Shown here: positions 1 to 64,000 of the stretch, one piece after another
How positions within the stretch are numbered: the first letter of the stretch is position 1
Layout of the letters: each line of letters begins with the position of its first letter
Origin: Neobacillus sp. DY30
Lineage (GTDB): Bacteria; Bacillota; Bacilli; Bacillales; Cytobacillaceae
Direction of reading: 5' to 3'
Assembly (NCBI RefSeq): GCF_030123065.1
Contig: NZ_CP126093.1
Coordinates: 1,430,001-1,494,000, forward strand
Length of the DNA: 64,000 bases
Position numbers and translations under genes: made by a program
The notes under the pieces: generated by a model
What the model was told of the DNA's origin: nothing
The model's database searches: none
What the model saw: the letters and a program-made list of their open reading frames with translations, nothing else

Positions 1-365
1 GTACGTTCGTTGAGCAGGCAAACAACGGGGATTCTGAGATGTTTATTCTAAGTTGGAGAAACGCAACTGGTGATGCCGATTATAATCAATACAACCTTTT
101 CCATACCAATTCTCAAGGAGCATCTGGAAATACCTTCTTCTATAGTAATAAAGAGGTAGATAGCTTAATTGAAGCTGCCCGTAAAGAAAAAGACCCTAAT
201 AAACGTATTGAACTATATGCTCAGTCACAAGAATTAGAAATGGAAGAAGCCGTCTATATTCCAGTAAGGGTGATTGAAAATCTCGCTGCTATCACGAAAG
301 ATATAAAAGGCTTTTCAATCAGCCCTTCTGGTTATTTAGAAATCAATGAAACTTCAATCAAATAG
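1..365 (+). CDS. ABC transporter substrate-binding protein, oligopeptide type (5'-truncated by window)
   Basis: This is the C-terminal part of a family 5 (peptide/nickel/opine-type) extracellular solute-binding protein. The reading frame is open from base 3 and continues without a stop, so the gene begins upstream of the window. Its stretch with the motif SWRNATGDADYNQ, a following NLFH and a late VYIPVRVIEN block matches almost residue for residue the C-termini of two full-length paralogs further on (ends at 3444 and 13568), closest to the first. It is followed by an imperfect hairpin and then by an amidohydrolase. It should deliver a ligand to the Opp/Dpp-type permease encoded at 7.8-11.7 kb, although a permease upstream of the window is also possible. 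Confidence 0.9.
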   Translation, partial: TFVEQANNGDSEMFILSWRNATGDADYNQYNLFHTNSQGASGNTFFYSNKEVDSLIEAARKEKDPNKRIELYAQSQELEMEEAVYIPVRVIENLAAITKDIKGFSISPSGYLEINETSIK

Positions 366-372
366 GTAATAG

Positions 373-411
373 GATAAGAGGGATATCCAAGTGGATACAC
401 CCTTTTATCTT
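373..411 (+). terminator. Imperfect hairpin between binding-protein gene and amidohydrolase
   Basis: An interrupted inverted repeat (GATAA..GGG..ATCC / GGAT..CCC..TTATC) follows the stop codon, and only a short T run follows. It is probably a partial terminator or an mRNA-stabilising 3' stem that lets some transcripts through to the amidohydrolase at 441. Confidence 0.45.
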
Positions 412-440
412 GTTAGAGTAATAGAAAGGGATGTTTTAAT

Positions 441-1664
441 ATGAGCCGTACTTTTTGGTTAACAAATGCCCGATTAGAAACGGGATATATTGTTGAAAAT
501 GATAGAGTAGCAGGAACAAAAACAGAGTTGTTTCACTTATTAATAGAGGATGGTAAAATCAAAAAAATAATAAAAGGACCAGTGCCTTTTGGAGATGAAC
601 ATCCCATTACGGATGCAGATGGGCTGCTCCTCCTTCCCTCATTTATTGAAAAGCATGTACATCTTGATAAGACCTACATGGGTGAGGACTTTAGGGCTTG
701 TATCCCGGCGTCAGGTGTTATTGAACGATGTGAAATAGAAAAAAACATTCTAGCATGCATTCCTTCCAGCACTCAGCAACGTGCAGAGGCTTTGCTAGAA
801 ATATTATTGTCTAATGGATCAACCCATGTAAGAACGCACGTGGATATCTATCCAGAAGCAGGATTAGACAATTTGGAAGGTGTCCAGCGTGCACTAAAAA
901 CATATTCAAATAGGCTGAGTGCTGAAATTGTTGCCTTTGCCCAGCATGGCTTGCTGCGTCCTGGTACTGTTCAACTAATAAGAGAAGCAGTAAGAAACGG
1001 TGCAGGGATTGTAGGGGCGGTTGACCCGGCAACGGTGGATCATAATATCGAAGCGTCATTAGTACAATTGATGGATTTGGCTGTCGAAGGGAATGCAGAT
1101 ATCGACTTGCATTTACATGACCCTGGACACTTAGGAACTTTCACTATGAAACGACTTGCTTATTTAACCAAGCAAGCAGGATGGGAAGGAAGGGTAGCAG
1201 TCAGTCATGCATTCGGATTGGGAGATGTCTCCAAAGAAGAAGCAATAGAAATGGCAGGGATTTTAAGAGAAGCTGGAATCTCCATTGTAACCAGTCTTCC
1301 AATTGGTCGGAATATTCCACCTGTAAATCTTTTAAATGAATATGGAGTAGATGTAGCCGTAGGGAACGATAATATCTATGATTCTTGGTGGCCTACAGGA
1401 AATGGTGATGTACTAGAAAGGGCTGGTCGTCTGATTGAACGATTCAGATGGACAGATGAGGTTTCACTTGGTCAAGCTTTAAAGTATATCACAGGGGGAA
1501 AAACTCTATTAGATAAGGATGGGAAGCAGTTATGGCCAAAGGCTGGTGATGCTGCGAATATCGTCCTTGTAGAAGCCAGCTGTGCGGCTGAAGCAGTTGC
1601 TAGACGATCAAAACGTAAAGCAGTTATCTATAAAGGTAACGTAGTTTATGGTACCTTGCATTAA
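441..1664 (+). CDS. Amidohydrolase, cytosine-deaminase-like (paralog 1)
   Basis: This 407-residue metal-dependent hydrolase belongs to the amidohydrolase superfamily and most resembles the cytosine deaminase/AtzC branch. Visible metal and catalytic positions are H72-x-H74 in a HVHLDKT motif, H224-L-H226-D227, H256 in SHAF, and D310 in GNDN. Cytosine deaminases carry a Glu three residues after the third metal His; here that place is Asp227. They also carry HDD rather than NDN before the last catalytic Asp. These changes suggest a different substrate, probably another ring amine or amide. The start is ATG behind AAAGGG. It lies 75 bases after a binding-protein gene and is followed by a terminator. 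The protein has no signal peptide, so it acts in the cytosol. The exact substrate is unknown. Confidence 0.85.
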   Translation: MSRTFWLTNARLETGYIVENDRVAGTKTELFHLLIEDGKIKKIIKGPVPFGDEHPITDADGLLLLPSFIEKHVHLDKTYMGEDFRACIPASGVIERCEIEKNILACIPSSTQQRAEALLEILLSNGSTHVRTHVDIYPEAGLDNLEGVQRALKTYSNRLSAEIVAFAQHGLLRPGTVQLIREAVRNGAGIVGAVDPATVDHNIEASLVQLMDLAVEGNADIDLHLHDPGHLGTFTMKRLAYLTKQAGWEGRVAVSHAFGLGDVSKEEAIEMAGILREAGISIVTSLPIGRNIPPVNLLNEYGVDVAVGNDNIYDSWWPTGNGDVLERAGRLIERFRWTDEVSLGQALKYITGGKTLLDKDGKQLWPKAGDAANIVLVEASCAAEAVARRSKRKAVIYKGNVVYGTLH

Positions 1665-1697
1665 AATCATTATTCATGTAGCAGTAATTCAATCATA

Positions 1698-1726
1698 AAG
1701 GGGATGGATTTTTACATCCTCTTTTT
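1698..1726 (+). terminator. Rho-independent terminator
   Basis: The stem AGGGGATG / CATCCTCT (one G-T pair) is followed by TTTTT, directly after the first amidohydrolase. Confidence 0.75.
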
Positions 1727-1744
1727 GATATTGTTTTTAGTAGA

Positions 1745-1838
1745 TTTTTAGGACCACAAGAGACCACTAAAAGTAGTAAAGATAACGAAAATAGTAGTAA
1801 AGATTTTCGATAAAAATATTCCGAATATTTTCTATAAT
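1745..1838 (+). promoter_or_regulatory. Operator-rich promoter region of the second binding-protein gene
   Basis: The sequence shows TTTTTAGGACCA (1745-1756, repeated exactly at 17974-17985), a direct repeat AGTAGTAAAGAT at 1772-1783 and 1793-1804 (21 bp period, two helical turns), a perfect palindrome AATATTCCGAATATT at 1815-1829, and a TATAAT -10-like box at 1833-1838. No good -35 hexamer is visible, which fits an activator-dependent promoter. Binding by the PucR-type regulator or the AraC-type response regulator of this island is inference. Confidence 0.5.
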
Positions 1839-1878
1839 TAAATTAGATAGAAAATAAGCAGAAACAAGGGGGAGAGTC

Positions 1879-3444
1879 ATGAAACAAAAATTAAATATCG
1901 GAAAATTTTTTCTGGTACTACTAATCATTATGGCGATTTCTGGTTGTTCGACAAATGATAATGCTGGGACAACTGGAAATGAAAAGGGAGATAAAGTGAA
2001 TAATGGCGGTACCTTGGTAATTGTTCGTTTATCAGACGCAGAGAACTTAGATCATCATTTTATGAATACGATCAATGCAGCTAGTATAACCCATGGGAAA
2101 GTTTATGAGGGCTTGGTAGGAAGAGATAAAGATTCTCAAATTCAGCCTTTATTGGCAAAATCATGGAAACAGGTGGATGATAAAACCTGGGAATTTAAAT
2201 TAAGAGATGATGTGAAATTTCATGATGGAACACTTTTTAATGCAAGCGCTGTCAAAATGAATTTTGACAGGCTTTTAGATCCGAATGTAAATGCACCTAG
2301 GGCCGGTGTATTTAAGATGGTTAGTGAAGTGAAAGTCATCGATGAATTTACAGTTCAATTTATCTTAGATGAATCGTTTGCACCTTTACTCTCCATCCTG
2401 GCCAGTCATGAGGGAGGAATTATAAGTCCTAATGCGATTGAGAAGTTTGGCAAGAACATCATCAATGAACCAAATGGAACCGGGCCTTTTTCATTTGAAT
2501 CTTGGAAACCAGGCCAAGAAATAGTATTAGCTAAAAATGAGCAATATTTTGGAGATAAAGCAAAGGTGGATAAAGTTATTTTTAAAATTGTTCCCGAGGA
2601 AACAACCAGAACCTCAATGATTGAGACAGGTGAAGCACATATAGCAGAGCCGCTTTCTGTAACGATGATGGATACAGTAGATGCTTCATCAGCAATGGAA
2701 GTCTATCGGAGTGAAGGTTTTGGTACGGAATATATTGGTTTTAACACGGAGAAAAAACCATTTAATGATATCCGTGTCCGAAAAGCGATTGCACATGCCA
2801 TTGAAATGGATTCTATTATCAAGGGTGTATTTAATAACGTAGGAAAAAAAGCGAATTCTCTATTAGGATCTCAAGTATTTGGATATCATGAAAGTTTGAA
2901 AGCTTATGAATTTAACGTAAATGAAGCTAAGAGATTATTGGCAGAAGCAGGATATCCTAATGGTTTAAAAACAATCTTGTCAACCAATGATGTAAAGGAA
3001 AGAATAAGTCTTGCAGAAGTTGTTCAATCACAGTTAAAAGGGATTGGTGTTGACGTAGAAATACAGGTATTTGAAGCTGGAACTTTTATTGAGAAAAGAA
3101 ATAGAGGAGAATCACAAATGTTTATTAATAGCTGGAGAAATGCAACTGGTGACGCCGATTACAATCAATTCAATCTTTTCCACTCGTCTTCAAAGGGACC
3201 TGCTGGTAATGTCTTCTTTTATAGTAATGAAAGGGTTGATCAGTTAGTTAATGCTGGACGAATAGAGAGTGATCCAGAAAAACGCATACAGATTTATGCG
3301 GAGGCACAAGAATTAGAAATGCAGGATGCTGTATATGTACCTGTACGTGTCATTGAAAACGTAGCTGCTGTTTCGAAAAATGTTGATGGTTTTAGAATCA
3401 GTGCGGCTGGGTATTTAGAACTTAATGATGTCTCAATTAAATAA
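1879..3444 (+). CDS. ABC transporter substrate-binding lipoprotein, oligopeptide type (paralog 2)
   Basis: This 521-residue family 5 solute-binding protein is exported and lipid-anchored. A short charged N-terminus and a hydrophobic segment end in a lipobox around Cys23 (AISGC). The family hallmark of HDGT and NA..VK motifs near residues 115-130 is present, as are the late ATGDADYNQ and PVRVIEN blocks shared with its two paralogs. The start is ATG with the site AAGGGGGAGAG. It stands alone as a unit between terminators, with an operator-like upstream region, so it can be induced separately from the permease genes it presumably serves. The ligand is not predictable; the neighbouring deaminases suggest a small nitrogenous compound rather than peptides. 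Confidence 0.9.
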   Translation: MKQKLNIGKFFLVLLIIMAISGCSTNDNAGTTGNEKGDKVNNGGTLVIVRLSDAENLDHHFMNTINAASITHGKVYEGLVGRDKDSQIQPLLAKSWKQVDDKTWEFKLRDDVKFHDGTLFNASAVKMNFDRLLDPNVNAPRAGVFKMVSEVKVIDEFTVQFILDESFAPLLSILASHEGGIISPNAIEKFGKNIINEPNGTGPFSFESWKPGQEIVLAKNEQYFGDKAKVDKVIFKIVPEETTRTSMIETGEAHIAEPLSVTMMDTVDASSAMEVYRSEGFGTEYIGFNTEKKPFNDIRVRKAIAHAIEMDSIIKGVFNNVGKKANSLLGSQVFGYHESLKAYEFNVNEAKRLLAEAGYPNGLKTILSTNDVKERISLAEVVQSQLKGIGVDVEIQVFEAGTFIEKRNRGESQMFINSWRNATGDADYNQFNLFHSSSKGPAGNVFFYSNERVDQLVNAGRIESDPEKRIQIYAEAQELEMQDAVYVPVRVIENVAAVSKNVDGFRISAAGYLELNDVSIK

Positions 3445-3459
3445 CGAATTAATAGCAGG

Positions 3460-3515
3460 AGAGGCTGGTTCTAATGGTTGGTAAGTGACAACCATTTAGA
3501 GACAGCCTCTTTTTT
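3460..3515. terminator. Long bidirectional terminator between convergent units
   Basis: A long hairpin (AGAGGCTG..TCTAATGGTTG, loop, CAACCATTTAGA..CAGCCTCT) is followed by a T run on the plus strand. It separates the second binding-protein gene from the convergent transporter operon on the minus strand. Confidence 0.85.
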
Positions 3516-4956
3516 ATTCCTTTATTACACTTAAACCAAATTGTTTACTAAAATAATACAATGATAGATATAAAGGAATGGCTAGAAATATCCCTGTAAA
3601 CCAAGAAATACTAGTTAACGGACCAAGTAGGGGTACAAAATTACCTATTAGGCTTATTATGCCTGCAAAGATGGTTGCAATCATAGCAGGAAGATTAATC
3701 CCGTTAGAATATCGATTGTGATTAGTAGAATATAATTCTTGTAAATTAATTTCTTTTTTACAAATTAGGAAATAATTTGTTAGCGTTACACCAATGACGG
3801 GACTTAACAATCCTCCTACAATATTTAAAAAGGCAAATATACTCGTTGGGTTCTCCATTAACTTCCAAGGCATAATAAGTATACCAATAATGGTCGCAGC
3901 TAGAGCTCCTGTTCTAAAATTCAATTTTTTTGGAAATAGAGAAGCAAGTTGATAGCCAGCTGGTATGATATTCCCAACAATATTAACTGATAATGTAGAT
4001 AAGCAAATCGTTAGAAGTGAAAGGGTAATAGCAAATCTACTATCGAATCGCTCGACCACTTCAAGTACATTCCAAATCGGAACACCAAAAGCAATCTCTG
4101 AACCCACAATGATTGAAATGCTTGCTACAGCAAATAATAAATACGTAATAAACAATCCAGAAATCTGTCCCATTGACTGATCTTTATTGGAACGAGAAAA
4201 CCTAGTAATATCAGAAACACTTAGAATTTGTGCAACCCAGGTTGCCATAATTGCTGAAACACAACTTATGAAAACGAAAATACTATTTCCTTCGACCCCG
4301 CTTGAACTATAGTTTAGTATAGGTTCAAATCCACCTGCCAATTTTATGGACCAGAAAGCCATTCCGCCAAAAACCACAAAAATTAATGGGGATACCATTT
4401 TTGTTAACTTCCCTAATCGATCGATACCGGCAAAAATGAATAAAACATTAATGATCCAGAAGAGTAGAAAGGAAAGGAGACCAGGAAGGGTTAATCCAAA
4501 AAAGTTAAAACTTCCTCCCAAAGATAAATACTCTGGCCAAAATTCCCCTATTAAGATACTAATGGCTAGACTGCCTGCATAGGTTTGAAGACCGAACCAC
4601 ATAATTGCGGCAATAACGCCTCGTAGAACACCCGGAAAGAGAGCACCCTTTTTTCCATAGCTTGCACGAAGCAGAATAGAAAATGGAATTCCATATTTGC
4701 TGCCGGCATGCCCATTCAATACCATCATGACTGATAGTAATATAGAAGAAATGATAATGATAAAGAATACCTGCCAAATCGATAAGCCTAATGCAAAGAA
4801 TCCGCCAATTGTTACATACGAAGGCACGTTATGAACAGAGCCCATCCAGATGGAAAAAAATTGACCTTTCCTCCATGTTCTAGCCTCAGATGGAGTTGGT
4901 AATAAATCGGGGCTATAATGGGCTTGATTTTCAATTCGTGCATAATTTTGTCCCAA
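3514..4956 (-). CDS. NCS1-family nucleobase/hydantoin-type permease
   Basis: This 480-residue polytopic membrane protein belongs to the nucleobase:cation symporter-1 family (Mhp1, allantoin and cytosine permeases). Typical marks are the N-terminal NxxLxPTP..R.W region, WxG.VHNVPSY, a LNGHAGSKYGIPF stretch near residues 83-95, a WFGLQTYAG helix, and about twelve hydrophobic segments. It starts at TTG with a strong AGGAGG eight bases upstream; the stop of the preceding gene overlaps that site, so translation is coupled. It is the last gene of a four-gene minus-strand operon after the kinase, response regulator and SSS symporter. Import of the substrate or product of the island's deaminases is inference. 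Confidence 0.85.
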   Translation of the reverse strand: MGQNYARIENQAHYSPDLLPTPSEARTWRKGQFFSIWMGSVHNVPSYVTIGGFFALGLSIWQVFFIIIISSILLSVMMVLNGHAGSKYGIPFSILLRASYGKKGALFPGVLRGVIAAIMWFGLQTYAGSLAISILIGEFWPEYLSLGGSFNFFGLTLPGLLSFLLFWIINVLFIFAGIDRLGKLTKMVSPLIFVVFGGMAFWSIKLAGGFEPILNYSSSGVEGNSIFVFISCVSAIMATWVAQILSVSDITRFSRSNKDQSMGQISGLFITYLLFAVASISIIVGSEIAFGVPIWNVLEVVERFDSRFAITLSLLTICLSTLSVNIVGNIIPAGYQLASLFPKKLNFRTGALAATIIGILIMPWKLMENPTSIFAFLNIVGGLLSPVIGVTLTNYFLICKKEINLQELYSTNHNRYSNGINLPAMIATIFAGIISLIGNFVPLLGPLTSISWFTGIFLAIPLYLSLYYFSKQFGLSVIKE

Positions 4957-4968
4957 ACAACCCGCCTC

Positions 4969-6282
4969 CTATGATACCTTACTATTATTTCTTGTTATTG
5001 TTTTATAGATTAAGACAAGAAGACATAGAACTGTTGAAATCATAAAGCTAAGCCATATTCCTTTAAAGTCATCAGTCATAGAAACAAAAATATAGCCTCC
5101 AATAGCTCCAATAAAGGATGAAAAGGGGACCATGAAAGGAAGGATACCTTTACTAAGGATAATATAAATAATTGGGCTAATTATCGCCGCATAAATATTC
5201 CCAGTAAAAAATAAAAGCTTGAGCGGACTGGGAGTAAGAATACTTACGATAACAAGCAAACAGACACATACTGACCCTGAAAAAATATAAGTGTATTTCC
5301 ATTTTTCATCGTTTGTCAGACTAATAAACATTTCCACTATATTTTTTACAAAAAGGGTAGTTGTTGCGTGCAATTCTGCACTTAGGGCCGAAGCTATTGA
5401 ACTAAAAATAAAGACAACAAATAGGACGATTAGTATGGATGATTGGATTCTGTTGACTAATTCAGAGAACAAGGAATATATATTTTCAAAACTTCTTCCA
5501 AAAATTGTAATCATTAATAAAGAGGATAAAGCCAGTGGGATGGTTGCCCAAATTAATCCTGTTAAGGTAAAGGTTATTTGAACCTTTTCTTTTTGAATAA
5601 TAAACATTCTTTGCCATGAAGCACGGTCTATCAAAACTTGACCAAAAAAGACAAAGATTGCTGTAAAAATAAACCAAAAAGCATCCGTGTTCTTTATATA
5701 CAATAAATAAGGATGATATAGCTTAATCCCATCATAAACAGGATAAACCCCGTCTTGAATATAAAAGTAGACCGGGATAATAATGACCGCTGCAAAAATA
5801 AGGGTGACATTAACAGCAGCCATTTGGTGAAGGCGTTGCATGCCTCCGGCTCCTCCGATAAAAAAACAGAAAGTTAAAAAAAGCAATAACCCAATAAAAT
5901 GAGGAATCGGAAAAATCATATGGATAAGAATTCCTGCACCCATCCCTTGGACAAATAAGGAATGAAAGCTAGTTAGGAGCATAACTGTTAACATTATCCA
6001 ATATCCGCTTGGTGTTAATTTTTCTTTTAAAACATCTCCAATTGTGTCGTGACCAAGATAATTCTCCCGGATTTTACTTGCCAAAAAACCAAATAAAATA
6101 TAGGATAACGCCCCAACTAGGGAGTATCCAATTCCACCGATAATTCCGTATTTGAGTAAGGTTTCCGGAGAGGAAAGTATTGTGTTTCCTGTTACCCATC
6201 GAGCCAGTAAACTTACAACTCCAAAGCTTACCCCGAGCTTTATAGCACCACTGATATATAACTGATAATCATTATTTCTCAA
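4969..6282 (-). CDS. SSS-family (sodium:solute) symporter-like membrane protein
   Basis: This 437-residue protein has about twelve or thirteen hydrophobic helices. The order of features resembles the sodium:solute symporter family: GIIGGIGYSLVGAL in an early helix, GGAGGMQRLHQ in the middle, and DRASWQRMF around residue 215-225, the place where these proteins carry a DxxxWQR-like motif. It is somewhat shorter than the usual 470-550 residues. The start TTG overlaps the stop of the response-regulator gene (TTGA), behind AAGGGAG, showing translational coupling. It could be a transporter or, given its link to a kinase and regulator, a transporter-like sensor. The family call is moderately secure; the substrate is unknown. 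Confidence 0.65.
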   Translation of the reverse strand: MRNNDYQLYISGAIKLGVSFGVVSLLARWVTGNTILSSPETLLKYGIIGGIGYSLVGALSYILFGFLASKIRENYLGHDTIGDVLKEKLTPSGYWIMLTVMLLTSFHSLFVQGMGAGILIHMIFPIPHFIGLLLFLTFCFFIGGAGGMQRLHQMAAVNVTLIFAAVIIIPVYFYIQDGVYPVYDGIKLYHPYLLYIKNTDAFWFIFTAIFVFFGQVLIDRASWQRMFIIQKEKVQITFTLTGLIWATIPLALSSLLMITIFGRSFENIYSLFSELVNRIQSSILIVLFVVFIFSSIASALSAELHATTTLFVKNIVEMFISLTNDEKWKYTYIFSGSVCVCLLVIVSILTPSPLKLLFFTGNIYAAIISPIIYIILSKGILPFMVPFSSFIGAIGGYIFVSMTDDFKGIWLSFMISTVLCLLVLIYKTITRNNSKVS

Positions 6283-6971
6283 TGAAATGTCTCCCTTAAG
6301 CGATAATCCCTAGGTGATTGACCTGTCATTTTTCGGAAAATTTGGCTGAAATAATGCTGGCTGTTAAAACCGCATCTTTCAGAAATCGTACTAATACTTA
6401 GATCAGGATACTCAACAAGCATTCTTTGAGCTTCCTTTAAGCGAAACTCATTTAAATACTCGGAAAAGCCCATCCCAACTTCCTCATGAAATTTTCTACT
6501 TAAATAAGCGGGATTAATATGAATTTTTGAAGCTAAATAATTTAACGTTAATTTCTCACTATATTCCGCATGAATAATGCTAATTGCATTTACAATTTGC
6601 TCTGAGTATCGCCCTATTCTTTCATACTTGCTTAATACGACCATTAATTCATCTTCAATAATGGGTTTGGTTATGTAATCAACTACCCCAATTCTTATCG
6701 AAGTTTGAGCATATTCAAAATTTTGAAAAGCAGTAACCATTATAATGTCAATCGTATACGTTTGTGTTAATTCTTTAGCTAAATCTAATCCATTTTTACC
6801 GGGAATCTGAATATCTAGAAATGCAAGAAAGATGTCATGTTGCTTAACGATTTGGAGTGCTATGGAAGCATCTTGAGCTTTGAAAATTTTCCAATTTGGA
6901 AATTTTTTATGGATTAAATACTCAAGCTGCTCTAATTCTAGCGGTTCATCATCAACGAGCAGGATATTCAT
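6279..6971 (-). CDS. Two-component response regulator, AraC-type output (YesN-like)
   Basis: This 230-residue regulator has an N-terminal receiver domain (acidic pocket DDE at 7-9, phosphoacceptor Asp53 in FLDIQIPG, Lys in YITKP near 102) and a C-terminal AraC/XylS double helix-turn-helix (about residues 130-228, with the QHYFSQIFRKMTGQSP.DYR signature). It follows the kinase gene by 18 bases and overlaps the symporter gene by four. The expected role is transcription activation of transport genes in the island upon phosphorylation; direct-repeat sites such as those at 1772-1804 fit AraC-type binding, but this is inference. Confidence 0.92.
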   Translation of the reverse strand: MNILLVDDEPLELEQLEYLIHKKFPNWKIFKAQDASIALQIVKQHDIFLAFLDIQIPGKNGLDLAKELTQTYTIDIIMVTAFQNFEYAQTSIRIGVVDYITKPIIEDELMVVLSKYERIGRYSEQIVNAISIIHAEYSEKLTLNYLASKIHINPAYLSRKFHEEVGMGFSEYLNEFRLKEAQRMLVEYPDLSISTISERCGFNSQHYFSQIFRKMTGQSPRDYRLRETFH

Positions 6972-6989
6972 TCGTAATGTTCACCTTCC

Positions 6990-7739
6990 TTAAATTTCAG
7001 ATTTTTGTATGAATGGAAAAATAGCTAAAACACTTGTTCCATTGTCTGAGTTGATTAATTGCACAGATGTTTTACTATCTGGGAATAATAACTCCAGCCT
7101 TTTCTTAATGTTTTCTAAACCAAGTCCTCTATCTGGTGACAGTTGCTCAGATCCTTCAATCGTATTGTTCCATACCGTGATATGAATGTCTTTTTCTCGT
7201 TTTTCAATGGTTGTTTTTAAAAAGGCTTCACCAACATATCTCTCAAAAGAATGTTTAAAAGCATTTTCGATGAAGGTTTGAATAATAAAAGGGATGGTAA
7301 TGGCTTGGTATACATTAGGATCAATCGTAAATTCATAATACAGCCTGTCTCGAAAACGTATTTTTTGTATTTCTAGATAATAATTGACATAGGTGATTTC
7401 CTGATCGATTGTAATAAATGTGTTATTCGTTTGATACTTAAATTTAAGAAGTTTTGATAGTGTTTCAATCGATCGAATTAATTCTGTTTTTCGATCCAGC
7501 CTTGCTAGGCTTAGTATCGAATTTAATGTATTAAAAAAGAAATGAGGCTGTATTTCTTGATTCAATTGGTTATAGAGGGCAGTTTGCAGCTCTCTTTCAA
7601 GAGTAATTTCCCGTGTTTTTTTTTCCAGCAGGTCAATTCGCTTTTCAAAAATAAATAAGAAAAGCAAGGTAAAGGCCCCTAGTAAAGGAGCTAGAGCGGC
7701 AATCATAATATTTAGGGAGAAAGCTTCAACTGTTAACAT
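6990..7739 (-). CDS. Sensor histidine kinase, LytS/YesM type
   Basis: This 249-residue kinase has a His_kinase domain of the LytS/YesM type: phosphoacceptor His66 in QPHFFFNTLNSI, then an HATPase domain with FIENAFKHSF and GLGLENIKKRLELLF. It is very short. The N-terminus has only one hydrophobic segment (about residues 8-31) and no extracellular sensor domain, so it may read the state of a partner such as the symporter-like protein in the same operon. The start ATG follows AAGGAG. It is the first gene of kinase, regulator, symporter, NCS1 permease. A terminator for the preceding ABC operon lies only 25 bases upstream, which leaves little room for an independent promoter. Confidence 0.9.
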   Translation of the reverse strand: MLTVEAFSLNIMIAALAPLLGAFTLLFLFIFEKRIDLLEKKTREITLERELQTALYNQLNQEIQPHFFFNTLNSILSLARLDRKTELIRSIETLSKLLKFKYQTNNTFITIDQEITYVNYYLEIQKIRFRDRLYYEFTIDPNVYQAITIPFIIQTFIENAFKHSFERYVGEAFLKTTIEKREKDIHITVWNNTIEGSEQLSPDRGLGLENIKKRLELLFPDSKTSVQLINSDNGTSVLAIFPFIQKSEI

Positions 7740-7763
7740 AACCGGAATTCTCCTTTATATATG

Positions 7764-7795
7764 AAAAAGGGAGGCTATTGCTTCTCCCTTTTTTA
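7764..7795 (-). terminator. Rho-independent terminator of the ABC transporter operon
   Basis: The inverted repeat AAAGGGAG / CTCCCTTT has a ten-base loop and T runs on both strands. On the minus strand it follows the last ATPase gene and precedes the kinase gene. Confidence 0.8.
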
Positions 7796-7837
7796 ATATA
7801 ATATTTTACCTTATTTGCGTATTATTAGAAAATAATC

Positions 7838-8830
7838 TTATAAAAACTTTTCTGCGTAATGACAGCTGACCATATGATTTGTATCTAATTCTCTTAAAGC
7901 TGGTTCTTCTGTTTTACATTTCTCCGTTGCAAATGGACATCGGGTATGGAAGCGGCAGCCGTTTGGCGGATTAATAGGGGAGGGAACGTCTCCTTTTAAA
8001 ACCAACCGTTCACGTTTTAATTCCGGATTTGGTACAGGTATTGATGATAGCAAAGCCCTTGTATATGGATGCAGCGGTGTATCAAATAAATCTTTTTTAT
8101 CTGCAATCTCAACAACTTTCCCTAGATACATAACCATAACCCGATCGGAGATATGTCTTACTACACTAAGATCGTGAGAAATAAATAAAAAGGTTAGTCC
8201 AAACTGCTTTTGCAGATTCTTTAATAGATTTAGGATTTGTGCCTGAATTGATACATCTAAGGCAGAAACAGCTTCGTCGCAGATAATTAATTTTGGATTT
8301 ACTGCAAGGGCTCTGGCAATCCCAATCCTCTGACGTTGTCCGCCGCTGAATTCATGAGGATAGCGGTCAAGAGCCTCTGGCGGAAGACCAACATATCCGA
8401 GTAATTCAAGCATTCGATCGACTCTTTTTGATTTATCTACTACATCTTGGATAGCCATCGCTTCATTTAAAATTTGCTTTACAGTTTGCCTTGGGTTAAG
8501 AGAAGCAAAAGGATCTTGAAATATTACCTGTAAATCACCTCGAAGTTTTCTCATTTCTTTCTTATTTAAACCTAAGATGTCTTTCCCAGAATAATAGACC
8601 TTTCCGTCTGTAGGTTCATCAAGTCTTAAAATCGCACGGCCAGTTGTTGATTTTCCGCAGCCTGATTCACCTACAATACTTAACGTCTCCCCTTCGAATA
8701 AATGGAAGGAGACGTCGTCTACTGCCTTTACATATGATTTTGGCTTGAAGATAGAGTCTGTTTTTACAGGGAAATATTGTTTTAACTGGTCTACTTGTAA
8801 TAATACTTTCTTATCTGCTGCAACCTGCAT
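7838..8830 (-). CDS. Oligopeptide-type ABC transporter ATP-binding protein (OppF/DppF-like)
   Basis: This 330-residue ATPase has Walker [10 protein letters not shown], signature FSGGQRQR, Walker B IICDEAVSALD, and the C-terminal oligopeptide-type extension with Cys residues in NGCRFHTRCP and later VSCHY, typical of OppF/DppF (these bind an iron-sulfur cluster in some relatives). The longest frame begins 33 bases upstream, but ATG at 8830 overlaps the stop of the preceding ATPase (TAATG) and has AGAGGAGG at good spacing, so I use it. It forms the nucleotide-binding pair with the next protein in a permease-ATPase operon and energises uptake of whatever the three binding lipoproteins capture. 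Confidence 0.93.
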   Translation of the reverse strand: MQVAADKKVLLQVDQLKQYFPVKTDSIFKPKSYVKAVDDVSFHLFEGETLSIVGESGCGKSTTGRAILRLDEPTDGKVYYSGKDILGLNKKEMRKLRGDLQVIFQDPFASLNPRQTVKQILNEAMAIQDVVDKSKRVDRMLELLGYVGLPPEALDRYPHEFSGGQRQRIGIARALAVNPKLIICDEAVSALDVSIQAQILNLLKNLQKQFGLTFLFISHDLSVVRHISDRVMVMYLGKVVEIADKKDLFDTPLHPYTRALLSSIPVPNPELKRERLVLKGDVPSPINPPNGCRFHTRCPFATEKCKTEEPALRELDTNHMVSCHYAEKFL

Positions 8831-9846
8831 TATTTTACAGCCTCCTCTTTCGCTCCAGTCCATTGATCAGTATATATCCAGCAACGAACCTTTACACCAT
8901 CATTCTGCTCGATAAGCTCTGGCTGCTGTTGATGACATAGTGGCTGCTGATGCGGACATCTTGAAGCAAACCTGCAGCCAACGGGCATATTGTAGGGACT
9001 AGGAACACTCCCTTCAATCGTTTGTAATTCTTTCTGGTCTTCATGAATTTTTGGCAATGAATCTAGTAAACCTTGTGTGTAAGGATGTCTTGGATTACCG
9101 AAAATTTTCTTTGTTGGGGCATGTTCAATAATATTACCTGCATACATGACGGCGACTGTATCACATGTTTCAGCAACTACACCTAAATCATGGGTAATCA
9201 TAATGACGCCCATGCCAAGCTTATTTTGCAAGTCTTTGATCAATTCTAGTATTTGGGCCTGAATGGTTACATCCAATGCTGTTGTTGGTTCGTCTGCAAT
9301 TAATACCTCAGGGGTGCATGCAAGTGCCATTGCAATCATGACACGTTGACGCATTCCGCCGCTTAATTGGAAAGGTTCTTGTTTTGCTCTTTTTTCCGGA
9401 GAAGGAATACCGACTAGCTTTAACATTTCGACTGCTTTTTCCCATGCGACCTTACGTCCCATTTTTTGGTGCAGCCGTAACGCTTCAGCAATTTGTTCAC
9501 CAACTGGTAAAACAGGATTCAATGATGTCATCGGTTCTTGAAAAATCATTGAAATCTCATTACCACGGACTTTCCTCATCTCATCTTCTGACATGGTCAC
9601 TAAATCTTTTCCTTTAAAAAGGATTTGTCCGCCAGCAATTTTACCAGGAGGGGAGGGGATTAAACGCAGAATAGAAAGAGAAGTAATACTTTTCCCACAG
9701 CCGGATTCACCGACAATTCCTAAAGTTTCCCCTTTTTTTAAACTGAAATCGATGCCATCAACTGCCTTACTTACGCCCCGTTTGGTAAAGAAATGTGTTT
9801 TTAACCCTTTAACTTCTAAAATTGGTTTGTTATTCTCCGTCATCAT
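8830..9846 (-). CDS. Oligopeptide-type ABC transporter ATP-binding protein (OppD/DppD-like)
   Basis: This 338-residue ATPase has Walker [10 protein letters not shown], signature LSGGMRQR, Walker [13 protein letters not shown], the H-loop THDLG, and the C-terminal oligo_HPY-type region [10 protein letters not shown]. OppD-type proteins carry Ile where most ABC ATPases have Thr in Walker A, as seen here. The start is the first ATG of an ATGATG pair behind AGGTGG. It follows the permease gene closely and overlaps the next ATPase gene by one base. Confidence 0.93.
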
Positions 9847-9859
9847 TTTTCACCACCTG

Positions 9860-10780
9860 TTAATTTAATTCAATCCGTTTGTTAAAGAAACGATAAAGGA
9901 CATCCACCATCAAATTCACGATAACGAAAACCAAAGAGGCAACTAAGACCCCGCCTTGAACCATTGGTAAATCCCGCATCCGAATGGAGTCAACAATCAT
10001 TCTTCCTAGGCCGTTAATAGCAAATATGGATTCCACTAGAACCGTCCCGCCAAGCAACGCACCAAATTGTAAACCTACTACTGTAATAACTGGAATTAAT
10101 GCATTACGTAATCCGTGTTTATAAATAATCACACTTTCACGTACCCCTTTAGCACGAGCTGTTCGAATATAATCCTGACGAATAACTTCGAGCATGCTTG
10201 ACCTTGTCATACGGGCTACAATGGCCGCTCCGCCCGCACCTAATGTTAATGCAGGCAAGATAACATGAAGAATACTATCCCAACCGGCAACTGGCAGGAT
10301 TTGCAGTTTTACTGAGAAGAAGTACATCAACATTAATCCAAACCAAAAGCTCGGTAATGAAATACCTAGTAACGCTACGACCATCACCGTTGTATCTTTT
10401 AAGGAATAAGGTTTAATCGCAGAAATAATACCAGCGGCCATTCCTAAAACGATTGTTATAAGAATACTAAAAAAGGCAAGCTCAATAGTTATAGGCAATC
10501 TCACTAAAATTTCATCTAAGACAGGCTGACTATTCTTAAGTGATACTCCAAAATCTCCACGAAAAACACTCATTAAGTAATCGAAATATTGTACCAATAA
10601 CGGTCTATTTAAACCTAATTGCTCCCTTATGCCTTCAATCGTTTCCTTTGAAGCTCCTTCACCAGCGAGCAATACTGCCGGATCCCCAGGAACTAGCTGC
10701 ATAATAAAGAATACGACAAACGTTACCCCTATAACGACCGGGATTGTTTGCATTAATCGGCGTAATATAAACATCAACAT
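9860..10780 (-). CDS. Oligopeptide-type ABC transporter permease (DppB-like)
   Basis: This 306-residue inner-membrane permease has six predicted helices. The N-terminal RRLMQTIPVVIGVTFVVF segment and GDPA motif are typical of DppB/OppB. The EAA loop (ARAKGVRES..YKHGLRNALIPV) near residues 205-230 contacts an ATPase. The start has GGAGGG upstream and lies 16 bases after the DppC-type gene. It pairs with that permease to form the channel. Confidence 0.92.
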   Translation of the reverse strand: MLMFILRRLMQTIPVVIGVTFVVFFIMQLVPGDPAVLLAGEGASKETIEGIREQLGLNRPLLVQYFDYLMSVFRGDFGVSLKNSQPVLDEILVRLPITIELAFFSILITIVLGMAAGIISAIKPYSLKDTTVMVVALLGISLPSFWFGLMLMYFFSVKLQILPVAGWDSILHVILPALTLGAGGAAIVARMTRSSMLEVIRQDYIRTARAKGVRESVIIYKHGLRNALIPVITVVGLQFGALLGGTVLVESIFAINGLGRMIVDSIRMRDLPMVQGGVLVASLVFVIVNLMVDVLYRFFNKRIELN

Positions 10781-10796
10781 CTTAATTAACCCTCCT

Positions 10797-11699
10797 CTAT
10801 TTCTTCATTCTTGGATCAAAGGCATCACGTAATCCATCTCCAAAAATATTAAAGCCTAAAACTAGTATAGAAATAGCAAGCCCTGGAAAAATAGCGATAT
10901 AAGGTGCAGAGAATAAGAAATCCCTGCCACTGCTTAACATCGTTCCCCATTCGGGAGAAGGGGGCTGGGCACCAAGACCGAGGAAAGATAAACCAGCTGC
11001 TGAAAGAATAACAGTAGCAAGTCTTAGTGTCCCTTGCACAATAATAGGTGATAGTATATTTGGCAAAATATGTTTAAAGATAATGGTTACGTCATTCGCT
11101 CCAAGTGAGCGGACAGCGTCAATATACTCGAGTCTTTTCACTTCTAAAGTAGAGCCGCGGACAATACGAGCAAATAATGGAATAGAATATGCGCCGACAG
11201 CTATCGTTACATTAATTAACCCAGGACCAAGGGCACTAATGATGGCTAAAGCAAGTAAGATCCCTGGGAATGCCAAAAGGATATCCATGATTCTCATAAT
11301 GGTTGAATCAATCCATTTCCCATAATAGCCTGCGATGAGTCCCAAAATTATTCCAAAAAAGGCACCAAAGATTACTGCAGTTATTCCAATTCCCATCGAA
11401 AGTCTAGAACCATAAAGGATACGACTTAAGATATCTCTTCCTTTATCATCTGTACCCATCCAGTGATCTGCTGAGGGAGGTATTAATTTGTTTTCTAAAT
11501 TAATTTCGTAAGGATCATAGGGAGCAAGTAATGGTGCGAAAAGTGCGATAAACACATAGAAAAGAATAATGATCGCACCGACCATTGCCGCTTTATTCAT
11601 TGTTAAGATAGATAAGAAATCTCTTAGTTTAGATTCTTTTGGTTGATTCATTGTTTGCTTAATTACAACTGGTGAATCTGTTTTTGCTTCAAGTGTCAC
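10797..11699 (-). CDS. Oligopeptide-type ABC transporter permease (DppC-like)
   Basis: This 300-residue permease has an N-terminal cytosolic tail and six helices. Family marks are FAPLLAPYDP near residue 58, GTDDKGRDILSRILYGSR, and the EAA loop with RSLGAN..IIFKHILPN. It starts at GTG behind AAGGAGGGG and is the first gene of the minus-strand permease-ATPase operon (C, B, D, F order). It diverges from a binding-protein gene across a 291-base intergenic region. Confidence 0.92.
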   Translation of the reverse strand: MTLEAKTDSPVVIKQTMNQPKESKLRDFLSILTMNKAAMVGAIIILFYVFIALFAPLLAPYDPYEINLENKLIPPSADHWMGTDDKGRDILSRILYGSRLSMGIGITAVIFGAFFGIILGLIAGYYGKWIDSTIMRIMDILLAFPGILLALAIISALGPGLINVTIAVGAYSIPLFARIVRGSTLEVKRLEYIDAVRSLGANDVTIIFKHILPNILSPIIVQGTLRLATVILSAAGLSFLGLGAQPPSPEWGTMLSSGRDFLFSAPYIAIFPGLAISILVLGFNIFGDGLRDAFDPRMKK

Positions 11700-11990
11700 G
11701 TAAACCCCTCCTTAATATTTGGATTTGAAAGAATGATGTCGATTCTTGCTGTTATATTCCTCCTTTCAGAAACTTTCATTTTTTCGAGATATGTACAAAT
11801 TATCAAAATTAACAGGAAAGTAAATGTTTTTTAAATTGTTTGTCAAAATAGTTAAAATACTTGTAAATATTCTGTAAATATTCCAGCGAATCATCTTCTA
11901 TAATGCAGATAAGGATTTAAAAGGAATTGTGAAAAATTTTATTCCTATTAAATTCAGAATCTTATAAAAATCATCGAAGGAGAGACGAAA
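11700..11990. other. Divergent intergenic region between ABC operon and third binding-protein gene
   Basis: No gene is seen. On the minus strand GAAAGGAGG (11759-11767) is a strong Shine-Dalgarno sequence without a start codon behind it. On the plus side there is a tandem repeat of TGTAAATATTC (11862-11883) and a TATAAT box (11899-11904). Confidence 0.6.
11862..11904 (+). promoter_or_regulatory. Promoter/operator of third binding-protein gene
   Basis: Two tandem copies of TGTAAATATTC lie at 11862-11883, followed 15 bases later by TATAAT (11899-11904). A close -35 consensus is lacking. AATATTC is also the half-site of the palindrome in front of the second binding-protein gene, at a similar distance to its -10 box, so a common regulator is plausible. 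Confidence 0.45.
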
Positions 11991-13568
11991 ATGGAGGGAA
12001 ACAAAAGAGTTTTAAGAAAAGCAATACTATTAGTATTAATAGGATTAATGCTATTGATTGCTCAAGCATGTTCAACAAAATCAACTTCATCTAATGAAGG
12101 AGAAAGTAAAAAAGAAGGGGAAAAACAAGGCGGCACCTTAACAGTTGTTCGACTTTCGGATGCAACCAAGCTAGACCCGCATTTTATTACGGATATTCCA
12201 TCAGCCAATATTATCTACCAAAAAGTTTATCAGGGTCTTGTAGTTCCGGATAAGGACTTTAAAATTCAACCACTATTGGCGAAAGAATGGAAAGTAGTAA
12301 ATGATACAACTTGGGAATTTAAATTAAGAGATGATGTAACTTTCCATGATGGAACCCCATTTAACGCAGAGGCAGTAAAAGTAACGTTTAATCGATTATT
12401 AGATCCAGCTACAGGTTCACCTCAACGTACGAAATTTGAAATGATCACAGAAGTAAAAGTAATAGATGATTACACTGTTCAATTAATGCTTGCCTACCCA
12501 TATGCACCTTTGTTATCAATTTTGGCAAGCCAGGAAGGTAGCATCATCAGTCCAAAAGCTTTAGCTGAAAATCCTGAAAAACTAGCTGAACATCCAGTAG
12601 GAACAGGACCATTTGTATTTGATGCTTGGAAAAGCGGGCAGGAAATCTCATTAACGAAAAATGAAAATTACTGGGGCAAGAAGCCAAATATTGATCGTGT
12701 AGTATATAAGGTAGTACCTGAGGATGCAACCCGTCTTGCGATGATTGAAACGGGAGAAGCACACATTAATGACCAAGTACCGGTGACTGAAATTGAACGT
12801 ATTGAGGCATCCGATACAATGGGGCTTTATCGTACAGAAGGACTAGCTGTTGAATTCCTTGGATTTAATACAAAGAAAAAACCGTTTGATGATGTGAAGG
12901 TTCGTAGAGCCATCAGCCATGCAATTGAAAGAGAAGCTATTATTAAAGGTGTATATAATAATGTAGGAACACTCGCAAATGCGGCGATGAGCCCTAAAGT
13001 TTTAGGTTATAGCGACAAGATTCAGCCTTATGATTATGATTTGAATGAAGCAAAGCAATTGTTAAAAGAAGCTGGTTATGAGAATGGTTTAGAAATTAAA
13101 TTATTGACAAGTGACCGAAAAGAAAGAATCAACATGGCAGAAGTAATTCAATCCCAATTAAAAGGAATCGGCGTAAATGTTGAAATACAAGTAATGGAAT
13201 ACGGTGCATTTATTGAAATGCTTAATAATGGTGAACATGAAATGGTTATTAACGGTTGGGGAAATGCAACTGGTGACGGAGATTACAATCAGTATAATTT
13301 ATTCCACTCTGCATCACAGGGTCCAGCGGGTAACCATTTTTACTACAGTAATCCAGAAGCAGACCAAAAGATTGAGGCAGCACGTAAAGAAACAGATGAA
13401 GCAAAGCGTTTAGCACTATATGAAGAAGTGATGCAAATCGAAATGGATGATGCTGTATATATCCCAATTCGTAACTATGAGCATATAGCAGCCCACAGCA
13501 AAAACGTAAGCGGTTTTTGGCTGAATGCAGCGAACTACCTTATGATTGATGATGTAGTAGTTAAGTAA
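11991..13568 (+). CDS. ABC transporter substrate-binding lipoprotein, oligopeptide type (paralog 3)
   Basis: This 525-residue family 5 solute-binding lipoprotein has its lipobox Cys at position 27 (AQAC). Motifs HDGTPFNAEAVK, VGTGPFVF and ATGDGDYNQYNLFH are shared with the two other copies in this window. It is more diverged from them than they are from each other. The ATG follows GAAGGAGAG. It heads an operon with two amidohydrolase genes (13635 and 14888), which couples ligand capture directly with deamination. The permease operon lies divergently upstream, so this is the copy most surely matched to it. Confidence 0.92.
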   Translation: MEGNKRVLRKAILLVLIGLMLLIAQACSTKSTSSNEGESKKEGEKQGGTLTVVRLSDATKLDPHFITDIPSANIIYQKVYQGLVVPDKDFKIQPLLAKEWKVVNDTTWEFKLRDDVTFHDGTPFNAEAVKVTFNRLLDPATGSPQRTKFEMITEVKVIDDYTVQLMLAYPYAPLLSILASQEGSIISPKALAENPEKLAEHPVGTGPFVFDAWKSGQEISLTKNENYWGKKPNIDRVVYKVVPEDATRLAMIETGEAHINDQVPVTEIERIEASDTMGLYRTEGLAVEFLGFNTKKKPFDDVKVRRAISHAIEREAIIKGVYNNVGTLANAAMSPKVLGYSDKIQPYDYDLNEAKQLLKEAGYENGLEIKLLTSDRKERINMAEVIQSQLKGIGVNVEIQVMEYGAFIEMLNNGEHEMVINGWGNATGDGDYNQYNLFHSASQGPAGNHFYYSNPEADQKIEAARKETDEAKRLALYEEVMQIEMDDAVYIPIRNYEHIAAHSKNVSGFWLNAANYLMIDDVVVK

Positions 13569-13578
13569 AGGAAACAAA

Positions 13579-13608
13579 TGAAAAGTACTTTTGTAAAAAA
13601 GTACTTTT
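13579..13608 (+). other. Paired palindrome between binding-protein and amidohydrolase genes
   Basis: The 12-base palindrome AAAAGTACTTTT occurs twice with GTAA between, so the RNA can form a 12-base stem. It starts 11 bases after the binding-protein stop and is followed by a broken T run. It may act as an attenuator or a 3' protecting stem, as the hairpin at 373-411 does in the first unit. Confidence 0.5.
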
Positions 13609-13634
13609 CCTACTTTTTAATAGGAGGATTAAAA

Positions 13635-14873
13635 ATGAATATATTTTGGCTGACGAATGTACGTTTAGAAAAAGGCTTCATAAAGGGAAATGAACGTATC
13701 TCAGGTACTGAAACAGAAATATGCCACTTGAAAATTGAAGATGGAAAAATTACCGAGATCACAAATGTTTTTCCTAATGATGAAGAGCGACAGGTTGATG
13801 CGTGCAGTCAACTCCTTCTTCCGACGTTACGAGATATGCATATTCACATTGATAAAACCTATTATGGCGGACCTTGGAAAGCTTGTACTCCACTTACAAA
13901 AGGTATTTTTACTCGATTAGAAGAAGAAAAAGAACTGCTGCCAAAGTTGCTGCCAACTGCCCAGGAGCGAGCAGAGAAAATGATTGAAATGTACTTAAAA
14001 AATGGTCACACCCATATTAGGACTCATTGTAATGTAGATCCTGTGATTGGTCTCAAAAATTTAGAGGCAACAGTGAACGCATTGAAAAAATACGAGGATG
14101 TTCTCACATATGAAATCGTAGCGTTTCCGCAACATGGGTTGTTAAAGAGTGAATCTGTTCAATTAGTTCGCAGTGCGATGAAGAATGGTGCAACATTAGT
14201 TGGGGGTGTTGACCCTGCTACTGTTGATCGAAATATTGAAAAATCCTTAAATACAATTTTTGAAATTGCTGTAGAAAACAATAAAGGGGTAGATATTCAT
14301 TTACATGATCCCAACACTTTGGGAGCATTTACCTTTGAAAGAATGGCATATTATACGAAAGAAGCAGGTCTGAAAGGGAGGGCCACAATCAGCCACGCCA
14401 TTGCACTAGGTGATTTACATGGGGAGGCACTTACAGAAATAGCTGCGGTATTAAAAGATCAAGAAATTGATATTACTTCAACAGTTCCGGTAAATCGACC
14501 TACAATTCCAATTCCAACTTTAGACAAATTTGGTATTCAAGTTTCTGTGGGACATGACAGTATTACGGACCACTGGTCACCATTTGGAACAGGGAATACG
14601 ATTCAAAAGCTTGGGATTCTTGCGGAACGGTTCCGACTATCTGACGAATACTCATTGTCAAGAACCTTGAAATTTGGAACTGGAGGAGTTACACCGCTGA
14701 ATGAAAAAGGCGATCGTGTTTGGCCAAAAGTTGGCGATGACGCAACCATGATGCTCGTAAACGCAACCTGTTCTGCTGAAGCAGTCGCTAGGAGGGCTGC
14801 TGTAGAAGCGTTATTTTTTAAAGGAAAAAAGGTTGAAAGTAAGTTAACACAATCAAATCCGGTACAGGTATAA
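13635..14873 (+). CDS. Amidohydrolase, cytosine-deaminase-like (paralog 2)
   Basis: This 412-residue member of the amidohydrolase superfamily has H69-x-H71 in MHIHIDKTY, a later HLHD motif, SHA for the fourth metal His, and GHDS for the catalytic Asp. That last motif is nearer to the GHDD of cytosine deaminases than the other two paralogs. The frame is open from 13578, but ATG at 13635 has AGGAGG eight bases before it and aligns with the other paralogs (INxFWLTNVRLE-type start), so I use it. It is the second gene of an operon with the binding lipoprotein and a third amidohydrolase 14 bases downstream. It is probably a cytosolic deaminase or amidase of a heterocycle. Confidence 0.85.
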   Translation: MNIFWLTNVRLEKGFIKGNERISGTETEICHLKIEDGKITEITNVFPNDEERQVDACSQLLLPTLRDMHIHIDKTYYGGPWKACTPLTKGIFTRLEEEKELLPKLLPTAQERAEKMIEMYLKNGHTHIRTHCNVDPVIGLKNLEATVNALKKYEDVLTYEIVAFPQHGLLKSESVQLVRSAMKNGATLVGGVDPATVDRNIEKSLNTIFEIAVENNKGVDIHLHDPNTLGAFTFERMAYYTKEAGLKGRATISHAIALGDLHGEALTEIAAVLKDQEIDITSTVPVNRPTIPIPTLDKFGIQVSVGHDSITDHWSPFGTGNTIQKLGILAERFRLSDEYSLSRTLKFGTGGVTPLNEKGDRVWPKVGDDATMMLVNATCSAEAVARRAAVEALFFKGKKVESKLTQSNPVQV

Positions 14874-14887
14874 AGGAGGAAATAGAA

Positions 14888-16108
14888 TTGACCACTCCAT
14901 ATTGGATAAAAAACGTAAGATTAGAGACTGGGTATATCAAGGATGAAAAAGGTGTATACGAAACAAAAACGGAGCTTTTTAATTTAAAAATTGTAGAAGG
15001 AAGAATTGTAGAAAAACAGAATAATAGCTTTGTTATTCCACAAGGTGAAAGCATAAAAGATGCAAAAGGGTTATTAGCATTACCATCTTTTAAAGAAATG
15101 CACAATCATCTAGATAAAACTTATCTTTCACTTGAGTGGAAGTCACCGATACCAGCTAAAAATTTAGAAGAACGGCTACGATTAGAAGCGGCGGAACTAG
15201 AGGAATTAATGCCAACAACCAAACAGCGTGCTAGTGCTATGATTGAATTGCTTCTATCACATGGTTCGACACATATTCGAACACATGTAAATATCGATCC
15301 CTATATCGGTTTAAAGAACCTTGAGGGTGTTAAAGCTGCGCTCGAAGATTATTCAGGCAGACTTACTTATGAGATTGTAGCTTTTCCGCAACATGGGTTA
15401 TTAAGAGAAAATGTTATCCCAATGATGAAAGAAGCGATGAGAACTGGAGCAAACCTTGTCGGCGGGTTAGACCCTGCAGGGATTGACCGAAATATTGAAA
15501 AATCACTCTATGAAGTAATGAATCTTGCGACACAATTTGATGCAGATATTGATATACATTTACATGATAGTGGACATGTTGGCTATTATACAGTTGACAA
15601 ACTAGCTGAAATGGTAGAACAGGCAAAATGGCACAACCGTACAGCCGTCAGCCACGCTTTTAGCTTGGGGGAAGTACCATTGCCTCAGCAGGAAGAAATG
15701 GCAGAAAAGCTGAGCGGGCTGGGAATGTCTATTATGTCTACCATTCCTATTACAAGAACCCTTCCTCCAATTGATCTTTTAGATCATAAGGGGGTTAACG
15801 TTTACTTAGGCTGCGATGGATTTTATGATTCCTGGGGACCATTCGGCACAGGTGATGTGTTAGAAAAGGTAACGCGTTATGGCGAGCTATATCGTAAGAG
15901 TGATGAACGTTCATTAGCACAGTCGCTAAAATGGGCGACGGGAGGGCCTACACCATTAACGCAGGAGGGCGAGGTTGCCTGGCCGCTTCCTGGGGATGAG
16001 GCAAATCTAGTTCTTGTCCATGCATCCTGTTCAGCAGAAGCAGTAGCGAGAACACCAAAGCGTGAAGCTGTAATTTTTAGAGGAAAAGTAGTATCAGGAC
16101 AATTGTAA
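14888..16108 (+). CDS. Amidohydrolase, cytosine-deaminase-like (paralog 3)
   Basis: This 406-residue amidohydrolase has HNHLDKTY for the first metal pair, HLHDSGH for the third, SHAFSLG for the fourth and GCDG for the catalytic Asp. The base before that Asp is Cys here, Asn in paralog 1 and His in paralog 2, so the three enzymes differ exactly where the ring is bound. The start is TTG with AAAGGAGG seven bases upstream, 14 bases after the previous stop. It is the last gene before a strong terminator. Confidence 0.85.
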   Translation: MTTPYWIKNVRLETGYIKDEKGVYETKTELFNLKIVEGRIVEKQNNSFVIPQGESIKDAKGLLALPSFKEMHNHLDKTYLSLEWKSPIPAKNLEERLRLEAAELEELMPTTKQRASAMIELLLSHGSTHIRTHVNIDPYIGLKNLEGVKAALEDYSGRLTYEIVAFPQHGLLRENVIPMMKEAMRTGANLVGGLDPAGIDRNIEKSLYEVMNLATQFDADIDIHLHDSGHVGYYTVDKLAEMVEQAKWHNRTAVSHAFSLGEVPLPQQEEMAEKLSGLGMSIMSTIPITRTLPPIDLLDHKGVNVYLGCDGFYDSWGPFGTGDVLEKVTRYGELYRKSDERSLAQSLKWATGGPTPLTQEGEVAWPLPGDEANLVLVHASCSAEAVARTPKREAVIFRGKVVSGQL

Positions 16109-16114
16109 ATGAAA

Positions 16115-16145
16115 AGCCCCGTTATATTGGTAACGGGGCTCAGCT
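16115..16145. terminator. Bidirectional terminator
   Basis: A ten-base perfect stem, AGCCCCGTTA / TAACGGGGCT, lies between the convergent amidohydrolase operon and the PucR-type gene. Confidence 0.8.
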
Positions 16146-16148
16146 TTA

Positions 16149-17855
16149 TCAATCTAGGCGAAGTTTCTTATTTAACAATCTAAAGATTTTTAATGCTAAT
16201 TGGATTTGAAGGAGTTCCTCAGAATTCTTTAAATCAGAATTTAATATTTCTTTAATTTTCTCAATTCTATAGATCAGTGTGTTCCGATGCAAGAACATCG
16301 CTTTTGCTGTTTCACTGATATTTAAGTTATTTTGAAAATAATTTTCTAATGTAATGATGTAGCTGGTTCCATGTAATTGATCGTGTTCATAAATTTTTCC
16401 GAGCTGCTTCATAAAAAACTCTTCTAGGTCAGGGGCCTTAATATTTGAATCTAAAAAGTGGTAGATAGAATGATCTTCAAAATGGGATACTCCGCCACTG
16501 TTTTCAAATTTTTGCATTAATCTTATCGATTCATTTGCTTCCGAAAAGCTTTTATGTAGAGAATGAATGGTTTCATACTGTCTGCCAATGCCGATTAAGA
16601 AGTTGGAATTGCTAATTTGCTTATTCAAGATACTATATAGGTTATTAGTGTATTGTTTTGCTTCATTAACAGAAACTGCCGGTCGGTTTTCATGCTGTCC
16701 GATTAAGATGATGATGCGATTGTTTCGATGAATGCATGTAACTTCTCCATCTGCTTTATTAGCGTAATCATATATTAGCTCTACACATTTTCGGGCTTTA
16801 TTTTCCAAGCTGACCCTTCTAGCCACCATATCCTCATACTTCTCTAACTCCTCTGATTGTATATTAATCACAATACAGTAATACATATAATTTGAATGGA
16901 GTCCATGCATTTCACTTAGCGTATGGATGGTTTCACTAGAGGTTATTTTTCCAGTAAGCAAATCATCAAAAAAGTCCTGTCGGATCTTTAATTTCACTTC
17001 TTCTATTTCCTTGGCTTTTATTCTTTCAAGCGCAATGTTCGTCGATGCCTGTTCTAAAATGATGAAGTCAAATTCAGTTAGTTCACTTACTGTTTGCCAT
17101 ACAATTATATATCCATAAATATAGCTTGCTGCGGCAACAGGCAAGATTCTACAATTTACTTCGATGTCTTCTAAATAATAAATACGTTGAATGGTCTTTT
17201 TCATTTCACTTACATTTTTAGGAATAGAGTCAACGAATTCCTTTGGAAAAGCAGGTCTATTTTTCACCAAATCTAAACAGTATGAAAGCGGAACTTTATT
17301 ATTCATATGTTCTGTAAAGTCCACTAGTTTCCAATCTTCATTTACAAATATAATTGGATTATTAATGGTCTCAGATAACATTGATAAAATTCTATCTATT
17401 CCTCCGCCTTCAAGTGTAATTCTAAAAAATAAATTATGTATGTCTAGAGTTTTTCTATTTAATAAATCATATCTTCCCGATGCTTTTTCATTAATAATCG
17501 AAATAACCCTTGATAAGGTATATTCAAATGGTAATTCTAATAATGGTAATCCAAGCCTGTTTGCTTCGTCAATCATGTTCTGTGGGAGTTTATCAAAGTA
17601 TCTTTTCATTTTGACAATTAGTCCGGCACAGTTTATTTGGGAAAGCTCTTGAATGATTCGATTCTGTAACTCTTCATTGTCCTTGAAAATATATCCTGTT
17701 GATAAAAGTAATTCATTTGGTGATAACCAATCGAATACCTCAGGATTTTCAATAATATTTACAATCGCTATCTCATTATTAATTCCTTTTTCCCCAGCTA
17801 CTATTTTTAATCCATCAATCGCTTTAATTTCAAAAAGGTCCTTAACGGTTAACAA
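16149..17855 (-). CDS. PucR-family transcriptional regulator
   Basis: This 568-residue regulator has an N-terminal PucR domain (about residues 1-125; begins LTVKDLFEI, with LLLSTGY), a middle region resembling the GGDEF-like domain of CdaR proteins, and a C-terminal HTH_30 domain (about 500-560; NISETAKAMFLHRNTLIYRIEKI). Family members control purine, allantoin, GABA or sugar-diacid use. It starts at TTG behind AGGATG. It lies between the deaminase operon and an NCS2 permease, so it is the best candidate regulator of the island. The 12-mer TTTTTAGGACCA 120 bases upstream of its start recurs in front of the binding-protein gene at 1879. Confidence 0.9.
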   Translation of the reverse strand: MLTVKDLFEIKAIDGLKIVAGEKGINNEIAIVNIIENPEVFDWLSPNELLLSTGYIFKDNEELQNRIIQELSQINCAGLIVKMKRYFDKLPQNMIDEANRLGLPLLELPFEYTLSRVISIINEKASGRYDLLNRKTLDIHNLFFRITLEGGGIDRILSMLSETINNPIIFVNEDWKLVDFTEHMNNKVPLSYCLDLVKNRPAFPKEFVDSIPKNVSEMKKTIQRIYYLEDIEVNCRILPVAAASYIYGYIIVWQTVSELTEFDFIILEQASTNIALERIKAKEIEEVKLKIRQDFFDDLLTGKITSSETIHTLSEMHGLHSNYMYYCIVINIQSEELEKYEDMVARRVSLENKARKCVELIYDYANKADGEVTCIHRNNRIIILIGQHENRPAVSVNEAKQYTNNLYSILNKQISNSNFLIGIGRQYETIHSLHKSFSEANESIRLMQKFENSGGVSHFEDHSIYHFLDSNIKAPDLEEFFMKQLGKIYEHDQLHGTSYIITLENYFQNNLNISETAKAMFLHRNTLIYRIEKIKEILNSDLKNSEELLQIQLALKIFRLLNKKLRLD

Positions 17856-18303
17856 TCTTTACACATCCTAAAATATCATTTCCACCCACTTTCATTGTAC
17901 AACATGCTCAAATGAAATCAAGTTTTTATGGTTCAGGTAAACAATGACTTTCTTAGGTATTAGAACTAAAATGTTTTTAGGACCAAGTATGATTCAAAAG
18001 AGACTTCTTAGAGAATAATGGATTAATAGTGATTATCTATAATTCTGGCAGCTTAACATAAGGTATCGTTTAAAGAAGAGAAAGATTAGTTTGAAGAAGT
18101 GTTTGTGACAATTTTAACACAACTCATTATGCATGGTGCCTAAAAACTTAAGATTATTTTAGGCAAGGTAACCAATAAAATTTTAGACTCTTACATAAGC
18201 TTAACAATTAATTATATTTTGTTATAATTGAGAATGTCTGTTGCTGTCCCTTATTGGAACAGGATTTTGACATTTTTTAATCTGAAAGGTTAATAAACAA
18301 TCA
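17856..18303. other. Divergent intergenic region, PucR regulator / NCS2 permease
   Basis: No gene is seen in these 448 bases. It contains TTTTTAGGACCA at 17974-17985 (an exact repeat of 1745-1756), a sigma-A-like promoter at 18201-18228 and, in the leader, a short imperfect hairpin CTGTCCC / GGAACAG (18244-18262) with TTTTTT about ten bases later. I do not recognise a known riboswitch. Confidence 0.55.
18201..18228 (+). promoter_or_regulatory. Sigma-A-type promoter of NCS2 permease
   Basis: TTAACA (18201-18206), 16-base spacer, TATAAT (18223-18228). Transcription would begin near 18235, giving a leader of about 70 bases. Confidence 0.6.
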
Positions 18304-19590
18304 ATGAATATAAAAAACAATTACTTAAGTGTGTTTCAATGGTTTATCTATTTACTTGCTAATTCTATTGCGCTTCCAATTGTAATTGGAAATGTATTTC
18401 ATTTATCTGCGGCAGAAATATCCGCTTTAATGCAGCGGACGTTTTTTATCGTAGGATTGAGCTCTTTTATTCAAGGGAAATTTGGTCACAGATATCCAAT
18501 AGTAGATGGGCCAGCTGGCTCTTGGGTTAGTATTTTTGTTATCTTTGCTAATATTGGAACGCAGCAAGGTTTGTCATTGATGGAGACTATACGAACCCTT
18601 GAGGCGGGATTGATTGTTGCTGGAGTAATATTATTCCTGTTAGGGATAACAAAGTGGGTCCAACATTTATTGATTCTCTTTTCACCAATTGTTACTGGCA
18701 CATTTCTGTTTATATTAGCTATACAATTAAGTGGTGTCTTTTTAAAGGGAATGGTAACAATGGATAGCAGTACGGGTCAGCTTGATGTGAGGAGCTTTCT
18801 ATTAGCTATTTTTACATTTACCTTTATTATTGTACTTTCATCTAAAGCTAAAGGATGGTTAAAAAACTATGCAATCTTATTAGGAATTTTAGCAGGGTGG
18901 ATTGCATTTTTAATTTTAGGAGAAGGTCGTCAAAGCAATTCAGTAGTATCAACTGATATCATCAAGCTGCCAGAAATTTTTCCATGGGGTTTCCCTGTAA
19001 TAACGGGGAGTGTATTGATTACAACTATCTTATTTACTTTTTTACTCATTTCTAATACATTAGCCGCCATCACCGCTGCTGAGGAATCAATCCCAAATAA
19101 TAAAGGGCAATTCCGTGTTAGGCTTAATCGAGGAACCTCGATAGGAGGAGTTTCCCATCTATTATCTGCTGTATTTTCAACAATTGGTGTGGTGCCTTTA
19201 CCAGCTACAGCAGGCTTTGTTAGATTAACAAAACAATACCGTATAATTCCTTTTCTGTTTGCATGTGGGATTATGATATTGATTTCATTGTTTCCGAGTA
19301 TTGTTGGCTTCTTGGCTTCCTTACCATTACCCGTAGCCAGTGCTGCTTTATTAAGCACACTAATCGAGATGCTCGGGATAGCAATTCGCTCACTGACAAA
19401 ACAGCCATTAAACGACAGGAATATAACAATTATCGGGTTATCCTTATTATTTGGAATTGGAATCATGTTTTTACCAGATGATATCTTTAACGGTCTTCCA
19501 TATATCATTCAAAATATAGGTAAAAATGGTTTATTAGTAGGAACATTACTAGCAATAATTCTTGAACAACTTTGGAAATCCAAAAATTAA
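18304..19590 (+). CDS. NCS2-family (xanthine/uracil-type) nucleobase permease
   Basis: This 428-residue polytopic protein belongs to the nucleobase-ascorbate transporter/NCS2 family. Visible features are QWFIYLLANSIALPIVIG in the first helix, QGKFGHRYPIVDGPAGSW near residues 56-73, and a NTLAAI..EES region in helix 8 in the place of the family's substrate-binding acidic motif. The ATG has only a weak site (GAAAGG, 15 bases upstream) and no in-frame start lies further up. The location next to a PucR regulator and deaminases supports import of a purine- or pyrimidine-like compound. Confidence 0.85.
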   Translation: MNIKNNYLSVFQWFIYLLANSIALPIVIGNVFHLSAAEISALMQRTFFIVGLSSFIQGKFGHRYPIVDGPAGSWVSIFVIFANIGTQQGLSLMETIRTLEAGLIVAGVILFLLGITKWVQHLLILFSPIVTGTFLFILAIQLSGVFLKGMVTMDSSTGQLDVRSFLLAIFTFTFIIVLSSKAKGWLKNYAILLGILAGWIAFLILGEGRQSNSVVSTDIIKLPEIFPWGFPVITGSVLITTILFTFLLISNTLAAITAAEESIPNNKGQFRVRLNRGTSIGGVSHLLSAVFSTIGVVPLPATAGFVRLTKQYRIIPFLFACGIMILISLFPSIVGFLASLPLPVASAALLSTLIEMLGIAIRSLTKQPLNDRNITIIGLSLLFGIGIMFLPDDIFNGLPYIIQNIGKNGLLVGTLLAIILEQLWKSKN

Positions 19591-19625
19591 GCTGCAGAGA
19601 CAAATGTCCTGCAGCTTAATTTTTA
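19585..19625 (+). terminator. Rho-independent terminator
   Basis: A perfect 13-base stem AATTAAGCTGCAG / CTGCAGCTTAATT followed by TTTT directly after the NCS2 permease. Confidence 0.88.
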
Positions 19626-19665
19626 TAAATATACAATTGGCCATCCATCTGGTGTAAATAAACTT

Positions 19666-20922
19666 TTAAAAAATTAATTTTAAGCCCACCAAAATGAGAC
19701 CGATGAGAAAGCCGCAGACTGCCCCGTTTACCCGGATCCATTGCAAGTCCTTTCCCACATTGTTTTCGATCATATTAATAAGAGTTTTATTATCCAATTT
19801 TTCTAAGTTTTCTTCGACAAGTTTTCCAATTTTCGAATGATTATTATCAACAAAAATGGAAATTTGCTGCTGGATCCAAGATTCAATTGCATTTATTTTT
19901 TCATCATCTGTTTTCAAACTTTCAAGTGCCCTTGATAACTGAGGAAGAAGATGAGCCTCATAAAAATTTGGTGACTCGAGAAGGGTAATTGCCTTATCTT
20001 TAAGCTGTTCAATAAAATCGGTAATTTTATCTTCTAAGTGCCATTGTGACAGCAGTTGTTCTTTTATATTATTTATTTCCAAAGCTAGGTTTTCATCTGT
20101 TTTAATATCTTGCAGTTTTGTCCCGATATGGAATAAAAGGGTTTGCCTATTTGGATTAAATGGATCCCTAAAGCTGTGTACACCCTTTTGAATAAGCCCC
20201 TGAATAATGTTTCCTAATTTTTCCTCATTCACAATATTCGTAAAGGATTTTAAAGCAAATTGCATAAAACCATCCGCTTTAATATTTTCGAGAGCATCAA
20301 CTGCCATCCTGCCGAGTTTTTCCTTTGTACTTTCTTTCTTAGACCAATCATCAATTTCCTTTAGGACAAAATCAAGTGCCTTTTCATCATATTTCCTTTT
20401 AAGTAGTTGGTCAATAATAACTGGAAGATACTTACTTGCATCTAAATCTTTTAACTTTAACTTCATTTCGCTTTCAATAATAGGGGCTAATTTTTTACTA
20501 TCAACTGAATGAAGTAAATGCTGGATTAGCTTAATCGTAATATTTCTTACATGCTGTCCTGTAATTGCTTGTTCTACAAAGTTAAAGATTTTTTCGGTAA
20601 AGGGAATGCTTGATATTTTTTTTCGAATACTTTCTTTTGTCAGCCAATCATTTTCAAGCATTGAAATAATGGCAACAATTATCCTCTTACGGTTCTTTGG
20701 TAAAAGTGCTGTATGTGGTATAGGTATACCTAGTGGGTGGCGAAATAATGCGGTGACTGCGAACCAATCTGCAAGACCACCAACCAAGCCGGCTTCAAAG
20801 CCTCCCTGAAGAATTGTTCCCCAAAGAGAATCTTGAAAAGGGATTGTTACAATAAAACCTGCTCCCATGACAGCTAGAGAAATCGTCGCTAAATGCTGCG
20901 ATTTATTCTTTTTCTTCGACAT
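19666..20922 (-). CDS. DUF445 family membrane protein
   Basis: This 418-residue protein of the DUF445 family resembles E. coli YjiN more than B. subtilis YheB. It has an N-terminal hydrophobic pair with GGFEAGLVGGLADWFAVTALFRHP, a long amphipathic, helix-rich middle, and a C-terminal membrane anchor (VNGAVCGFLIGLILVGLKLIF). The frame is open to 21015, but ATG at 20922 has GAGGG eight bases upstream and gives the usual family start MSKKK. Function is unknown; family members look like membrane-anchored periplasmic or cytosolic coiled-coil scaffolds. Confidence 0.8.
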   Translation of the reverse strand: MSKKKNKSQHLATISLAVMGAGFIVTIPFQDSLWGTILQGGFEAGLVGGLADWFAVTALFRHPLGIPIPHTALLPKNRKRIIVAIISMLENDWLTKESIRKKISSIPFTEKIFNFVEQAITGQHVRNITIKLIQHLLHSVDSKKLAPIIESEMKLKLKDLDASKYLPVIIDQLLKRKYDEKALDFVLKEIDDWSKKESTKEKLGRMAVDALENIKADGFMQFALKSFTNIVNEEKLGNIIQGLIQKGVHSFRDPFNPNRQTLLFHIGTKLQDIKTDENLALEINNIKEQLLSQWHLEDKITDFIEQLKDKAITLLESPNFYEAHLLPQLSRALESLKTDDEKINAIESWIQQQISIFVDNNHSKIGKLVEENLEKLDNKTLINMIENNVGKDLQWIRVNGAVCGFLIGLILVGLKLIF

Positions 20923-21011
20923 CTGTGTATCCCTCATTTTTACAAAAATATGGTTGTTTATTGATATTATCTCAATACGACGGAAAAAAGCAAAAAAAAA
21001 CTCTTCTAGCG

Positions 21012-21611
21012 TCAATGAGAAGAGTCTTGTGCTTTCCTTTTTTCAGGCCTAATATGAGTAATGAGACCATCTAATTCAGTAATATAGAACTGTGTTTCAG
21101 GAGTAGATTTTAAATATTTTTCTTGAATTAATTGATAATAATTTACTCTTCGCTGCGGATCAAATTGAAGCATAGGAAATTCTTTACGTTCCTTAACATA
21201 TAGGTCTACTGCCTTTTGGACCATGTCCATTTCAACAGGTATTTTCTTTTCATTTTCTTCAAAAAGATCATAGGTTTCCTTTGACATGTAAAACTTCTTT
21301 GACGGGATTCCGTTTAAAATATGGGCTAGATGTTTAAAATCGATACTGTTATCGTCTTCGACAATATACGTACGATAAACACCATTAGGAAGTTTATCAG
21401 AAAATTGCCTTACAGCTTTCCGAACCTGGTCAATGCTTACATCAATGATTGGATAGTTTTGTGCTTCTTTCAGATTTAATTGTGAGTCATTTATAAGCTC
21501 AGTAGTTTTATTTACAGGTTTTTTATAATATTTTTGTATTATTACGTAGCCTGTAAATCCTCCAATCCCAGTTCCAAGGAAAGTAAAAATAATTGTAACC
21601 CAATCTTCCAT
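21012..21611 (-). CDS. Membrane-anchored protein of unknown function
   Basis: This 199-residue protein is not confidently recognised. It has one N-terminal membrane segment (VTIIFTFLGTGIGGFTGYVI) followed by a charged, mostly soluble domain rich in Lys/Glu. The longest frame starts with GTG at 21653, but ATG at 21611 behind GAAGGGA puts the membrane segment at the very N-terminus and is preferred. It is followed on the same strand, with about 90 bases between, by the DUF445 gene, so the two may be co-transcribed. Confidence 0.6.
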   Translation of the reverse strand: MEDWVTIIFTFLGTGIGGFTGYVIIQKYYKKPVNKTTELINDSQLNLKEAQNYPIIDVSIDQVRKAVRQFSDKLPNGVYRTYIVEDDNSIDFKHLAHILNGIPSKKFYMSKETYDLFEENEKKIPVEMDMVQKAVDLYVKERKEFPMLQFDPQRRVNYYQLIQEKYLKSTPETQFYITELDGLITHIRPEKRKAQDSSH

Positions 21612-21760
21612 TTTGTCCAATCCCTTCTCGTAGGTTAGGAGCGATATGCTCACACATATTATTATATAGGAGCATACATTTATTCCAATACAGATCTCAT
21701 TTTATTCGTAACTTAAATAAATGTAATTTAAGTATACAAATAAAATAGGAAATAGGAAAT

Positions 21761-21787
21761 AGGGCAGCCATTTATGATGGTTGCCCT
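21761..21787 (-). terminator. Hairpin terminator of the YneR-like gene
   Basis: The stem AGGGCAnCCA / TGGnTGCCCT (one mismatch) lies 24 bases after the stop of the minus-strand gene. The T run is broken. Confidence 0.5.
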
Positions 21788-21810
21788 AGAGAAATTATAT
21801 TGGTGAAGAA

Positions 21811-22107
21811 TTAGTTAATTGCAAATGTTTCTTTAAAGCTTATTTGAATTTCTTTCATTTCGTCGTTATAGGATAAGCATGTTTCAATATCCTCGAAAAA
21901 CCATACATCATTTCCTTCTACATAGAAGAATATACCATTTATCTCTTTCGCATAGCCAATATTTGATGGTGACTCTGCAGAAAATGCCAGGCTGAAACCT
22001 TTGTGTTTTTCGCCAAAACCATCATATTGTGGAAACATTCTTACTGTATTAATCTCAAATTCATTCGTAAACCACTTTGCCGCTTTTTCATCAATAGATA
22101 GTAACAT
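21811..22107 (-). CDS. HesB/YneR-family protein (A-type carrier-like fold)
   Basis: This 98-residue protein has the layout of the YneR subgroup of HesB/IscA-like proteins: an N-terminal DEKAAKWFTNEF helix, VRMFPQYDGFGEKHKGFSL, then YAKEINGIFFYVEGNDVWFFED. The three conserved Cys of true iron-sulfur carriers are absent (one unrelated Cys remains), as I recall for YneR proteins, so cluster binding is unlikely. The start is ATG. Function is unknown. Confidence 0.6.
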   Translation of the reverse strand: MLLSIDEKAAKWFTNEFEINTVRMFPQYDGFGEKHKGFSLAFSAESPSNIGYAKEINGIFFYVEGNDVWFFEDIETCLSYNDEMKEIQISFKETFAIN

Positions 22108-22382
22108 ATAAATGCACCAACCTTTTCAAAATGGTAATATTCATATTAGATTGAAAACTGTTATTAAAAGAAATGTTAATCATTTCTTATGTAATTAGAT
22201 TAAGGTTTTTCATTTAGTTTGCATGTGACATTTTTCACAAGGAATTCTGTTTTTGAGATTATTAAAAAAAATGTTCATATTTCCGTAATAATCGCCATGA
22301 AAAGCGGATACTAACTACTACAAAGAACCTTTTAGTATTGTTTTAGAATTTGTAACATATTCAGAGTGTGAAAGGTGATAAA
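22108..22382. other. Intergenic region with no recognised gene
   Basis: AT-rich sequence between a minus-strand and a plus-strand small gene. Several weak -10-like boxes are present, but I see no convincing promoter, hairpin or repeat. Confidence 0.5.
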
Positions 22383-22409
22383 ATGTATTTAATTCGAAAA
22401 GGGAGATAG
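22383..22409 (+). CDS. Eight-codon leader mini-ORF
   Basis: ATG with GAAAGGTGA at ideal spacing opens a frame of eight codons that ends in TAG five bases before the next ATG. Its codons 6-8 contain the AAAGGGAGA ribosome site of the coiled-coil gene, so passing ribosomes would affect initiation there. No peptide function is implied. Confidence 0.4.
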   Translation: MYLIRKGR

Positions 22410-22414
22410 TAACT

Positions 22415-22750
22415 ATGGAGCACAAACTCGATAAATTAAATGAGAATATTTCTGATATTAAAACACTAATAGATACGTTTAATAAGACGTTAGAAAACAT
22501 CGAACATAGACTTTCTCGATTGGAGCAAATGGACAGTATTGAGCATCGAGTGGAGGTTAATCAAATTGACTTATCAGATATAAAAGAATCTCTGCAGCGT
22601 ATTGAAGACGTTCAAGGCAATGTAGTAAAACACTTAGAGGAAAACTTAGGAAATGGTGAGGAAATTAAGCACATTAATCGTCGGCTGGATTCACACTTAA
22701 TTAAATTAGCTAAAGCAGAGGAAGAAATTATTATATTAAGAAATAGATAA
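22415..22750 (+). CDS. Small coiled-coil protein of unknown function
   Basis: This 111-residue soluble protein is almost wholly heptad-like (ISDIKTLIDTFNKTLENIEHRL..RLEQ, later IKHINRRLDSHL), with high Asp/Glu/Lys and no hydrophobic segment. The start ATG follows AAAGGGAGA, which sits inside the preceding mini-ORF. A good terminator follows. It has no recognisable domain; a structural or adaptor role in a homo-oligomer is possible. Confidence 0.65.
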   Translation: MEHKLDKLNENISDIKTLIDTFNKTLENIEHRLSRLEQMDSIEHRVEVNQIDLSDIKESLQRIEDVQGNVVKHLEENLGNGEEIKHINRRLDSHLIKLAKAEEEIIILRNR

Positions 22751-22761
22751 CCAGATAGGAA

Positions 22762-22793
22762 AAAAGATCAGATATGATAACCTGATCTTTTTT
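22762..22793 (+). terminator. Rho-independent terminator
   Basis: The stem AAAAGATCAG / CTGATCTTTT has a ten-base loop and a T run after the coiled-coil gene. Confidence 0.8.
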
Positions 22794-22825
22794 GTGTATT
22801 GAAGAATGGTGCAAGCGCTTACGAT

Positions 22826-23005
22826 TTATTTACCAAATAGCGCTTTGAGCGCCTTATAGATAAAGGCTAAAGAAAAAATACTCATTGCTAATGAGCCAAC
22901 GATATCAAAAATTGGACCTAAGAAGCTTAAAAATGATACCAGTTCTACACTCATTAAAACAAATCCAGAAAGTATTGCCGCTAAAAATAAGAAAATTAAT
23001 TCCAT
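22826..23005 (-). CDS. Small two-helix membrane protein
   Basis: This 59-residue protein has a very strong ribosome site (GGGGGGAGA) eight bases before ATG. Nearly the whole length is hydrophobic: LIFLFLAAILSGFVLM, then a short VEL, then two further hydrophobic stretches ending in a basic tail IYKALKALFGK. A helical hairpin in the membrane is likely. No family is recognised. It lies downstream of the CNNM/CorC gene on the same strand, beyond that gene's terminator, so it is probably transcribed separately. Confidence 0.6.
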   Translation of the reverse strand: MELIFLFLAAILSGFVLMSVELVSFLSFLGPIFDIVGSLAMSIFSLAFIYKALKALFGK

Positions 23006-23088
23006 CGAAATTCTCCCCCCTTTAATTTTAGAATATGATTACAAGAGGGAGGATGATTGGGATTTTAATAAAATATTACAATTTTATT

Positions 23089-23117
23089 ACAAAAAAACAG
23101 ACCAAGCTGGTCTGTTT
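23089..23117 (-). terminator. Rho-independent terminator
   Basis: On the minus strand, the stem AAACAGACC / GGTCTGTTT is followed by TTTTTTT after the CNNM/CorC gene. Confidence 0.8.
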
Positions 23118-23128
23118 AAAAATCATAT

Positions 23129-24478
23129 TTAAGAAAGTACTTCTGTTTGTGGCAAGGCTATTTTATTCGTAATTTGTTCATCATTTGCAACCTTAGTTAC
23201 CTCGATATATTTAATATGGTGATCTTCCATATCGAGTATTTTAAAGATGTAGGATTCGTGATGAATAGAGTCTCCTTCTTTTGCCTCATAGTTCTCAGTT
23301 AAAATCCATCCGCCAATGGTGTCAATATCTTCATCATCAATCTCGACTCCCAGCAAATCGTTTACCTCAGTAACTAAAACCTTAGAATCAATAATATAAT
23401 GGTTTTCTTTAATTTTACGAATCATTGGAATCTCATCAGAATCAAATTCGTCGCGGATTTCCCCGACAATCTCCTCAAGGATATCTTCAACTGTTACGAG
23501 ACCTGATGTACCGCCATATTCATCCATTAAAATAGCCATGTGCATCCGATCCTTCTGCATTTTTACAAGCAAATCGTGGATCGGTATCGTTTCAATAACT
23601 CTAATAATCGGACGAGTATAATGTTCAAGTGTTTTAGTTGAGATTGTTTCTTTACTGATTAGGTCAGTAACCATTTCTTTAATATTTACTAGACCAATAA
23701 TATGGTCTTTATCACCGTCAATAATGGGATACCTTGTATATTTTTCCTCACGAATAATTTCGAGAAAAGTATCTAGTGTATCATCTTTGGATAATGAAAC
23801 AATTTCAGTCCTTGGAACCATAATTTCTTTGGCAATACGGTTATCAAATTCAAAAATTTTATTTACATACTTAAACTCAGATTGGTTAATTTCGCCACTT
23901 TTATAGCTTTCTGAGAGGATAATACGAAGTTCTTCCTCGGTATGTGCCATTTCGCTTTCAGAGACCGGCTTAAGACCAAAGATACTCGTTACAATTCGTG
24001 CAGACCCATTTAATAACCAAATAAACGGGTACATCACTTTATAAAAGAAGATTAACGGCCGCGACATGATTAGAGTAATCAATTCAGCTTTCTGAATAGC
24101 CAGTGTTTTAGGTGCCAGTTCCCCTACGACAACATGTAAAAATGTAATAGTTGCAAAAGCAATCCCAATGGATAAAACATGGGAAACACCTTCAGGAATT
24201 TCTAGTCCATTGAAAAGGGGAGTGAGTAAATGCTCAATGGTTGATTCTCCAATCCAGCCTAAAGCAAGGGCCGTAATTGTAATTCCTAACTGACAAGCTG
24301 AAAGATATTCATCTAAGTTTGAAATGACTTTTTTCGCTGGAATAGCACTCGAATTACCTTCCTCAATTAACTGATCAATTCTCGAACTGCGAATTTTAAC
24401 AATAGCAAACTCTGAAGTTACAAAAAAAGCAGTTAACGCAATTAAAATGGCTATTAAAACCAAGTTAAATATGTCCAA
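23129..24478 (-). CDS. CNNM/CorC (HlyC-type) membrane protein, MpfA/YhdP-like
   Basis: This 449-residue protein has an N-terminal DUF21 (CNNM) membrane domain of about four helices, with the AIVKIRSSRIDQLI..G motif and GELAPKTLAIQ, then two CBS motifs (EIMVPRTEI.. and a second, RMHMAILMDEYGG) and a C-terminal CorC_HlyC domain (WILTENYEAKEGD). B. subtilis YhdP/MpfA of this family exports magnesium. It starts at TTG behind AAGGG. A MerR-type gene lies directly upstream, as yhdQ does before yhdP in B. subtilis, so this may be the YhdP ortholog. The 61-base leader contains two small hairpins and an orphan Shine-Dalgarno sequence. Confidence 0.88.
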   Translation of the reverse strand: MDIFNLVLIAILIALTAFFVTSEFAIVKIRSSRIDQLIEEGNSSAIPAKKVISNLDEYLSACQLGITITALALGWIGESTIEHLLTPLFNGLEIPEGVSHVLSIGIAFATITFLHVVVGELAPKTLAIQKAELITLIMSRPLIFFYKVMYPFIWLLNGSARIVTSIFGLKPVSESEMAHTEEELRIILSESYKSGEINQSEFKYVNKIFEFDNRIAKEIMVPRTEIVSLSKDDTLDTFLEIIREEKYTRYPIIDGDKDHIIGLVNIKEMVTDLISKETISTKTLEHYTRPIIRVIETIPIHDLLVKMQKDRMHMAILMDEYGGTSGLVTVEDILEEIVGEIRDEFDSDEIPMIRKIKENHYIIDSKVLVTEVNDLLGVEIDDEDIDTIGGWILTENYEAKEGDSIHHESYIFKILDMEDHHIKYIEVTKVANDEQITNKIALPQTEVLS

Positions 24479-24539
24479 ATAAGTTCCCTTAGCTCGTTAT
24501 ATACGAGTTAAGGAGTCACCTCCTAGTAATTTAAAAAAA
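24479..24539 (-). promoter_or_regulatory. Leader with orphan Shine-Dalgarno and twin hairpins
   Basis: On the minus strand AGGAGGTGA (24516-24524), fully complementary to the usual 16S 3' end, lies in a small hairpin GGAG-gtga-CTCC and is not followed by a start codon. A second hairpin, CTCG / CGAG (24493-24507), stands between it and the TTG start. This could be an mRNA-stabilising ribosome-binding element or part of a cis-regulator; I do not recognise a named RNA family. Confidence 0.4.
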
Positions 24540-24917
24540 TTAACTCGTTTCATTCAAAAGGGAGTTAGTCAGCAATGATTTTAGCATCATTAGATTCGAT
24601 GTAAGTTTTTCTTTTTGAAGATCATCCAATTTTTCAATGAATGGAATTAAGTCAAATAAATCATTTTGAAGCTGCTGCATTTGCTGTGTAACTGTGTTTA
24701 CATGTTTTTCCACTTCTGAATCACGAATTGTTTTGTCCTTCTTCATATCTAGTTTTCTTTTAATCTCTTCGAGCGGGTAGTGTAAACTCTTACATTCTTC
24801 AATAAATTTTAAATCCTTTAAGGATTCATCAGAGTATATTCGGTAATTAGATTTGGATCGTTCTGCACTTAACAAACCAATTGATGTGTAATAATCAATC
24901 GTCCGTTTAGAGACCAT
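24540..24917 (-). CDS. MerR-family regulator, N-terminus apparently frameshifted (YhdQ-like)
   Basis: The open frame encodes 125 residues with most of a MerR helix-turn-helix and wing (SKRTIDYYTSIGLLSAERS..NYRIYS) and a C-terminal coiled coil. The first helix, reading YRIGELAEIA, is encoded in the same frame just upstream, but that frame has no start codon before a TGA. A fitting ATG with AGGTGA stands at 24956-24958 in another frame, and the two are separated by a run of four G. One more G would restore a normal MerR start (M-G-A-V-YRIGELA). So this is a recent frameshift, a sequencing error at a homopolymer, or a shortened protein starting at 24917. Confidence 0.75.
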   Translation of the reverse strand: MVSKRTIDYYTSIGLLSAERSKSNYRIYSDESLKDLKFIEECKSLHYPLEEIKRKLDMKKDKTIRDSEVEKHVNTVTQQMQQLQNDLFDLIPFIEKLDDLQKEKLTSNLMMLKSLLTNSLLNETS

Positions 24918-25111
24918 TGCAATTTCTGCTAATTCACCGATACGATAAACAGCCCCATCAAATCACCTCATATTTCTAAATTTAAAAATAATTATAGTAA
25001 ATTCCAACTGTACAGTCAAACGTTCTGGTTTGTATAATTAGATGGTATAAACATTTTATGAAAAAAGTCTTGTTTTATGAATCAGAAAATAATAAATTTT
25101 AGAAACAAAAT

Positions 25112-25135
25112 AAAAAAAACGTCTTCTACAAAGAA
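25112..25135 (-). terminator. Rho-independent terminator overlapping a stop codon
   Basis: On the minus strand CGCCTTCT-ttgt-AGAAGACG is followed by eight T. The stop codon of the kinase gene lies within the hairpin. Confidence 0.75.
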
Positions 25136-26259
25136 GGCGCTTCAAGAGGTAATTTAATTGTAAATACTGTTAGTTCTGGACTTGACATACAGTGTAATGT
25201 ACCTTTATGTTTTTCAATGATTTCCTTACAAACAAAAAGACCAAGGCCGGTACCTAGTTTTTTTGTTGTGAAAAAAGGCTCAAAAATGGTTTTACTCAAC
25301 TCTGCAGGAATCATTGGTCCATTATTAGATATAGATAAAACCACATGTGAATTATTTTCTATGCAGCATTTTATTTCAATCGTTGGGTTTGGTATTCTAT
25401 GATGGTTTAAAACGTCAATGGCATTAAAAATAATATTAATGAAAACTTGTCTCATTTCATCTGCATATCCATAAAGATTGATATCGTCCACAATATCCTT
25501 TTTTATTTTTACCTTACCATCTAAAATACTTGGATATAAGAAATTTAACACTTCATCAATTAATTTATTTTGATTGAATTGTTCTTTTTCTTTACCTATT
25601 AGTTCTTTTTTAGATAATAATAAAAATTGTGAAATACGGAAATTAAGCTGATCCAGTTCACTTGAAATAATATCGAGATATTTCATTTCTGGGTGATCTG
25701 CTTTGAGAAGCTGGATAAACCCTTGTATAGAAGTAAGTGGGTTTCTAAATTCATGAATAAAACTTGATGTCATTTGTCCAAGAAGGGTTAAACGATCTTG
25801 ATGAGTTGAATCAATAAACATTGTTTTTTCTTCAATAATTTTGTTTTTAGCTTCTGTATAATGAGTAACTGCGTAATATAGAAATTTATCAAAACAAAAA
25901 TTTATGTTATTTATAGATTCTTGAAGATCCTCCCACTCTAGACCAGTCTTACTTAAATAGCTATATAAAACCGTTCTGCCAAGGTTAACATTATAAACAA
26001 AGTCTCCAATGTTAATATTTGCCAAGGCTCGTTCTTCAGAAATTTCTATCGCATACTTTTCAATAGAATCTAAGAGTTCCTTTTCACTCATGGTATGCAT
26101 GTTTAACACGATATTAAAAATGGCTATGCCATTTTGACTGATCTTATCTTTATAGGGATCTCCATTAGAAATAACAATGGAATTCTCCCACTCATGAAGC
26201 AATTGCTCTTTATTCTTTTCAAAAAAAGCTATTAAATCGATTCTTACTTCTGATAACAT
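25126..26259 (-). CDS. Soluble sensor histidine kinase
   Basis: This 377-residue kinase has no membrane segment. The N-terminal half (to about 150) looks like the HisK_N-type sensor domain found in Bacillus kinases. Then a HisKA domain with phosphoacceptor His about 169 in SSFIHEFRNPLTSIQGF and an HATPase_c with N-box NIIFNAIDVL, G1 LSISNNGP and G2 GTGLGLFVCKEI. GTG at 26262 is possible, but ATG at 26259 is eight bases from AGGAGG and preferred. No response regulator is adjacent, so it is an orphan kinase; a role like the Spo0 phosphorelay kinases is inference from the family. Confidence 0.85.
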   Translation of the reverse strand: MLSEVRIDLIAFFEKNKEQLLHEWENSIVISNGDPYKDKISQNGIAIFNIVLNMHTMSEKELLDSIEKYAIEISEERALANINIGDFVYNVNLGRTVLYSYLSKTGLEWEDLQESINNINFCFDKFLYYAVTHYTEAKNKIIEEKTMFIDSTHQDRLTLLGQMTSSFIHEFRNPLTSIQGFIQLLKADHPEMKYLDIISSELDQLNFRISQFLLLSKKELIGKEKEQFNQNKLIDEVLNFLYPSILDGKVKIKKDIVDDINLYGYADEMRQVFINIIFNAIDVLNHHRIPNPTIEIKCCIENNSHVVLSISNNGPMIPAELSKTIFEPFFTTKKLGTGLGLFVCKEIIEKHKGTLHCMSSPELTVFTIKLPLEAPSL

Positions 26260-26410
26260 CACAGTTTCCTCCTAAGACATTGCCGAACTGATTAAATTTA
26301 ATTCGTGATTATAGCTGGAAATCCCTTTAAATAATAATAGGTAAATTTTATCAATTTCTATCTGTGATTTTATAAGTATTTTAATTATATCATGAATGGA
26401 TGTTTTAACC

Positions 26411-26439
26411 TTGTAAAACTCCTATAAAAATAGTATATT
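26411..26439 (+). promoter_or_regulatory. Sigma-A-type promoter of the thiamine transporter transcript
   Basis: TTGTAA (26411-26416), 17-base spacer, TATATT (26434-26439), about 25 bases before the riboswitch. Confidence 0.6.
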
Positions 26440-26463
26440 CTTTAATGAAATAATTAAATATTT

Positions 26464-26554
26464 CCACAAGGGGAGCTGCTTTTTAGTGGCTGAGAGTGAA
26501 CGTTCGAGTTCTGACCCTATGAACCTGTTAGGTAACACTAGCGTAGGGATGTGG
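26464..26554 (+). ncRNA. TPP riboswitch (THI element)
   Basis: The THI-box signature is complete: GGGGAGC, CTGAGAGTGAA, GACCCT, GAACCTGTTAGGTAACAC and GCGTAGGGA, closed by CCACA / TGTGG. It binds thiamine pyrophosphate and controls the downstream transporter through the terminator at 26573. Confidence 0.97.
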
Positions 26555-26572
26555 TTTGCCGAAAATTAATGC

Positions 26573-26615
26573 AAGCAATGCAGACTTTCCTTATATGTCC
26601 TGCATTGCTTTTTTG
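26573..26615 (+). terminator. Riboswitch-controlled terminator
   Basis: The stem AAGCAATGCAG / CTGCATTGCTT is followed by TTTTTT, 18 bases after the TPP aptamer. It is expected to form when TPP is bound. Confidence 0.88.
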
Positions 26616-26695
26616 TTTATATGGCGCCATATGCATCTTTCAGTAATAACTATCGAACGTTCTCCCAAGATACAAATAAAATAGGGGGAACATGT

Positions 26696-27271
26696 ATGGA
26701 GAAAAAACGTAGTAACACATTATTTTTAGTAGAAGTAGCAGTATTTTCAGCATTAGCTTATTTATTGGATTTGGTTTCAGGATTGCTGTCACTAAAAATA
26801 TGGCCGCAGGGAGGGTCCATTTCCATTGCGATGATTCCCATTTTCCTAATGTCATTTCGTTGGGGTGTAAAGGGTGGTATCTTGTCTGGCTTTTTACTAG
26901 GATTACTTCAATTTATCCTCGGTTTTTCACAAATCTACACGCTTCTCCAAGGGATTATTGATTATGGTATTGCCTTTTCAGTAGTTGGTTTAGCAGGTAT
27001 TTTTGCTTCTCAAGTGAAAGACTCTCTTTCTAAAAATAATAGGAGAAAATGGGTCACATTTGTGTTGTTAGGGACATTTTTAGGCAGTGCACTACGATAT
27101 GCAGCCCATGTAATATCGGGAATTGTGTTTTTTGGTGAATATGCACCTGAAGGTCAGCCAGCAGCTGTATATTCCCTGCTATACAATGGAACCTATATGC
27201 TTCCAAGCTTTATCGTATGTGCGATTATTGTTATCCTAATCATAAATTCCGCACCGAAAAAAATGATATAG
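26696..27271 (+). CDS. thiT: Thiamine ECF transporter S component ThiT
   Basis: This 191-residue integral membrane protein is the substrate-binding (S) subunit of an energy-coupling-factor thiamine transporter (formerly YuaJ). Six hydrophobic helices are visible. The family's ligand-site features appear as SIAMIPIFLMSFRWG, an early LYxL-like stretch near the C-terminus (YSLLYNGTYMLP), and RYAAHVISG. The frame is open from 26621, but ATG at 26696 behind GGGGG fits the usual length. It is controlled by the TPP riboswitch. ECF energising subunits are encoded elsewhere. Confidence 0.95.
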   Translation: MEKKRSNTLFLVEVAVFSALAYLLDLVSGLLSLKIWPQGGSISIAMIPIFLMSFRWGVKGGILSGFLLGLLQFILGFSQIYTLLQGIIDYGIAFSVVGLAGIFASQVKDSLSKNNRRKWVTFVLLGTFLGSALRYAAHVISGIVFFGEYAPEGQPAAVYSLLYNGTYMLPSFIVCAIIVILIINSAPKKMI

Positions 27272-27277
27272 TTGTTG

Positions 27278-27312
27278 AAAAATAGAAAAGTCTGTGACTT
27301 TTCTATTTTTTT
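27278..27312 (+). terminator. Rho-independent terminator
   Basis: A perfect 15-base stem (AAAAATAGAAAAGTC and its complement) has a three-base loop and a T run after thiT. Confidence 0.9.
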
Positions 27313-27371
27313 TTCGAACATTTGTCACAAATTCAGCCATTTTTCAATGGTAAAATAATCATATAAATAAA

Positions 27372-27388
27372 GATAATCATTCTCAATT
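27372..27388 (+). promoter_or_regulatory. Fur box
   Basis: GATAATCATTCTCAATT fits the Fur consensus (GATAATGATTATCATTATC) with a few mismatches. It lies 22 bases before feoA. Confidence 0.65.
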
Positions 27389-27410
27389 AACCTATGTAAG
27401 GGTGATAGCG

Positions 27411-27635
27411 ATGTTCGGTTCGTTTAGAGTAGGAGATAAAGGGAAAATCATAGATATTTCGAAAGTTGGACATATGGTACAAAGACGGCTGCTGGACCTG
27501 GGAATAACAGAAGGTTCAGAAGTTTGTGTAAAATGTGTCATGCCTTTTGGGGGCCCAGTGATGATTGAATCCTGTGGACAATGTGTGGGTCTCCGCCGTA
27601 AAGAAGCGCGCTTAATAGAAGTGGAGAGAGTCTAA
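27411..27635 (+). CDS. feoA: Ferrous iron transport protein A
   Basis: This 74-residue SH3-like FeoA protein has the usual VGDKGKIIDI, MVQRRLLDLGITEGSEV and RRKEARLIEV blocks. GTG at 27402 opens the frame, but ATG at 27411 is better spaced from AAGGGTGA. The stop is immediately followed by the ATG of feoB. A Fur-like box stands upstream, so the operon is probably induced on iron limitation. Confidence 0.93.
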   Translation: MFGSFRVGDKGKIIDISKVGHMVQRRLLDLGITEGSEVCVKCVMPFGGPVMIESCGQCVGLRRKEARLIEVERV

Positions 27636-29642
27636 ATGGAAATCGCACTGATTGGAAACCCTAATACTGGAAAAACTTCATTGTTTAATAATCTAACAGG
27701 GTCCTATGAGTATGTTGGGAACTGGAGCGGTGTTACAGTTGAAAAGAAGGTCGGAGTTTTCAAGAATAATATTGGAAGATTAATTGATTTGCCAGGGGTT
27801 TATTCACTTAATCCATTATCAAAGGATGAAGGGGTAGTTACTGCCTATTTCTTAGAGGAACCAGTAGACAGGCTGCTTAATATTTTGGATGCTTCGCAAT
27901 TAGAGCGTAACTTACATTTAACATTACAATTGCTTGAATATGAAAAGCCTGCACTAATTGGTTTGAATATGGTGGATGTCGCTGTCAATCGAGGCATACA
28001 AATCGATACGGAAAAACTTTCCCAGATTTTAGGAGTACCAGTTGTTCCTGTTGTCGCAAGAAATGGTAAAGGCTGTGATCGATTAATAGAGGTCATTTCA
28101 ACTAGTTCAAATCATTCTAAGGTGAAAAAACATGTTTATTATGGACATGCAGTTGAAGACACGATTACCAAACTAAGCATTGAACTTAGAGGTAAAACCG
28201 ATCACTCCCCTAGATGGCTGGCACTTCAATTATTTGAGGGGAATCAGTATGTATTAAAGTACCTTTCTGACATTATAGAAACTACTAAACTTGAGTCATA
28301 CATTTCTCATCTAGAGTCTCTATTAATTCAAAAAAATGATACTGTAAAATCACTGTCAAACTATATTTACTTAAAAAGAAAAGAAGTTATTGAAAGTATT
28401 CTTAAAACCTCTGTTCGAAAAGTAAACTCCGTTGTACCACTTTCAGAGAAAATTGACGCTATTGTCACGAATCGTTATTTAGGAATGCCGATTTTTTTAA
28501 TATGTATGTATTTGATGTTTATGTTGACCTTTGATTGGCTGGGAACTCCATTATCAGACGGTCTGGATGTAATCCTAACTGGACCAGTGACATTAGGTAT
28601 CGAAAAATTCCTCGGGGTTATTCATGCCTCAGACTTCATACATGCTTTGATTATTGAAGGCCTGATTGCCGGCGTCGGTGGAGTACTTGTGTTTGTGCCG
28701 CAGATTTTTATTCTATTCTTTTTTATATCTTTATTAGAGGATTCTGGTTACATGGCGAGGGTTGCGCTTGTAATGGACAGAATTATGGAGTCCGCAGGGC
28801 TGAACGGAAAGGCATTTATTCCGATGATGATTGGATTTGGATGTAATGTACCAGGGATTATGGCGGCTAGAACTATTGAAACACCTCGTGAGAGATTTAT
28901 GACGATACTGTTAACTCCACTAATGTCATGTTCTGCACGATTACCAGTATACGCATTATTTGTTGGGGCATTTTTTGTCGGTCATAAAGCAATGGTGGTA
29001 TTAAGTCTGTATGTTCTAGGCATCGTTGTCGCTCTTGTTTTAGCAAAAATATTTACTAAAACACTCTTAAAATCAGAGACATCACTATTTGTCATTGAGC
29101 TGCCGCCTTATCGTCTTCCCCAAGTTCAATCGCTTTGGAGAAGCACCTGGGATAAGGGAAAGGGATTTATTAGAAAAGCCGGAACGTTCATCTTTGCTGG
29201 TTCCGTTTTCATTTGGCTTTTATCGTATTCTGGACCGAGTGGATTAAAAGTAAATATGGATGAAAGCTTTTTAGCGGCGATAGGAAATTTGTTTGCCCCG
29301 CTTTTAGAGCCAATTGGGTTCGGTACGTGGCAGGCAGCGGCTTCTTTAATAACGGGTTTCCTGGCAAAAGAAGCAATAATCTCAACGATGAATATTATTT
29401 ACTTTGTTCCTGAGAATGCAAGTTTGCAAGGTTTATTGAGTGATTTTTACACACCGCTTGCCGCCTATAGTTTTATGGTTTTTATTTTATTATATATTCC
29501 TTGTTTAGCAACTGCAGCTACTATTTATAAAGAAACAGGCTCAAAGAAATGGACTGCATTTTCCATTCTTTACTCACTATTTATTGCATATATTTTGTGC
29601 TTAGTTATTTATCAGGGTGGTAAACTTTTGGGACTGGCTTAA
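27636..29642 (+). CDS. feoB: Ferrous iron transporter FeoB
   Basis: This 668-residue protein has an N-terminal G domain (G1 GNPNTGKT at about 7-14, G3 DLPG, G4 NMVD), a helical spacer, and a C-terminal membrane domain with the two Gate motifs (MARVALVMDRIMESAGLNGKAF..GCNVPG and a later LAKEAII region). It imports ferrous iron across the cytoplasmic membrane. It starts directly at the feoA stop behind GGAGAG and is followed by a small Cys-rich membrane protein. Confidence 0.96.
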   Translation: MEIALIGNPNTGKTSLFNNLTGSYEYVGNWSGVTVEKKVGVFKNNIGRLIDLPGVYSLNPLSKDEGVVTAYFLEEPVDRLLNILDASQLERNLHLTLQLLEYEKPALIGLNMVDVAVNRGIQIDTEKLSQILGVPVVPVVARNGKGCDRLIEVISTSSNHSKVKKHVYYGHAVEDTITKLSIELRGKTDHSPRWLALQLFEGNQYVLKYLSDIIETTKLESYISHLESLLIQKNDTVKSLSNYIYLKRKEVIESILKTSVRKVNSVVPLSEKIDAIVTNRYLGMPIFLICMYLMFMLTFDWLGTPLSDGLDVILTGPVTLGIEKFLGVIHASDFIHALIIEGLIAGVGGVLVFVPQIFILFFFISLLEDSGYMARVALVMDRIMESAGLNGKAFIPMMIGFGCNVPGIMAARTIETPRERFMTILLTPLMSCSARLPVYALFVGAFFVGHKAMVVLSLYVLGIVVALVLAKIFTKTLLKSETSLFVIELPPYRLPQVQSLWRSTWDKGKGFIRKAGTFIFAGSVFIWLLSYSGPSGLKVNMDESFLAAIGNLFAPLLEPIGFGTWQAAASLITGFLAKEAIISTMNIIYFVPENASLQGLLSDFYTPLAAYSFMVFILLYIPCLATAATIYKETGSKKWTAFSILYSLFIAYILCLVIYQGGKLLGLA

Positions 29643-29660
29643 GAATGGAGGGTGCGGGGG

Positions 29661-29825
29661 ATGTTAGCGAATTTAGGAAGTATCATAATTGGCACTGCAA
29701 TTTTTGGGTACGCTGCTTGGGCATTAGTGAAGTTCATTAATAAATCAAAAAAAGGGAAATGTGCTGCTTGTGAACTTGAAAAGACCTGTTCTAGTCAAAG
29801 TTCATGCGGGCCTTCACCAAAATAA
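29661..29825 (+). CDS. FeoB-associated Cys-rich membrane protein
   Basis: This 54-residue protein has one N-terminal membrane helix (LGSIIIGTAIFGYAAWALV), a basic stretch, and a C-terminal tail with four Cys (CAAC..TC..SC). This is the pattern of the FeoB-associated family, which takes the place of FeoC in many Firmicutes. It lies 18 bases after feoB with GGAGGGTGCGGGGG before ATG, and a terminator follows. Confidence 0.85.
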   Translation: MLANLGSIIIGTAIFGYAAWALVKFINKSKKGKCAACELEKTCSSQSSCGPSPK

Positions 29826-29832
29826 ATCCTTC

Positions 29833-29868
29833 AAACTGCTATACATTTATTGATAGCAGTTTTTTTCT
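29833..29868 (+). terminator. Rho-independent terminator
   Basis: AAACTGCTAT / ATAGCAGTTT followed by TTTT, ending the feo operon. Confidence 0.85.
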
Positions 29869-29930
29869 TTTCATTATGATAGAACTTGTATAAAATTACA
29901 CTAATAGGCGTTTCGAAGGAAGGGTTTTAA

Positions 29931-30386
29931 TTGAATAGGGATGAAATTATTAGGCTGGTTTCTGATAAACTACGATTAATTCGCACAGAAGCAGGATATA
30001 CGCAGGATAAGATGGCGGAAATCATTGGTGTTTCAAAAAAAACCTTGGTTCAAATTGAAAAAGGAAGAGTGCTGGCAGGCTGGTCTACCGTTGTCACCAT
30101 TTGTGCTTTATTTAGAGAAGCAGAGACCGTCCAATTTTTATTCGGAAATGAGCCACTCGAAGTATTGGAAACTGTAGCACGCGAAGGAATCGATTATCGA
30201 AGGATGAAAACCTTCGGAGGTAAAATTTGGTGGCGTGAAGTCTTAAGAAAGAACGGCTTTATCCTCCAGCAGAATATTCTTAGTAAACATTTCCGAATAT
30301 TAGATGATAAACACTATCGGGTATACAGCAGCTTTGACGAAAAACAGGCAAAAATTCGCTTTAAAGAATTAATCAAGAACGAATAA
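29931..30386 (+). CDS. XRE-family transcriptional regulator
   Basis: This 151-residue protein has an N-terminal Cro/cI-type helix-turn-helix (about residues 10-65: LRLIRTEAGYTQDKMAEIIGVSKKTLVQIEKGR) and a C-terminal domain with FGGKIWWREV and a basic end, not recognised as a ligand-binding fold. It starts at TTG behind GGAAGGG. It is a single-gene unit between two terminators; the target is unknown. Confidence 0.8.
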   Translation: MNRDEIIRLVSDKLRLIRTEAGYTQDKMAEIIGVSKKTLVQIEKGRVLAGWSTVVTICALFREAETVQFLFGNEPLEVLETVAREGIDYRRMKTFGGKIWWREVLRKNGFILQQNILSKHFRILDDKHYRVYSSFDEKQAKIRFKELIKNE

Positions 30387-30387
30387 A

Positions 30388-30422
30388 GAAAAGCATTCGA
30401 ATTTGAGTGCTTTTCTTTTTTT
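30388..30422 (+). terminator. Rho-independent terminator
   Basis: GAAAAGCATTC / GAGTGCTTTTC (one G-T pair) followed by a T run. Confidence 0.8.
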
Positions 30423-30494
30423 ATTGGTTAATTTTTCCCCTTTTTGGGAAAAAGAAAATGATGTCCTTCATCTCATATCTTTTAAGGAGGAATT

Positions 30495-32525
30495 ATGAAA
30501 AAGGTAGTGAACAACTGGAAGCGATGGCATATGAATCAGGTGATGGTTCTCTCGTTTTCTCTTTTAATTTTGGGCTTCCTAGGGATTGTGTATGCTTATT
30601 CCATGGATGCGGATATTTCTTCACTTAAGAATGAACTTCCCCAGGCAACCGTATTTTATGATTTAAATGGCGAGGTTGCGAGTAAAGTATCAGCGAATAA
30701 GAATGAAGGTATTTCAATTGAACAGGTACCAGAATCATTGAAAAATGCTGTGATTGCAATAGAGGACCGTCGGTTTTATGAGCACCATGGTGTCGATTAT
30801 ATTGGTATTACGAGAGCACTTATTCGGGACATAAAAGCTGGTGGAATGGTAGAAGGCGGCAGTACGATTACCCAGCAATTAACAAAAAACACGTTACTCA
30901 CCTCTCAAAAAACCCTAAAGAGAAAAATTGACGAAGTGTTTTTAGCAATGGAAATTGAGAAACAATACAGCAAAGCAGAAATCCTTCAAATGTACCTAAA
31001 TCAAATCTATTTTGGTGATGGTGCATGGGGAATTAAGCATGCAGCAAGCAATTATTTTGGCAAAGAGGTCAAGGACCTTACTATTAGTGAATCTGCGTTA
31101 CTAGCAGGTCTAATAAAAGCACCCTCTTCTCTAAATCCCTATCAGCACTTAGATCGTGCAACTAAGAGGAGAAATCTTGTACTCGCTCAAATGAAGAACC
31201 AAGGCTATATAACATCACAGCAATATGTTCAGGCGTTAGATGAGAGGGTCATTCTTAAGAATAAGGGCGGAGACCCATTTCGAGGAAAGTATCCACACTA
31301 TGTGGATCAAGTTTTTGAAGAAGCTATTAATGTCTATCATTTATCACAGGATGAATTACTAACAGGAGGTTATCAAATATACACAGAACTCGATCCTGCT
31401 ATGCAAAATGCAATGGAAAAAACGTATCAAAGAGATGATTTATTTCCAAGAGGATCAGACCGGCTCGTACAAAGCGGCGGGATATTACTTGATCCAAAAA
31501 CAGGCGGAATCCGCGCAATTGTTGGCGGACGAGGGGAGCATACTTTTAGGGGTTATAATCGTGCTACGCAATTAAAGGCACAGCCAGGTTCTTCTATTAA
31601 ACCGATTGCTGTCTTTACACCTGCACTCGAAGCTGGTTGGAAAATAACAGATCTGTTAAAGGATGAACCTATGAACTTTGGTGAATATGAGCCAAAAAAT
31701 TATAATCATGAATATGCTGGGGAAGTGCCGATGTATGAAGCAGTCAAAGATTCAAAAAATGTTCCAGCAGTCTGGTTATTAAATGAAATAGGAATAGAAA
31801 AGGGAGTGGATTCAACTAGACGTTTTGGAATACCATTACAAAAAGGTGATCGTAATCTATCACTAGCACTCGGCGGCTTAGAACAAGGTGTATCGCCGCT
31901 TGTAATGGCTGAGGCATATTCCGTCTTCCCTAACAATGGAGTTAGAATAAAAGCTCATGTAATAAAGAAAATAGTCGATGCCGAGGGTGACGTAGTTGCT
32001 GAATGGAAGGAAAAAAAGGAAAAAGTCACGACAAAATCTATAACTAATCGTATTAACACCATGCTTCTCGGAGTGGTTGAGCATGGATCTGGAAAAAGCG
32101 CACAAATCTCGGGAAGGGAAATTGCCGGGAAGACAGGCTCGACGCAAGTACCACTTGAAGGGGTCACAGGGGTCAAGGACCAGTGGTTTGTTGGCTATTC
32201 CCCACAACTAGTTGGAGCAGTGTGGGTGGGATACGATAAAACAGATGAAAATCACTACTTGAACACTACAAGCGGTGCGGGAGCAGCTATTCTTTTTAGA
32301 GAAGTAATGAAAGAAGCATTAAAAGGTACACCTTCTAGCAGTTTTGGCGTCCCGCACATTGACACTTTGATTAAAAAGAAGGAAGAGGCAGAGGCAGAAC
32401 AGAACCGAAAATCACTTGAAGAGCATTTTAGAAAGAGTTCAAGTAAATGGGAAGAAAGGTGGAGAAAACAAAAAGAAAAGTGGGAAAAGCGTTGGAAAAA
32501 ATTTGGTCCGGACATAAATCATTAA
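30495..32525 (+). CDS. pbpF: Class A penicillin-binding protein (PBP2c/PbpF-like)
   Basis: This 676-residue bifunctional peptidoglycan synthase has an N-terminal membrane anchor (residues about 16-35), a family 51 glycosyltransferase domain with catalytic Glu in AIEDRRFYEH and GGSTITQQLTKN, and a transpeptidase with S366-S-I-K369, SKN near 418 and KTGST near 545. The blocks around NYNHEYAGEV and SKNVPAVWLLNEIG are what I recall for B. subtilis PbpF, a forespore-expressed enzyme. It ends earlier than PbpF and carries instead a charged tail of about 50 residues with repeated W..RW(R/K)K units. ATG follows AAGGAGG. Confidence 0.85.
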   Translation: MKKVVNNWKRWHMNQVMVLSFSLLILGFLGIVYAYSMDADISSLKNELPQATVFYDLNGEVASKVSANKNEGISIEQVPESLKNAVIAIEDRRFYEHHGVDYIGITRALIRDIKAGGMVEGGSTITQQLTKNTLLTSQKTLKRKIDEVFLAMEIEKQYSKAEILQMYLNQIYFGDGAWGIKHAASNYFGKEVKDLTISESALLAGLIKAPSSLNPYQHLDRATKRRNLVLAQMKNQGYITSQQYVQALDERVILKNKGGDPFRGKYPHYVDQVFEEAINVYHLSQDELLTGGYQIYTELDPAMQNAMEKTYQRDDLFPRGSDRLVQSGGILLDPKTGGIRAIVGGRGEHTFRGYNRATQLKAQPGSSIKPIAVFTPALEAGWKITDLLKDEPMNFGEYEPKNYNHEYAGEVPMYEAVKDSKNVPAVWLLNEIGIEKGVDSTRRFGIPLQKGDRNLSLALGGLEQGVSPLVMAEAYSVFPNNGVRIKAHVIKKIVDAEGDVVAEWKEKKEKVTTKSITNRINTMLLGVVEHGSGKSAQISGREIAGKTGSTQVPLEGVTGVKDQWFVGYSPQLVGAVWVGYDKTDENHYLNTTSGAGAAILFREVMKEALKGTPSSSFGVPHIDTLIKKKEEAEAEQNRKSLEEHFRKSSSKWEERWRKQKEKWEKRWKKFGPDINH

Positions 32526-32529
32526 AAGG

Positions 32530-32557
32530 AAGGCACGAAGAGATATTCGTGCCTTTT
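32530..32557 (+). terminator. Rho-independent terminator
   Basis: AAGGCACGAA / TTCGTGCCTT followed by TT after the PBP gene. Confidence 0.78.
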
Positions 32558-32588
32558 GTGTTAGAATTAAATTTATTTACCAAAATAA

Positions 32589-32613
32589 TGAACGAAATAC
32601 TTACTTGCACGTC
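32589..32613 (+). promoter_or_regulatory. Sigma-Y-type autoregulatory promoter
   Basis: TGAACG (32589-32594), 15-base spacer, CGTC (32610-32613). This matches the -35/-10 elements described for the B. subtilis sigY promoter. Confidence 0.75.
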
Positions 32614-32660
32614 TTATACATAGAAAAAAGGGTAGATGGGGGAAAGAGAGGACAAGTGTG

Positions 32661-33218
32661 ATGGATCCGTTAATAAAAAGTGCACAAGAAGGGGATCATC
32701 TAGCATTTGCCATGTTGTTTAAAGAAAACTATCCGTTCCTTGTAAAGTATTTAATGAAAATAACCATGAATCCAGATGTGGCAGAGGAACTAGCTCAAGA
32801 AACAATGGCAAAATGTATTCAAAAAATTCATCTCTATAATGGTCAAAGTAAATTTTCGACTTGGCTGATTTCCATTGCCACTAATACTTATATTGACCAA
32901 TGTAGAAGGCAAAAGAGAGAAAACAAATGGAAAGGACAAGAAGAAGTATTTCGAAAACTAAAATGGCATTTTGAAAGCCGGAATGAGGAATGGAACGATG
33001 CACTAGAGGCATTAGGTAAATTACCAGTAGACGTTCGGGTTCCCATTGTACTGAAGCATTACTATGGATACTCATATGATGAAATTGGTGCATGGATGAA
33101 AATTTCCTCAGGAACGGTGAAATCTAGAGTTCATAATGGAATTTTGGCAGTAAGAAGGGAGCTGAAACTAGGTGAAGAAACAGAAGGTCGTTATACTAGA
33201 CAACGAACAACAAAATAA
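32661..33218 (+). CDS. sigY: ECF sigma factor SigY
   Basis: This ECF-type sigma factor of about 185 residues has region 2 (FKENYPFLVKYLMKIT..VAEELAQETMAKCIQKI..FSTWLISIATN) and region 4 (LPVDVRVPIVLKHYYGYSYDEIGAWMKISSGTVKSRVHNGI). GTG at 32658 precedes ATG at 32661; both lie after GAGAGG and ATG is better spaced. The sigY assignment rests on the TGAACG/CGTC promoter and on the two YxlC- and YxlD/E-like genes that follow and overlap it. The C-terminal tail overlaps the next gene by 47 bases. Confidence 0.85.
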   Translation: MDPLIKSAQEGDHLAFAMLFKENYPFLVKYLMKITMNPDVAEELAQETMAKCIQKIHLYNGQSKFSTWLISIATNTYIDQCRRQKRENKWKGQEEVFRKLKWHFESRNEEWNDALEALGKLPVDVRVPIVLKHYYGYSYDEIGAWMKISSGTVKSRVHNGILAVRRELKLGEETEGRYTRQRTTK

Positions 33219-33522
33219 TCATGACTTGGATGCTATTCACAAACTGCAGGATGGGTTAAGCAAGGTTGATCAATTCCCTGTCTATACTCCGGATCTACAA
33301 TGGTTTGAAAATATGGTAATAACCGAGAAGGAAAATAGCAGAAAAAACTTGAGAAAAGAATTATCCTTATTTCTCATGATTGCATTATTCATTTTAAGTG
33401 GAATCATAGTCTCTTTTTATCAAATGCCAATTGTTTTTCTCTTCATACAAATAATCACTTCGGTTTTTATTGCATTCTACACAATTACCGGATTTCGTAA
33501 GAAGGTGAATATCAATGAGTAA
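33172..33522 (+). CDS. yxlC: YxlC-like membrane protein, predicted SigY anti-sigma component
   Basis: This 116-residue protein has a soluble N-terminal half and two C-terminal membrane helices (LFLMIALFILSGIIVSFY and FLFIQIITSVFIAFYTITG). This is the layout of YxlC of B. subtilis, which with YxlD/E restrains SigY. The start is GTG behind AAGGGAG, inside the sigY reading frame. It overlaps the next gene by eight bases. Confidence 0.7.
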   Translation: MKKQKVVILDNEQQNNHDLDAIHKLQDGLSKVDQFPVYTPDLQWFENMVITEKENSRKNLRKELSLFLMIALFILSGIIVSFYQMPIVFLFIQIITSVFIAFYTITGFRKKVNINE

Positions 33523-33715
33523 TGAATTATCACCAACTGTGATCATTTTCGTTGCTGCTGTCCTTTTAGTGCAAAGTATCTTTTTATTTTTAGATGCAAG
33601 GAAACGCAATCACAACTATTGGTTATGGGGAATCGTCGGTCTTATTCAAGCTCCAATGCCAACACTTTTTTACTTAATATTTGTTCGTAAGATTTTTCGA
33701 AAAAGGGCTGATTAA
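33515..33715 (+). CDS. YxlD/YxlE-like small membrane protein, predicted SigY anti-sigma component
   Basis: This 66-residue protein has two membrane helices (VIIFVAAVLLVQSIFLFLDA and WGIVGLIQAPMPTLFYLIFV) separated by a basic loop RKRNHNYWL. The shape is that of phospholipase-D nuclease N-terminal-like small membrane proteins such as YxlD/YxlE of the sigY operon. ATG follows AAGGTG. No yxlFG transporter genes follow, unlike B. subtilis; instead the bmr leader comes next. Confidence 0.65.
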   Translation: MSNELSPTVIIFVAAVLLVQSIFLFLDARKRNHNYWLWGIVGLIQAPMPTLFYLIFVRKIFRKRAD

Positions 33716-33744
33716 TCATCTGGAAAAATTCTGAAAAATAGGAA

Positions 33745-33771
33745 TTGACATATAAATAAACTGGTGATAAT
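33745..33771 (+). promoter_or_regulatory. Sigma-A-type promoter of the bmr leader
   Basis: TTGACA is followed by GATAAT after 15 bases (or TAATCT after 17), about 45 bases before the leader ORF. Confidence 0.65.
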
Positions 33772-33811
33772 CTAACAAAGGATGTAAAAAAAGGAAAAGG
33801 AGGGTTACAAA

Positions 33812-33886
33812 ATGATTGTTTTATACAGTAATTTATCAGCAACTGAATATCCGAATGTAACCTGCTCCCAGACGACCTTTTTTTAG
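33812..33886 (+). CDS. bmrB: BmrB-like leader peptide of the multidrug exporter operon
   Basis: A 24-codon ORF has an excellent ribosome site (AAAAGGAGGG, seven bases before ATG). It precedes a strong terminator and the bmrCD-type genes, the position of the regulatory leader peptide BmrB in B. subtilis, where antibiotic-stalled ribosomes allow read-through. Codons 16-18 contain GTAACCTG (33857-33864), complementary at seven of eight bases to CAGGTTGC (33918-33925) in the left arm of the terminator, so the 3' end of the ORF can form an anti-terminator. The peptide itself is probably not functional as a protein. Sequence similarity to B. subtilis BmrB was not checked; the name is by position and layout. 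Confidence 0.7.
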   Translation: MIVLYSNLSATEYPNVTCSQTTFF

Positions 33887-33912
33887 TTAGTCTATTTTAA
33901 TCATTGATATTA

Positions 33913-33956
33913 AAACACAGGTTGCGTTCTTTTAGGTACGTAACGTGTGTTTTTTT
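33913..33956 (+). terminator. Attenuator terminator in the bmrCD leader
   Basis: The stem ACACAGGTTGCGT (33915-33927) / ACGTAACGTGTGT (33938-33950), with one mismatch and one G-T pair and a ten-base loop, is followed by seven T. It stands 79 bases before the first exporter gene and after the leader ORF. Confidence 0.85.
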
Positions 33957-34034
33957 GTCTCTTTTTTAGTTTCGAGGCATGCTGCACTCTTTTGCGGTAT
34001 GTCTCTTTCTTTTTTTTTACAAGGGGGTAATAGG

Positions 34035-35792
34035 ATGTTTTCGGTTTTACAGAAATTGGGTTGGTTTTTCAAAGAATATTGGAAGCGGTATCTTATCGCG
34101 ATATCATTATTAATTCTAGTTGGGATTCTAGATGTTGTTCCGCCTAAATTAATTGGGATGGCAATCGATGATATTCATCTTGGAGTTATGGATAATGGAA
34201 AAATCATAAAATATCTATGCTATCTTATCTTAATAATGATTTTCTCATACGGAATCACCTATGTTTGGATGTATAAACTATTCGGCGGAGCTTTTCTGGT
34301 TGAAAGAAAGTTAAGATCCCGTTTTATGAAGCACTTGTTAAGCATGTCACCAACATTTTATGAAAAAAATCGAACTGGCGACCTAATGGCAAGGGCCACA
34401 AATGATTTAAAGGCAATCTCTATAACCGCAGGGTTTGGGATATTGACTCTTGTCGATTCAAGTGTTTGGATGCTTACTCTCATTATAACCATGGGGATTT
34501 TAATCAGCTGGAAATTAACCATTGCAGCAATCCTTCCATTGCCCATTATGGCTTATATCATGCAAATTTATGGAAATAGGATTCATAAGCGTTTTATGGA
34601 AGCACAGGATGCATTTGGGGAGTTAAACGATCGGGTATTAGAATCTGTTGCGGGTGTAAGGGTTATCCGTGCATATGTTCAGGAAGAGGCAGATCGCAGA
34701 AGGTTTCATCAACTTACAGAGGATGTCTTTGAAAAGAATATTAAAGTAGCATGGATTGATTCGTTATTCGATCCCACAGTAAAAATACTGGTAGGAATAA
34801 GCTATATGATTGGACTAGGGTATGGTGCATTCTTAGTTTTCAATCAGGCAATTACCTTAGGCGACCTTGTTTCTTTTAATGTTTATCTAGGAATGTTAAT
34901 CTGGCCAATGTTTGCGATTGGTGAATTAATTAATATTATGCAACGAGGTAATGCATCACTTGACAGGGTAAATGAAACATTGTCCTTTAAGGAAACCGTT
35001 GAGAATCCTTTAATGCCAGTTACAATTGAAACAGCGGACCGTATTGAATTTAAAGAGGTAACGTTTCGCTATCCATCTTCAAAGGGGGATAATTTAACGA
35101 AGGTTTCTGTTGAATTGCTTCAAGGGCAAACGTTGGGAATTGTCGGTAAAACAGGCAGCGGAAAAACAACAATGATTAAACAATTATTACGACAATATCC
35201 TCTTGGAACTGGTGAACTGTCTATCTCAGGTGTACCTCTTCAAGAGCAGACACTAAATCAAGTTCGTCAATGGATTGGCTATGTGCCCCAAGATCATGTT
35301 CTTTTTTCAAAAAGTGTTAAAGAAAATATACTTTTTGGGAATTCGGAAGCAACAGATGAAGAATTGGAGAAAGCGATTGATTTAGCTGCATTCAAAAAGG
35401 ATTTAGAAATGCTCCCGGATGGATTAGAAACACTGGTTGGCGAAAAAGGTGTAGCATTGTCTGGCGGTCAAAAACAAAGAATATCGATTGCTCGAGCGTT
35501 AATAAAAAAACCTGACATTTTAATCCTGGACGATTCCTTGTCAGCCGTTGACGCCAAAACAGAAAAGAGAATTATTGATAATATTCGTGAGATTAGAAAG
35601 GACAAAACCACAATTATTACAACGCATCGAATGTCAGCTGTTGAGCATGCAGACCAAATCCTCGTTCTCGATGATGGAAAAATAATTGAAGCAGGGACTC
35701 ATGAACAACTGCTTTCTAATGATGGATGGTATAAAGAACAATTTTTAAGACAGCAAGTGGAAAATAATTTAGAAGAAGAGGTGACAGCATGA
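34035..35792 (+). CDS. bmrC: Heterodimeric multidrug ABC exporter, BmrC (YheI) subunit
   Basis: This 585-residue half-transporter has six membrane helices followed by a nucleotide-binding domain with Walker A GKTGSGKTT near 370, signature LSGGQKQR, and Walker B ILILDDSLSAVD near 495. The base after the Walker B Asp is Asp rather than the catalytic Glu, the degenerate site expected for BmrC. Its length equals that of B. subtilis BmrC as I recall. The frame is open from 33945, but ATG at 34035 behind AAGGGGG is correct for the family. It overlaps bmrD by four bases (ATGA). Expression is probably set by the upstream leader attenuator. Confidence 0.92.
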   Translation: MFSVLQKLGWFFKEYWKRYLIAISLLILVGILDVVPPKLIGMAIDDIHLGVMDNGKIIKYLCYLILIMIFSYGITYVWMYKLFGGAFLVERKLRSRFMKHLLSMSPTFYEKNRTGDLMARATNDLKAISITAGFGILTLVDSSVWMLTLIITMGILISWKLTIAAILPLPIMAYIMQIYGNRIHKRFMEAQDAFGELNDRVLESVAGVRVIRAYVQEEADRRRFHQLTEDVFEKNIKVAWIDSLFDPTVKILVGISYMIGLGYGAFLVFNQAITLGDLVSFNVYLGMLIWPMFAIGELINIMQRGNASLDRVNETLSFKETVENPLMPVTIETADRIEFKEVTFRYPSSKGDNLTKVSVELLQGQTLGIVGKTGSGKTTMIKQLLRQYPLGTGELSISGVPLQEQTLNQVRQWIGYVPQDHVLFSKSVKENILFGNSEATDEELEKAIDLAAFKKDLEMLPDGLETLVGEKGVALSGGQKQRISIARALIKKPDILILDDSLSAVDAKTEKRIIDNIREIRKDKTTIITTHRMSAVEHADQILVLDDGKIIEAGTHEQLLSNDGWYKEQFLRQQVENNLEEEVTA

Positions 35793-37804
35793 ATACTGGC
35801 CGGCGATTAACGCAGTATGCATTAAACTACAAAAAAATTATTTTAGCGGCATTATTTATGCTGACCATTTCCGTTGTTACTGATTTAGCAGGTCCATTCA
35901 TTGCGAAAAATATTATTGACCAACATATTTTAGGTATTGAATCTGTTTGGTATGAAACATCAAGTGGAAAAAACACAACAGAATATAACGGGAAGTTTTA
36001 TAAAAAAGAAAAGAATTTCTCAAACGGTGAACAAAAGGGGAAACAAATAAGAATTTTGCAGGTTGGGGCCAGGTTTGTCATCGTTGAAGAGGATCTAGAA
36101 TTTGATGGGAAAAGAACCTTCAAAGAAGGTGTTTTAACGGTTCAAAAGGGCACGGAAAAGGCGGAATATGACGCACAGTTCCTTACAACGAAAGAGCTAA
36201 TGGCGTTTTATGAGTTGGAGATTCCAGGGATTATTACGCTGCTGGTTATTTATTTTATACTATTAGTAATCTCTGCAATTTTCCAATATGGTCAGCGCTT
36301 TTTACTTCAGAAGTCAGCAAATCGAATCATTCAAAAAATGCGGGAGGATGTATTTGGCCAGATCCAACGGCTTCCAATTCAATATTTTGATAACCTTCCA
36401 GCTGGGAAGGTGGTTGCAAGGATTACCAATGACACAGAAGCAATACGCGAACTATATGTAACTGTCCTAGCCCAATTTTTTACCAGTGCCATTTATATTA
36501 CAGGAATATATGTTGCCCTTTTTATTCTAGATGTAAAGCTTGCAGCCATTTGTTTATTACTATTGCCAATCCTATATGGATGGATGTTATTATATCGAAA
36601 GTTCGCTTCAAAATATAATCATGTTATTCGTTCACGAATTAGCGATATTAATGCGACTATCAATGAATCGATCGGCGGCATGAGTATAATTCAAGCATTT
36701 GGGAGAGAAAAAGAAACAGAAAAGGAATTTGAAAAACTTAATCATGAACATTTTACGTACCAAAATAAATTACTGAGTTTAAATTCCTTAACTTCTCATA
36801 ATTTAGTAGGAGTTCTAAGAAATCTCGTCTTTGTTGCATTTATTTGGTATTTTGGCGGGCAAGCGTTAAATCCTGCTTCGGTTATTTCTCTTGGTGTGCT
36901 CTATGCATTTGTAGATTACATTAATCGTCTTTTTAATCCGGTTCAGGGGATTGTCAACCAATTTGCCAATTTGGAATCGGCTTTAGTGGCTGGTGAAAGA
37001 GTGTTTAAACTCATGGATGAATCAGGCGAGGATGTAAGTTCACAAAGAATGGATCGATTTGAGGGTAATGTTACATTTGACCATGTGTCGTTTGGATACA
37101 AAGATGGCGAGTATGTATTGAAAGATATTGATTTTGAGGTTAAACAAGGGCAGACCGTCGCACTTGTAGGGCACACTGGATCTGGAAAAAGCTCGATCAT
37201 GAATTTGCTCTTCCGTTTCTATGACTGTCAAAAGGGGAAAATTCTTATTGATGGTAAGGATATTGTCAGCATTCCACGTCAAACCATTCGTAATCATATG
37301 GGTATCGTCTTACAGGATCCATATTTGTTTACGGGTACGATTGCCTCCAATGTGAGTCTTAATGATCCATCGATAACAAGAGGAATGGTTGAAAAAGCGT
37401 TAAAGGATGTTGGGGCAGATAAGGTTTTTAAAAACCTGGAAAATGGTTATGATGAACCTGTAATCGAAAAAGGAAGTACTTTATCCAGCGGTCAGCGCCA
37501 GTTAATCTCCTTTGCTAGAGCCCTTGCTTTTAATCCAGCTATCTTAATTTTAGATGAAGCCACATCAAGCATTGATACTGAAACAGAAACTGTTATCCAA
37601 GAAGCCATGGATGTTCTTAAAAAAGGGAGAACGACGTTTATTATTGCACACAGGTTATCAACGATTCGGAATGCTGATCAAATACTTGTTTTAGACCGTG
37701 GTAAGATTGTCGAACGCGGCTCACATGATGAATTGATGGTGCTAGGAGGCAAATACTATCAGATGTATGAACTCCAAAAAGGCAGCGCCGGACTTGCAGG
37801 GTGA
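35789..37804 (+). CDS. bmrD: Heterodimeric multidrug ABC exporter, BmrD (YheH) subunit
   Basis: This 671-residue half-transporter partners BmrC. Between its first and second helices lies an insertion of about 90 residues (about 50-140), the extracellular domain typical of BmrD. The nucleotide-binding domain has Walker A GHTGSGKSS near 460, signature LSSGQRQL and Walker B ILILDEATSSID with the catalytic Glu intact, so the pair has one active and one degenerate ATP site. The start overlaps the bmrC stop. Confidence 0.93.
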   Translation: MNTGRRLTQYALNYKKIILAALFMLTISVVTDLAGPFIAKNIIDQHILGIESVWYETSSGKNTTEYNGKFYKKEKNFSNGEQKGKQIRILQVGARFVIVEEDLEFDGKRTFKEGVLTVQKGTEKAEYDAQFLTTKELMAFYELEIPGIITLLVIYFILLVISAIFQYGQRFLLQKSANRIIQKMREDVFGQIQRLPIQYFDNLPAGKVVARITNDTEAIRELYVTVLAQFFTSAIYITGIYVALFILDVKLAAICLLLLPILYGWMLLYRKFASKYNHVIRSRISDINATINESIGGMSIIQAFGREKETEKEFEKLNHEHFTYQNKLLSLNSLTSHNLVGVLRNLVFVAFIWYFGGQALNPASVISLGVLYAFVDYINRLFNPVQGIVNQFANLESALVAGERVFKLMDESGEDVSSQRMDRFEGNVTFDHVSFGYKDGEYVLKDIDFEVKQGQTVALVGHTGSGKSSIMNLLFRFYDCQKGKILIDGKDIVSIPRQTIRNHMGIVLQDPYLFTGTIASNVSLNDPSITRGMVEKALKDVGADKVFKNLENGYDEPVIEKGSTLSSGQRQLISFARALAFNPAILILDEATSSIDTETETVIQEAMDVLKKGRTTFIIAHRLSTIRNADQILVLDRGKIVERGSHDELMVLGGKYYQMYELQKGSAGLAG

Positions 37805-37926
37805 TGTTCATAAAGTGTTCAATTTTATGTTAATAAACTGTTATTTTTATCACAGGTAAAAACCCCTTATTATGATAATTTATATATGTTTAAGCTCTTT
37901 CATAAATAAAAGGGGGTGGAATATTG

Positions 37927-38010
37927 ATGACAGACTTTTCAATTGTAAATGTAATTGGCAGTTTCTTAATTCTTTCGTACTTTATTGGTTATATGATTGT
38001 AAAACATTAA
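37927..38010 (+). CDS. 27-residue single-helix membrane peptide
   Basis: ATG follows AAGGGGGTGG at ideal distance and opens a 27-codon frame coding one hydrophobic helix (FSIVNVIGSFLILSYFIGYMIV) with a Lys-His end. A terminator starts at the stop codon, so it forms its own small transcript between bmrD and fumarase. It is not recognised; small single-helix peptides of this size often join membrane complexes such as oxidases or transporters. Confidence 0.55.
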   Translation: MTDFSIVNVIGSFLILSYFIGYMIVKH

Positions 38011-38040
38011 ACTGCAGACAAATGTCTGTAGTTTTTTTTT
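38009..38040 (+). terminator. Rho-independent terminator
   Basis: ACTGCAGAC-aaat-GTCTGTAGT (one G-T pair) followed by nine T after the 27-codon gene. Confidence 0.85.
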
Positions 38041-38077
38041 GTTTTTTGGGTATATATGGTAGTGAGGTGAATGATTC

Positions 38078-39457
38078 ATGGAAAATGTTAGAATAGAGAA
38101 AGATACACTCGGTGAGGTAAAGGTTCCGGCTGATAAATTTTGGGGTGCACAAACACAGAGGAGTCTTAACAACTTCGATATTGGCATAGAAAAAATGCCG
38201 ATTGAAGTCGTCCATGCGTTGGCTGCCATAAAAAAAGCCGCCGCTATTGTCAATCATCATTTAGGAAAACTGACTGAGAGTAAAATGACGGCTATTGTTT
38301 CGGTTTGTGACTCAGTCCTTTCAGGAAATTATGACGAGCATTTTCCACTAGCAGTCTGGCAAACAGGGAGCGGTACACAAACGAATATGAATGTAAATGA
38401 GGTGATTGCCAACCGGGCAAATGAATGGCTCATAAATCAAGGAAGTATTGAACGAGTTCATCCAAATGATGACGTAAATATGTCACAGAGTTCGAATGAT
38501 ACATTTCCGACGGCCATGCATATCGCTGCCTACATAAATATAGAAGAGTATTTACTTCCTGCCATTCGTGAGCTTAAGGCCACTTTTTTTGAAAAGGAAA
38601 AGGCATTTATGCAAATAGTAAAGATTGGCAGAACTCATTTGCAGGATGCGACGCCCTTGACTTTCGGCCAAGAAATAAGCGGCTGGAGGGCTATGCTCGA
38701 AAAGGATGAAAAGATGGTGGCCGAATCCTGTCAATACTTACTGGATCTTGCTATTGGCGGCACCGCGGTTGGCACTGGAATAAACGCACATAGAAAATTT
38801 GGAGAAAAAATGGCGGAACAGCTGTCAACATTGACTGGTTACCCTTTTAAGACTTCAGCAAATAAATTTCACTCCTTAACAAGTCATGATGAAATGGTTT
38901 TTGCGCACGGTGCATTAAAAGCTCTGGCAGCTGATTTAATGAAAATTGCCAATGATGTCAGATGGCTGGCAAGCGGGCCTCGAAGCGGGATAGGTGAATT
39001 AATCATACCTGCCAACGAGCCGGGAAGTTCGATTATGCCTGGAAAGGTAAACCCCACTCAAAGTGAAGCGTTAACAATGGTTGCCTGCCAAATATTCGGG
39101 AATGATGCGACAATCGGATTTGCGGCAAGCCAAGGTAATTTTGAATTAAATGTTTTTAAGCCGGTCATTATTTATAATTTCATTCAATCGCTATCCCTCT
39201 TAACAGACAGCATTCGTTCTTTTAATGAAAAATGTGCGGTTGGAATTGAAATAAATGAAGAAGTAGTTGAAAAGCATGTGGAGCGATCATTAATGCTTGT
39301 TACGGCGTTAAATCCCTATATTGGATATGAAAAGGCTGCAGAGATTGCCAAGCTTGCCTATAAGGAAAATAGTACGCTAAAGGAAGCAGCGGTAAAAACG
39401 GGATATGTGTCCTCACAACAATTCGATGATTGGGTTAAACCAGAAAATATGATCTAA
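38078..39457 (+). CDS. fumC: Fumarate hydratase, class II
   Basis: This 459-residue iron-independent fumarase (CitG in B. subtilis) interconverts fumarate and malate in the citric acid cycle. The family signature [13 protein letters not shown] is near residue 318; [13 protein letters not shown] and the active-site [11 protein letters not shown] and [10 protein letters not shown] blocks are intact. The start ATG follows GTGAGGTGA. It is a single-gene unit ending in a strong terminator. Confidence 0.96.
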
Positions 39458-39465
39458 GACCATAG

Positions 39466-39494
39466 AAAGCCCCCTCCGATAGTGGAGGGGGCTT
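39466..39494. terminator. Bidirectional terminator between fumarase and SASP gene
   Basis: An 11-base GC-rich stem AAGCCCCCTCC / GGAGGGGGCTT with a six-base loop between convergent genes. Confidence 0.85.
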
Positions 39495-39533
39495 AAGCCA
39501 TATTATTTATTTTTTACTGTGTTTTGCTTAAGA

Positions 39534-39737
39534 TTAGCGTTGGAATCCGCCAAGTTGTTGCTCAGCCATTGCTACAAGACGCTTAGTGATTTCTCCTCCA
39601 ACAGAACCGTTAGCACGTGAAGTTGTATCTGCTCCAAGGTTAACACCAAATTCTGAAGCGATTTCATACTTCATTTGATCAAGTGCTTGTTGAACGCCTG
39701 GTACTAAAAGTTGATTAGAGTTGTTGTTACTAGCCAT
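39534..39737 (-). CDS. sspB: Small acid-soluble spore protein, alpha/beta type
   Basis: This 67-residue alpha/beta-type SASP coats spore DNA and protects it from UV and heat. The two conserved blocks are complete: the germination-protease site [10 protein letters not shown] and the C-terminal [25 protein letters not shown]. The start follows GAGGAGTG. The sspB name is by position in the yhe cluster; it could equally be another alpha/beta copy. A sigma-G-type promoter stands upstream. Confidence 0.94.
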
Positions 39738-39772
39738 AGTTGAATAACACTCCTCTTAATAATTTTGGGGTC

Positions 39773-39801
39773 AGTATGGAATTGAACCATTATGGTTATG
39801 C
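39773..39801 (-). promoter_or_regulatory. Sigma-G-type promoter of the SASP gene
   Basis: On the minus strand GCATAA (rc of 39796-39801), 17-base spacer, CATACT (rc of 39773-39778), 36 bases before ATG. This fits the forespore sigma-G pattern and the known sigma-G control of ssp genes. Confidence 0.7.
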
Positions 39802-39830
39802 TAACCATTGCCACCATGGCCTAACCCATC

Positions 39831-40085
39831 TTATAAAGTTATTAGGTATTGGAGCTGCTTCATACTTTCATTTGGTGTGGCTGGGTTAGCCGGACTTGCA
39901 CCGGCTTTAGACCCTGTTGGTGAAAAAGAGATATTCTTTTCACTTGGTAACCCATTGATATAAGTTGTTGCTTGCTTTGTAATATTTATTATGATTAAAA
40001 TTGGACTACTTATTCGATTCTTTATTTGGTAATTTATTCCTCTACATAGTCGGGGTATAGTAACGTAAACTACCCTTATACTCAT
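39831..40085 (-). CDS. Possible small protein, doubtful
   Basis: An open frame of 84 codons with no ribosome site before its only ATG. Its first 30 residues look non-coding, while the C-terminal half (TTYINGLPSEKN..SPTGSKAGASPANPATPNES) reads more like real protein. A shorter gene using an unusual start, or a decayed gene, is possible. The surrounding 374 bases (39738-40111) otherwise hold only the SASP promoter. Confidence 0.3.
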   Translation of the reverse strand: MSIRVVYVTIPRLCRGINYQIKNRISSPILIIINITKQATTYINGLPSEKNISFSPTGSKAGASPANPATPNESMKQLQYLITL

Positions 40086-40111
40086 ATATTAAAATTAAAG
40101 GGTGAGTGGAA

Positions 40112-40354
40112 ATGTCAATATGCCCAATATGTAATGGTTTACGTGAATTGTATCAATTGTGCACACATTGCGGGGAACAAATGGTGGATAGCGGCAGATT
40201 AATTGATTTTTTTGATGATTACAGTCCGTACATGGAGATTGACTTAATGAAAATGGAGGATGGTTTCCCAGATACCAATTCAGGGCAAAAATGCCCGCAC
40301 CTATATACATGTCCGGCCTGTCATAACGATGATGTCATCTTTATTAAAGAATAA
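40112..40354 (+). CDS. Small zinc-ribbon-like protein of unknown function
   Basis: This 80-residue protein has three Cys pairs: CPIC at 4-7, CTHC near 18-21, and CPHLYTCPAC near 62-71, suggesting one or two zinc sites, with an acidic middle. The frame opens with GTG at 40106, but ATG at 40112 behind AAAGGGTGA is preferred. It is not recognised further. Confidence 0.65.
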   Translation: MSICPICNGLRELYQLCTHCGEQMVDSGRLIDFFDDYSPYMEIDLMKMEDGFPDTNSGQKCPHLYTCPACHNDDVIFIKE

Positions 40355-40358
40355 TCAT

Positions 40359-40388
40359 GCTAAAAAGGTCCCGCAAATGCGGGACCTC
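40359..40388 (-). terminator. Terminator of msmX
   Basis: The perfect stem AGGTCCCGCA / TGCGGGACCT with a two-base loop has its T run (TTTTTAG) on the minus strand. Confidence 0.85.
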
Positions 40389-40397
40389 AATTACTTA

Positions 40398-41507
40398 TTA
40401 TTCATTAGTCGCACGAATGCGGGACTCAGTTTCAGCGTCAAAGAAGTGACCTTTGTTTAAATCAAATGCTAGTTCTAATTTATCTCCTGGGTGAATATCA
40501 GCTCTTGAATCTAAGCGGGCAACGAAGTCTTGGCCATCGATACTGGAGTAAACCATTAATTCTGCACCAGTTAATTCAGCTACATCAACATTTGCGGTAA
40601 TTTTTGTACCAGCAGATGCTTCGATAAATACAGGCTCATCATGGATATCTTCTGGACGAACGCCAAGGATGATCTCTTTTCCAACATAACCTTGTTCACG
40701 AAGAACTTTCATCTTTCCTTCAGGAACGGCAATAGAAGTTTTTCCAGCTACAAACTTACCATCTTCGAGTCTGCCTTTGAAGAAGTTCATTGCAGGTGAA
40801 CCGATAAATCCGCCAACGAATACATTTTCTGGCTTTTCGTATACTTCTTTTGGTGTACCCACTTGTTGGATAATTCCATCCTTCATAACTACAAGTCTAG
40901 AAGCCATTGTCATTGCTTCTGTTTGGTCATGCGTTACATAAATAGTGGTTGTATTTAAACGACGGTGAAGCTTAGCAATTTCAGCACGCATGGCTACACG
41001 AAGTTTTGCATCAAGGTTTGAAAGAGGCTCGTCCATTAGGAATACCTTTGCGTCACGGACAATCGCACGGCCTAGCGCAACACGCTGACGTTGACCACCT
41101 GATAATGCTTTTGGCTTTCTCTTTAAGTAAGCTTCTAATCCTAGAATTTTTGCTGCTTCATTTACTCGGCGATCAATTTCATCCTTCGGGAATTTACGAA
41201 GTTTAAGACCGAAAGCCATATTATCATAAACTGTCATATGCGGGTATAGTGCATAGTTTTGGAATACCATTGCGATATCACGATCTTTAGGAGCTACATC
41301 ATTAACTCGTTTTCCATCGATATAAAAGTCACCTTTTGAAATTTCTTCAAGACCAGCGACCATACGTAGTGTTGTTGATTTACCACAGCCAGACGGACCT
41401 ACAAATACGATAAACTCCTTATCTTGGATATGTAGATTGAAGTCTGTAACCGCTGTTACTTTATTGTCATAAATTTTATAAATATGATCTAATTTTAATT
41501 CAGCCAT
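40398..41507 (-). CDS. msmX: Multi-sugar ABC transporter ATPase MsmX/UgpC
   Basis: This 369-residue ATPase has Walker [10 protein letters not shown] near 37-45, signature LSGGQRQR, Walker [14 protein letters not shown], and the C-terminal TOBE-type regulatory domain (ILGVRPEDI). In Bacillus MsmX energises several carbohydrate importers whose operons lack an ATPase. The start ATG follows GGGAGGG. No permease is adjacent, as usual for msmX. A perfect 16-base inverted repeat lies in the gap to the upstream regulator gene. Confidence 0.93.
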
Positions 41508-41568
41508 TGTGTAAACCCTCCCTGTTTTGATTAACTTAAGTGTACATGAAAAGGTTTACAAACAGTAT

Positions 41569-41615
41569 GGACACAATGCACAAAGTTCTTAAAGGAAATT
41601 TTGTGCATTGTGTCC
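41569..41615 (-). repeat. Perfect 16-base inverted repeat upstream of msmX
   Basis: GGACACAATGCACAAA (41569-41584) and its exact complement (41600-41615) are separated by 15 bases. No T run follows on either strand at the stem, so this is not a classical terminator. It lies 12 bases after the regulator stop and 62 bases before the msmX start. It may be a terminator of unusual form, an RNA processing/stability stem, or an operator. Confidence 0.75.
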
Positions 41616-41626
41616 TATCGCCTTTT

Positions 41627-42544
41627 CTATTTTCTTTGTTCGTAAAGCAGACATGCTAAAAAAACAGTAAAAGCTCCGTAAAAGTCTTTCAATTGTACGC
41701 CTGTTTTATCAATAAATTTATCAATCCGATACTGCAATGTATTTCGATGGATATATAACTTTTTAGCCGTTAAACTAGCATTTAGATTATTTTCAAGGAA
41801 AATTTTTATAGTCGTATATAATTCAGGATCTTCAGAAAACACAGAGGAAAGCTCCATTTTAATTTTTTCTTTCATGTATTCAGGGAGATTGAATGCCACA
41901 AAAGCTGGAAATACTTTTTCAAAGGTAAGTATATTAGTACCTTCAAGTTTTTCTTTAGCAAACTCAAAATACTCTTTTTCCTGTTGAAAATGGCTACGTA
42001 AATAACTAGAGGAAAGGTACACTTTGCCAAAATAAAAAGATATTTTAACATAAAAATCACTTTCAAGCGTATCTGCAATGGAAGTTAGTTCACTTTCGGT
42101 AAGGGACATATGTTTTGTTTCTTCAATGACGATGCCATTATGATCATCTTCCCAAATAATTTGTACTTCATCTGAAAAAAACCCTTTTATTGCGGGCTCC
42201 ATTTCTGTTGGGTCAACTCCACGGCCTTGAATGTGAAATTGAATGAATCGAAAATTACTGTCTTCATTAAGTGAGGGCATTGATCCATTTAATAATAAAA
42301 AATCATGCCATTTTTTTGATAATGTCGTTAGTGGCTTCGCCGGAATTTTTACTTGTTCGTATAGTGTTTGAAGAAGAGTGACCTCTTTTTCTGTTAGACT
42401 TGATTTCGGAATGGCGAGCCATTGTTTTTGAGATACGTCAAAAAATATGTAAAATTGATCAGATGTATGCTGCGGTTGTTCAGTATATAAAATTGAATTT
42501 GCGTATAAAGACATGAGATTTTTTAACAAGATTAACTTCTCCAT
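41627..42544 (-). CDS. PucR/CdaR-type helix-turn-helix regulator
   Basis: This protein of about 305 residues ends in an HTH_30 domain (NNLNASLTAKKLYIHRNTLQYRIDKF) typical of PucR/CdaR regulators. The N-terminal two thirds has no PucR or CdaR sensor signature I recognise. The longest frame starts at TTG 42568; ATG at 42544 is used here, though neither has a good ribosome site. It is immediately upstream of msmX on the same strand, which suggests control of carbohydrate import, but that is inference. Confidence 0.75.
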   Translation of the reverse strand: MEKLILLKNLMSLYANSILYTEQPQHTSDQFYIFFDVSQKQWLAIPKSSLTEKEVTLLQTLYEQVKIPAKPLTTLSKKWHDFLLLNGSMPSLNEDSNFRFIQFHIQGRGVDPTEMEPAIKGFFSDEVQIIWEDDHNGIVIEETKHMSLTESELTSIADTLESDFYVKISFYFGKVYLSSSYLRSHFQQEKEYFEFAKEKLEGTNILTFEKVFPAFVAFNLPEYMKEKIKMELSSVFSEDPELYTTIKIFLENNLNASLTAKKLYIHRNTLQYRIDKFIDKTGVQLKDFYGAFTVFLACLLYEQRK

Positions 42545-42601
42545 TTGAAAAATTTTAAAATAATGCAATAATTATAACATGAATTCTGTTCGATCGAATG
42601 A

Positions 42602-42631
42602 TAAAAGGCTGACTTGTGTGTCAGCCTTTTT
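42602..42631. terminator. Bidirectional terminator
   Basis: The stem AAAAGGCTGAC / GTCAGCCTTTT with a six-base loop and T/A runs on both sides, after the small gene at 42637. Confidence 0.85.
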
Positions 42632-42636
42632 CTGCT

Positions 42637-42840
42637 TTACTCATTTATGTTAGATGGCGGTTCTTCTTCTGTCAGATTTCTTGCTTCTTCAATATTAGTT
42701 GTGTCGTGGCGTGAATGGACTGAACCACCTGATAAACCTTCATTTATTATTCTGTCAATATCTAAATACACCATGTCTTTGCCTTCATACTGCAAATCTG
42801 TCTTTGCTTGAACATTTTTTCCTTCCTTCACAATCACCAT
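42637..42840 (-). CDS. Small hydrophilic protein of unknown function
   Basis: This 67-residue acidic protein has no hydrophobic segment (LDIDRIINEGLSGG near the middle; C-terminus rich in Glu and Pro). ATG lies close after AGGAAAGGG. It is downstream of yheE with 58 bases between and shares its terminator, so it probably belongs to the same sporulation transcript. It is not recognised. Confidence 0.55.
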   Translation of the reverse strand: MVIVKEGKNVQAKTDLQYEGKDMVYLDIDRIINEGLSGGSVHSRHDTTNIEEARNLTEEEPPSNINE

Positions 42841-42898
42841 TCCCTTTCCTGTTTTCTAATAGTTTGCGGAAAGGGGAATATTTCATGCAGTTTAATGA

Positions 42899-43108
42899 TT
42901 ATTCGTAAACATGGAATAGCATTAATTCATGAATTTGCCTGGATAACGATTCTATATCATCCTGCTCAGGAGTATTCGCAGTCCATTCAATTTTTCCAGT
43001 TTGATGATAGATACCTGAGTATCTTTGCTTTTTATAGTAAAACGAAAAATTCCAGCCTGGAATTTTTTCATTTTCAAATAAAGGCTTATATTGAAAATGT
43101 GTCAGCAA
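42899..43108 (-). CDS. yheE: YheE-family protein (DUF5342)
   Basis: This 69-residue protein shows the YheE pattern: HFQYKPLFENEKIPGW, FYYKKQRYSGIYH, GKIEWT and the C-terminal ELMLFHVYE. The longest frame starts at 43117, but TTG at 43108 is nine bases after GGGAG and gives the N-terminus known for YheE, so it is chosen. In B. subtilis yheE is in the same cluster as yheC and yheD. Function is unknown; probably sporulation-linked. Confidence 0.75.
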   Translation of the reverse strand: MLTHFQYKPLFENEKIPGWNFSFYYKKQRYSGIYHQTGKIEWTANTPEQDDIESLSRQIHELMLFHVYE

Positions 43109-43183
43109 CGGTAACATCTCCCTTTAATACTAGTGATTATTACTAGCTTACGGGAAATAATGAATACAATCCAGCAAAACTTT

Positions 43184-44248
43184 TCAGACGGTCTTATAAC
43201 CAGTCAGCTGCAGGAATAGCTGGCATAAATGTTCAATTTTTCTTTCCTCTATGTGTGTTTCATCAAAACTCATCGGTTTTGAGTTTACCTCATAAATATA
43301 GTAATGTCCTGATTGGCTGATCCCGGCGTCAATGGAGAATTCACCGAAAAAGCCAAACCTTTCCGTTAGTGACGCCCCAATATGCTCGACAAGTGTTCCA
43401 ATAATAAGGTCGTGTTCCTTGTTTTGTAATAGCTCATATGGCAAAAGTTGCCCGCCTGCAGGAATATGAGTGGTGATATCCTGTTTTTGGGATTGTCTGA
43501 TTCCAATTCCGGTAACCTTATAATGATTATAATCAGCATGTGCCAGGATACGAAAATCAAATCTCTTTCCTTCATAAAGCATCGATTTTATTTCTTCTTG
43601 AGCCAAGTAGTCTTTCTCTAATAGTTTATTTTCCCATTCTTCCCAAAAGGAATCGAATGAGCCAAAATTATAACTATCTTTCAATCCTATTAGATGGATT
43701 TCTTTCTGGTTAACTATTTCTAATTTGAAAATTCCATTCCCTCTAGCTGAATGAGACGGTTTTAAGTATATGGATTGATATTGAGATAAAAATGCAAAAA
43801 GCTTTTGTTTATGTCTGACAGGTATCGTTGCTGGTAAAAAGGTCTGAAGAAAGGGATGGTTTTTAAAGAGGTGATACAGCTTAGCTTTATCAATAAAACC
43901 AGGATTAAAAAAGGGAATATTTTTTTCCTTCAAGCTGGCAAAGAACATACTGATTTTTAAGTCTTTCTCTGACCTTCGAAAGGGAATTCGATTGTAAACG
44001 AGATCGGGAAAAGGGGAGGTGATTCTTTCCCATCCATTTTTTTCAGGATTATATATAAATCCGTCAATGGATTCCTGATGAACTCCTTCCAAGGTAAAGA
44101 TAAAGCTTACTCCATTAAGTGAAATAAGCTTTTTTTGCAGTTCCATGAAAAGGTTACCGTTTCCAGCAATCGACCCATCTTTTTTTCGTGCAGTCAATAT
44201 TCCAATAATGGGTGCTGTACTTTTGCTCCATGAATTATTCACTGCCAT
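43184..44248 (-). CDS. YheC/YheD-family ATP-grasp protein (paralog 4)
   Basis: This 354-residue protein belongs to the endospore coat-associated YheC/D family with an ATP-grasp fold: nucleotide-binding KPSHSARGNGIFKL, a substrate-side KRFDFRILAH, GGQLLPYE and the terminal metal/ATP motif YEVNSKPMSF. The ATG follows GAGGAAG and overlaps the upstream gene by ten bases. It is the last of four tandem paralogs. The reaction is unknown; ATP-grasp enzymes usually ligate a carboxylate to an amine. Confidence 0.88.
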   Translation of the reverse strand: MAVNNSWSKSTAPIIGILTARKKDGSIAGNGNLFMELQKKLISLNGVSFIFTLEGVHQESIDGFIYNPEKNGWERITSPFPDLVYNRIPFRRSEKDLKISMFFASLKEKNIPFFNPGFIDKAKLYHLFKNHPFLQTFLPATIPVRHKQKLFAFLSQYQSIYLKPSHSARGNGIFKLEIVNQKEIHLIGLKDSYNFGSFDSFWEEWENKLLEKDYLAQEEIKSMLYEGKRFDFRILAHADYNHYKVTGIGIRQSQKQDITTHIPAGGQLLPYELLQNKEHDLIIGTLVEHIGASLTERFGFFGEFSIDAGISQSGHYYIYEVNSKPMSFDETHIEERKIEHLCQLFLQLTGYKTV

Positions 44249-45609
44249 TTGATAACTTCCTCGGGATGCAGAATGGATTGTTCAGTCAAAAAAACTGCAA
44301 ACGCCAACGATAATTTACAGGTGAGTTGGTCGAAATCCTTTAAATCCGGATGACTAAATATCGATCTCCCTGGCTTAGAATTTGCTTCAAATAACCAAAC
44401 ATCTCCGTGTTTGTCAATTCCTAAATCAAAACCTATCTCTGCAATAATACCTTCCATATTGTTTGCTATTGCTTTACTTAACAATAGTGCAGCATTTACA
44501 AGCTTTTCTTTAAAAAGATTACAGTCTGCCGGTTTGAAGATTTCCGCTAGTGTTTTGATCTCCCCGCCACTTCTGGCGTGAGTAGTTACACTGCCATGCC
44601 CTGCTATTTTTGCTGCCAATGCTGTGACATGCCAAACCCCTTTTTCATCCTTGTTTGTGTGAATACGAAAATCAATTGGACGTTGTTCATGCCGCAATAA
44701 ATGAATGCCTTGCTGCACAATCATTTTGTCTAAATTACGGTAAGCAAGAACAGTTTTAAACAATCCTTCTAGGGACGAGAACTTCCGTAAACGATTCACA
44801 CCCTCACGATCTTGATAACGACAGTAATATTCGTCTTGAATTTTATCAAACAGAATTTGATGTACACCTAATCCCAAGCTTCCATTTACGGGCTTTAAAT
44901 AAATATGACCATATTTAGAAAGCATTTCCTCGATCATTGAGAAGGAAGTAAATGCGTGTGTCTCTGGAAGATATTTAGTGACTGAATGTTCCTGCTGCAA
45001 TCTCTCATAAATATCGAGTTTACTAAAAAAGCCGGGATTATACCATGGAATAAGATAGTCTCTTTGTAAAATTTCTTTCACCTTCACTAGTTTAGGATTT
45101 CTTTCACTTTTACGGTTCGGCAGGCGGTCATAAATAACGTGTGGAAAGGGCACCTCAATACTTTGCCAATTTTGATCATGGTAAAAATAGCCGCTAATTG
45201 TCCCTATATCCCAGTTGATATGCTGTTCTCCAAAAACAAATGGGATCGCTCCGACCTTTGTTTTAACCGATAATAATTTAGAAAAAAAGTTCGTTCTGTC
45301 ACCTAATGGGCGGTGGGGGAATGGTGTGAAGCCTGCCGTAAATATTCCAACTAACGGTCCCATATTGAGAACATGATCATCGACAAATACATGTAATTTT
45401 ATTAAAAAATCGGGAAATAGTAATTGTTTTTTTACCATCTCGCTGATCACAATAGAGTTGTTTTTCTTAGGGTTCATTCTAAAGTCAACTTCAATTGCTT
45501 TTGATCCAAATGCAATTTTGTTAATATCCTTATCCCGTAAGAGCTCTTGAGGACAATATACTACTAATCCGCTGTGATCAGCTATTTCAATGGTATAGCG
45601 TTTTCTCAT
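44239..45609 (-). CDS. YheC/YheD-family ATP-grasp protein (paralog 3)
   Basis: This 456-residue protein has an N-terminal domain of about 100 residues (IEIADHSGLVVYCPQELLRDK.., PLVGIFTAGF) and a C-terminal ATP-grasp domain with KPVNGSLGLGVHQI, RPIDFRIHTN, SGGEIKTL and LFEANSKPGRS. The frame is open to 45657, but ATG at 45609 behind AAAGGAAG fits better. The start overlaps the preceding gene by 23 bases. The two-domain layout resembles YheD rather than the shorter YheC. Confidence 0.87.
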   Translation of the reverse strand: MRKRYTIEIADHSGLVVYCPQELLRDKDINKIAFGSKAIEVDFRMNPKKNNSIVISEMVKKQLLFPDFLIKLHVFVDDHVLNMGPLVGIFTAGFTPFPHRPLGDRTNFFSKLLSVKTKVGAIPFVFGEQHINWDIGTISGYFYHDQNWQSIEVPFPHVIYDRLPNRKSERNPKLVKVKEILQRDYLIPWYNPGFFSKLDIYERLQQEHSVTKYLPETHAFTSFSMIEEMLSKYGHIYLKPVNGSLGLGVHQILFDKIQDEYYCRYQDREGVNRLRKFSSLEGLFKTVLAYRNLDKMIVQQGIHLLRHEQRPIDFRIHTNKDEKGVWHVTALAAKIAGHGSVTTHARSGGEIKTLAEIFKPADCNLFKEKLVNAALLLSKAIANNMEGIIAEIGFDLGIDKHGDVWLFEANSKPGRSIFSHPDLKDFDQLTCKLSLAFAVFLTEQSILHPEEVIKWQ

Positions 45610-46690
45610 AGGAGCTCTTCCTTTCTTTACTTTCTGTTCGAATAAGGTATTCTCCATATAATAGTGGAGCCTGGTATAATGTTTCTTTTAACTCTGGCTC
45701 CGTTTTTAAGATTACTTTTCTCCCTGGCTTTGAATTTACGTCGAGAATCCAAAGAGCACCATTCTTTGCCACCCCTATATCAATGCCAATTTCGAATAGT
45801 GGTGAAATTTCTCTTTCGAGAATTTCTGGGAGATTGGTGGTTATAAAATTTAACTCTGAACAAATATATTCTTTGTGAATTTGCGACAAGGTGGAGGACC
45901 AAGTAGTAAAGTCTACCACTGAACCGCCGGCGCTTAAGTTTGAAAGAATACCCCCTGTATTTCCTATTCGGATTCCCTTCCCGCGTTCGACCCAGACACC
46001 CTGCTCATCCTTTTGTAGAAGAATTCTAATATCGAAAGGCTTTGATACGGTATTTGATAATTCAAGATAGGGCTGGATAAGATAGGGACGAAAGTTGATC
46101 AGGGGCTGCAGCCATTGAAACAGTTTTGATTCATTTGGGAAAATTCTAGAGATAATTTTCTTATTCTTTTCAGTTTTTACATGGATGGTTTTATCGTTTT
46201 TCTTTAAATAATAAATTCCGTAACCTTGAGATCCATTAATGGGTTTTATAATTGCTTTTTTTTGTTTGGTTAAGGCGGATATCACTTCTGAACAATCCTT
46301 AACGGCTTGTGAATGAGGTAAATAGGGCGCCAACCGAGAGTCAGATAATATTTTATATAATTCAAGTTTATTAGGCAGTCCAAATCCTAAAAAAGTAATT
46401 TCCTCTCTGCTTTTTAGCCAAGTAACAATCGGAATACATTGCTTTGAATGTACATCATCTCCATAAAAACAGCGATCATAAATGAGCGAAGGAATTGGAA
46501 ATTCTTCATCTGTCCAATTCTGTTCTAATGCACAGTAGCGTCTTCCTTGGACTAGTTGTGTATGTGGATTAATAGCAGAGGGAAGAAAGTGAAAACACTC
46601 CATACCGCAGGAATGGCTCCGTGCAGCTATTTCATTAATATACGAAGCTTCACTTTCTACGTTTAAGGTCATAATTCCAAAGGTGTTCAT
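45587..46690 (-). CDS. yheC: YheC-like ATP-grasp spore coat protein (paralog 2)
   Basis: This 367-residue protein matches the length of B. subtilis YheC. It begins with FGIMTLNVESEASYINEIA, has the ATP-grasp block KPINGSQGYGIYYLKK, KPFDIRILLQKD, SAGGSVVDF and ends near WILDVNSKPGRKV, with Asp in place of Glu in the last metal motif. Start ATG directly follows the TAG of the upstream gene, with GGAGG nine bases before. Confidence 0.88.
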   Translation of the reverse strand: MNTFGIMTLNVESEASYINEIAARSHSCGMECFHFLPSAINPHTQLVQGRRYCALEQNWTDEEFPIPSLIYDRCFYGDDVHSKQCIPIVTWLKSREEITFLGFGLPNKLELYKILSDSRLAPYLPHSQAVKDCSEVISALTKQKKAIIKPINGSQGYGIYYLKKNDKTIHVKTEKNKKIISRIFPNESKLFQWLQPLINFRPYLIQPYLELSNTVSKPFDIRILLQKDEQGVWVERGKGIRIGNTGGILSNLSAGGSVVDFTTWSSTLSQIHKEYICSELNFITTNLPEILEREISPLFEIGIDIGVAKNGALWILDVNSKPGRKVILKTEPELKETLYQAPLLYGEYLIRTESKERKSSYEKTLYH

Positions 46691-48052
46691 CTATGAATCC
46701 TCCAATTCTGAGGTTGTATCTATTGCAAGCTTTGTACAAAACTGAATAATTGCTTTGGCAGACGGTCTTAGTTTCATTTGACCATCTTCAAAGTTTTTTG
46801 ATGGTTTCGAATTCACTTCAATAATCCATGGTTTTCCTTCCTGATCAATTCCAATGTCAATCCCGAGCTCTCCTGTAATTCCGGCAGTTTTTCTTCCAAT
46901 AATCATGGCCGTTTCAATGGCTAGATCTTTCATTTGAGTTATAACTACTTTGGCATCGCTGACACTCATGCTTTCTCTTAAAGCATTTAGTGGAGTCATG
47001 ATTTCTCCGCCCCTGGCAATATTCGAAACAAACTCATTTTCTGCTGATATACGAGCAACCACTGAGGTAACATTCCAGCTGTTTTGATGATTTTTATGAC
47101 ATAATACTCTATAATCCATTCCTCTAGATTGATAGGTAAGAAGGGGGATTCCCTGTTGGATAATATAGATTCGATTGTTCAGCCAAGGTTTTAATAGGCA
47201 ATAAATTTCCTCAAAGGAAAGATTCGTAAACTTGTTTTCTGCAGCAGATGTGACGGAAGATTCTAACGAATAAAGGTTGTTTTCTTTGTACATTTTAAAA
47301 ATATTTCTACCTTGACTTCCATGCACAGGTTTAATAAAAAGTGTTTCATATTTTTCTGCAAAAGCAGTAAGATTATCTTTTGTGAAAATATTTGTATCTG
47401 GTATATAAGAATGAAGATGGTTTTCATGGATTAAGTGCTCATGAACCTCCCATTTTGATAGGAAGCGATCATTAAAAAGTGGAATACATAGCTCTGCAAG
47501 CTTTTGGCGAAATAATTGATACTCCTTTCCAAATTCCATTCTCCGGGAGTGGATACGATTATAAATAACATCCGGCAGAGGGAGTTCTGCTGGCTTCCAT
47601 ATCCCAGCGTCAAAATAATATCCTTGAACAGAAAAATTCAGATAGGAAAATATATATAGAAATCCACCCTTTTCGGTTATCCCATGATGAAGTTCTTCAC
47701 AAAAGTTATGAATCGATCCAAAATGTGGTTGATCATTTTTGTTATTTTTAAAGTCTGTAACCAAACCAATGATTGGGCCTAAAAAAAGGGAATTTATTTC
47801 TTTTTTATAAATAGCATGGAATTTATATGGTTGAATCGGTAAACAAAAATGTTGAAACAGATTTTCAGGGAAGTGAATCTCGGCTGCTGACATCTCGACA
47901 GTTCGTATATTTACTTTCACCATTTTCTTTCCTATAGTAATCTTTACTTGATGTTTTTCAAGCCTCAGTAATGTGAACAGTTGTGAGGACATCTGAGCAA
48001 AAATATCGCTCATGTTTCCGGCTTCTATAGGAACAATTGTGATAGGGGGCAT
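46691..48052 (-). CDS. yheD: YheD-like ATP-grasp spore coat protein (paralog 1)
   Basis: This 453-residue protein equals the length I recall for B. subtilis YheD. It has an N-terminal domain ending in GPIIGLVTDF and a C-terminal ATP-grasp domain with KPVHGSQGRNIFKM, GMDYRVLCHK, RGGEIMTPL and IIEVNSKPSKNF. GTG at 48058 opens the frame, but ATG at 48052 lies correctly behind GAGGAG. It is the first gene of a minus-strand cluster of four YheC/D proteins and yheE. A sigma-K-like promoter stands 57 bases upstream. Confidence 0.9.
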   Translation of the reverse strand: MPPITIVPIEAGNMSDIFAQMSSQLFTLLRLEKHQVKITIGKKMVKVNIRTVEMSAAEIHFPENLFQHFCLPIQPYKFHAIYKKEINSLFLGPIIGLVTDFKNNKNDQPHFGSIHNFCEELHHGITEKGGFLYIFSYLNFSVQGYYFDAGIWKPAELPLPDVIYNRIHSRRMEFGKEYQLFRQKLAELCIPLFNDRFLSKWEVHEHLIHENHLHSYIPDTNIFTKDNLTAFAEKYETLFIKPVHGSQGRNIFKMYKENNLYSLESSVTSAAENKFTNLSFEEIYCLLKPWLNNRIYIIQQGIPLLTYQSRGMDYRVLCHKNHQNSWNVTSVVARISAENEFVSNIARGGEIMTPLNALRESMSVSDAKVVITQMKDLAIETAMIIGRKTAGITGELGIDIGIDQEGKPWIIEVNSKPSKNFEDGQMKLRPSAKAIIQFCTKLAIDTTSELEDS

Positions 48053-48108
48053 AGTCACTCCTCATTTATAGGGGATTATATGTTAAAAATAGGCAATCGT
48101 AGATATGG

Positions 48109-48136
48109 TATCCTATGTTACCGCCCAATGGTTGGT
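48109..48136 (-). promoter_or_regulatory. Sigma-K-like promoter of the yheD cluster
   Basis: On the minus strand AC (48135-48136), 17-base spacer, CATAGGATA (48109-48117), matching the pattern AC-N16/17-CATAnnnTA. A mother-cell promoter suits coat proteins. Sigma-E use cannot be excluded. Confidence 0.6.
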
Positions 48137-48228
48137 GATACTTAATTGCGTACAGTTGAACATCCTCGCATTTACCAACATAGTTTGTTATAGTTAGTAG
48201 GATTATTTTCTTAAGAGGAGTGGAACGA

Positions 48229-48576
48229 ATGTCCGTTAATTTATACGATGCAGCTTATGCATTAGAAAAAGCGATTCGTCAAAGCGATGAATATAAACAA
48301 TTACAGCAGATGTACCATGAAGTAAATGCAGACCCAACAGCAAAGAATATGTTTGACCAATTCCGTCAAATTCAAATGAATTTACAGCAAAAACAAATGA
48401 TGGGGCAAGAGATATCAGAGCAGGAAGTCCAGCAGGCACAATCAACGGTAGCTGTTGTACAACAAAATGAAAAAATAGCCAGACTCATGCAGGCAGAACA
48501 GCGGATGAGCATGATTATAGGGGAGCTAAACCAACTAATTATGAAGCCTTTAGAGGAACTATACGGAAATTTTTAA
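48229..48576 (+). CDS. yheA: YlbF/YmcA-family protein YheA
   Basis: This 115-residue helical protein belongs to the YlbF/YmcA family (UPF0342), with DAAYALEKAIRQSDEYKQLQQ, DPTAKNMFDQFRQIQMNLQQKQM and a Gln-rich middle helix. GTG at 48220 opens the frame, but ATG at 48229 is eight bases after GAGGAG. YlbF and YmcA act with YaaT on RNase Y; a like role for YheA is not shown. Confidence 0.92.
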   Translation: MSVNLYDAAYALEKAIRQSDEYKQLQQMYHEVNADPTAKNMFDQFRQIQMNLQQKQMMGQEISEQEVQQAQSTVAVVQQNEKIARLMQAEQRMSMIIGELNQLIMKPLEELYGNF

Positions 48577-48591
48577 TAACGTAACAAAAAG

Positions 48592-48615
48592 CTTTCGGTT
48601 TTCCGAAAGTTTTTT
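48592..48615 (+). terminator. Rho-independent terminator
   Basis: CTTTCGG-tttt-CCGAAAG followed by TTTTTT after yheA. Confidence 0.82.
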
Positions 48616-48701
48616 CTTTTCTATTGCACTTGTTCTATCCTTGTGTGAAAAATCATAAAAGTGTTATAAGGGTAACTTCACCAAGAACAGGGGGCAGCGT
48701 A

Positions 48702-49571
48702 ATGATTTATCGTTTGCTTGCATTAAATATTGATGGAACTCTATTACAAAGTAACGGGAAAATTCATAAGTCAACAAAGGAAGCCATCGAGTATGTTCAG
48801 CAAAAGGGAATTTATGTAACTCTTATGACATCGAGAAGTCTTCCCTCAGCCAAGAAGGTTGCAAGGGCATTAAAAATAAAAAATCCGCTAATTACACATC
48901 AAGGTGCGGTTATTGCAAATATCCAGGATAAACAACATTACATCGAAAGAATTAACGAGAATATTACTTATGACACCGTACGTTTCCTAGAAGGTATGCC
49001 GTGTCAAATCAGGCTGGTGCATGAACAATTTTCCTTAGCAAATCGGCTGAAATTAAATAATAATTTGCTAGTTAAAACTGTCTTTACATCAGGAGACCCA
49101 GTTTTTTATTCTCAGCAATTTGTTTCCTCATTAAGTGAGTATTTACATGACCAACAGGTAACTCCACCAAAAATTGAGGTTTATTTTGAAGAGGAAAGTG
49201 ATCTTCAGGATGCGAAACAGGCAATTGAAAAGATGTTTACAGAAATTGAGGCCATCCAATTAGATCGATTACGATTAGATATTGTCCCAGCAGGTGTTTC
49301 AAAGTTAAAAGGTTTAGCTTTTCTTGGCAGCCATCTAGGTATCCAGCTAAAGGAAATGGTTGTCATTGGCGAAGGGCTGGATGATATCCCAGCGATTGAG
49401 GCTGCAGGTTTAGGAGTGGCCATGTGGAATGCTGATTTTGAAGTAAAAAGAGCTGCAGACTGGGTGACAAGATCGAAAAATGAGAACGGTGTCGCCTATA
49501 TGGTTAAAGAACACTTCAGAAAACAACAGCCAATTGAGTTTTTAAGGAAAATGAATATCATTAAAAAATAA
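48702..49571 (+). CDS. yhaX: HAD-superfamily Cof-type protein YhaX
   Basis: This 289-residue HAD protein of the Cof/IIB subgroup shows LALNIDGTLLQSNGKI at the N-terminus, MTSRS for motif II, Lys in SKLKGLAFLG for motif III, and GEGLDDIPAIEAAGLGVAMWNA for motif IV. The catalytic nucleophile Asp of motif I is Asn here and motif IV has Glu for the first Asp, so ordinary phosphatase activity is doubtful. As far as I recall B. subtilis YhaX also has Asn there. The frame opens at 48624, but ATG at 48702 behind AGGGGG fits the family. Confidence 0.85.
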   Translation: MIYRLLALNIDGTLLQSNGKIHKSTKEAIEYVQQKGIYVTLMTSRSLPSAKKVARALKIKNPLITHQGAVIANIQDKQHYIERINENITYDTVRFLEGMPCQIRLVHEQFSLANRLKLNNNLLVKTVFTSGDPVFYSQQFVSSLSEYLHDQQVTPPKIEVYFEEESDLQDAKQAIEKMFTEIEAIQLDRLRLDIVPAGVSKLKGLAFLGSHLGIQLKEMVVIGEGLDDIPAIEAAGLGVAMWNADFEVKRAADWVTRSKNENGVAYMVKEHFRKQQPIEFLRKMNIIKK

Positions 49572-49578
49572 ATTAGCA

Positions 49579-49611
49579 GACATCATCGTCACATACGGTG
49601 ATGTCTTTTTC
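49579..49611 (+). terminator. Rho-independent terminator
   Basis: GACATCATCG / CGGTGATGTC followed by TTTTT after yhaX. Confidence 0.78.
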
Positions 49612-49694
49612 GTTTGTGAATGATTTCCACTATATTGACCTTATTTTGGGGATTATGTACACTTAAAGGAGTATATTTTGAAAGAGTGAGTCTA

Positions 49695-51206
49695 ATGAGA
49701 ATTTCAGTTATCGGGTTGGAGGATGCAAGATTTGATCGTCAATTAACGCTGATTGCCAATTTGTTTTTTGAAGAAACAGAGATAGTCAAAGTGATAGATG
49801 ATAAGGCTGATCTAACTATAAAATTTATTATAAATGAAGATGACTACATTCAGGTTTCAGCTGAATTACTTGATACACAGGGAAAATCCTTTTTAACGGA
49901 TTATCAAAAAGAGGTACAGCCCTTTCAATCGCATAAGGAATATTTTAAGCAGGTCAAAAATGCCGTTGCCCATGTGTATTTGACCCTTCTGCAGAATTGG
50001 ACAGGAATTATTCAAAAGTGGGGCATTCTTACCGGGGTTAGACCGACAAAGCTTTTACATCGAAAAGTCCAAGAGGGTGTCCCTCAAGAAATTGCCCATC
50101 AGCAACTAAAAAATGATTATCTGATTTCAGATGAAAAAATAAAGCTCATGCAGCATATTGTCGACAGACAGCTGGCCATTGTCCCTGATCTTTATGATTT
50201 ACAAAAGGAAGTCAGTATTTATATTGGGATTCCGTTTTGTCCAACAAAATGTGCCTACTGTACATTTCCTGCCTATGCAATCAACGGCAGACAAGGATCT
50301 GTTGATTCCTTCTTAGGTGGTCTGCACTACGAGATTAGGGAAATTGGAGAATGGCTCAAGGAAAAAGATGTGCGAATCACAACGGTTTACTATGGAGGCG
50401 GTACTCCAACAAGTATTACGGCAGAAGAAATGGATATGCTCTATGAAGAAATGTATGAGTCATTCCCAGACGTTGAGAAAATACGTGAGATTACTGTCGA
50501 GGCTGGCCGTCCGGATACCATTACTCCTGATAAGTTAGAGGTATTAAAGAAATGGAAAATAGATAGGATTAGTATTAATCCTCAATCATATACACAAGAA
50601 ACATTAAAGGCAATCGGACGCCATCACACCGTTAACGAAACCATTGATAAGTATCATTTAGCGAGACAAATGGGAATGAACAATATCAATATGGATCTAA
50701 TTATAGGATTGCCAGGTGAGGGGATGACTGAATTTACACATTCACTTGCTGAAACAGAAAAGCTCATGCCTGAATCCCTAACCGTTCATACACTATCGTT
50801 TAAACGTGCCTCAGAAATGACGAAAAACAAGAATAAATATAAAGTTGCAGGTCGTGATGAAGTAGAACAAATGATGAATCTTGCAACAGAGTGGACAGGA
50901 AACCACGGCTATGTTCCCTATTATCTCTATCGTCAAAAAAATATTCTTGGCAATCTTGAGAATGTTGGATATGCGTTCCCCAATCAAGAAAGCATCTATA
51001 ATATTATGATTATGGAAGAGCAGCAGACGATTATCGGGCTTGGCTGCGGGGCTTCCAGCAAATTTATCGACCCGCAAACGGGAAAAATTACTCAGTTTGC
51101 TAATCCAAAAGACCCTAAAACCTATAACGAAAGTTTTGAAGCGTATACGGAAGAAAAAATTAAAATTTTAAATCAATTATTTTCTGAAAAAGGATCTCCT
51201 GCTTAA
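49695..51206 (+). CDS. hemZ: HemZ, radical SAM coproporphyrinogen III oxidase-like protein
   Basis: This 503-residue radical SAM protein has the [4Fe-4S] motif CPTKCAYC near residues 181-188, YYGGGTPTS, the HemN-type EAGRPDT and LIIGLPGE blocks, and an N-terminal extension of about 170 residues typical of HemZ. HemN-like proteins convert coproporphyrinogen III to protoporphyrinogen IX without oxygen; the activity of HemZ itself in Bacillus is not settled. The frame opens at 49620, but ATG at 49695 behind AAAGAG gives the family length. Confidence 0.92.
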   Translation: MRISVIGLEDARFDRQLTLIANLFFEETEIVKVIDDKADLTIKFIINEDDYIQVSAELLDTQGKSFLTDYQKEVQPFQSHKEYFKQVKNAVAHVYLTLLQNWTGIIQKWGILTGVRPTKLLHRKVQEGVPQEIAHQQLKNDYLISDEKIKLMQHIVDRQLAIVPDLYDLQKEVSIYIGIPFCPTKCAYCTFPAYAINGRQGSVDSFLGGLHYEIREIGEWLKEKDVRITTVYYGGGTPTSITAEEMDMLYEEMYESFPDVEKIREITVEAGRPDTITPDKLEVLKKWKIDRISINPQSYTQETLKAIGRHHTVNETIDKYHLARQMGMNNINMDLIIGLPGEGMTEFTHSLAETEKLMPESLTVHTLSFKRASEMTKNKNKYKVAGRDEVEQMMNLATEWTGNHGYVPYYLYRQKNILGNLENVGYAFPNQESIYNIMIMEEQQTIIGLGCGASSKFIDPQTGKITQFANPKDPKTYNESFEAYTEEKIKILNQLFSEKGSPA

Positions 51207-51224
51207 AATGCAGGAGATTTTTTT
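51194..51224 (+). terminator. Rho-independent terminator overlapping the hemZ stop
   Basis: ATCTCCTGC / GCAGGAGAT followed by TTTTTT; the hemZ stop codon lies in the loop. Confidence 0.85.
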
Positions 51225-51288
51225 AATTCTTATAGAGGAATTGTAAAAAACATCACGAATATTTTATAGGGCAACAGTCATAGAATGT

Positions 51289-51309
51289 TATACTTTGAAA
51301 ACGCTTTCA
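51289..51309 (+). promoter_or_regulatory. -10-like box overlapped by a perfect cre (CcpA) site
   Basis: TGAAAACGCTTTCA at 51296-51309 matches the cre consensus TGWNANCGNTNWCA in all positions and lies just after TATACT (51289-51294), 20 bases before the acyl-CoA ligase ATG. Catabolite repression by CcpA is expected. Confidence 0.8.
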
Positions 51310-51329
51310 ATTATAGGAGGGATTTAGCA

Positions 51330-52946
51330 ATGATGCAAACGCCATTAACAATGACACAGATGATTGAGAGAGCAGAAAAGTATTTTCCGAAGAAACAGGT
51401 TGTTTCCAGAACATCGAGTGGCATTCACCGTTTTACGTATAAACAAATCGGTGAAAGAACGAGAAGACTCGCAGATAGTCTAAATAGACTAGGTGTAAAA
51501 AAAGGAGATAGGGTAGGAACACTAGCATGGAACCATCATCGTCATTTAGAAGCCTATTTTGCTATTCCGTGTATAGGTGCTGTCCTACATACCATTAACA
51601 TTCGACTCTCTCCGCAGCATATTTCCTATATTATCAATCATGCAGAAGATAGTGTCCTCTTAGTAGATCCAGACTTAATTCCACTATTAGAAAAATGTGC
51701 ACATGAGTTAAGAAGTGTTAAGGCTTATGTGATTATGACAGACGACAAGGTACTTCCTAAAACCACACTTTCACCCATCTATGATTATGAAACCTTATTA
51801 TCGGAAGCCAATTCTAATTTTCAATATCCAGAAGATATAGAAGAAAACGATCCTGCGGGTATGTGCTATACCTCTGCAACTACAGGAAATCCAAAAGGAG
51901 TTGTTTACTCACATAGAGGGATTTTTCTTCATAGTATGGCGTTAGGGCTCGCAGATAGTGCCGCAATGAGTGAGAAAGACATAGCATTGCCAGTTGTGCC
52001 GATGTTTCATGCCAATGCATGGGGTATGCCATTTGCAGCAGTTTGGTTTGGGACATCCTTGGTGCTGCCAGGACCATATTTTACCCCAAAACTGCTGGCA
52101 GAGCTAATTGAAAGGGAAGGAGTTACAATCACTGCTGGTGTTCCAACCATATGGCTTGGTTTGTTAAAAGAACTTGATGAGGGCACTTATGATTTAAGTA
52201 GTTTAAGAGGAGTTCTTTGCGGTGGTTCAGCTGCTCCTAAAGGGATGATAAAGTCCTTTGAACAACGGCATAACATACCATTCCTACATGCTTATGGAAT
52301 GACTGAAACCAGCCCGCTTGTAGTCATTTCAACATTAAAAAGCTATCAAGAAAATTTAGATTATGAGGAAAGACTAGAAATAAGAGCAAAGCAAGGAGTT
52401 CTTGTTCCTGGCTTAAGTATAAAAGTCGTGGGCCAGGATGGCGAAGTGGCTTGGGATGGTAAAGAGATGGGAGAATTATGCATTAAGGGTCCGTGGATTG
52501 CCTCTGAATATTATAAGGATGAAAGAACACTTGATGCTTTCCGTGACGGCTGGCTCCACACTGGAGATGTAGTAACGATTGACGAAGAAGGCTTTGTAAA
52601 AATAGTCGATCGCACTAAGGATTTAATTAAGAGCGGCGGTGAGTGGATATCTTCCGTTGAATTAGAAAATGCATTAATGGCGCATGAATCAGTGTTTGAA
52701 GCGGCGGTTGTTGCGGTCCCGCATGAGCAATGGCAGGAAAGACCTGTTGCTTGTGTGGTATTAAAAGATTCATATAAAGATAAGGTGAGAAAGGAAGAAT
52801 TAATTGAATTTTTAACACCTCAATTTGCAAAATGGTGGCTCCCTGATGAAATTTTGTTCTTAGAGGAAATCCCTAAAACCTCGGTAGGGAAATTTTTAAA
52901 GATGACTCTTCGTGAGCAGGTCCAAAAGACAGTATTAGGAAAGTAA
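51330..52946 (+). CDS. AMP-forming acyl-CoA synthetase (medium/long-chain fatty acid type)
   Basis: This 538-residue member of the ANL superfamily has the P-loop YTSATTGNPKGVVYSHRG, the AYGMTETSP motif, TGD in WLHTGDVVTIDEEGF, DRTKDLIKSGGEWIS and the C-terminal catalytic Lys in PKTSVGKFLK. It activates a fatty acid to acyl-CoA through an acyl-adenylate. ATG at 51330 has AGGAGG nine bases before; the longer frame from 51285 would run through the cre site. With the enoyl-CoA hydratase that follows it suggests fatty acid degradation under glucose repression. Confidence 0.9.
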   Translation: MMQTPLTMTQMIERAEKYFPKKQVVSRTSSGIHRFTYKQIGERTRRLADSLNRLGVKKGDRVGTLAWNHHRHLEAYFAIPCIGAVLHTINIRLSPQHISYIINHAEDSVLLVDPDLIPLLEKCAHELRSVKAYVIMTDDKVLPKTTLSPIYDYETLLSEANSNFQYPEDIEENDPAGMCYTSATTGNPKGVVYSHRGIFLHSMALGLADSAAMSEKDIALPVVPMFHANAWGMPFAAVWFGTSLVLPGPYFTPKLLAELIEREGVTITAGVPTIWLGLLKELDEGTYDLSSLRGVLCGGSAAPKGMIKSFEQRHNIPFLHAYGMTETSPLVVISTLKSYQENLDYEERLEIRAKQGVLVPGLSIKVVGQDGEVAWDGKEMGELCIKGPWIASEYYKDERTLDAFRDGWLHTGDVVTIDEEGFVKIVDRTKDLIKSGGEWISSVELENALMAHESVFEAAVVAVPHEQWQERPVACVVLKDSYKDKVRKEELIEFLTPQFAKWWLPDEILFLEEIPKTSVGKFLKMTLREQVQKTVLGK

Positions 52947-52954
52947 GTCGAAGG

Positions 52955-52985
52955 GGACAAAGAGGCTGCTCTTTGTCCTTTTGTC
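52955..52985 (+). terminator. Rho-independent terminator
   Basis: GGACAAAGAG-gctg-CTCTTTGTCC followed by TTTTG. Confidence 0.85.
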
Positions 52986-53097
52986 GTTTTAGGGAGTAGC
53001 GGCATTGAAAATTCCATAAATTATGAAAATTTATTCTTTATCCCGGCAAATCAAGCTATAATAGAGTTGAAAATAAAGTTTTTGGGAGGCGTTTGGG

Positions 53098-53886
53098 GTG
53101 ACGATTAATTTTGTAACGGATAAAGTAAAAGTGAAGGTAAACGGCCGGGTTGCAACAGTGGAAATGAATAGACCAGAAGCATTAAATGCACTTGATGTAG
53201 ACATGATAAAGGGGTTAGTCTCTAAACTGAAAGAAATATCTGAATCCGATGATATTGATGTAGTGGTATTAACAGGTAACGGCAGAGCATTTTCGGCAGG
53301 CGGCGATATAAAAACAATGCTATCTGAATTGGATGAAAGCGAATTCTTCCCTGTAATGGATTGCATTAGTGAATTAATCATAACTCTTTATAGTATTCCC
53401 AAAATAACGATTAGCGCTGTTAATGGTGCTGCGGCAGGGCTGGGTTTTAGTTTAGCCTTGGCGACCGACCACATCATAGCTGACAAAACGAGTAAACTCG
53501 CAATGAATTTTATCGGGATTGGTTTAATACCAGATGGGGGTTCTCACTTCTTTTTAGAAAAAAGATTAGGAGAAATCAAAGCAAAACAAGTTATATGGGA
53601 TGGTAAAATGATGAGCGCACAAGAAGCCATGGAAATCGGATTAGTACAAGAAGTTGCAGATGATTTACAAGAAACTTTAGATGAAAGAATATCGGATTGG
53701 CTGAAACGTCCAATTCAGGCTATGATCAAAACGAAAAAGATACTAGCCGATATGAACAGACCGCACTTACTTAAGATTTTAGAATTAGAAAAACATGGCC
53801 AGCTAAACATGCGCCGTACATTCGATCACCAAGAAGGAATCCGAGCCTTTATAGAAAAAAGACCAGCAAAATTTATCGGGAAATAA
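53098..53886 (+). CDS. yhaR: Enoyl-CoA hydratase/isomerase-family protein YhaR
   Basis: This 262-residue crotonase-family protein has the oxyanion-hole segments GRAFSAGGDIK and NGAAAGLGFSLALATD and the catalytic region IGLIPDGGSHFFLEKRLG, where the second Glu of true hydratases is replaced by Asp/Gly surroundings (PDGG), so isomerase or another reaction is possible. It starts at GTG eight bases after GGGAGG. It follows the acyl-CoA ligase but has a terminator before it. Confidence 0.88.
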   Translation: MTINFVTDKVKVKVNGRVATVEMNRPEALNALDVDMIKGLVSKLKEISESDDIDVVVLTGNGRAFSAGGDIKTMLSELDESEFFPVMDCISELIITLYSIPKITISAVNGAAAGLGFSLALATDHIIADKTSKLAMNFIGIGLIPDGGSHFFLEKRLGEIKAKQVIWDGKMMSAQEAMEIGLVQEVADDLQETLDERISDWLKRPIQAMIKTKKILADMNRPHLLKILELEKHGQLNMRRTFDHQEGIRAFIEKRPAKFIGK

Positions 53887-53892
53887 AGTAAG

Positions 53893-53926
53893 ACAGAAAA
53901 GAAGCAGCTATTGCTTCTTTTTCTGT
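53893..53926. terminator. Bidirectional terminator
   Basis: ACAGAAAAGAAGCA-gctat-TGCTTCTTTTTCTGT (one bulge), between convergent yhaR and the YhzD-like gene. Confidence 0.78.
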
Positions 53927-53931
53927 TTAGA

Positions 53932-54117
53932 CTAAGAATGAAACAGTAAAAGTTTCCCGCTTGGTGATGTAAAACGATGAGTCTTCTCTAGTAAATTCTT
54001 TTCTGCTAATAATTTTTCAGCTAATTCTTTTGCTGCTTCATCATGTTCTGCTTGAATGGCCTCATCTACTATTTTTTCCCCATTTGCTTCAAAGGCAGTT
54101 AATTTGTAAGTCTTCAT
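53932..54117 (-). CDS. yhzD: YhzD-like small protein
   Basis: This 61-residue soluble protein reads TYKLTAFEANGEKIVDEAI, then an Ala/Glu/Lys-rich helix, then THRFTSPSGKLLLFHS. Length and position next to yhaR match B. subtilis YhzD as I recall. The start ATG follows GGGAGG. It is a single minus-strand gene with no known function. Confidence 0.65.
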   Translation of the reverse strand: MKTYKLTAFEANGEKIVDEAIQAEHDEAAKELAEKLLAEKNLLEKTHRFTSPSGKLLLFHS

Positions 54118-54182
54118 TCTCTAGCCTCCCTTTTTTATATTAGTATTATAATATTCGCATAATTCTTGATATTTTGCAAAAG

Positions 54183-54208
54183 TGAAACTTTTCCATAAAA
54201 TTTCCGTA
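54183..54208 (+). promoter_or_regulatory. Sigma-W-like ECF promoter of yhaQP
   Basis: TGAAAC (54183-54188), 16-base spacer, CGTA (54205-54208), about 25 bases before yhaQ. This is an exact fit to the sigma-W consensus; sigma-X or sigma-M could overlap. Confidence 0.65.
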
Positions 54209-54232
54209 TAGTAATTTTGAGGGGGAATTTGT

Positions 54233-55132
54233 ATGGTATTAAAACTAGAACATGTAACAAAACGATTTGGTGCGTTTACAGCTGTTAAGGATCTTTCCAT
54301 CACCATACCTGAAAAAGAAATGTTTGGTTTTTTAGGGGCAAACGGGGCTGGTAAGACGACCACTTTTCGGATGATTTTAGGGCTGCTAGATTCAAGTGAA
54401 GGAAAGATTACTTGGGACGGAAAGCTGATTAATTATTCTACAAGTCATTTAGTGGGTTATCTCCCTGAAGAAAGAGGTTTATACCCCAAATTAAAGGTTA
54501 GCGATCAGATTGTCTACCTTGCAAGATTAAGAGGGATGCCGAAAAATGCGGCAGTTTCTCAATTAAAATATTGGTTAGAGAAATTTAAAGTACCAGAATA
54601 TGAACATAAAAAGGTTGAAGAACTATCAAAAGGAAACCAACAAAAAATTCAATTCATTGCCGCAGTTATACATAACCCCAGATTATTGATTCTTGACGAG
54701 CCATTCAGCGGTTTGGATCCTGTAAACGTCGAAATGCTTAAAGAGGCAGTTCTCTCATTAAAGGAAAAGGGAACGACAATTGTATTTTCAAGCCATCAAA
54801 TGCACCATGTTGAAGAGATGTGCGAGCATCTTTGTATTATGCATAAAGGAGCTCCGGTTGTACATGGTTCATTAAAAGAAATTAAACGTGCCTTTGGTAA
54901 AAAAAACCTTGTTATTCATGCTGATTTTCCATTGGAATTTCTGAGAGAGTATCCTGGAGTTGTTAAAGCTAAATCTACAACAGAGGGAATCCATCTGCAA
55001 ATTGATGGAGAACATGTGGCTGAGAAAATACTTAAAGAGATCGTAAACAAAGGATTTATCAGGAAATTCGACCTTGAAGAGCCTTCTCTAAATGATATCT
55101 TTATCGAGAAAGTTGGTGATTCCTATGAATAA
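54233..55132 (+). CDS. yhaQ: ABC transporter ATP-binding protein YhaQ (NatA-like)
   Basis: This 299-residue ATPase has Walker A GANGAGKTT near 38, signature LSKGNQQK, Walker B LLILDEPFSGLDPVN, and the C-terminal extension seen in NatA/YhaQ proteins. The start ATG follows GAGGGGG. It overlaps yhaP by eight bases. With YhaP it forms an exporter of the ABC-2 type, proposed for sodium or for an unknown compound. Confidence 0.92.
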   Translation: MVLKLEHVTKRFGAFTAVKDLSITIPEKEMFGFLGANGAGKTTTFRMILGLLDSSEGKITWDGKLINYSTSHLVGYLPEERGLYPKLKVSDQIVYLARLRGMPKNAAVSQLKYWLEKFKVPEYEHKKVEELSKGNQQKIQFIAAVIHNPRLLILDEPFSGLDPVNVEMLKEAVLSLKEKGTTIVFSSHQMHHVEEMCEHLCIMHKGAPVVHGSLKEIKRAFGKKNLVIHADFPLEFLREYPGVVKAKSTTEGIHLQIDGEHVAEKILKEIVNKGFIRKFDLEEPSLNDIFIEKVGDSYE

Positions 55133-56378
55133 ATTTTGGATTATTCTATTACATACTTATTTAAATAAATTAAAAACAAAATCCTTTTTGGTCACAACTC
55201 TGTTGACAGTAGTCATAACTTTAGGGCTAACAAACATGAGCAATATCATTGAAATTTTTGATAAAGGCGGCGATAAAGAACAGATTGCTGTATTGGACAC
55301 TACAGGACAGCTATATGAACCCCTGAAAGAACAAATGAGCACCTTAAATAAAAATCTGCGGCTGATAGAGTTTGATGGCACGGAAAAAGAGGCCGAAAAG
55401 GCAGTAGAAAAAGGAGAGTATACAGGATTTGTCCAGCTTCGGTATGACCAAGAGCATTTACCTGAAGCGACGTATAAAGCGATGAGTGTTGCTGAGTCAC
55501 CAATATTTACTGATCTTCAGGCGGGACTTCAACAAATGAAAACCATGCTTGCAGCTTCAAAAATTAATTTAACACCAGAGCAGCTCCAGCAGCTTTATGA
55601 ACCTGTTTCGTTTGAGAAAATTGCTCTTGAAGAGAATGCGAAAACAGAAGAAGAATTGAATCAGGCTAGAGATCTTGTTTATGTTCTCCTATTTGTTATC
55701 TATTTTGCTGTTATTATGTACGCCAGTATGATTGCAATGGAAGTAGCTACTGAAAAATCTTCAAGAGTGATGGAAATTTTAATCTCCAGTGTATCACCTA
55801 TCAACCAGATGTTTGCAAAAATACTTGGTATTGGTTTGTTAAGCTTAACTCAGCTTGCCGTACTCCTTTCTGTTGGGTATTTCTCAATTAAAAGGAATTT
55901 GTCCTCGCTAGAGGGTGGCTTTTTTGACGCATTTGGATTTGGAAATATATCGTTATCAACCATTTCCTATGCTGTTATTTTCTTTATCTTAGGTTACTTC
56001 CTCTATGCGACCCTTGCCGCTTTTTTAGGTTCTTTGGTAAGCAGGATTGAAGATGTTCAACAAATGATTACACCAATGACATTACTTGTTGTAGCAGGAT
56101 TTATGATTGCAATGTTTGGTCTAGGTAAGCCGGATTCACCATTTATCGTCATAACCTCCTATATACCTTTCTTCACCCCAATGATTATGTTTTTACGGGT
56201 TGGAATGCTAAATATTCCAGTTTGGGAATCTACATTAGGGATTGCGATATTGTTGGGGACGATTGCCTTCCTAGCAGTATTTGGTGCCCGTGTTTACCGT
56301 GGGGGGGTCCTTATGTACGGAAAATCGAATTCTTTTAAGGATATAAAAAAGGCTTTGCAATTAACAAAAAAAGAATAA
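55125..56378 (+). CDS. yhaP: ABC-2 type permease YhaP (NatB-like)
   Basis: This 417-residue permease has one N-terminal helix, an external domain of about 150 residues with many Glu/Lys, and five C-terminal helices beginning YVLLFVIYFAVIMYASMIAMEVATEKSSRVMEIL, the NatB/YhaP signature. The frame opens at 55092, but ATG at 55125 gives the family N-terminus. It is translationally coupled to yhaQ. Confidence 0.9.
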   Translation: MNKFWIILLHTYLNKLKTKSFLVTTLLTVVITLGLTNMSNIIEIFDKGGDKEQIAVLDTTGQLYEPLKEQMSTLNKNLRLIEFDGTEKEAEKAVEKGEYTGFVQLRYDQEHLPEATYKAMSVAESPIFTDLQAGLQQMKTMLAASKINLTPEQLQQLYEPVSFEKIALEENAKTEEELNQARDLVYVLLFVIYFAVIMYASMIAMEVATEKSSRVMEILISSVSPINQMFAKILGIGLLSLTQLAVLLSVGYFSIKRNLSSLEGGFFDAFGFGNISLSTISYAVIFFILGYFLYATLAAFLGSLVSRIEDVQQMITPMTLLVVAGFMIAMFGLGKPDSPFIVITSYIPFFTPMIMFLRVGMLNIPVWESTLGIAILLGTIAFLAVFGARVYRGGVLMYGKSNSFKDIKKALQLTKKE

Positions 56379-56386
56379 AATGCTAC

Positions 56387-56416
56387 GGCTTTGCCAATAA
56401 AGGCAAAGCTTTTTTA
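56387..56416 (+). terminator. Rho-independent terminator
   Basis: GCTTTGCC-aataaa-GGCAAAGC followed by TTTTTT after yhaP. Confidence 0.88.
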
Positions 56417-56486
56417 ATTCAGAACGTGCATTCGGTTTTTGTGGGTGTTACAATAAAATAAAACTGACTCCAAAGGAGCTCTATAT

Positions 56487-57704
56487 ATGAAGCAGATATC
56501 ATTCATACACGCAGCTGACCTGCATTTGGACAGTCCTATGGTCGGCTTAAAGCAATTACCAGCAAATATCCTTTTAAGAGTAAGGGAGAGTACGTTCACA
56601 GCGTTACGAAAGCTTACAGCGGCTGCAATTGATCATAACGTTGATTTTGTCATTTTAGCCGGAGATTTATTTGATGGTGAAGATAGAAGCTTACGTGCAC
56701 AATCACGCTTCCGTAACGAAATGCAAAAGCTTTCACAAAAGGATATTCCTGTTTATGTTATTCATGGAAACCATGATCATATAAGCGGGTCATGGGTTAA
56801 CCTAGATATGCCATCGAACGTTCATGTTTTTGGCAGTGAAGTTGAAATGAAGGTATTCCATTCAAAACGTGGAGATACCGTGCATTTATACGGCTTTAGT
56901 TATTTGCAAAGGCATATTTTTGATAAAAGAATCGATGACTACCAAAAACAGGATCCTGCTGATTTTCATATTGGCATTCTTCATGGGAATGAAGGGGGAG
57001 GAACTGAACATGATAATTACGCTCCTTTTTCCATCAAGGACCTATTAGAGAAAGAATTTGACTATTGGGCTCTAGGGCATATTCATAAACAGACAATATT
57101 ATCAGAAACGCCGCCGATTATCTATCCTGGAAACCTTCAAGGGCGTAATAAGAAGGAAATTGGTGTAAAAGGATGTTATCTCATTACGTTGGATGAATTT
57201 AAAACGAATAAGGAATTTATAGAAACTTCGGATGTGTTGTGGGAAGAAGTTACAGTGGATGTTTCTTCGGCACAAAGCTTTCAAGAAATCTTTCAAATAT
57301 GTCAGCTGACAATTGAACGGTTACGTAAAGCTGGAACAGGGATTCTGCTTACCTTAAACCTAAAGAGGGTTCATTTAGATGATATCCAAGAGAAAAAGAT
57401 ACTAGACACAGAACTTCTCGAGCTGCTGGTAGACTACGAGAATGATGAGGAATCGTTTGTTTGGATCGTGGATTTAAACCTAGAGGATAACCAACAATTC
57501 GATAGAAACAATTTACTGAACGAAGCAGACTTTTATGCCGAGCTGTTTGCCGCCATCGATAACTTTGATAATCCTGAGGAGGCCATTGCACCATTATATC
57601 AGCATCAGTTGGGAAGAAAATATTTAACTAGTATAACTGAAAGCGAAGAAAAAGAATTATTACAAAGGGCGGAAAAACTATTAATTGGGTTATTGTATCA
57701 ATAG
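56487..57704 (+). CDS. yhaO: Metallophosphoesterase YhaO (SbcD-like)
   Basis: This 405-residue protein has an N-terminal calcineurin-type phosphoesterase with HAADLHLDSP, LAGDLFDGED, IHGNHDH, LHGNEGG and LGHIHKQ, the metal ligands in order, and a C-terminal region for partner binding. It resembles SbcD/Mre11 nucleases. The start ATG follows AAAGGAG. yhaN follows after 16 bases; by analogy to SbcCD the two act together on DNA ends, which is inference. Confidence 0.92.
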   Translation: MKQISFIHAADLHLDSPMVGLKQLPANILLRVRESTFTALRKLTAAAIDHNVDFVILAGDLFDGEDRSLRAQSRFRNEMQKLSQKDIPVYVIHGNHDHISGSWVNLDMPSNVHVFGSEVEMKVFHSKRGDTVHLYGFSYLQRHIFDKRIDDYQKQDPADFHIGILHGNEGGGTEHDNYAPFSIKDLLEKEFDYWALGHIHKQTILSETPPIIYPGNLQGRNKKEIGVKGCYLITLDEFKTNKEFIETSDVLWEEVTVDVSSAQSFQEIFQICQLTIERLRKAGTGILLTLNLKRVHLDDIQEKKILDTELLELLVDYENDEESFVWIVDLNLEDNQQFDRNNLLNEADFYAELFAAIDNFDNPEEAIAPLYQHQLGRKYLTSITESEEKELLQRAEKLLIGLLYQ

Positions 57705-57720
57705 TAAAGGAGATGATTGA

Positions 57721-60700
57721 TTGAAAATCCAGGAGATACATATATACGGATTTGGTCAATTAACGAATACGGTGATAAAGGACCTATCTGAAATTCAAGT
57801 GTTTTATGGTGAAAATGAGGCTGGAAAATCAACAATTATGGCATTTATTCATGGAATACTATTTGGGTTCCCAACGAAGCAATCATCAGAACTTCGCTAT
57901 GTACCAAAAAACGGCTCAAATTATGGCGGCAAGCTTAGAATATTCTTTGATGAGGTTGGATTAGCTACGATAGAACGGATTAGAGGCAAGGCTTCTGGGG
58001 CCGTTACTGTTACACTGGAGGACGGAACAACAGGTGAAGAAGAACTGCTCAAGCAGCTGCTTGGAAAAATGGATAAAGGACTTTTCCAAGCAATTTTTTC
58101 TTTTAATTTACATGGGCTGCAAAATATCCACCAAATGAAAGGGGATGAATTGGGCAGGTTCCTATTCTCTGCTGGTACACTCGGAACAGAAAGACTAGCG
58201 AAAACAGAGGCAGAACTTCAGAAGGAATTAGAAGCTCGTTTTAAACCAAGCGGGAAGAAGCCGGTGGTAAATGAAAAACTCAAGGCCCTTCATGAACTTA
58301 GTAGTGACCTTAAAAAGGCAGCAGCAAAAAATCAAGGTTACGAAGTATTGATCTTAGATAAAGATAGAATTTCTAAGGAAATAGAAGACATTAAGCATGC
58401 ACTGCAGGATGTAAAAAATGAAGTAGAAAGGTTAAATGAATGGCAAAAAATTCATTTACTCGTCAAAGAAGAAAGATGGATACATACAGAAATTAAGTTA
58501 CTTGGGGAAAAACAATTCCCTGCCAGAGGTATTGAACGAATAGAAAAATTAAATCAGCTTATCTATCCTTACAATGCCCGGATTTCAAGTATATTGGAAA
58601 GAATCACTCAATTAAAAAGGGAATTGACCTCTATTCAGCCGGAGGAGCAATTACTTGAGGGTGAATCACAAGTACTTGCTGGATTAGACCAAATACCTGT
58701 TTATGAGCAGTTGACTCTGGAAAAGCAACAGTACGAATTGGAATTAGCAAATTTAGAAGAAAAAATCTCCATTATAAAGGAAAAACTTCACTTACCGTTA
58801 AGCGAAGAAGATGTTCAAACGATAAACACCAATATTTATATGAAAAATCAAGTAGAGCAGGCAGCGAGCAGAAAGAAAAAGCTTATTGAAGTAAAACAGG
58901 ACCTTGAAGAGAAATTTCAAGAAGAAAAAAACACTCTAGAAGAGCTAGAAAGAAAAGTTAGCTTTGCACAAACACATATGATTCCCGCTCATGAGAGAAC
59001 TCGGCTTGAAATGTTAGTCAGTGAAGAAGGTGAAAAAAGAACAGTCGAATATGAATTAAAGACAGTTCAAGAGAAAATAGAGTATTATCGGAATACTCAT
59101 GAACAGGATAAGAAAAGACTTGCTGTGATAAACAAACAGAAACAAATTCAGTTTTTAGCCATTGGCGCAATATTACTGATCCTTTCTTTTTATGGTTTAT
59201 ATACCAAGCAGTGGATTCTATTGGTTTTTGGGGTATTAGGAACCTTACTAATTGGGTTATTTCTAAGTAAAAACCAACCTCAAAAAAATGATACCAATAT
59301 GAATCAAACTCTAAGTCGGTTACTTGAAGATGAAAAAAGAATTCTTCAAAAACTAGAGGCCTATAAAAAAAGCAACATCCCAGCCCTTCAAGAAAAATTG
59401 AAGCAGGATAATTACTGGAGAGAGCAGCATCAGCTATTAAAAATTAAGCTCGACCAGCAGCAATCTCATTATGAAAAAGTTATCAGGAAATTTGAGGAAT
59501 GGGAGACAGAAGCAGCAGGTAATAAAAAAATAATACTGAAACTGAGTAGTGAACTTCATATTCCTGAATATATAGCAGATTCTTTTTTCCTTGAAGCATT
59601 TCAGCTAATTGAACAATATAAGTTACTAATAAGAGATAAAAAGAATTTACAAGCAAGGATGGAACATATTAACCTCGAACAGGCTAACATTTCTGAAGGA
59701 CTCACCTCATACGCAAAACAATATCTAGCAGAATACGGTAGTGATTTTGCTAAAATTGGGTATTTATTAAGGAATAAACTAAAAGAAGAACATGGAAAGG
59801 CAGTAAAAATCCAAGAAAAGCAGGGAAAGTTAGATGACCTTGAGGCGGACCTTCATCAAATGAAACTTGAACAAGCACATTTAATCTCGGAGAAAAATAA
59901 GCTCCTTGAAGAAGCAAATGTGGAGGAAGAAGAGGCTTTCTATGAGCTTGGAAAAAAATATGAAATAAAGTTAAAGCTCATTGAAAGGCTGGACGATATT
60001 AGTAAGCAGGTCCAATACTCTTTTCTAAAGGAAGACGAGATAGAAAGGTTGTTACAAGTTCATAATCTAGAAGAACTTTTAATCCACTATCATGAGGAGA
60101 TCGAAAAGTTATCGTCTAGACTAATTGAACTGCAGGAAGAGCAAGCAGCAGTAAACTACCAAATACAAATTCTTGAAGAAGGAGGATCATATTCGGAGTT
60201 ACTACACTACTATAAGCAGCAGAAGTTTGAATTAGAAGAAGCTGCAAAAGAATGGTCAGTTTACTGTTTAGCACAAAACATACTGGCAAAAACGGTTGAA
60301 AAGTACAAAAACATTCATCTGCCAAGAATGCTTGCAAAAGCAGAGGAATACCTATACTTCCTAACAGGGGCGCAATATGAACGTATACACCTGCAACAGT
60401 CCGGAACAGGTTTTCTTATTGAAAGAAACGATCACACTTTATTTGAGGCAAATGAGTTAAGTCAAGCTACTACAGAGCAAGTATACGTTTCTCTAAGACT
60501 GGCGCTAGCCACCACCCTTTATGAAAAGTATCGCTTTCCAATTATTATAGATGATAGTTTTGTGAATTTTGACGCAAACCGTACCAGTAAGGTAATGGAG
60601 CTATTAACTACGCTCGGGACTAATCAAATTTTATTTTTTACTTGTCACAGGCATTTGCTTCCATATTTTTTACCAGAAAATGTCCATTATCTAAATAAAG

Positions 60701-60723
60701 GTAATGTCGAGGTAATTTCATAG
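57721..60723 (+). CDS. yhaN: YhaN, SbcC/Rad50-like ATPase with membrane-inserting segment
   Basis: This 1000-residue protein has Walker A GENEAGKST near 31-39, a signature-like block in ATTEQVYVSLRLAL and Walker B FPIIIDDSFVNFDANR near the C-terminus, with long coiled coils between. At the apex of the coil, about residues 476-520, two hydrophobic stretches (IQFLAIGAILLILSFYGLY and WILLVFGVLGTLLIGLFL) replace the CxxC zinc hook of Rad50. This YhaN-type layout would tie the complex to the membrane. It starts at TTG behind AAGGAGATG and ends four bases before the region of yhaM. Confidence 0.92.
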   Translation: MKIQEIHIYGFGQLTNTVIKDLSEIQVFYGENEAGKSTIMAFIHGILFGFPTKQSSELRYVPKNGSNYGGKLRIFFDEVGLATIERIRGKASGAVTVTLEDGTTGEEELLKQLLGKMDKGLFQAIFSFNLHGLQNIHQMKGDELGRFLFSAGTLGTERLAKTEAELQKELEARFKPSGKKPVVNEKLKALHELSSDLKKAAAKNQGYEVLILDKDRISKEIEDIKHALQDVKNEVERLNEWQKIHLLVKEERWIHTEIKLLGEKQFPARGIERIEKLNQLIYPYNARISSILERITQLKRELTSIQPEEQLLEGESQVLAGLDQIPVYEQLTLEKQQYELELANLEEKISIIKEKLHLPLSEEDVQTINTNIYMKNQVEQAASRKKKLIEVKQDLEEKFQEEKNTLEELERKVSFAQTHMIPAHERTRLEMLVSEEGEKRTVEYELKTVQEKIEYYRNTHEQDKKRLAVINKQKQIQFLAIGAILLILSFYGLYTKQWILLVFGVLGTLLIGLFLSKNQPQKNDTNMNQTLSRLLEDEKRILQKLEAYKKSNIPALQEKLKQDNYWREQHQLLKIKLDQQQSHYEKVIRKFEEWETEAAGNKKIILKLSSELHIPEYIADSFFLEAFQLIEQYKLLIRDKKNLQARMEHINLEQANISEGLTSYAKQYLAEYGSDFAKIGYLLRNKLKEEHGKAVKIQEKQGKLDDLEADLHQMKLEQAHLISEKNKLLEEANVEEEEAFYELGKKYEIKLKLIERLDDISKQVQYSFLKEDEIERLLQVHNLEELLIHYHEEIEKLSSRLIELQEEQAAVNYQIQILEEGGSYSELLHYYKQQKFELEEAAKEWSVYCLAQNILAKTVEKYKNIHLPRMLAKAEEYLYFLTGAQYERIHLQQSGTGFLIERNDHTLFEANELSQATTEQVYVSLRLALATTLYEKYRFPIIIDDSFVNFDANRTSKVMELLTTLGTNQILFFTCHRHLLPYFLPENVHYLNKGNVEVIS

Positions 60724-60762
60724 AGAATGTTATACTTGTACTATAGGGAAGGAGAGAGAAAG

Positions 60763-61707
60763 ATGACTAAAGGAGTACTAGATTATGATTTTGGTGTACA
60801 GGTTGATCTTTATTTACTTATTAAAAGCGCCACTAAAGGGATTGCCAGTAATGGAAAGCCATTCTTAACACTTATCCTCCAAGATCAAAGTGGTGAGATA
60901 GAAGCGAAACTTTGGGACGCTAATGAAGAGGATGAAAAGAATTACACTGCACAAAAAATTGTTAAAATTATCGGGGATATCCATAATTACCGCGGAAAAA
61001 GCCAGCTCAAAATCCGACAGATTCGAAGAACGGGTCCAAGTGACACAGTAAAATTGGAGGATTTTTTAGAGACCGCACCATTAAGTCAAGAAGAGATGAC
61101 TAGTAAACTGACACAATATATTTTCGATATGAAAAATCCAAATATCCAAAGAATTACCCGCCATTTATTGAAAAAACATCAGAAGGCTTTTTTAGAGTAT
61201 CCTGCAGCAACAAAGAATCATCATGAGTTTGTATCAGGACTTGTCTATCATGTTGTGAGTATGCTCGACCTGGCCAAATCGATTGCTGCGCTTTATCCAA
61301 GTCTTGATAAGGACTTGCTCTATGCTGGAGTGATATTACATGATATGGGTAAAGTAGTTGAATTATCAGGACCAATCTCAACCACATATACAGTGGAAGG
61401 GAACTTATTGGGGCATATTACCATTATGGTAAATGAAATCGGCAAAGCAGCGGAGGAACTCGGGATAACTGGTGAGGAAGTGTTAATCCTAAAGCACCTG
61501 GTATTAAGTCATCACGGAAAGGCTGAATGGGGAAGTCCGAAACCGCCATTAATTAAAGAAGCGGAAATACTCCATTATATTGATAATCTCGATGCGAAAA
61601 TGAACATGCTCGACCGTGCCTTAGAGAGAGTAAAACCTGGAGAATTTACTGAACGTGTATTTGCTTTAGATAACCGATCCTTCTACAAGCCCATTTTTCA
61701 TAAATAA
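60763..61707 (+). CDS. yhaM: 3'-5' exoribonuclease YhaM
   Basis: This 314-residue protein has an N-terminal OB-fold ([39 protein letters not shown]) and a C-terminal HD domain with [21 protein letters not shown] and [15 protein letters not shown]. YhaM is a manganese-dependent nuclease that trims RNA and single-stranded DNA from the 3' end. The frame opens at 60727, but ATG at 60763 behind GGAAGGAGAG gives the exact family length. It is the third gene of yhaO-yhaN-yhaM. Confidence 0.95.
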
Positions 61708-61816
61708 GATAACCCATCATCTGGGTTATTTTTTTTGTACCCGTATGAATATTTATTGATAAATCGAATATGTTGTATAAAAAAGTGGACAACCACTAAC
61801 GAAAGGAGCAATAAAA

Positions 61817-62005
61817 ATGACTATTCCTATTTGGGTATATGCAGTCGTGGTTGGTATTGTAATAAGCGCCTTAATGGCAATCAAAACAGGCAGAGAAGAA
61901 CGTATGTTAGAAATGGAGAATATTGAAAAAGAGGGAGAAATTTATTTAACACGCCTCGAACAAGAAAAAGAACGCCGTGAGGGAGAAAGAGCCACAGCCG
62001 AATAA
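61817..62005 (+). CDS. yhaL: Sporulation protein YhaL
   Basis: This 62-residue protein has one N-terminal helix (WVYAVVVGIVISALMAI) and a charged tail rich in Glu and Arg. The pattern and the position between yhaM and prsA match YhaL of B. subtilis, which I recall as expressed in the mother cell. ATG follows CGAAAGGAG. Confidence 0.8.
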   Translation: MTIPIWVYAVVVGIVISALMAIKTGREERMLEMENIEKEGEIYLTRLEQEKERREGERATAE

Positions 62006-62011
62006 AATAAA

Positions 62012-62044
62012 AAAGAAGGAACTCGATGAGTGCCTTCTTTTTTG
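62012..62044. terminator. Bidirectional terminator between yhaL and prsA
   Basis: AAAAAGAAGG-aACTCgatGAGTg-CCTTCTTTTTT, one mismatch pair, T runs on both strands. Confidence 0.85.
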
Positions 62045-62049
62045 CCTTA

Positions 62050-62910
62050 TTATTTTGCTGCAGCAGCTGGATCAAGTGCACCTTTTAAATCTTTGTCACT
62101 GATTTTAACTTTTGCGTCTTTAATTTCCTTTTGCATCACTTCGTTAATTTTTTCATTTGTTAATTTTGAAGATTTTAATTCTTTTTCCATTTGATCTTTC
62201 ATTTCTTCATAGGACTTCTTTTCTTTTTTGTCCGTTAATTGGATAATATGATAACCGAATGAACTCTTTACTGGTCCACTGATTTCATCTTTTTTGAGAG
62301 CATATGCTGCCGCTTCAAAATCTGGATCCATTGCTCCAGCACCAAACCAGCCTAAATCCCCGCCAGCTTGTTTTGCTGCTTCATCAGTAGAATACGTATT
62401 GCTTACATCTTCAAATTTTTCACCAGCATCAAGTTTTTGCTTAACTTCTAATGCCGTTTTTTCATCCGCAACGAGAATATGACGAGCCTTGATTTCAGGC
62501 TTATAGTTATCGTAGTATTCCTTTACTTCCTTATCAGTTACTTTTATAGATTTCATGGCAGCCTTTTCCTGCATCATACCAAGTTTCATCGTTTCTTTAA
62601 AATCTTCTTCATTTGCGTAGCCGTATTGTGCTAGTGCCGCTTCGAAATTGTCCCCAAGCTGCTCCTTTAATTCATCTACTTTTGCATCTAATTCTTTGTC
62701 TGTTACTTCGTACTTCTCAGATAGGACCTTTTCATAAACAAGCTGTTGTAATGCTTGTGCACCCACCTTTTCCTTCATAGCTTCATACAGTTCATCCTGA
62801 GTAATATCTCCAGCAGAGCTTTCTGCAACAGTATTACCACCGCTTTGATTACATGCGCTTAAGGCAATAACCCCGCCAGCTAGTGTAAGGGCTAACATCC
62901 ATTTTTTCAT
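62050..62910 (-). CDS. prsA: Foldase lipoprotein PrsA (parvulin-type PPIase)
   Basis: This 286-residue exported lipoprotein has its lipobox Cys at position 20 (ALSAC). A helical N-terminal chaperone region is followed by a parvulin domain (about 130-225: KARHILVADEKTALEVKQKL, GGDLGWFG, GPVKSSFGYHIIQL) and a charged C-terminal helix. It folds secreted proteins outside the membrane. The start follows AGGAGAGG. The leader has a short inverted repeat TTGTGG / CCACAA. Confidence 0.96.
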   Translation of the reverse strand: MKKWMLALTLAGGVIALSACNQSGGNTVAESSAGDITQDELYEAMKEKVGAQALQQLVYEKVLSEKYEVTDKELDAKVDELKEQLGDNFEAALAQYGYANEEDFKETMKLGMMQEKAAMKSIKVTDKEVKEYYDNYKPEIKARHILVADEKTALEVKQKLDAGEKFEDVSNTYSTDEAAKQAGGDLGWFGAGAMDPDFEAAAYALKKDEISGPVKSSFGYHIIQLTDKKEKKSYEEMKDQMEKELKSSKLTNEKINEVMQKEIKDAKVKISDKDLKGALDPAAAAK

Positions 62911-63238
62911 GAGGAACCTCTCCTAAACAGTAAATTCTTGTGGGTTTGTCCACAAATTATACTATAACATAAATGGTAACCACTGCAAAAATATTTCCTG
63001 TAATTGTTTTCTGAATTTTGGGCATTTACCCATTGCGAATTAAAAATTCGTACATACGATAACATGTAACAAAAATGAGAACTATTCAGCTGCCTAGCGG
63101 CTAAGACGTATTTTTTCTATAGGTTAACACCCAATTAGAAACAGGTGGACTTTTTCCTAAGAAAATAAGGTAAGCGCCTAGTCGAAATGAATACAGCTTG
63201 AATAGTATATCGTAGTAAACAAAAAAGGAGGTATTACG
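62911..63238. other. Intergenic region between prsA and YjcZ-type peptides
   Basis: No gene is seen. It contains the prsA promoter region with an inverted repeat TTGTGG / CCACAA, CATACGATA at 63053-63061 (a sigma-K -10 match but with no AC at the right distance) and a small stem AGCTGC-cta-GCGGCT near 63090 followed by ATTTTTTC, which might end a short transcript. Confidence 0.4.
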
Positions 63239-63328
63239 ATGAGTGGTGGACACGGATACGGAGCAGGATTTGCATTGATTGTAGTCCTATTCATTCTATT
63301 GATTATTGTTGGAGCATCTTGGTTTTAA
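63239..63328 (+). CDS. YjcZ-family sporulation peptide (copy 1)
   Basis: This 29-residue peptide has a Gly/His-rich start (SGGHGYGAG) and a single hydrophobic helix ending GASWF, the YjcZ-type sporulation peptide pattern. ATG stands eight bases after AAAGGAGG. The second copy 61 bases on suggests one transcript. Confidence 0.82.
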   Translation: MSGGHGYGAGFALIVVLFILLIIVGASWF

Positions 63329-63389
63329 TTTAACGCTTACCGCATGATGCAGACAACAGCTTTTACCATCCATGAAAGGGGAGAATCGT

Positions 63390-63482
63390 GTGTCTGGTTC
63401 ACATGGTGTCTACGGTGGAGGATTTGCGTTAATCGTAGTCCTATTCATCCTATTAATAATTATTGGAGCATCTTGGTGTTAA
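63390..63482 (+). CDS. YjcZ-family sporulation peptide (copy 2)
   Basis: This 30-residue peptide is a close copy of the preceding one (GGGFALIVVLFILLIIIGASW) but ends in Cys and starts at GTG behind AAAGGGGAG. Downstream is a strong terminator, so the two form one operon. Confidence 0.78.
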   Translation: MSGSHGVYGGGFALIVVLFILLIIIGASWC

Positions 63483-63496
63483 TTAAAAACATTGTA

Positions 63497-63536
63497 AAAG
63501 CGATGAGAATTTTTTCTCATCGCTTTTATTTTTTCT
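63497..63536 (+). terminator. Rho-independent terminator
   Basis: AAAAGCGATGAG / CTCATCGCTTTT followed by ATTTTTT. Confidence 0.88.
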
Positions 63537-63562
63537 AACTTAAAACATTACATAAAGTAAAC

Positions 63563-63745
63563 CTATGTATACAAAATTTCCACATAGGATGAAATCAATA
63601 AAATTGTGACAAGTACATTTATGGTACGAAATACTTTATGCTGACGCTCTTCCGGAATATCCTTTTGGATACAAAGGGAATTGGTCATTTTGTTAACGAA
63701 ATATAAAATAAAAATGGCCAAAACAATAAAAATGGAGATCATCAT
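63563..63745 (-). CDS. Small two-helix membrane protein
   Basis: This 60-residue protein has two hydrophobic helices (ISIFIVLAIFILYFV and INVLVTILLISSYVEI) joined by a charged loop KDIPEERQHKVFR. ATG lies six bases after AAGGAGG. It is not recognised beyond this. Confidence 0.65.
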   Translation of the reverse strand: MMISIFIVLAIFILYFVNKMTNSLCIQKDIPEERQHKVFRTINVLVTILLISSYVEILYT

Positions 63746-63958
63746 CGATTCCCTCCTTGATGTTCATGATATGTTAATACATTATCAAAAATTTACAAAA
63801 AAAGATAGTTAAAAGGAATGGTAGAAAAGTAGGAAATAAATTGAAATAAATATTGAATACACTTAATTATGAGATTTAACTGGAATAGGTTTATATCGAC
63901 TTAAAAAAGGTTAATAATGAACGTAGGAATGTAAAGCAATGCCCGGAGGTCGAAGTCA

Positions 63959-64000
63959 ATGGACAATTACATTGAATTACAAGCCCGTGTAAGTATTCTC
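63959..64000 (+). CDS. Start of a gene cut by the window end (possibly YhaI, DUF1878)
   Basis: ATG at 63959, nine bases after GGAGG, opens a frame that runs to the end (14 residues, MDNYIELQARVSIL). Position after prsA and the short start resemble yhaI of B. subtilis; this is a guess. Confidence 0.5.
   Translation, partial: MDNYIELQARVSIL

Follow-up and report, generated by a model that had tools for sequence, protein, structure and literature searches.

A two-module island pairing AtzC-type amidohydrolases and a lipoprotein-fed importer with allantoin-pathway-type transcarbamylase genes in Neobacillus sp. DY30

What might a bacterium gain from a locus that sets binding lipoproteins, an Opp/Dpp-type ABC transporter and three amidohydrolases beside nucleobase-type carriers and regulators, and do these genes make up one pathway? 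We analyzed a window of 64,000 nucleotides of the Neobacillus sp. DY30 genome. A preliminary description, made from the letters alone, had treated the first 19.6 kb as a single accessory island for the uptake and hydrolytic deamination of an N-heterocycle. All of the genes that it had named were recovered, each in its place:

3..365, + strand: end (last 120 codons) of SBP1, a family-5 (SBP_bac_5) binding lipoprotein; the whole gene (L005:13797-15365, 522 aa) begins upstream of the window
441..1664, + strand: AHA, AtzC/CodA-type amidohydrolase, N at position 304
1879..3444, + strand: SBP2, family-5 binding lipoprotein, 71% identical to SBP1
3514..4956, - strand: NCS1 carrier, nearest family allantoin permeases
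4969..6282, - strand: SSS-type carrier, weak SSF match
6279..6971, - strand: response regulator with AraC-type DNA-binding domain
6990..7739, - strand: LytS/YesM-like histidine kinase (His_kinase), one membrane region
7838..8863, - strand: OppF-type ABC ATPase (family from sequence and position)
8830..9846, - strand: OppD-type ABC ATPase (family from sequence and position)
9860..10780, - strand: OppB-type permease (family search)
10797..11699, - strand: OppC-type permease (family from sequence and position)
11991..13568, + strand: SBP3, family-5 binding lipoprotein, divergent from the Opp genes
13578..14873, + strand: AHB, AtzC/CodA-type amidohydrolase, S at position 304; its true start may be a later ATG, at codon 20
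14888..16108, + strand: AHC, AtzC/CodA-type amidohydrolase, G at position 304
16149..17855, - strand: PucR-type regulator (module B)
18304..19590, + strand: NCS2 purine/pyrimidine permease (module B)

The 19.6-kb extent proved too short. The window truncates the island, which on the genome contig begins ~22.7 kb ahead of it with the AllH gene (G000:C1:1407312), so that the upstream genes lay outside the view of the earlier work. Gene content and genome neighbourhood resolve the island into two conserved modules, one nested inside the other, in place of the single pathway proposed. Module A comprises the lipoprotein-fed Opp/Dpp-type importer, the SSS-type carrier with its two-component pair, AHA, AHB and AHC, and two more amidohydrolases upstream. 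Module B comprises PucR, NCS2, AllH-F-G (transcarbamylase genes of the allantoin-pathway type), a carbamate kinase, an ankyrin/TPR protein, two long permeases and a guanine-deaminase-like protein. PucR and NCS2, previously counted with the importer, go with the transcarbamylase module and are found elsewhere without the importer or AtzC-type enzymes. An Rfam scan at gathering thresholds, covering the window and L005 (not L164), identified no riboswitch in the island; its sole match, at 26459-26566, was a TPP riboswitch lying beyond the island. The name N. niacini had suggested nicotinate catabolism, a reading given up since no gene recognized in the island fits it.

We searched for the same gene set in other genomes, matching genes at ≥40% identity in 80 named loci. 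Ranked by similarity to AHC, these loci are the best 80 of 144, and contig ends cut several of them. Within these best 80 of 144, the ten-gene core of module A is complete in 49 loci, OppB-OppC adjoins SBP3-AHB-AHC in 53, and AHB adjoins AHC in 79. Core order is preserved in all 20 non-reduced relatives examined, this genome among them. The neighbours thus do not vary freely, given that the same gene order recurs in relatives, and the proposal of a recurring uptake-plus-hydrolysis unit is supported by their conservation. Because this order recurs in many genera, the co-occurrence of the gene set is more than chance. The word "accessory" was also apt, as the distribution is patchy: 50 of 193 family genomes encode an AHC relative at E≤1e-80, and in 41 of the 50, this genome included, it is an orthologue with ≥73% identity. 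AllG has a match in 26 of these 41 genomes and none in the other 15. Where both genes occur, AHC and AllG lie ≤35 kb apart in 17 of 26 genomes and are unlinked in 9, and module B may be nested with, after or before module A. Each module was also seen without the other in the fetched loci.

The three amidohydrolases all score above the NCBIfam cut-off of NF005312. In structure matches, AtzC is the best or second-best hit for each, with CodA next after AtzC. Against three NCBIfam cytosine-deaminase models they reach just 78–117 bits, with cut-offs of 403–483. Using the AtzC active-site positions given in the accessible part of PMC4577212, we found 12 of 12 letters in AHA and 11 of 12 in each of AHB and AHC, the exception being substrate-contact position 304. 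AtzC is a subtype III amidohydrolase, and its metal ligands (H60, H62, H217 and D303) and catalytic H249 are kept in all three. AHA has every pocket letter (K65, Q160, D188, H219, W309 and N304), and AHB and AHC retain these apart from S and G, respectively, at 304. In the CodA columns, T66 is replaced by K and D314 by N, S or G, and the E217 column holds D in every AHA and AHC row and in 97 of 100 AHB rows; the AtzC-type His lies one column ahead of it. By sequence comparison, the active-site letters of AHA, AHB and AHC are of the AtzC type rather than the CodA type.

Position 304 separates the paralogues. It is N in 35/35 AHA, S in 85/86 AHB and G in 88/88 AHC sequences, and it is the sole column that is ≥95% fixed within each paralogue and different in all three. 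These counts are restricted to distinct sequences because the 80 named loci share genomes with 22 regions; in the AH501/AH489 motif rows, duplicates were not collapsed. The three fixed letters argue for three jobs, and we infer that the enzymes act on different substrates or one after another. In a tree of 16 randomly drawn sequences per paralogue (with no Priestia row), the paralogues form three clades and AtzC falls outside them. A Pantoea protein sits on a long branch inside the AHB clade. An Enterococcus faecalis locus looked like an operon in which an AtzC-like enzyme accompanies AllFGH, AllD and a carbamate kinase, but its protein departs from the AtzC pattern with D at 219 and F at 309. 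The pattern is also missing in 7 other Bacillota matches of AtzC examined, and we treat both sets as mere leads.

The 19.6-kb stretch contains one OppB/C/D/F core (7838-11699, minus strand), and its three lipoproteins belong to the SBP_bac_5 family. DppA R355 and D408 are presumably the residues that grip the two ends of a dipeptide; at these positions SBP1-3 have E and A, an alignment that is gapped near R355 and less sure there. The NCS1 carrier scores 612 bits against an allantoin-permease model, just below the cut-off of 620, and the SSF match of the SSS-type carrier is weak (23.0 bits, Pfam cut-off 22.8). No sensor domain was identified by Pfam in the LytS/YesM-like kinase. The SSS-type carrier is possibly its sensor partner, and would then feed a kinase that lacks a sensor of its own.

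In module B, the AllF, AllG and AllH families and the carbamate kinase were found by family scan; the AllH of this genome (G000) was assigned by 64% identity to a scanned AllH, and its AllG is 46% identical to K-12 AllG and 75% identical to an AllG on an E. coli plasmid. Twenty of 65 AllG matches were fetched with their surroundings: ten are island-type, nine E. coli-type and one (L170) in between. Ten fetched loci have module B without AHC orthologues nearby. The ten island-type loci and L164 make up 11 island-type stretches, five of which include a carbamate kinase (that of G000 lies further on). AllC, AllE and AllD occur together in 3/9 E. coli-type loci and 0/11 island-type loci, one of which (L183) has a single AllC-like match at 38%. 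Four loci have allantoin genes within or adjoining module A. In G043, G037 and G049, genes for allantoinase, allantoate deiminase and ureidoglycine aminohydrolase occur within the island, and in L050 NCS1-AllB-AllC lies downstream of AHC. We had read a best match of 39% as absence of allantoinase from this genome, a reading withdrawn because the family scan found, in a separate purine-type locus, a true allantoinase that passes the AllB cut-off.

We hypothesize that the island is a two-module nitrogen route in which module A imports and strips N-substituted amino-oxo heterocycles and module B degrades a ureide-type product, a reading to which we give about even odds (0.5). The lipoprotein-fed ABC importer would bring in an N-heterocycle, from which AHA, AHB and AHC are predicted to hydrolyse off amino or alkylamino groups. 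The product of module A would be the substrate of module B, which would turn it into carbamoyl phosphate and then ATP, CO2 and ammonia. Because module A repeatedly has beside it NCS1, NCS2 and PucR as well as genes of the allantoin pathway and for transcarbamylases, modified or oxidized nucleobases and their ureide relatives are the best-supported predicted substrate class. It is likely that the cell takes nitrogen from ring compounds by means of the island, a gene block that recurs among soil Bacillaceae. In favour of the two-module reading are the conserved core, the AtzC-type letters and the pattern at 304, the linkage of AHC and AllG, the allantoin genes found in or next to module A, the carbamate kinase gene adjoining atzC on pADP-1 and the precedent of an AtzB relative. 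Counting against it are the genomes in which AllG is missing or unlinked to AHC, the loci that have module B alone, the presence of carbamate kinase in only five of 11 island-type stretches, the EamA-type carriers of some loci and the separate allantoinase locus of this genome. A more specific version seems decidedly unlikely as a whole: that the three enzymes are natural counterparts of AtzC, telling substrates apart by residue 304 and stripping amines from modified or oxidized nucleobases imported by the dedicated ABC system, with the resulting ureide cleaved by AllHFG transcarbamylases of a second class, which would have an ankyrin-repeat partner, an acceptor other than oxamate, and carbamoyl phosphate yielding ATP.

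Alternatively, nitrogen might be stripped and the deaminated ring expelled by EamA-type or nucleobase carriers, with module B an unrelated neighbour. In 24 of the 80 named loci (best 80 of 144), the gene that immediately follows AHC or AHA encodes an EamA-type carrier, an arrangement that fits export of product as well as its use, and either module can stand alone. We consider this unlikely, as the modules are joined in several arrangements in the 17 of 26 genomes noted above, and the island of the window showed no EamA gene. Ordinary cytosine or isocytosine salvage feeding uracil, with the importer carrying peptides independently, is improbable. It draws on the rank of CodA among structure matches, the Opp/Dpp family of the importer, and the promiscuity of CodA-cluster enzymes reported in the accessible part of PMC12828455. 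It is disfavoured by the AtzC-type residues (H and K at AtzC H219 and K65, positions with D/E-type and T letters in CodA) and the fixed N/S/G pattern at 304, and also has against it the low cytosine-deaminase scores, the missing DppA ligand-end contacts and the recurrence of importer and enzymes together. The preliminary description had named plain cytosine deaminases with a peptide-only ABC system as the reading that would undo its own, and the sequence comparisons point away from it.

Cyclic guanidines (creatinine, guanidinohydantoin/iminoallantoin) could instead be deaminated to hydantoins or allantoin and enter a ureide route. CodA-cluster enzymes require a C=N-C=O arrangement, according to the same portion of PMC12828455, which these rings would appear to fit, and allantoin genes accompany module A in the four loci described. 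No creatininase- or hydantoin-racemase-type gene was recognized in the island, however, and no literature was found linking such an enzyme to iminoallantoin; we regard this substrate class as highly improbable.

Under the two-module reading, AtzC-type chemistry gains a recurring and testable natural setting, and the N/S/G pattern at one contact residue gives direct access to the question of what determines specificity in the subfamily. The more specific version above, if true, would add a route without a name by which damaged or modified bases yield energy and ammonia. The ankyrin-linked transcarbamylase class, which soil Bacillaceae share with E. coli plasmids, would be a step of its own. Should enzyme assays fail, the island would still illustrate clearly how two modules can be combined in more than one way.

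Among known systems, AtzC (N-isopropylammelide isopropylaminohydrolase of the atrazine pathway) shares all 12 active-site letters checked with AHA, and on pADP-1 atzC adjoins a carbamate kinase gene, but it is only 29–31% identical to AHA, AHB and AHC and lies outside their clade. We know of no s-triazine gene set here, nor of a dedicated importer paired with AtzC. The literature searched gave no native function for enzymes of the AtzC type, and no title or abstract opening covered, with subscription journals mostly outside that coverage, describes this gene set. E. coli CodA belongs to the same amidohydrolase subtype, with its metal ligands, Q156, H246 and W319 present in all three enzymes, but identity is 25–28%, T66 and D314 are replaced, and the HxH(D) motif has the AtzC-type His. 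Opp/Dpp peptide importers likewise combine family-5 binding proteins with an OppB/C/D/F core, although SBP1-3 are only 27–33% identical to DppA and GsiB and lack the two DppA ligand-end residues. AtzB offers a precedent: the accessible part of PMC13054789 traces it to modified-guanine hydrolysis, with a relative that is an N2,N2-dimethylguanine hydrolase, which shows an enzyme from nature, related to an amidohydrolase of atrazine breakdown, acting on a modified nucleobase. AtzB itself falls in the GuaD cluster, in contrast to the CodA/AtzC cluster of AHA, AHB and AHC (PMC12828455, in the same portion). Finally, module B resembles the E. coli AllFGH oxamate transcarbamylase and AllK in having AllH, AllF, AllG and a carbamate kinase, but its companions are an ankyrin/TPR partner and a long permease rather than AllC, AllE and AllD.

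The source genome, Neobacillus sp. DY30, is a single contig (C1) of 6.14 Mb, with the window at C1:1430001-1494000. The preliminary description confined the island to 1..19590 of the window. That extent is too small: further island genes lie upstream of the window, and AllH to NCS2 spans about 42 kb. We divide the genes into module A (the OppBCDF importer core with its family-5 binding lipoproteins SBP1-3, an SSS-type carrier with a two-component pair, and the amidohydrolases) and module B (PucR, NCS2, AllH-F-G, carbamate kinase, an ankyrin/TPR protein, long permeases and a guanine-deaminase-like protein). L164 and L005 are loci from the same genome, upstream of the window:

L164:9312-15464, genes for AllH, AllF, AllG, a 514-aa permease and a 149-aa guanine-deaminase-like protein, in that order
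L005:2969-4264, gene for an IS110-type transposase; the upstream genes of module B lie on either side of it
L005:4646-15365, genes for an alpha/beta hydrolase, a 515-aa permease, the ankyrin/TPR protein, carbamate kinase, a response regulator, amidohydrolases AH501 and AH489, and SBP1, in that order
L005:7561-9725, ankyrin/TPR protein gene
L005:12220-13689, AH489, PRK06151 family
Window 26459-26566, plus strand, TPP riboswitch, outside the island

Scans with NCBIfam and Pfam models at the chosen thresholds gave no match for either the 514-aa or the 515-aa permease; database names of relatives of the latter include xanthine permease and adenine/guanine/hypoxanthine permease. Module A here lies between carbamate kinase and PucR, and thus inside module B, an order shared by genomes G135, G108 and G122. 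Module B follows the amidohydrolase AHC, via PucR, in G139, G112, G150, G129 and G178, and precedes AH489 in G157 and G147.

Module A has a constant core. Among 22 regions compared, with presence scored at at least 55% identity, two (G177 and G172) have a reduced form with the amidohydrolases AHA and AHB. SSS, RR, HK, OppF, D, B, C, SBP3, AHB and AHC occur in all 20 others, as do AHA and SBP1 in 19, AH489 in 18, NCS1 and carbamate kinase in 12 each, PucR in 11 and AH501 in nine. Of the gene set first proposed, NCS2 (4/20) and the third lipoprotein, SBP2 (3/20), are therefore the variable parts. The nearest named orthologues of AHC are 80-88% identical, mostly from Neobacillus niacini and relatives. 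Among the best 80 of 144 loci by similarity to AHC, all ten core genes occur in 49, SSS in 54, OppB-OppC adjoining SBP3-AHB-AHC in 53, and AHB adjoining AHC in 79. Seven loci (L094, L096, L109-L112, L114), from Peribacillus, Gottfriedia and allied Bacillus, share the order OppB-OppC-SBP3-AH501-AH489-SBP1-AHB-AHC-AHA. An EamA-type carrier gene immediately follows the amidohydrolases in 24 of the same 80 loci (e.g. L075:11227-12153; one protein scanned) and could export the deaminated ring. Because a Qingshengfaniella plasmid combines a Dpp-type importer with an AtzC-type enzyme and a relative of AH489, the importer/AtzC-type pairing extends beyond the Bacillota.

AHA, AHB and AHC are all NF005312 amidohydrolases and score far under the cytosine-deaminase cut-offs. 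At twelve active-site positions AHA is identical to AtzC (HHKFQDHHHDNW); the eleventh is S in AHB and G in AHC. According to the AtzC study, this AtzC residue, Asn304, touches the docked substrate, and Asn304Asp increases kcat 7-fold and raises KM to 25 mM (PMC4577212). Among distinct orthologues the position is N in 35/35 AHA, S in 85 and T in one of 86 AHB, and G in 88/88 AHC sequences. Conservation within each paralogue reaches 95% or more in 72 columns; of these, 64 are identical across all three, seven have two letters, and AtzC-304 alone has three (at 90%, two other three-letter columns appear). A tree of 16 randomly drawn sequences per paralogue recovers three well-supported groups (AHA, 98/89; AHC, 100/99; AHB with one Pantoea protein, 100/99). 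Given these groups and the fixed letters at AtzC-304, the paralogues appear, from sequence, to be kept separate for distinct jobs.

Within the superfamily, AH501 and AH489 fall on the GuaD/AtzA-like side. The first metal-binding HxH site is HGH in AH501 (19/19 rows) and NAL in AH489 and its orthologues (28/28; rows not reduced to distinct sequences in either case), so AH489 may hold its metal in another way or lack activity. It is retained in 18 of the 20 islands despite this replacement.

Pairwise identity among the three lipoproteins is 55-71%, and to DppA and GsiB it is 27-33%. Unlike DppA, they lack both ligand-end residues; the alignment is gapped near one of them. The histidine kinase has one membrane region, and Pfam finds no sensor domain in it. 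In some kinases, such as CbrA, an SSS domain is fused to the kinase; since the SSS gene lies two genes from the kinase gene, analogy suggests a split version of this arrangement.

Module A is linked to ureide genes in part of the relatives. Among genomes of the family, 41 have an AHC orthologue (73-100% identity), 46 have AllG and 26 have both; in 17 of the 26 the two are separated by 5.5-34.7 kb on a single contig, seven have them on different contigs, and in two (G062, G020) they share a contig but are far apart. In genus g1, AllG occurs in 19 of 20 AHC-bearing genomes (the exception is G130) and in ten more without AHC. Genes for allantoinase, allantoate deiminase (read here with a late start in G049) and ureidoglycine aminohydrolase lie between AHA and SSS in G043, G037 and G049, and NCS1, AllB and AllC follow AHC in locus L050. 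No AllG match was found in 15 of the 41 AHC-bearing genomes, which counts against a fixed pathway.

AllG surroundings are of two types. The 11 island-type stretches (AllG at least 80% identical to the reference) include the alpha/beta hydrolase in ten, a long permease and the 149-aa deaminase in nine each, PucR in eight, the ankyrin/TPR gene in seven, carbamate kinase in five and NCS2 in two, counts in which the source genome's own carbamate kinase, ankyrin gene, PucR and NCS2 fall outside its stretch and locus L186 is shortened. The nine E. coli-type stretches (60-63% identity to K-12 AllG) all have carbamate kinase, three have AllC, ureidoglycine aminohydrolase and AllD, and none has the ankyrin gene, long permease or PucR. 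Island AllG is 46% identical to K-12 AllG. The E. coli plasmid pHS13-1-IncF (L187:4421-11537) carries ankyrin, AllH, AllF, AllG, long permease and carbamate kinase genes in a row, with AllG 75% and the permease 68% identical to those of the island. This row, these identities and the two locus types indicate that module B moves as an independent unit. The ankyrin-repeat protein accompanies island-type AllH-F-G both in Bacillaceae and on this plasmid; it is possibly a transcarbamylase subunit or assembly factor. In Enterococcus faecalis NZ_CP143580.1 (L211:1-10230), FdrA, AllH, carbamate kinase and AllD genes are followed by the gene for an amidohydrolase of the CodA/AtzC cluster that lacks the AtzC pattern.

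The simplest account covering all observations, to which we give a probability of about one half, is that N-substituted, nucleobase- or ureide-type amino-oxo rings would be imported and their amino groups hydrolytically removed, with carbamoyl transfer added where module B is present; we infer the step from module A to B from linkage. A more novel reading, in which the AtzC counterparts tell substrates apart at residue 304, AllHFG forms a second class, and modified bases yield energy and ammonia, is unlikely. The presence of carbamate kinase in only five of the 11 island-type stretches tells somewhat against both readings. The available portions of three papers describe oxalurate as substrate of E. 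coli AllFGH with AllK (PMC11326118), allFGH and allK adjoining triuret genes in Nitrospira_D genomes (PMC12625717), and an E. coli region with FdrA-like, DUF1116, carbamate kinase and CodB-like genes (PMC12928451); the present gene set is not described in those portions. The atzC plasmids provide a second setting in which an AtzC enzyme stands beside carbamate kinase. On pADP-1 (70219-72447; L196:20220-22448) a carbamate kinase gene, its product 49% identical to the island's, lies 57 bp from atzC, and carbamate kinase (at least 97% identity; coverage 83% in one) adjoins atzC in seven of nine plasmids with atzC at least 99% identical, near-identical genes that we count as one event. This pair may be left over from a pathway to which AtzC once belonged.
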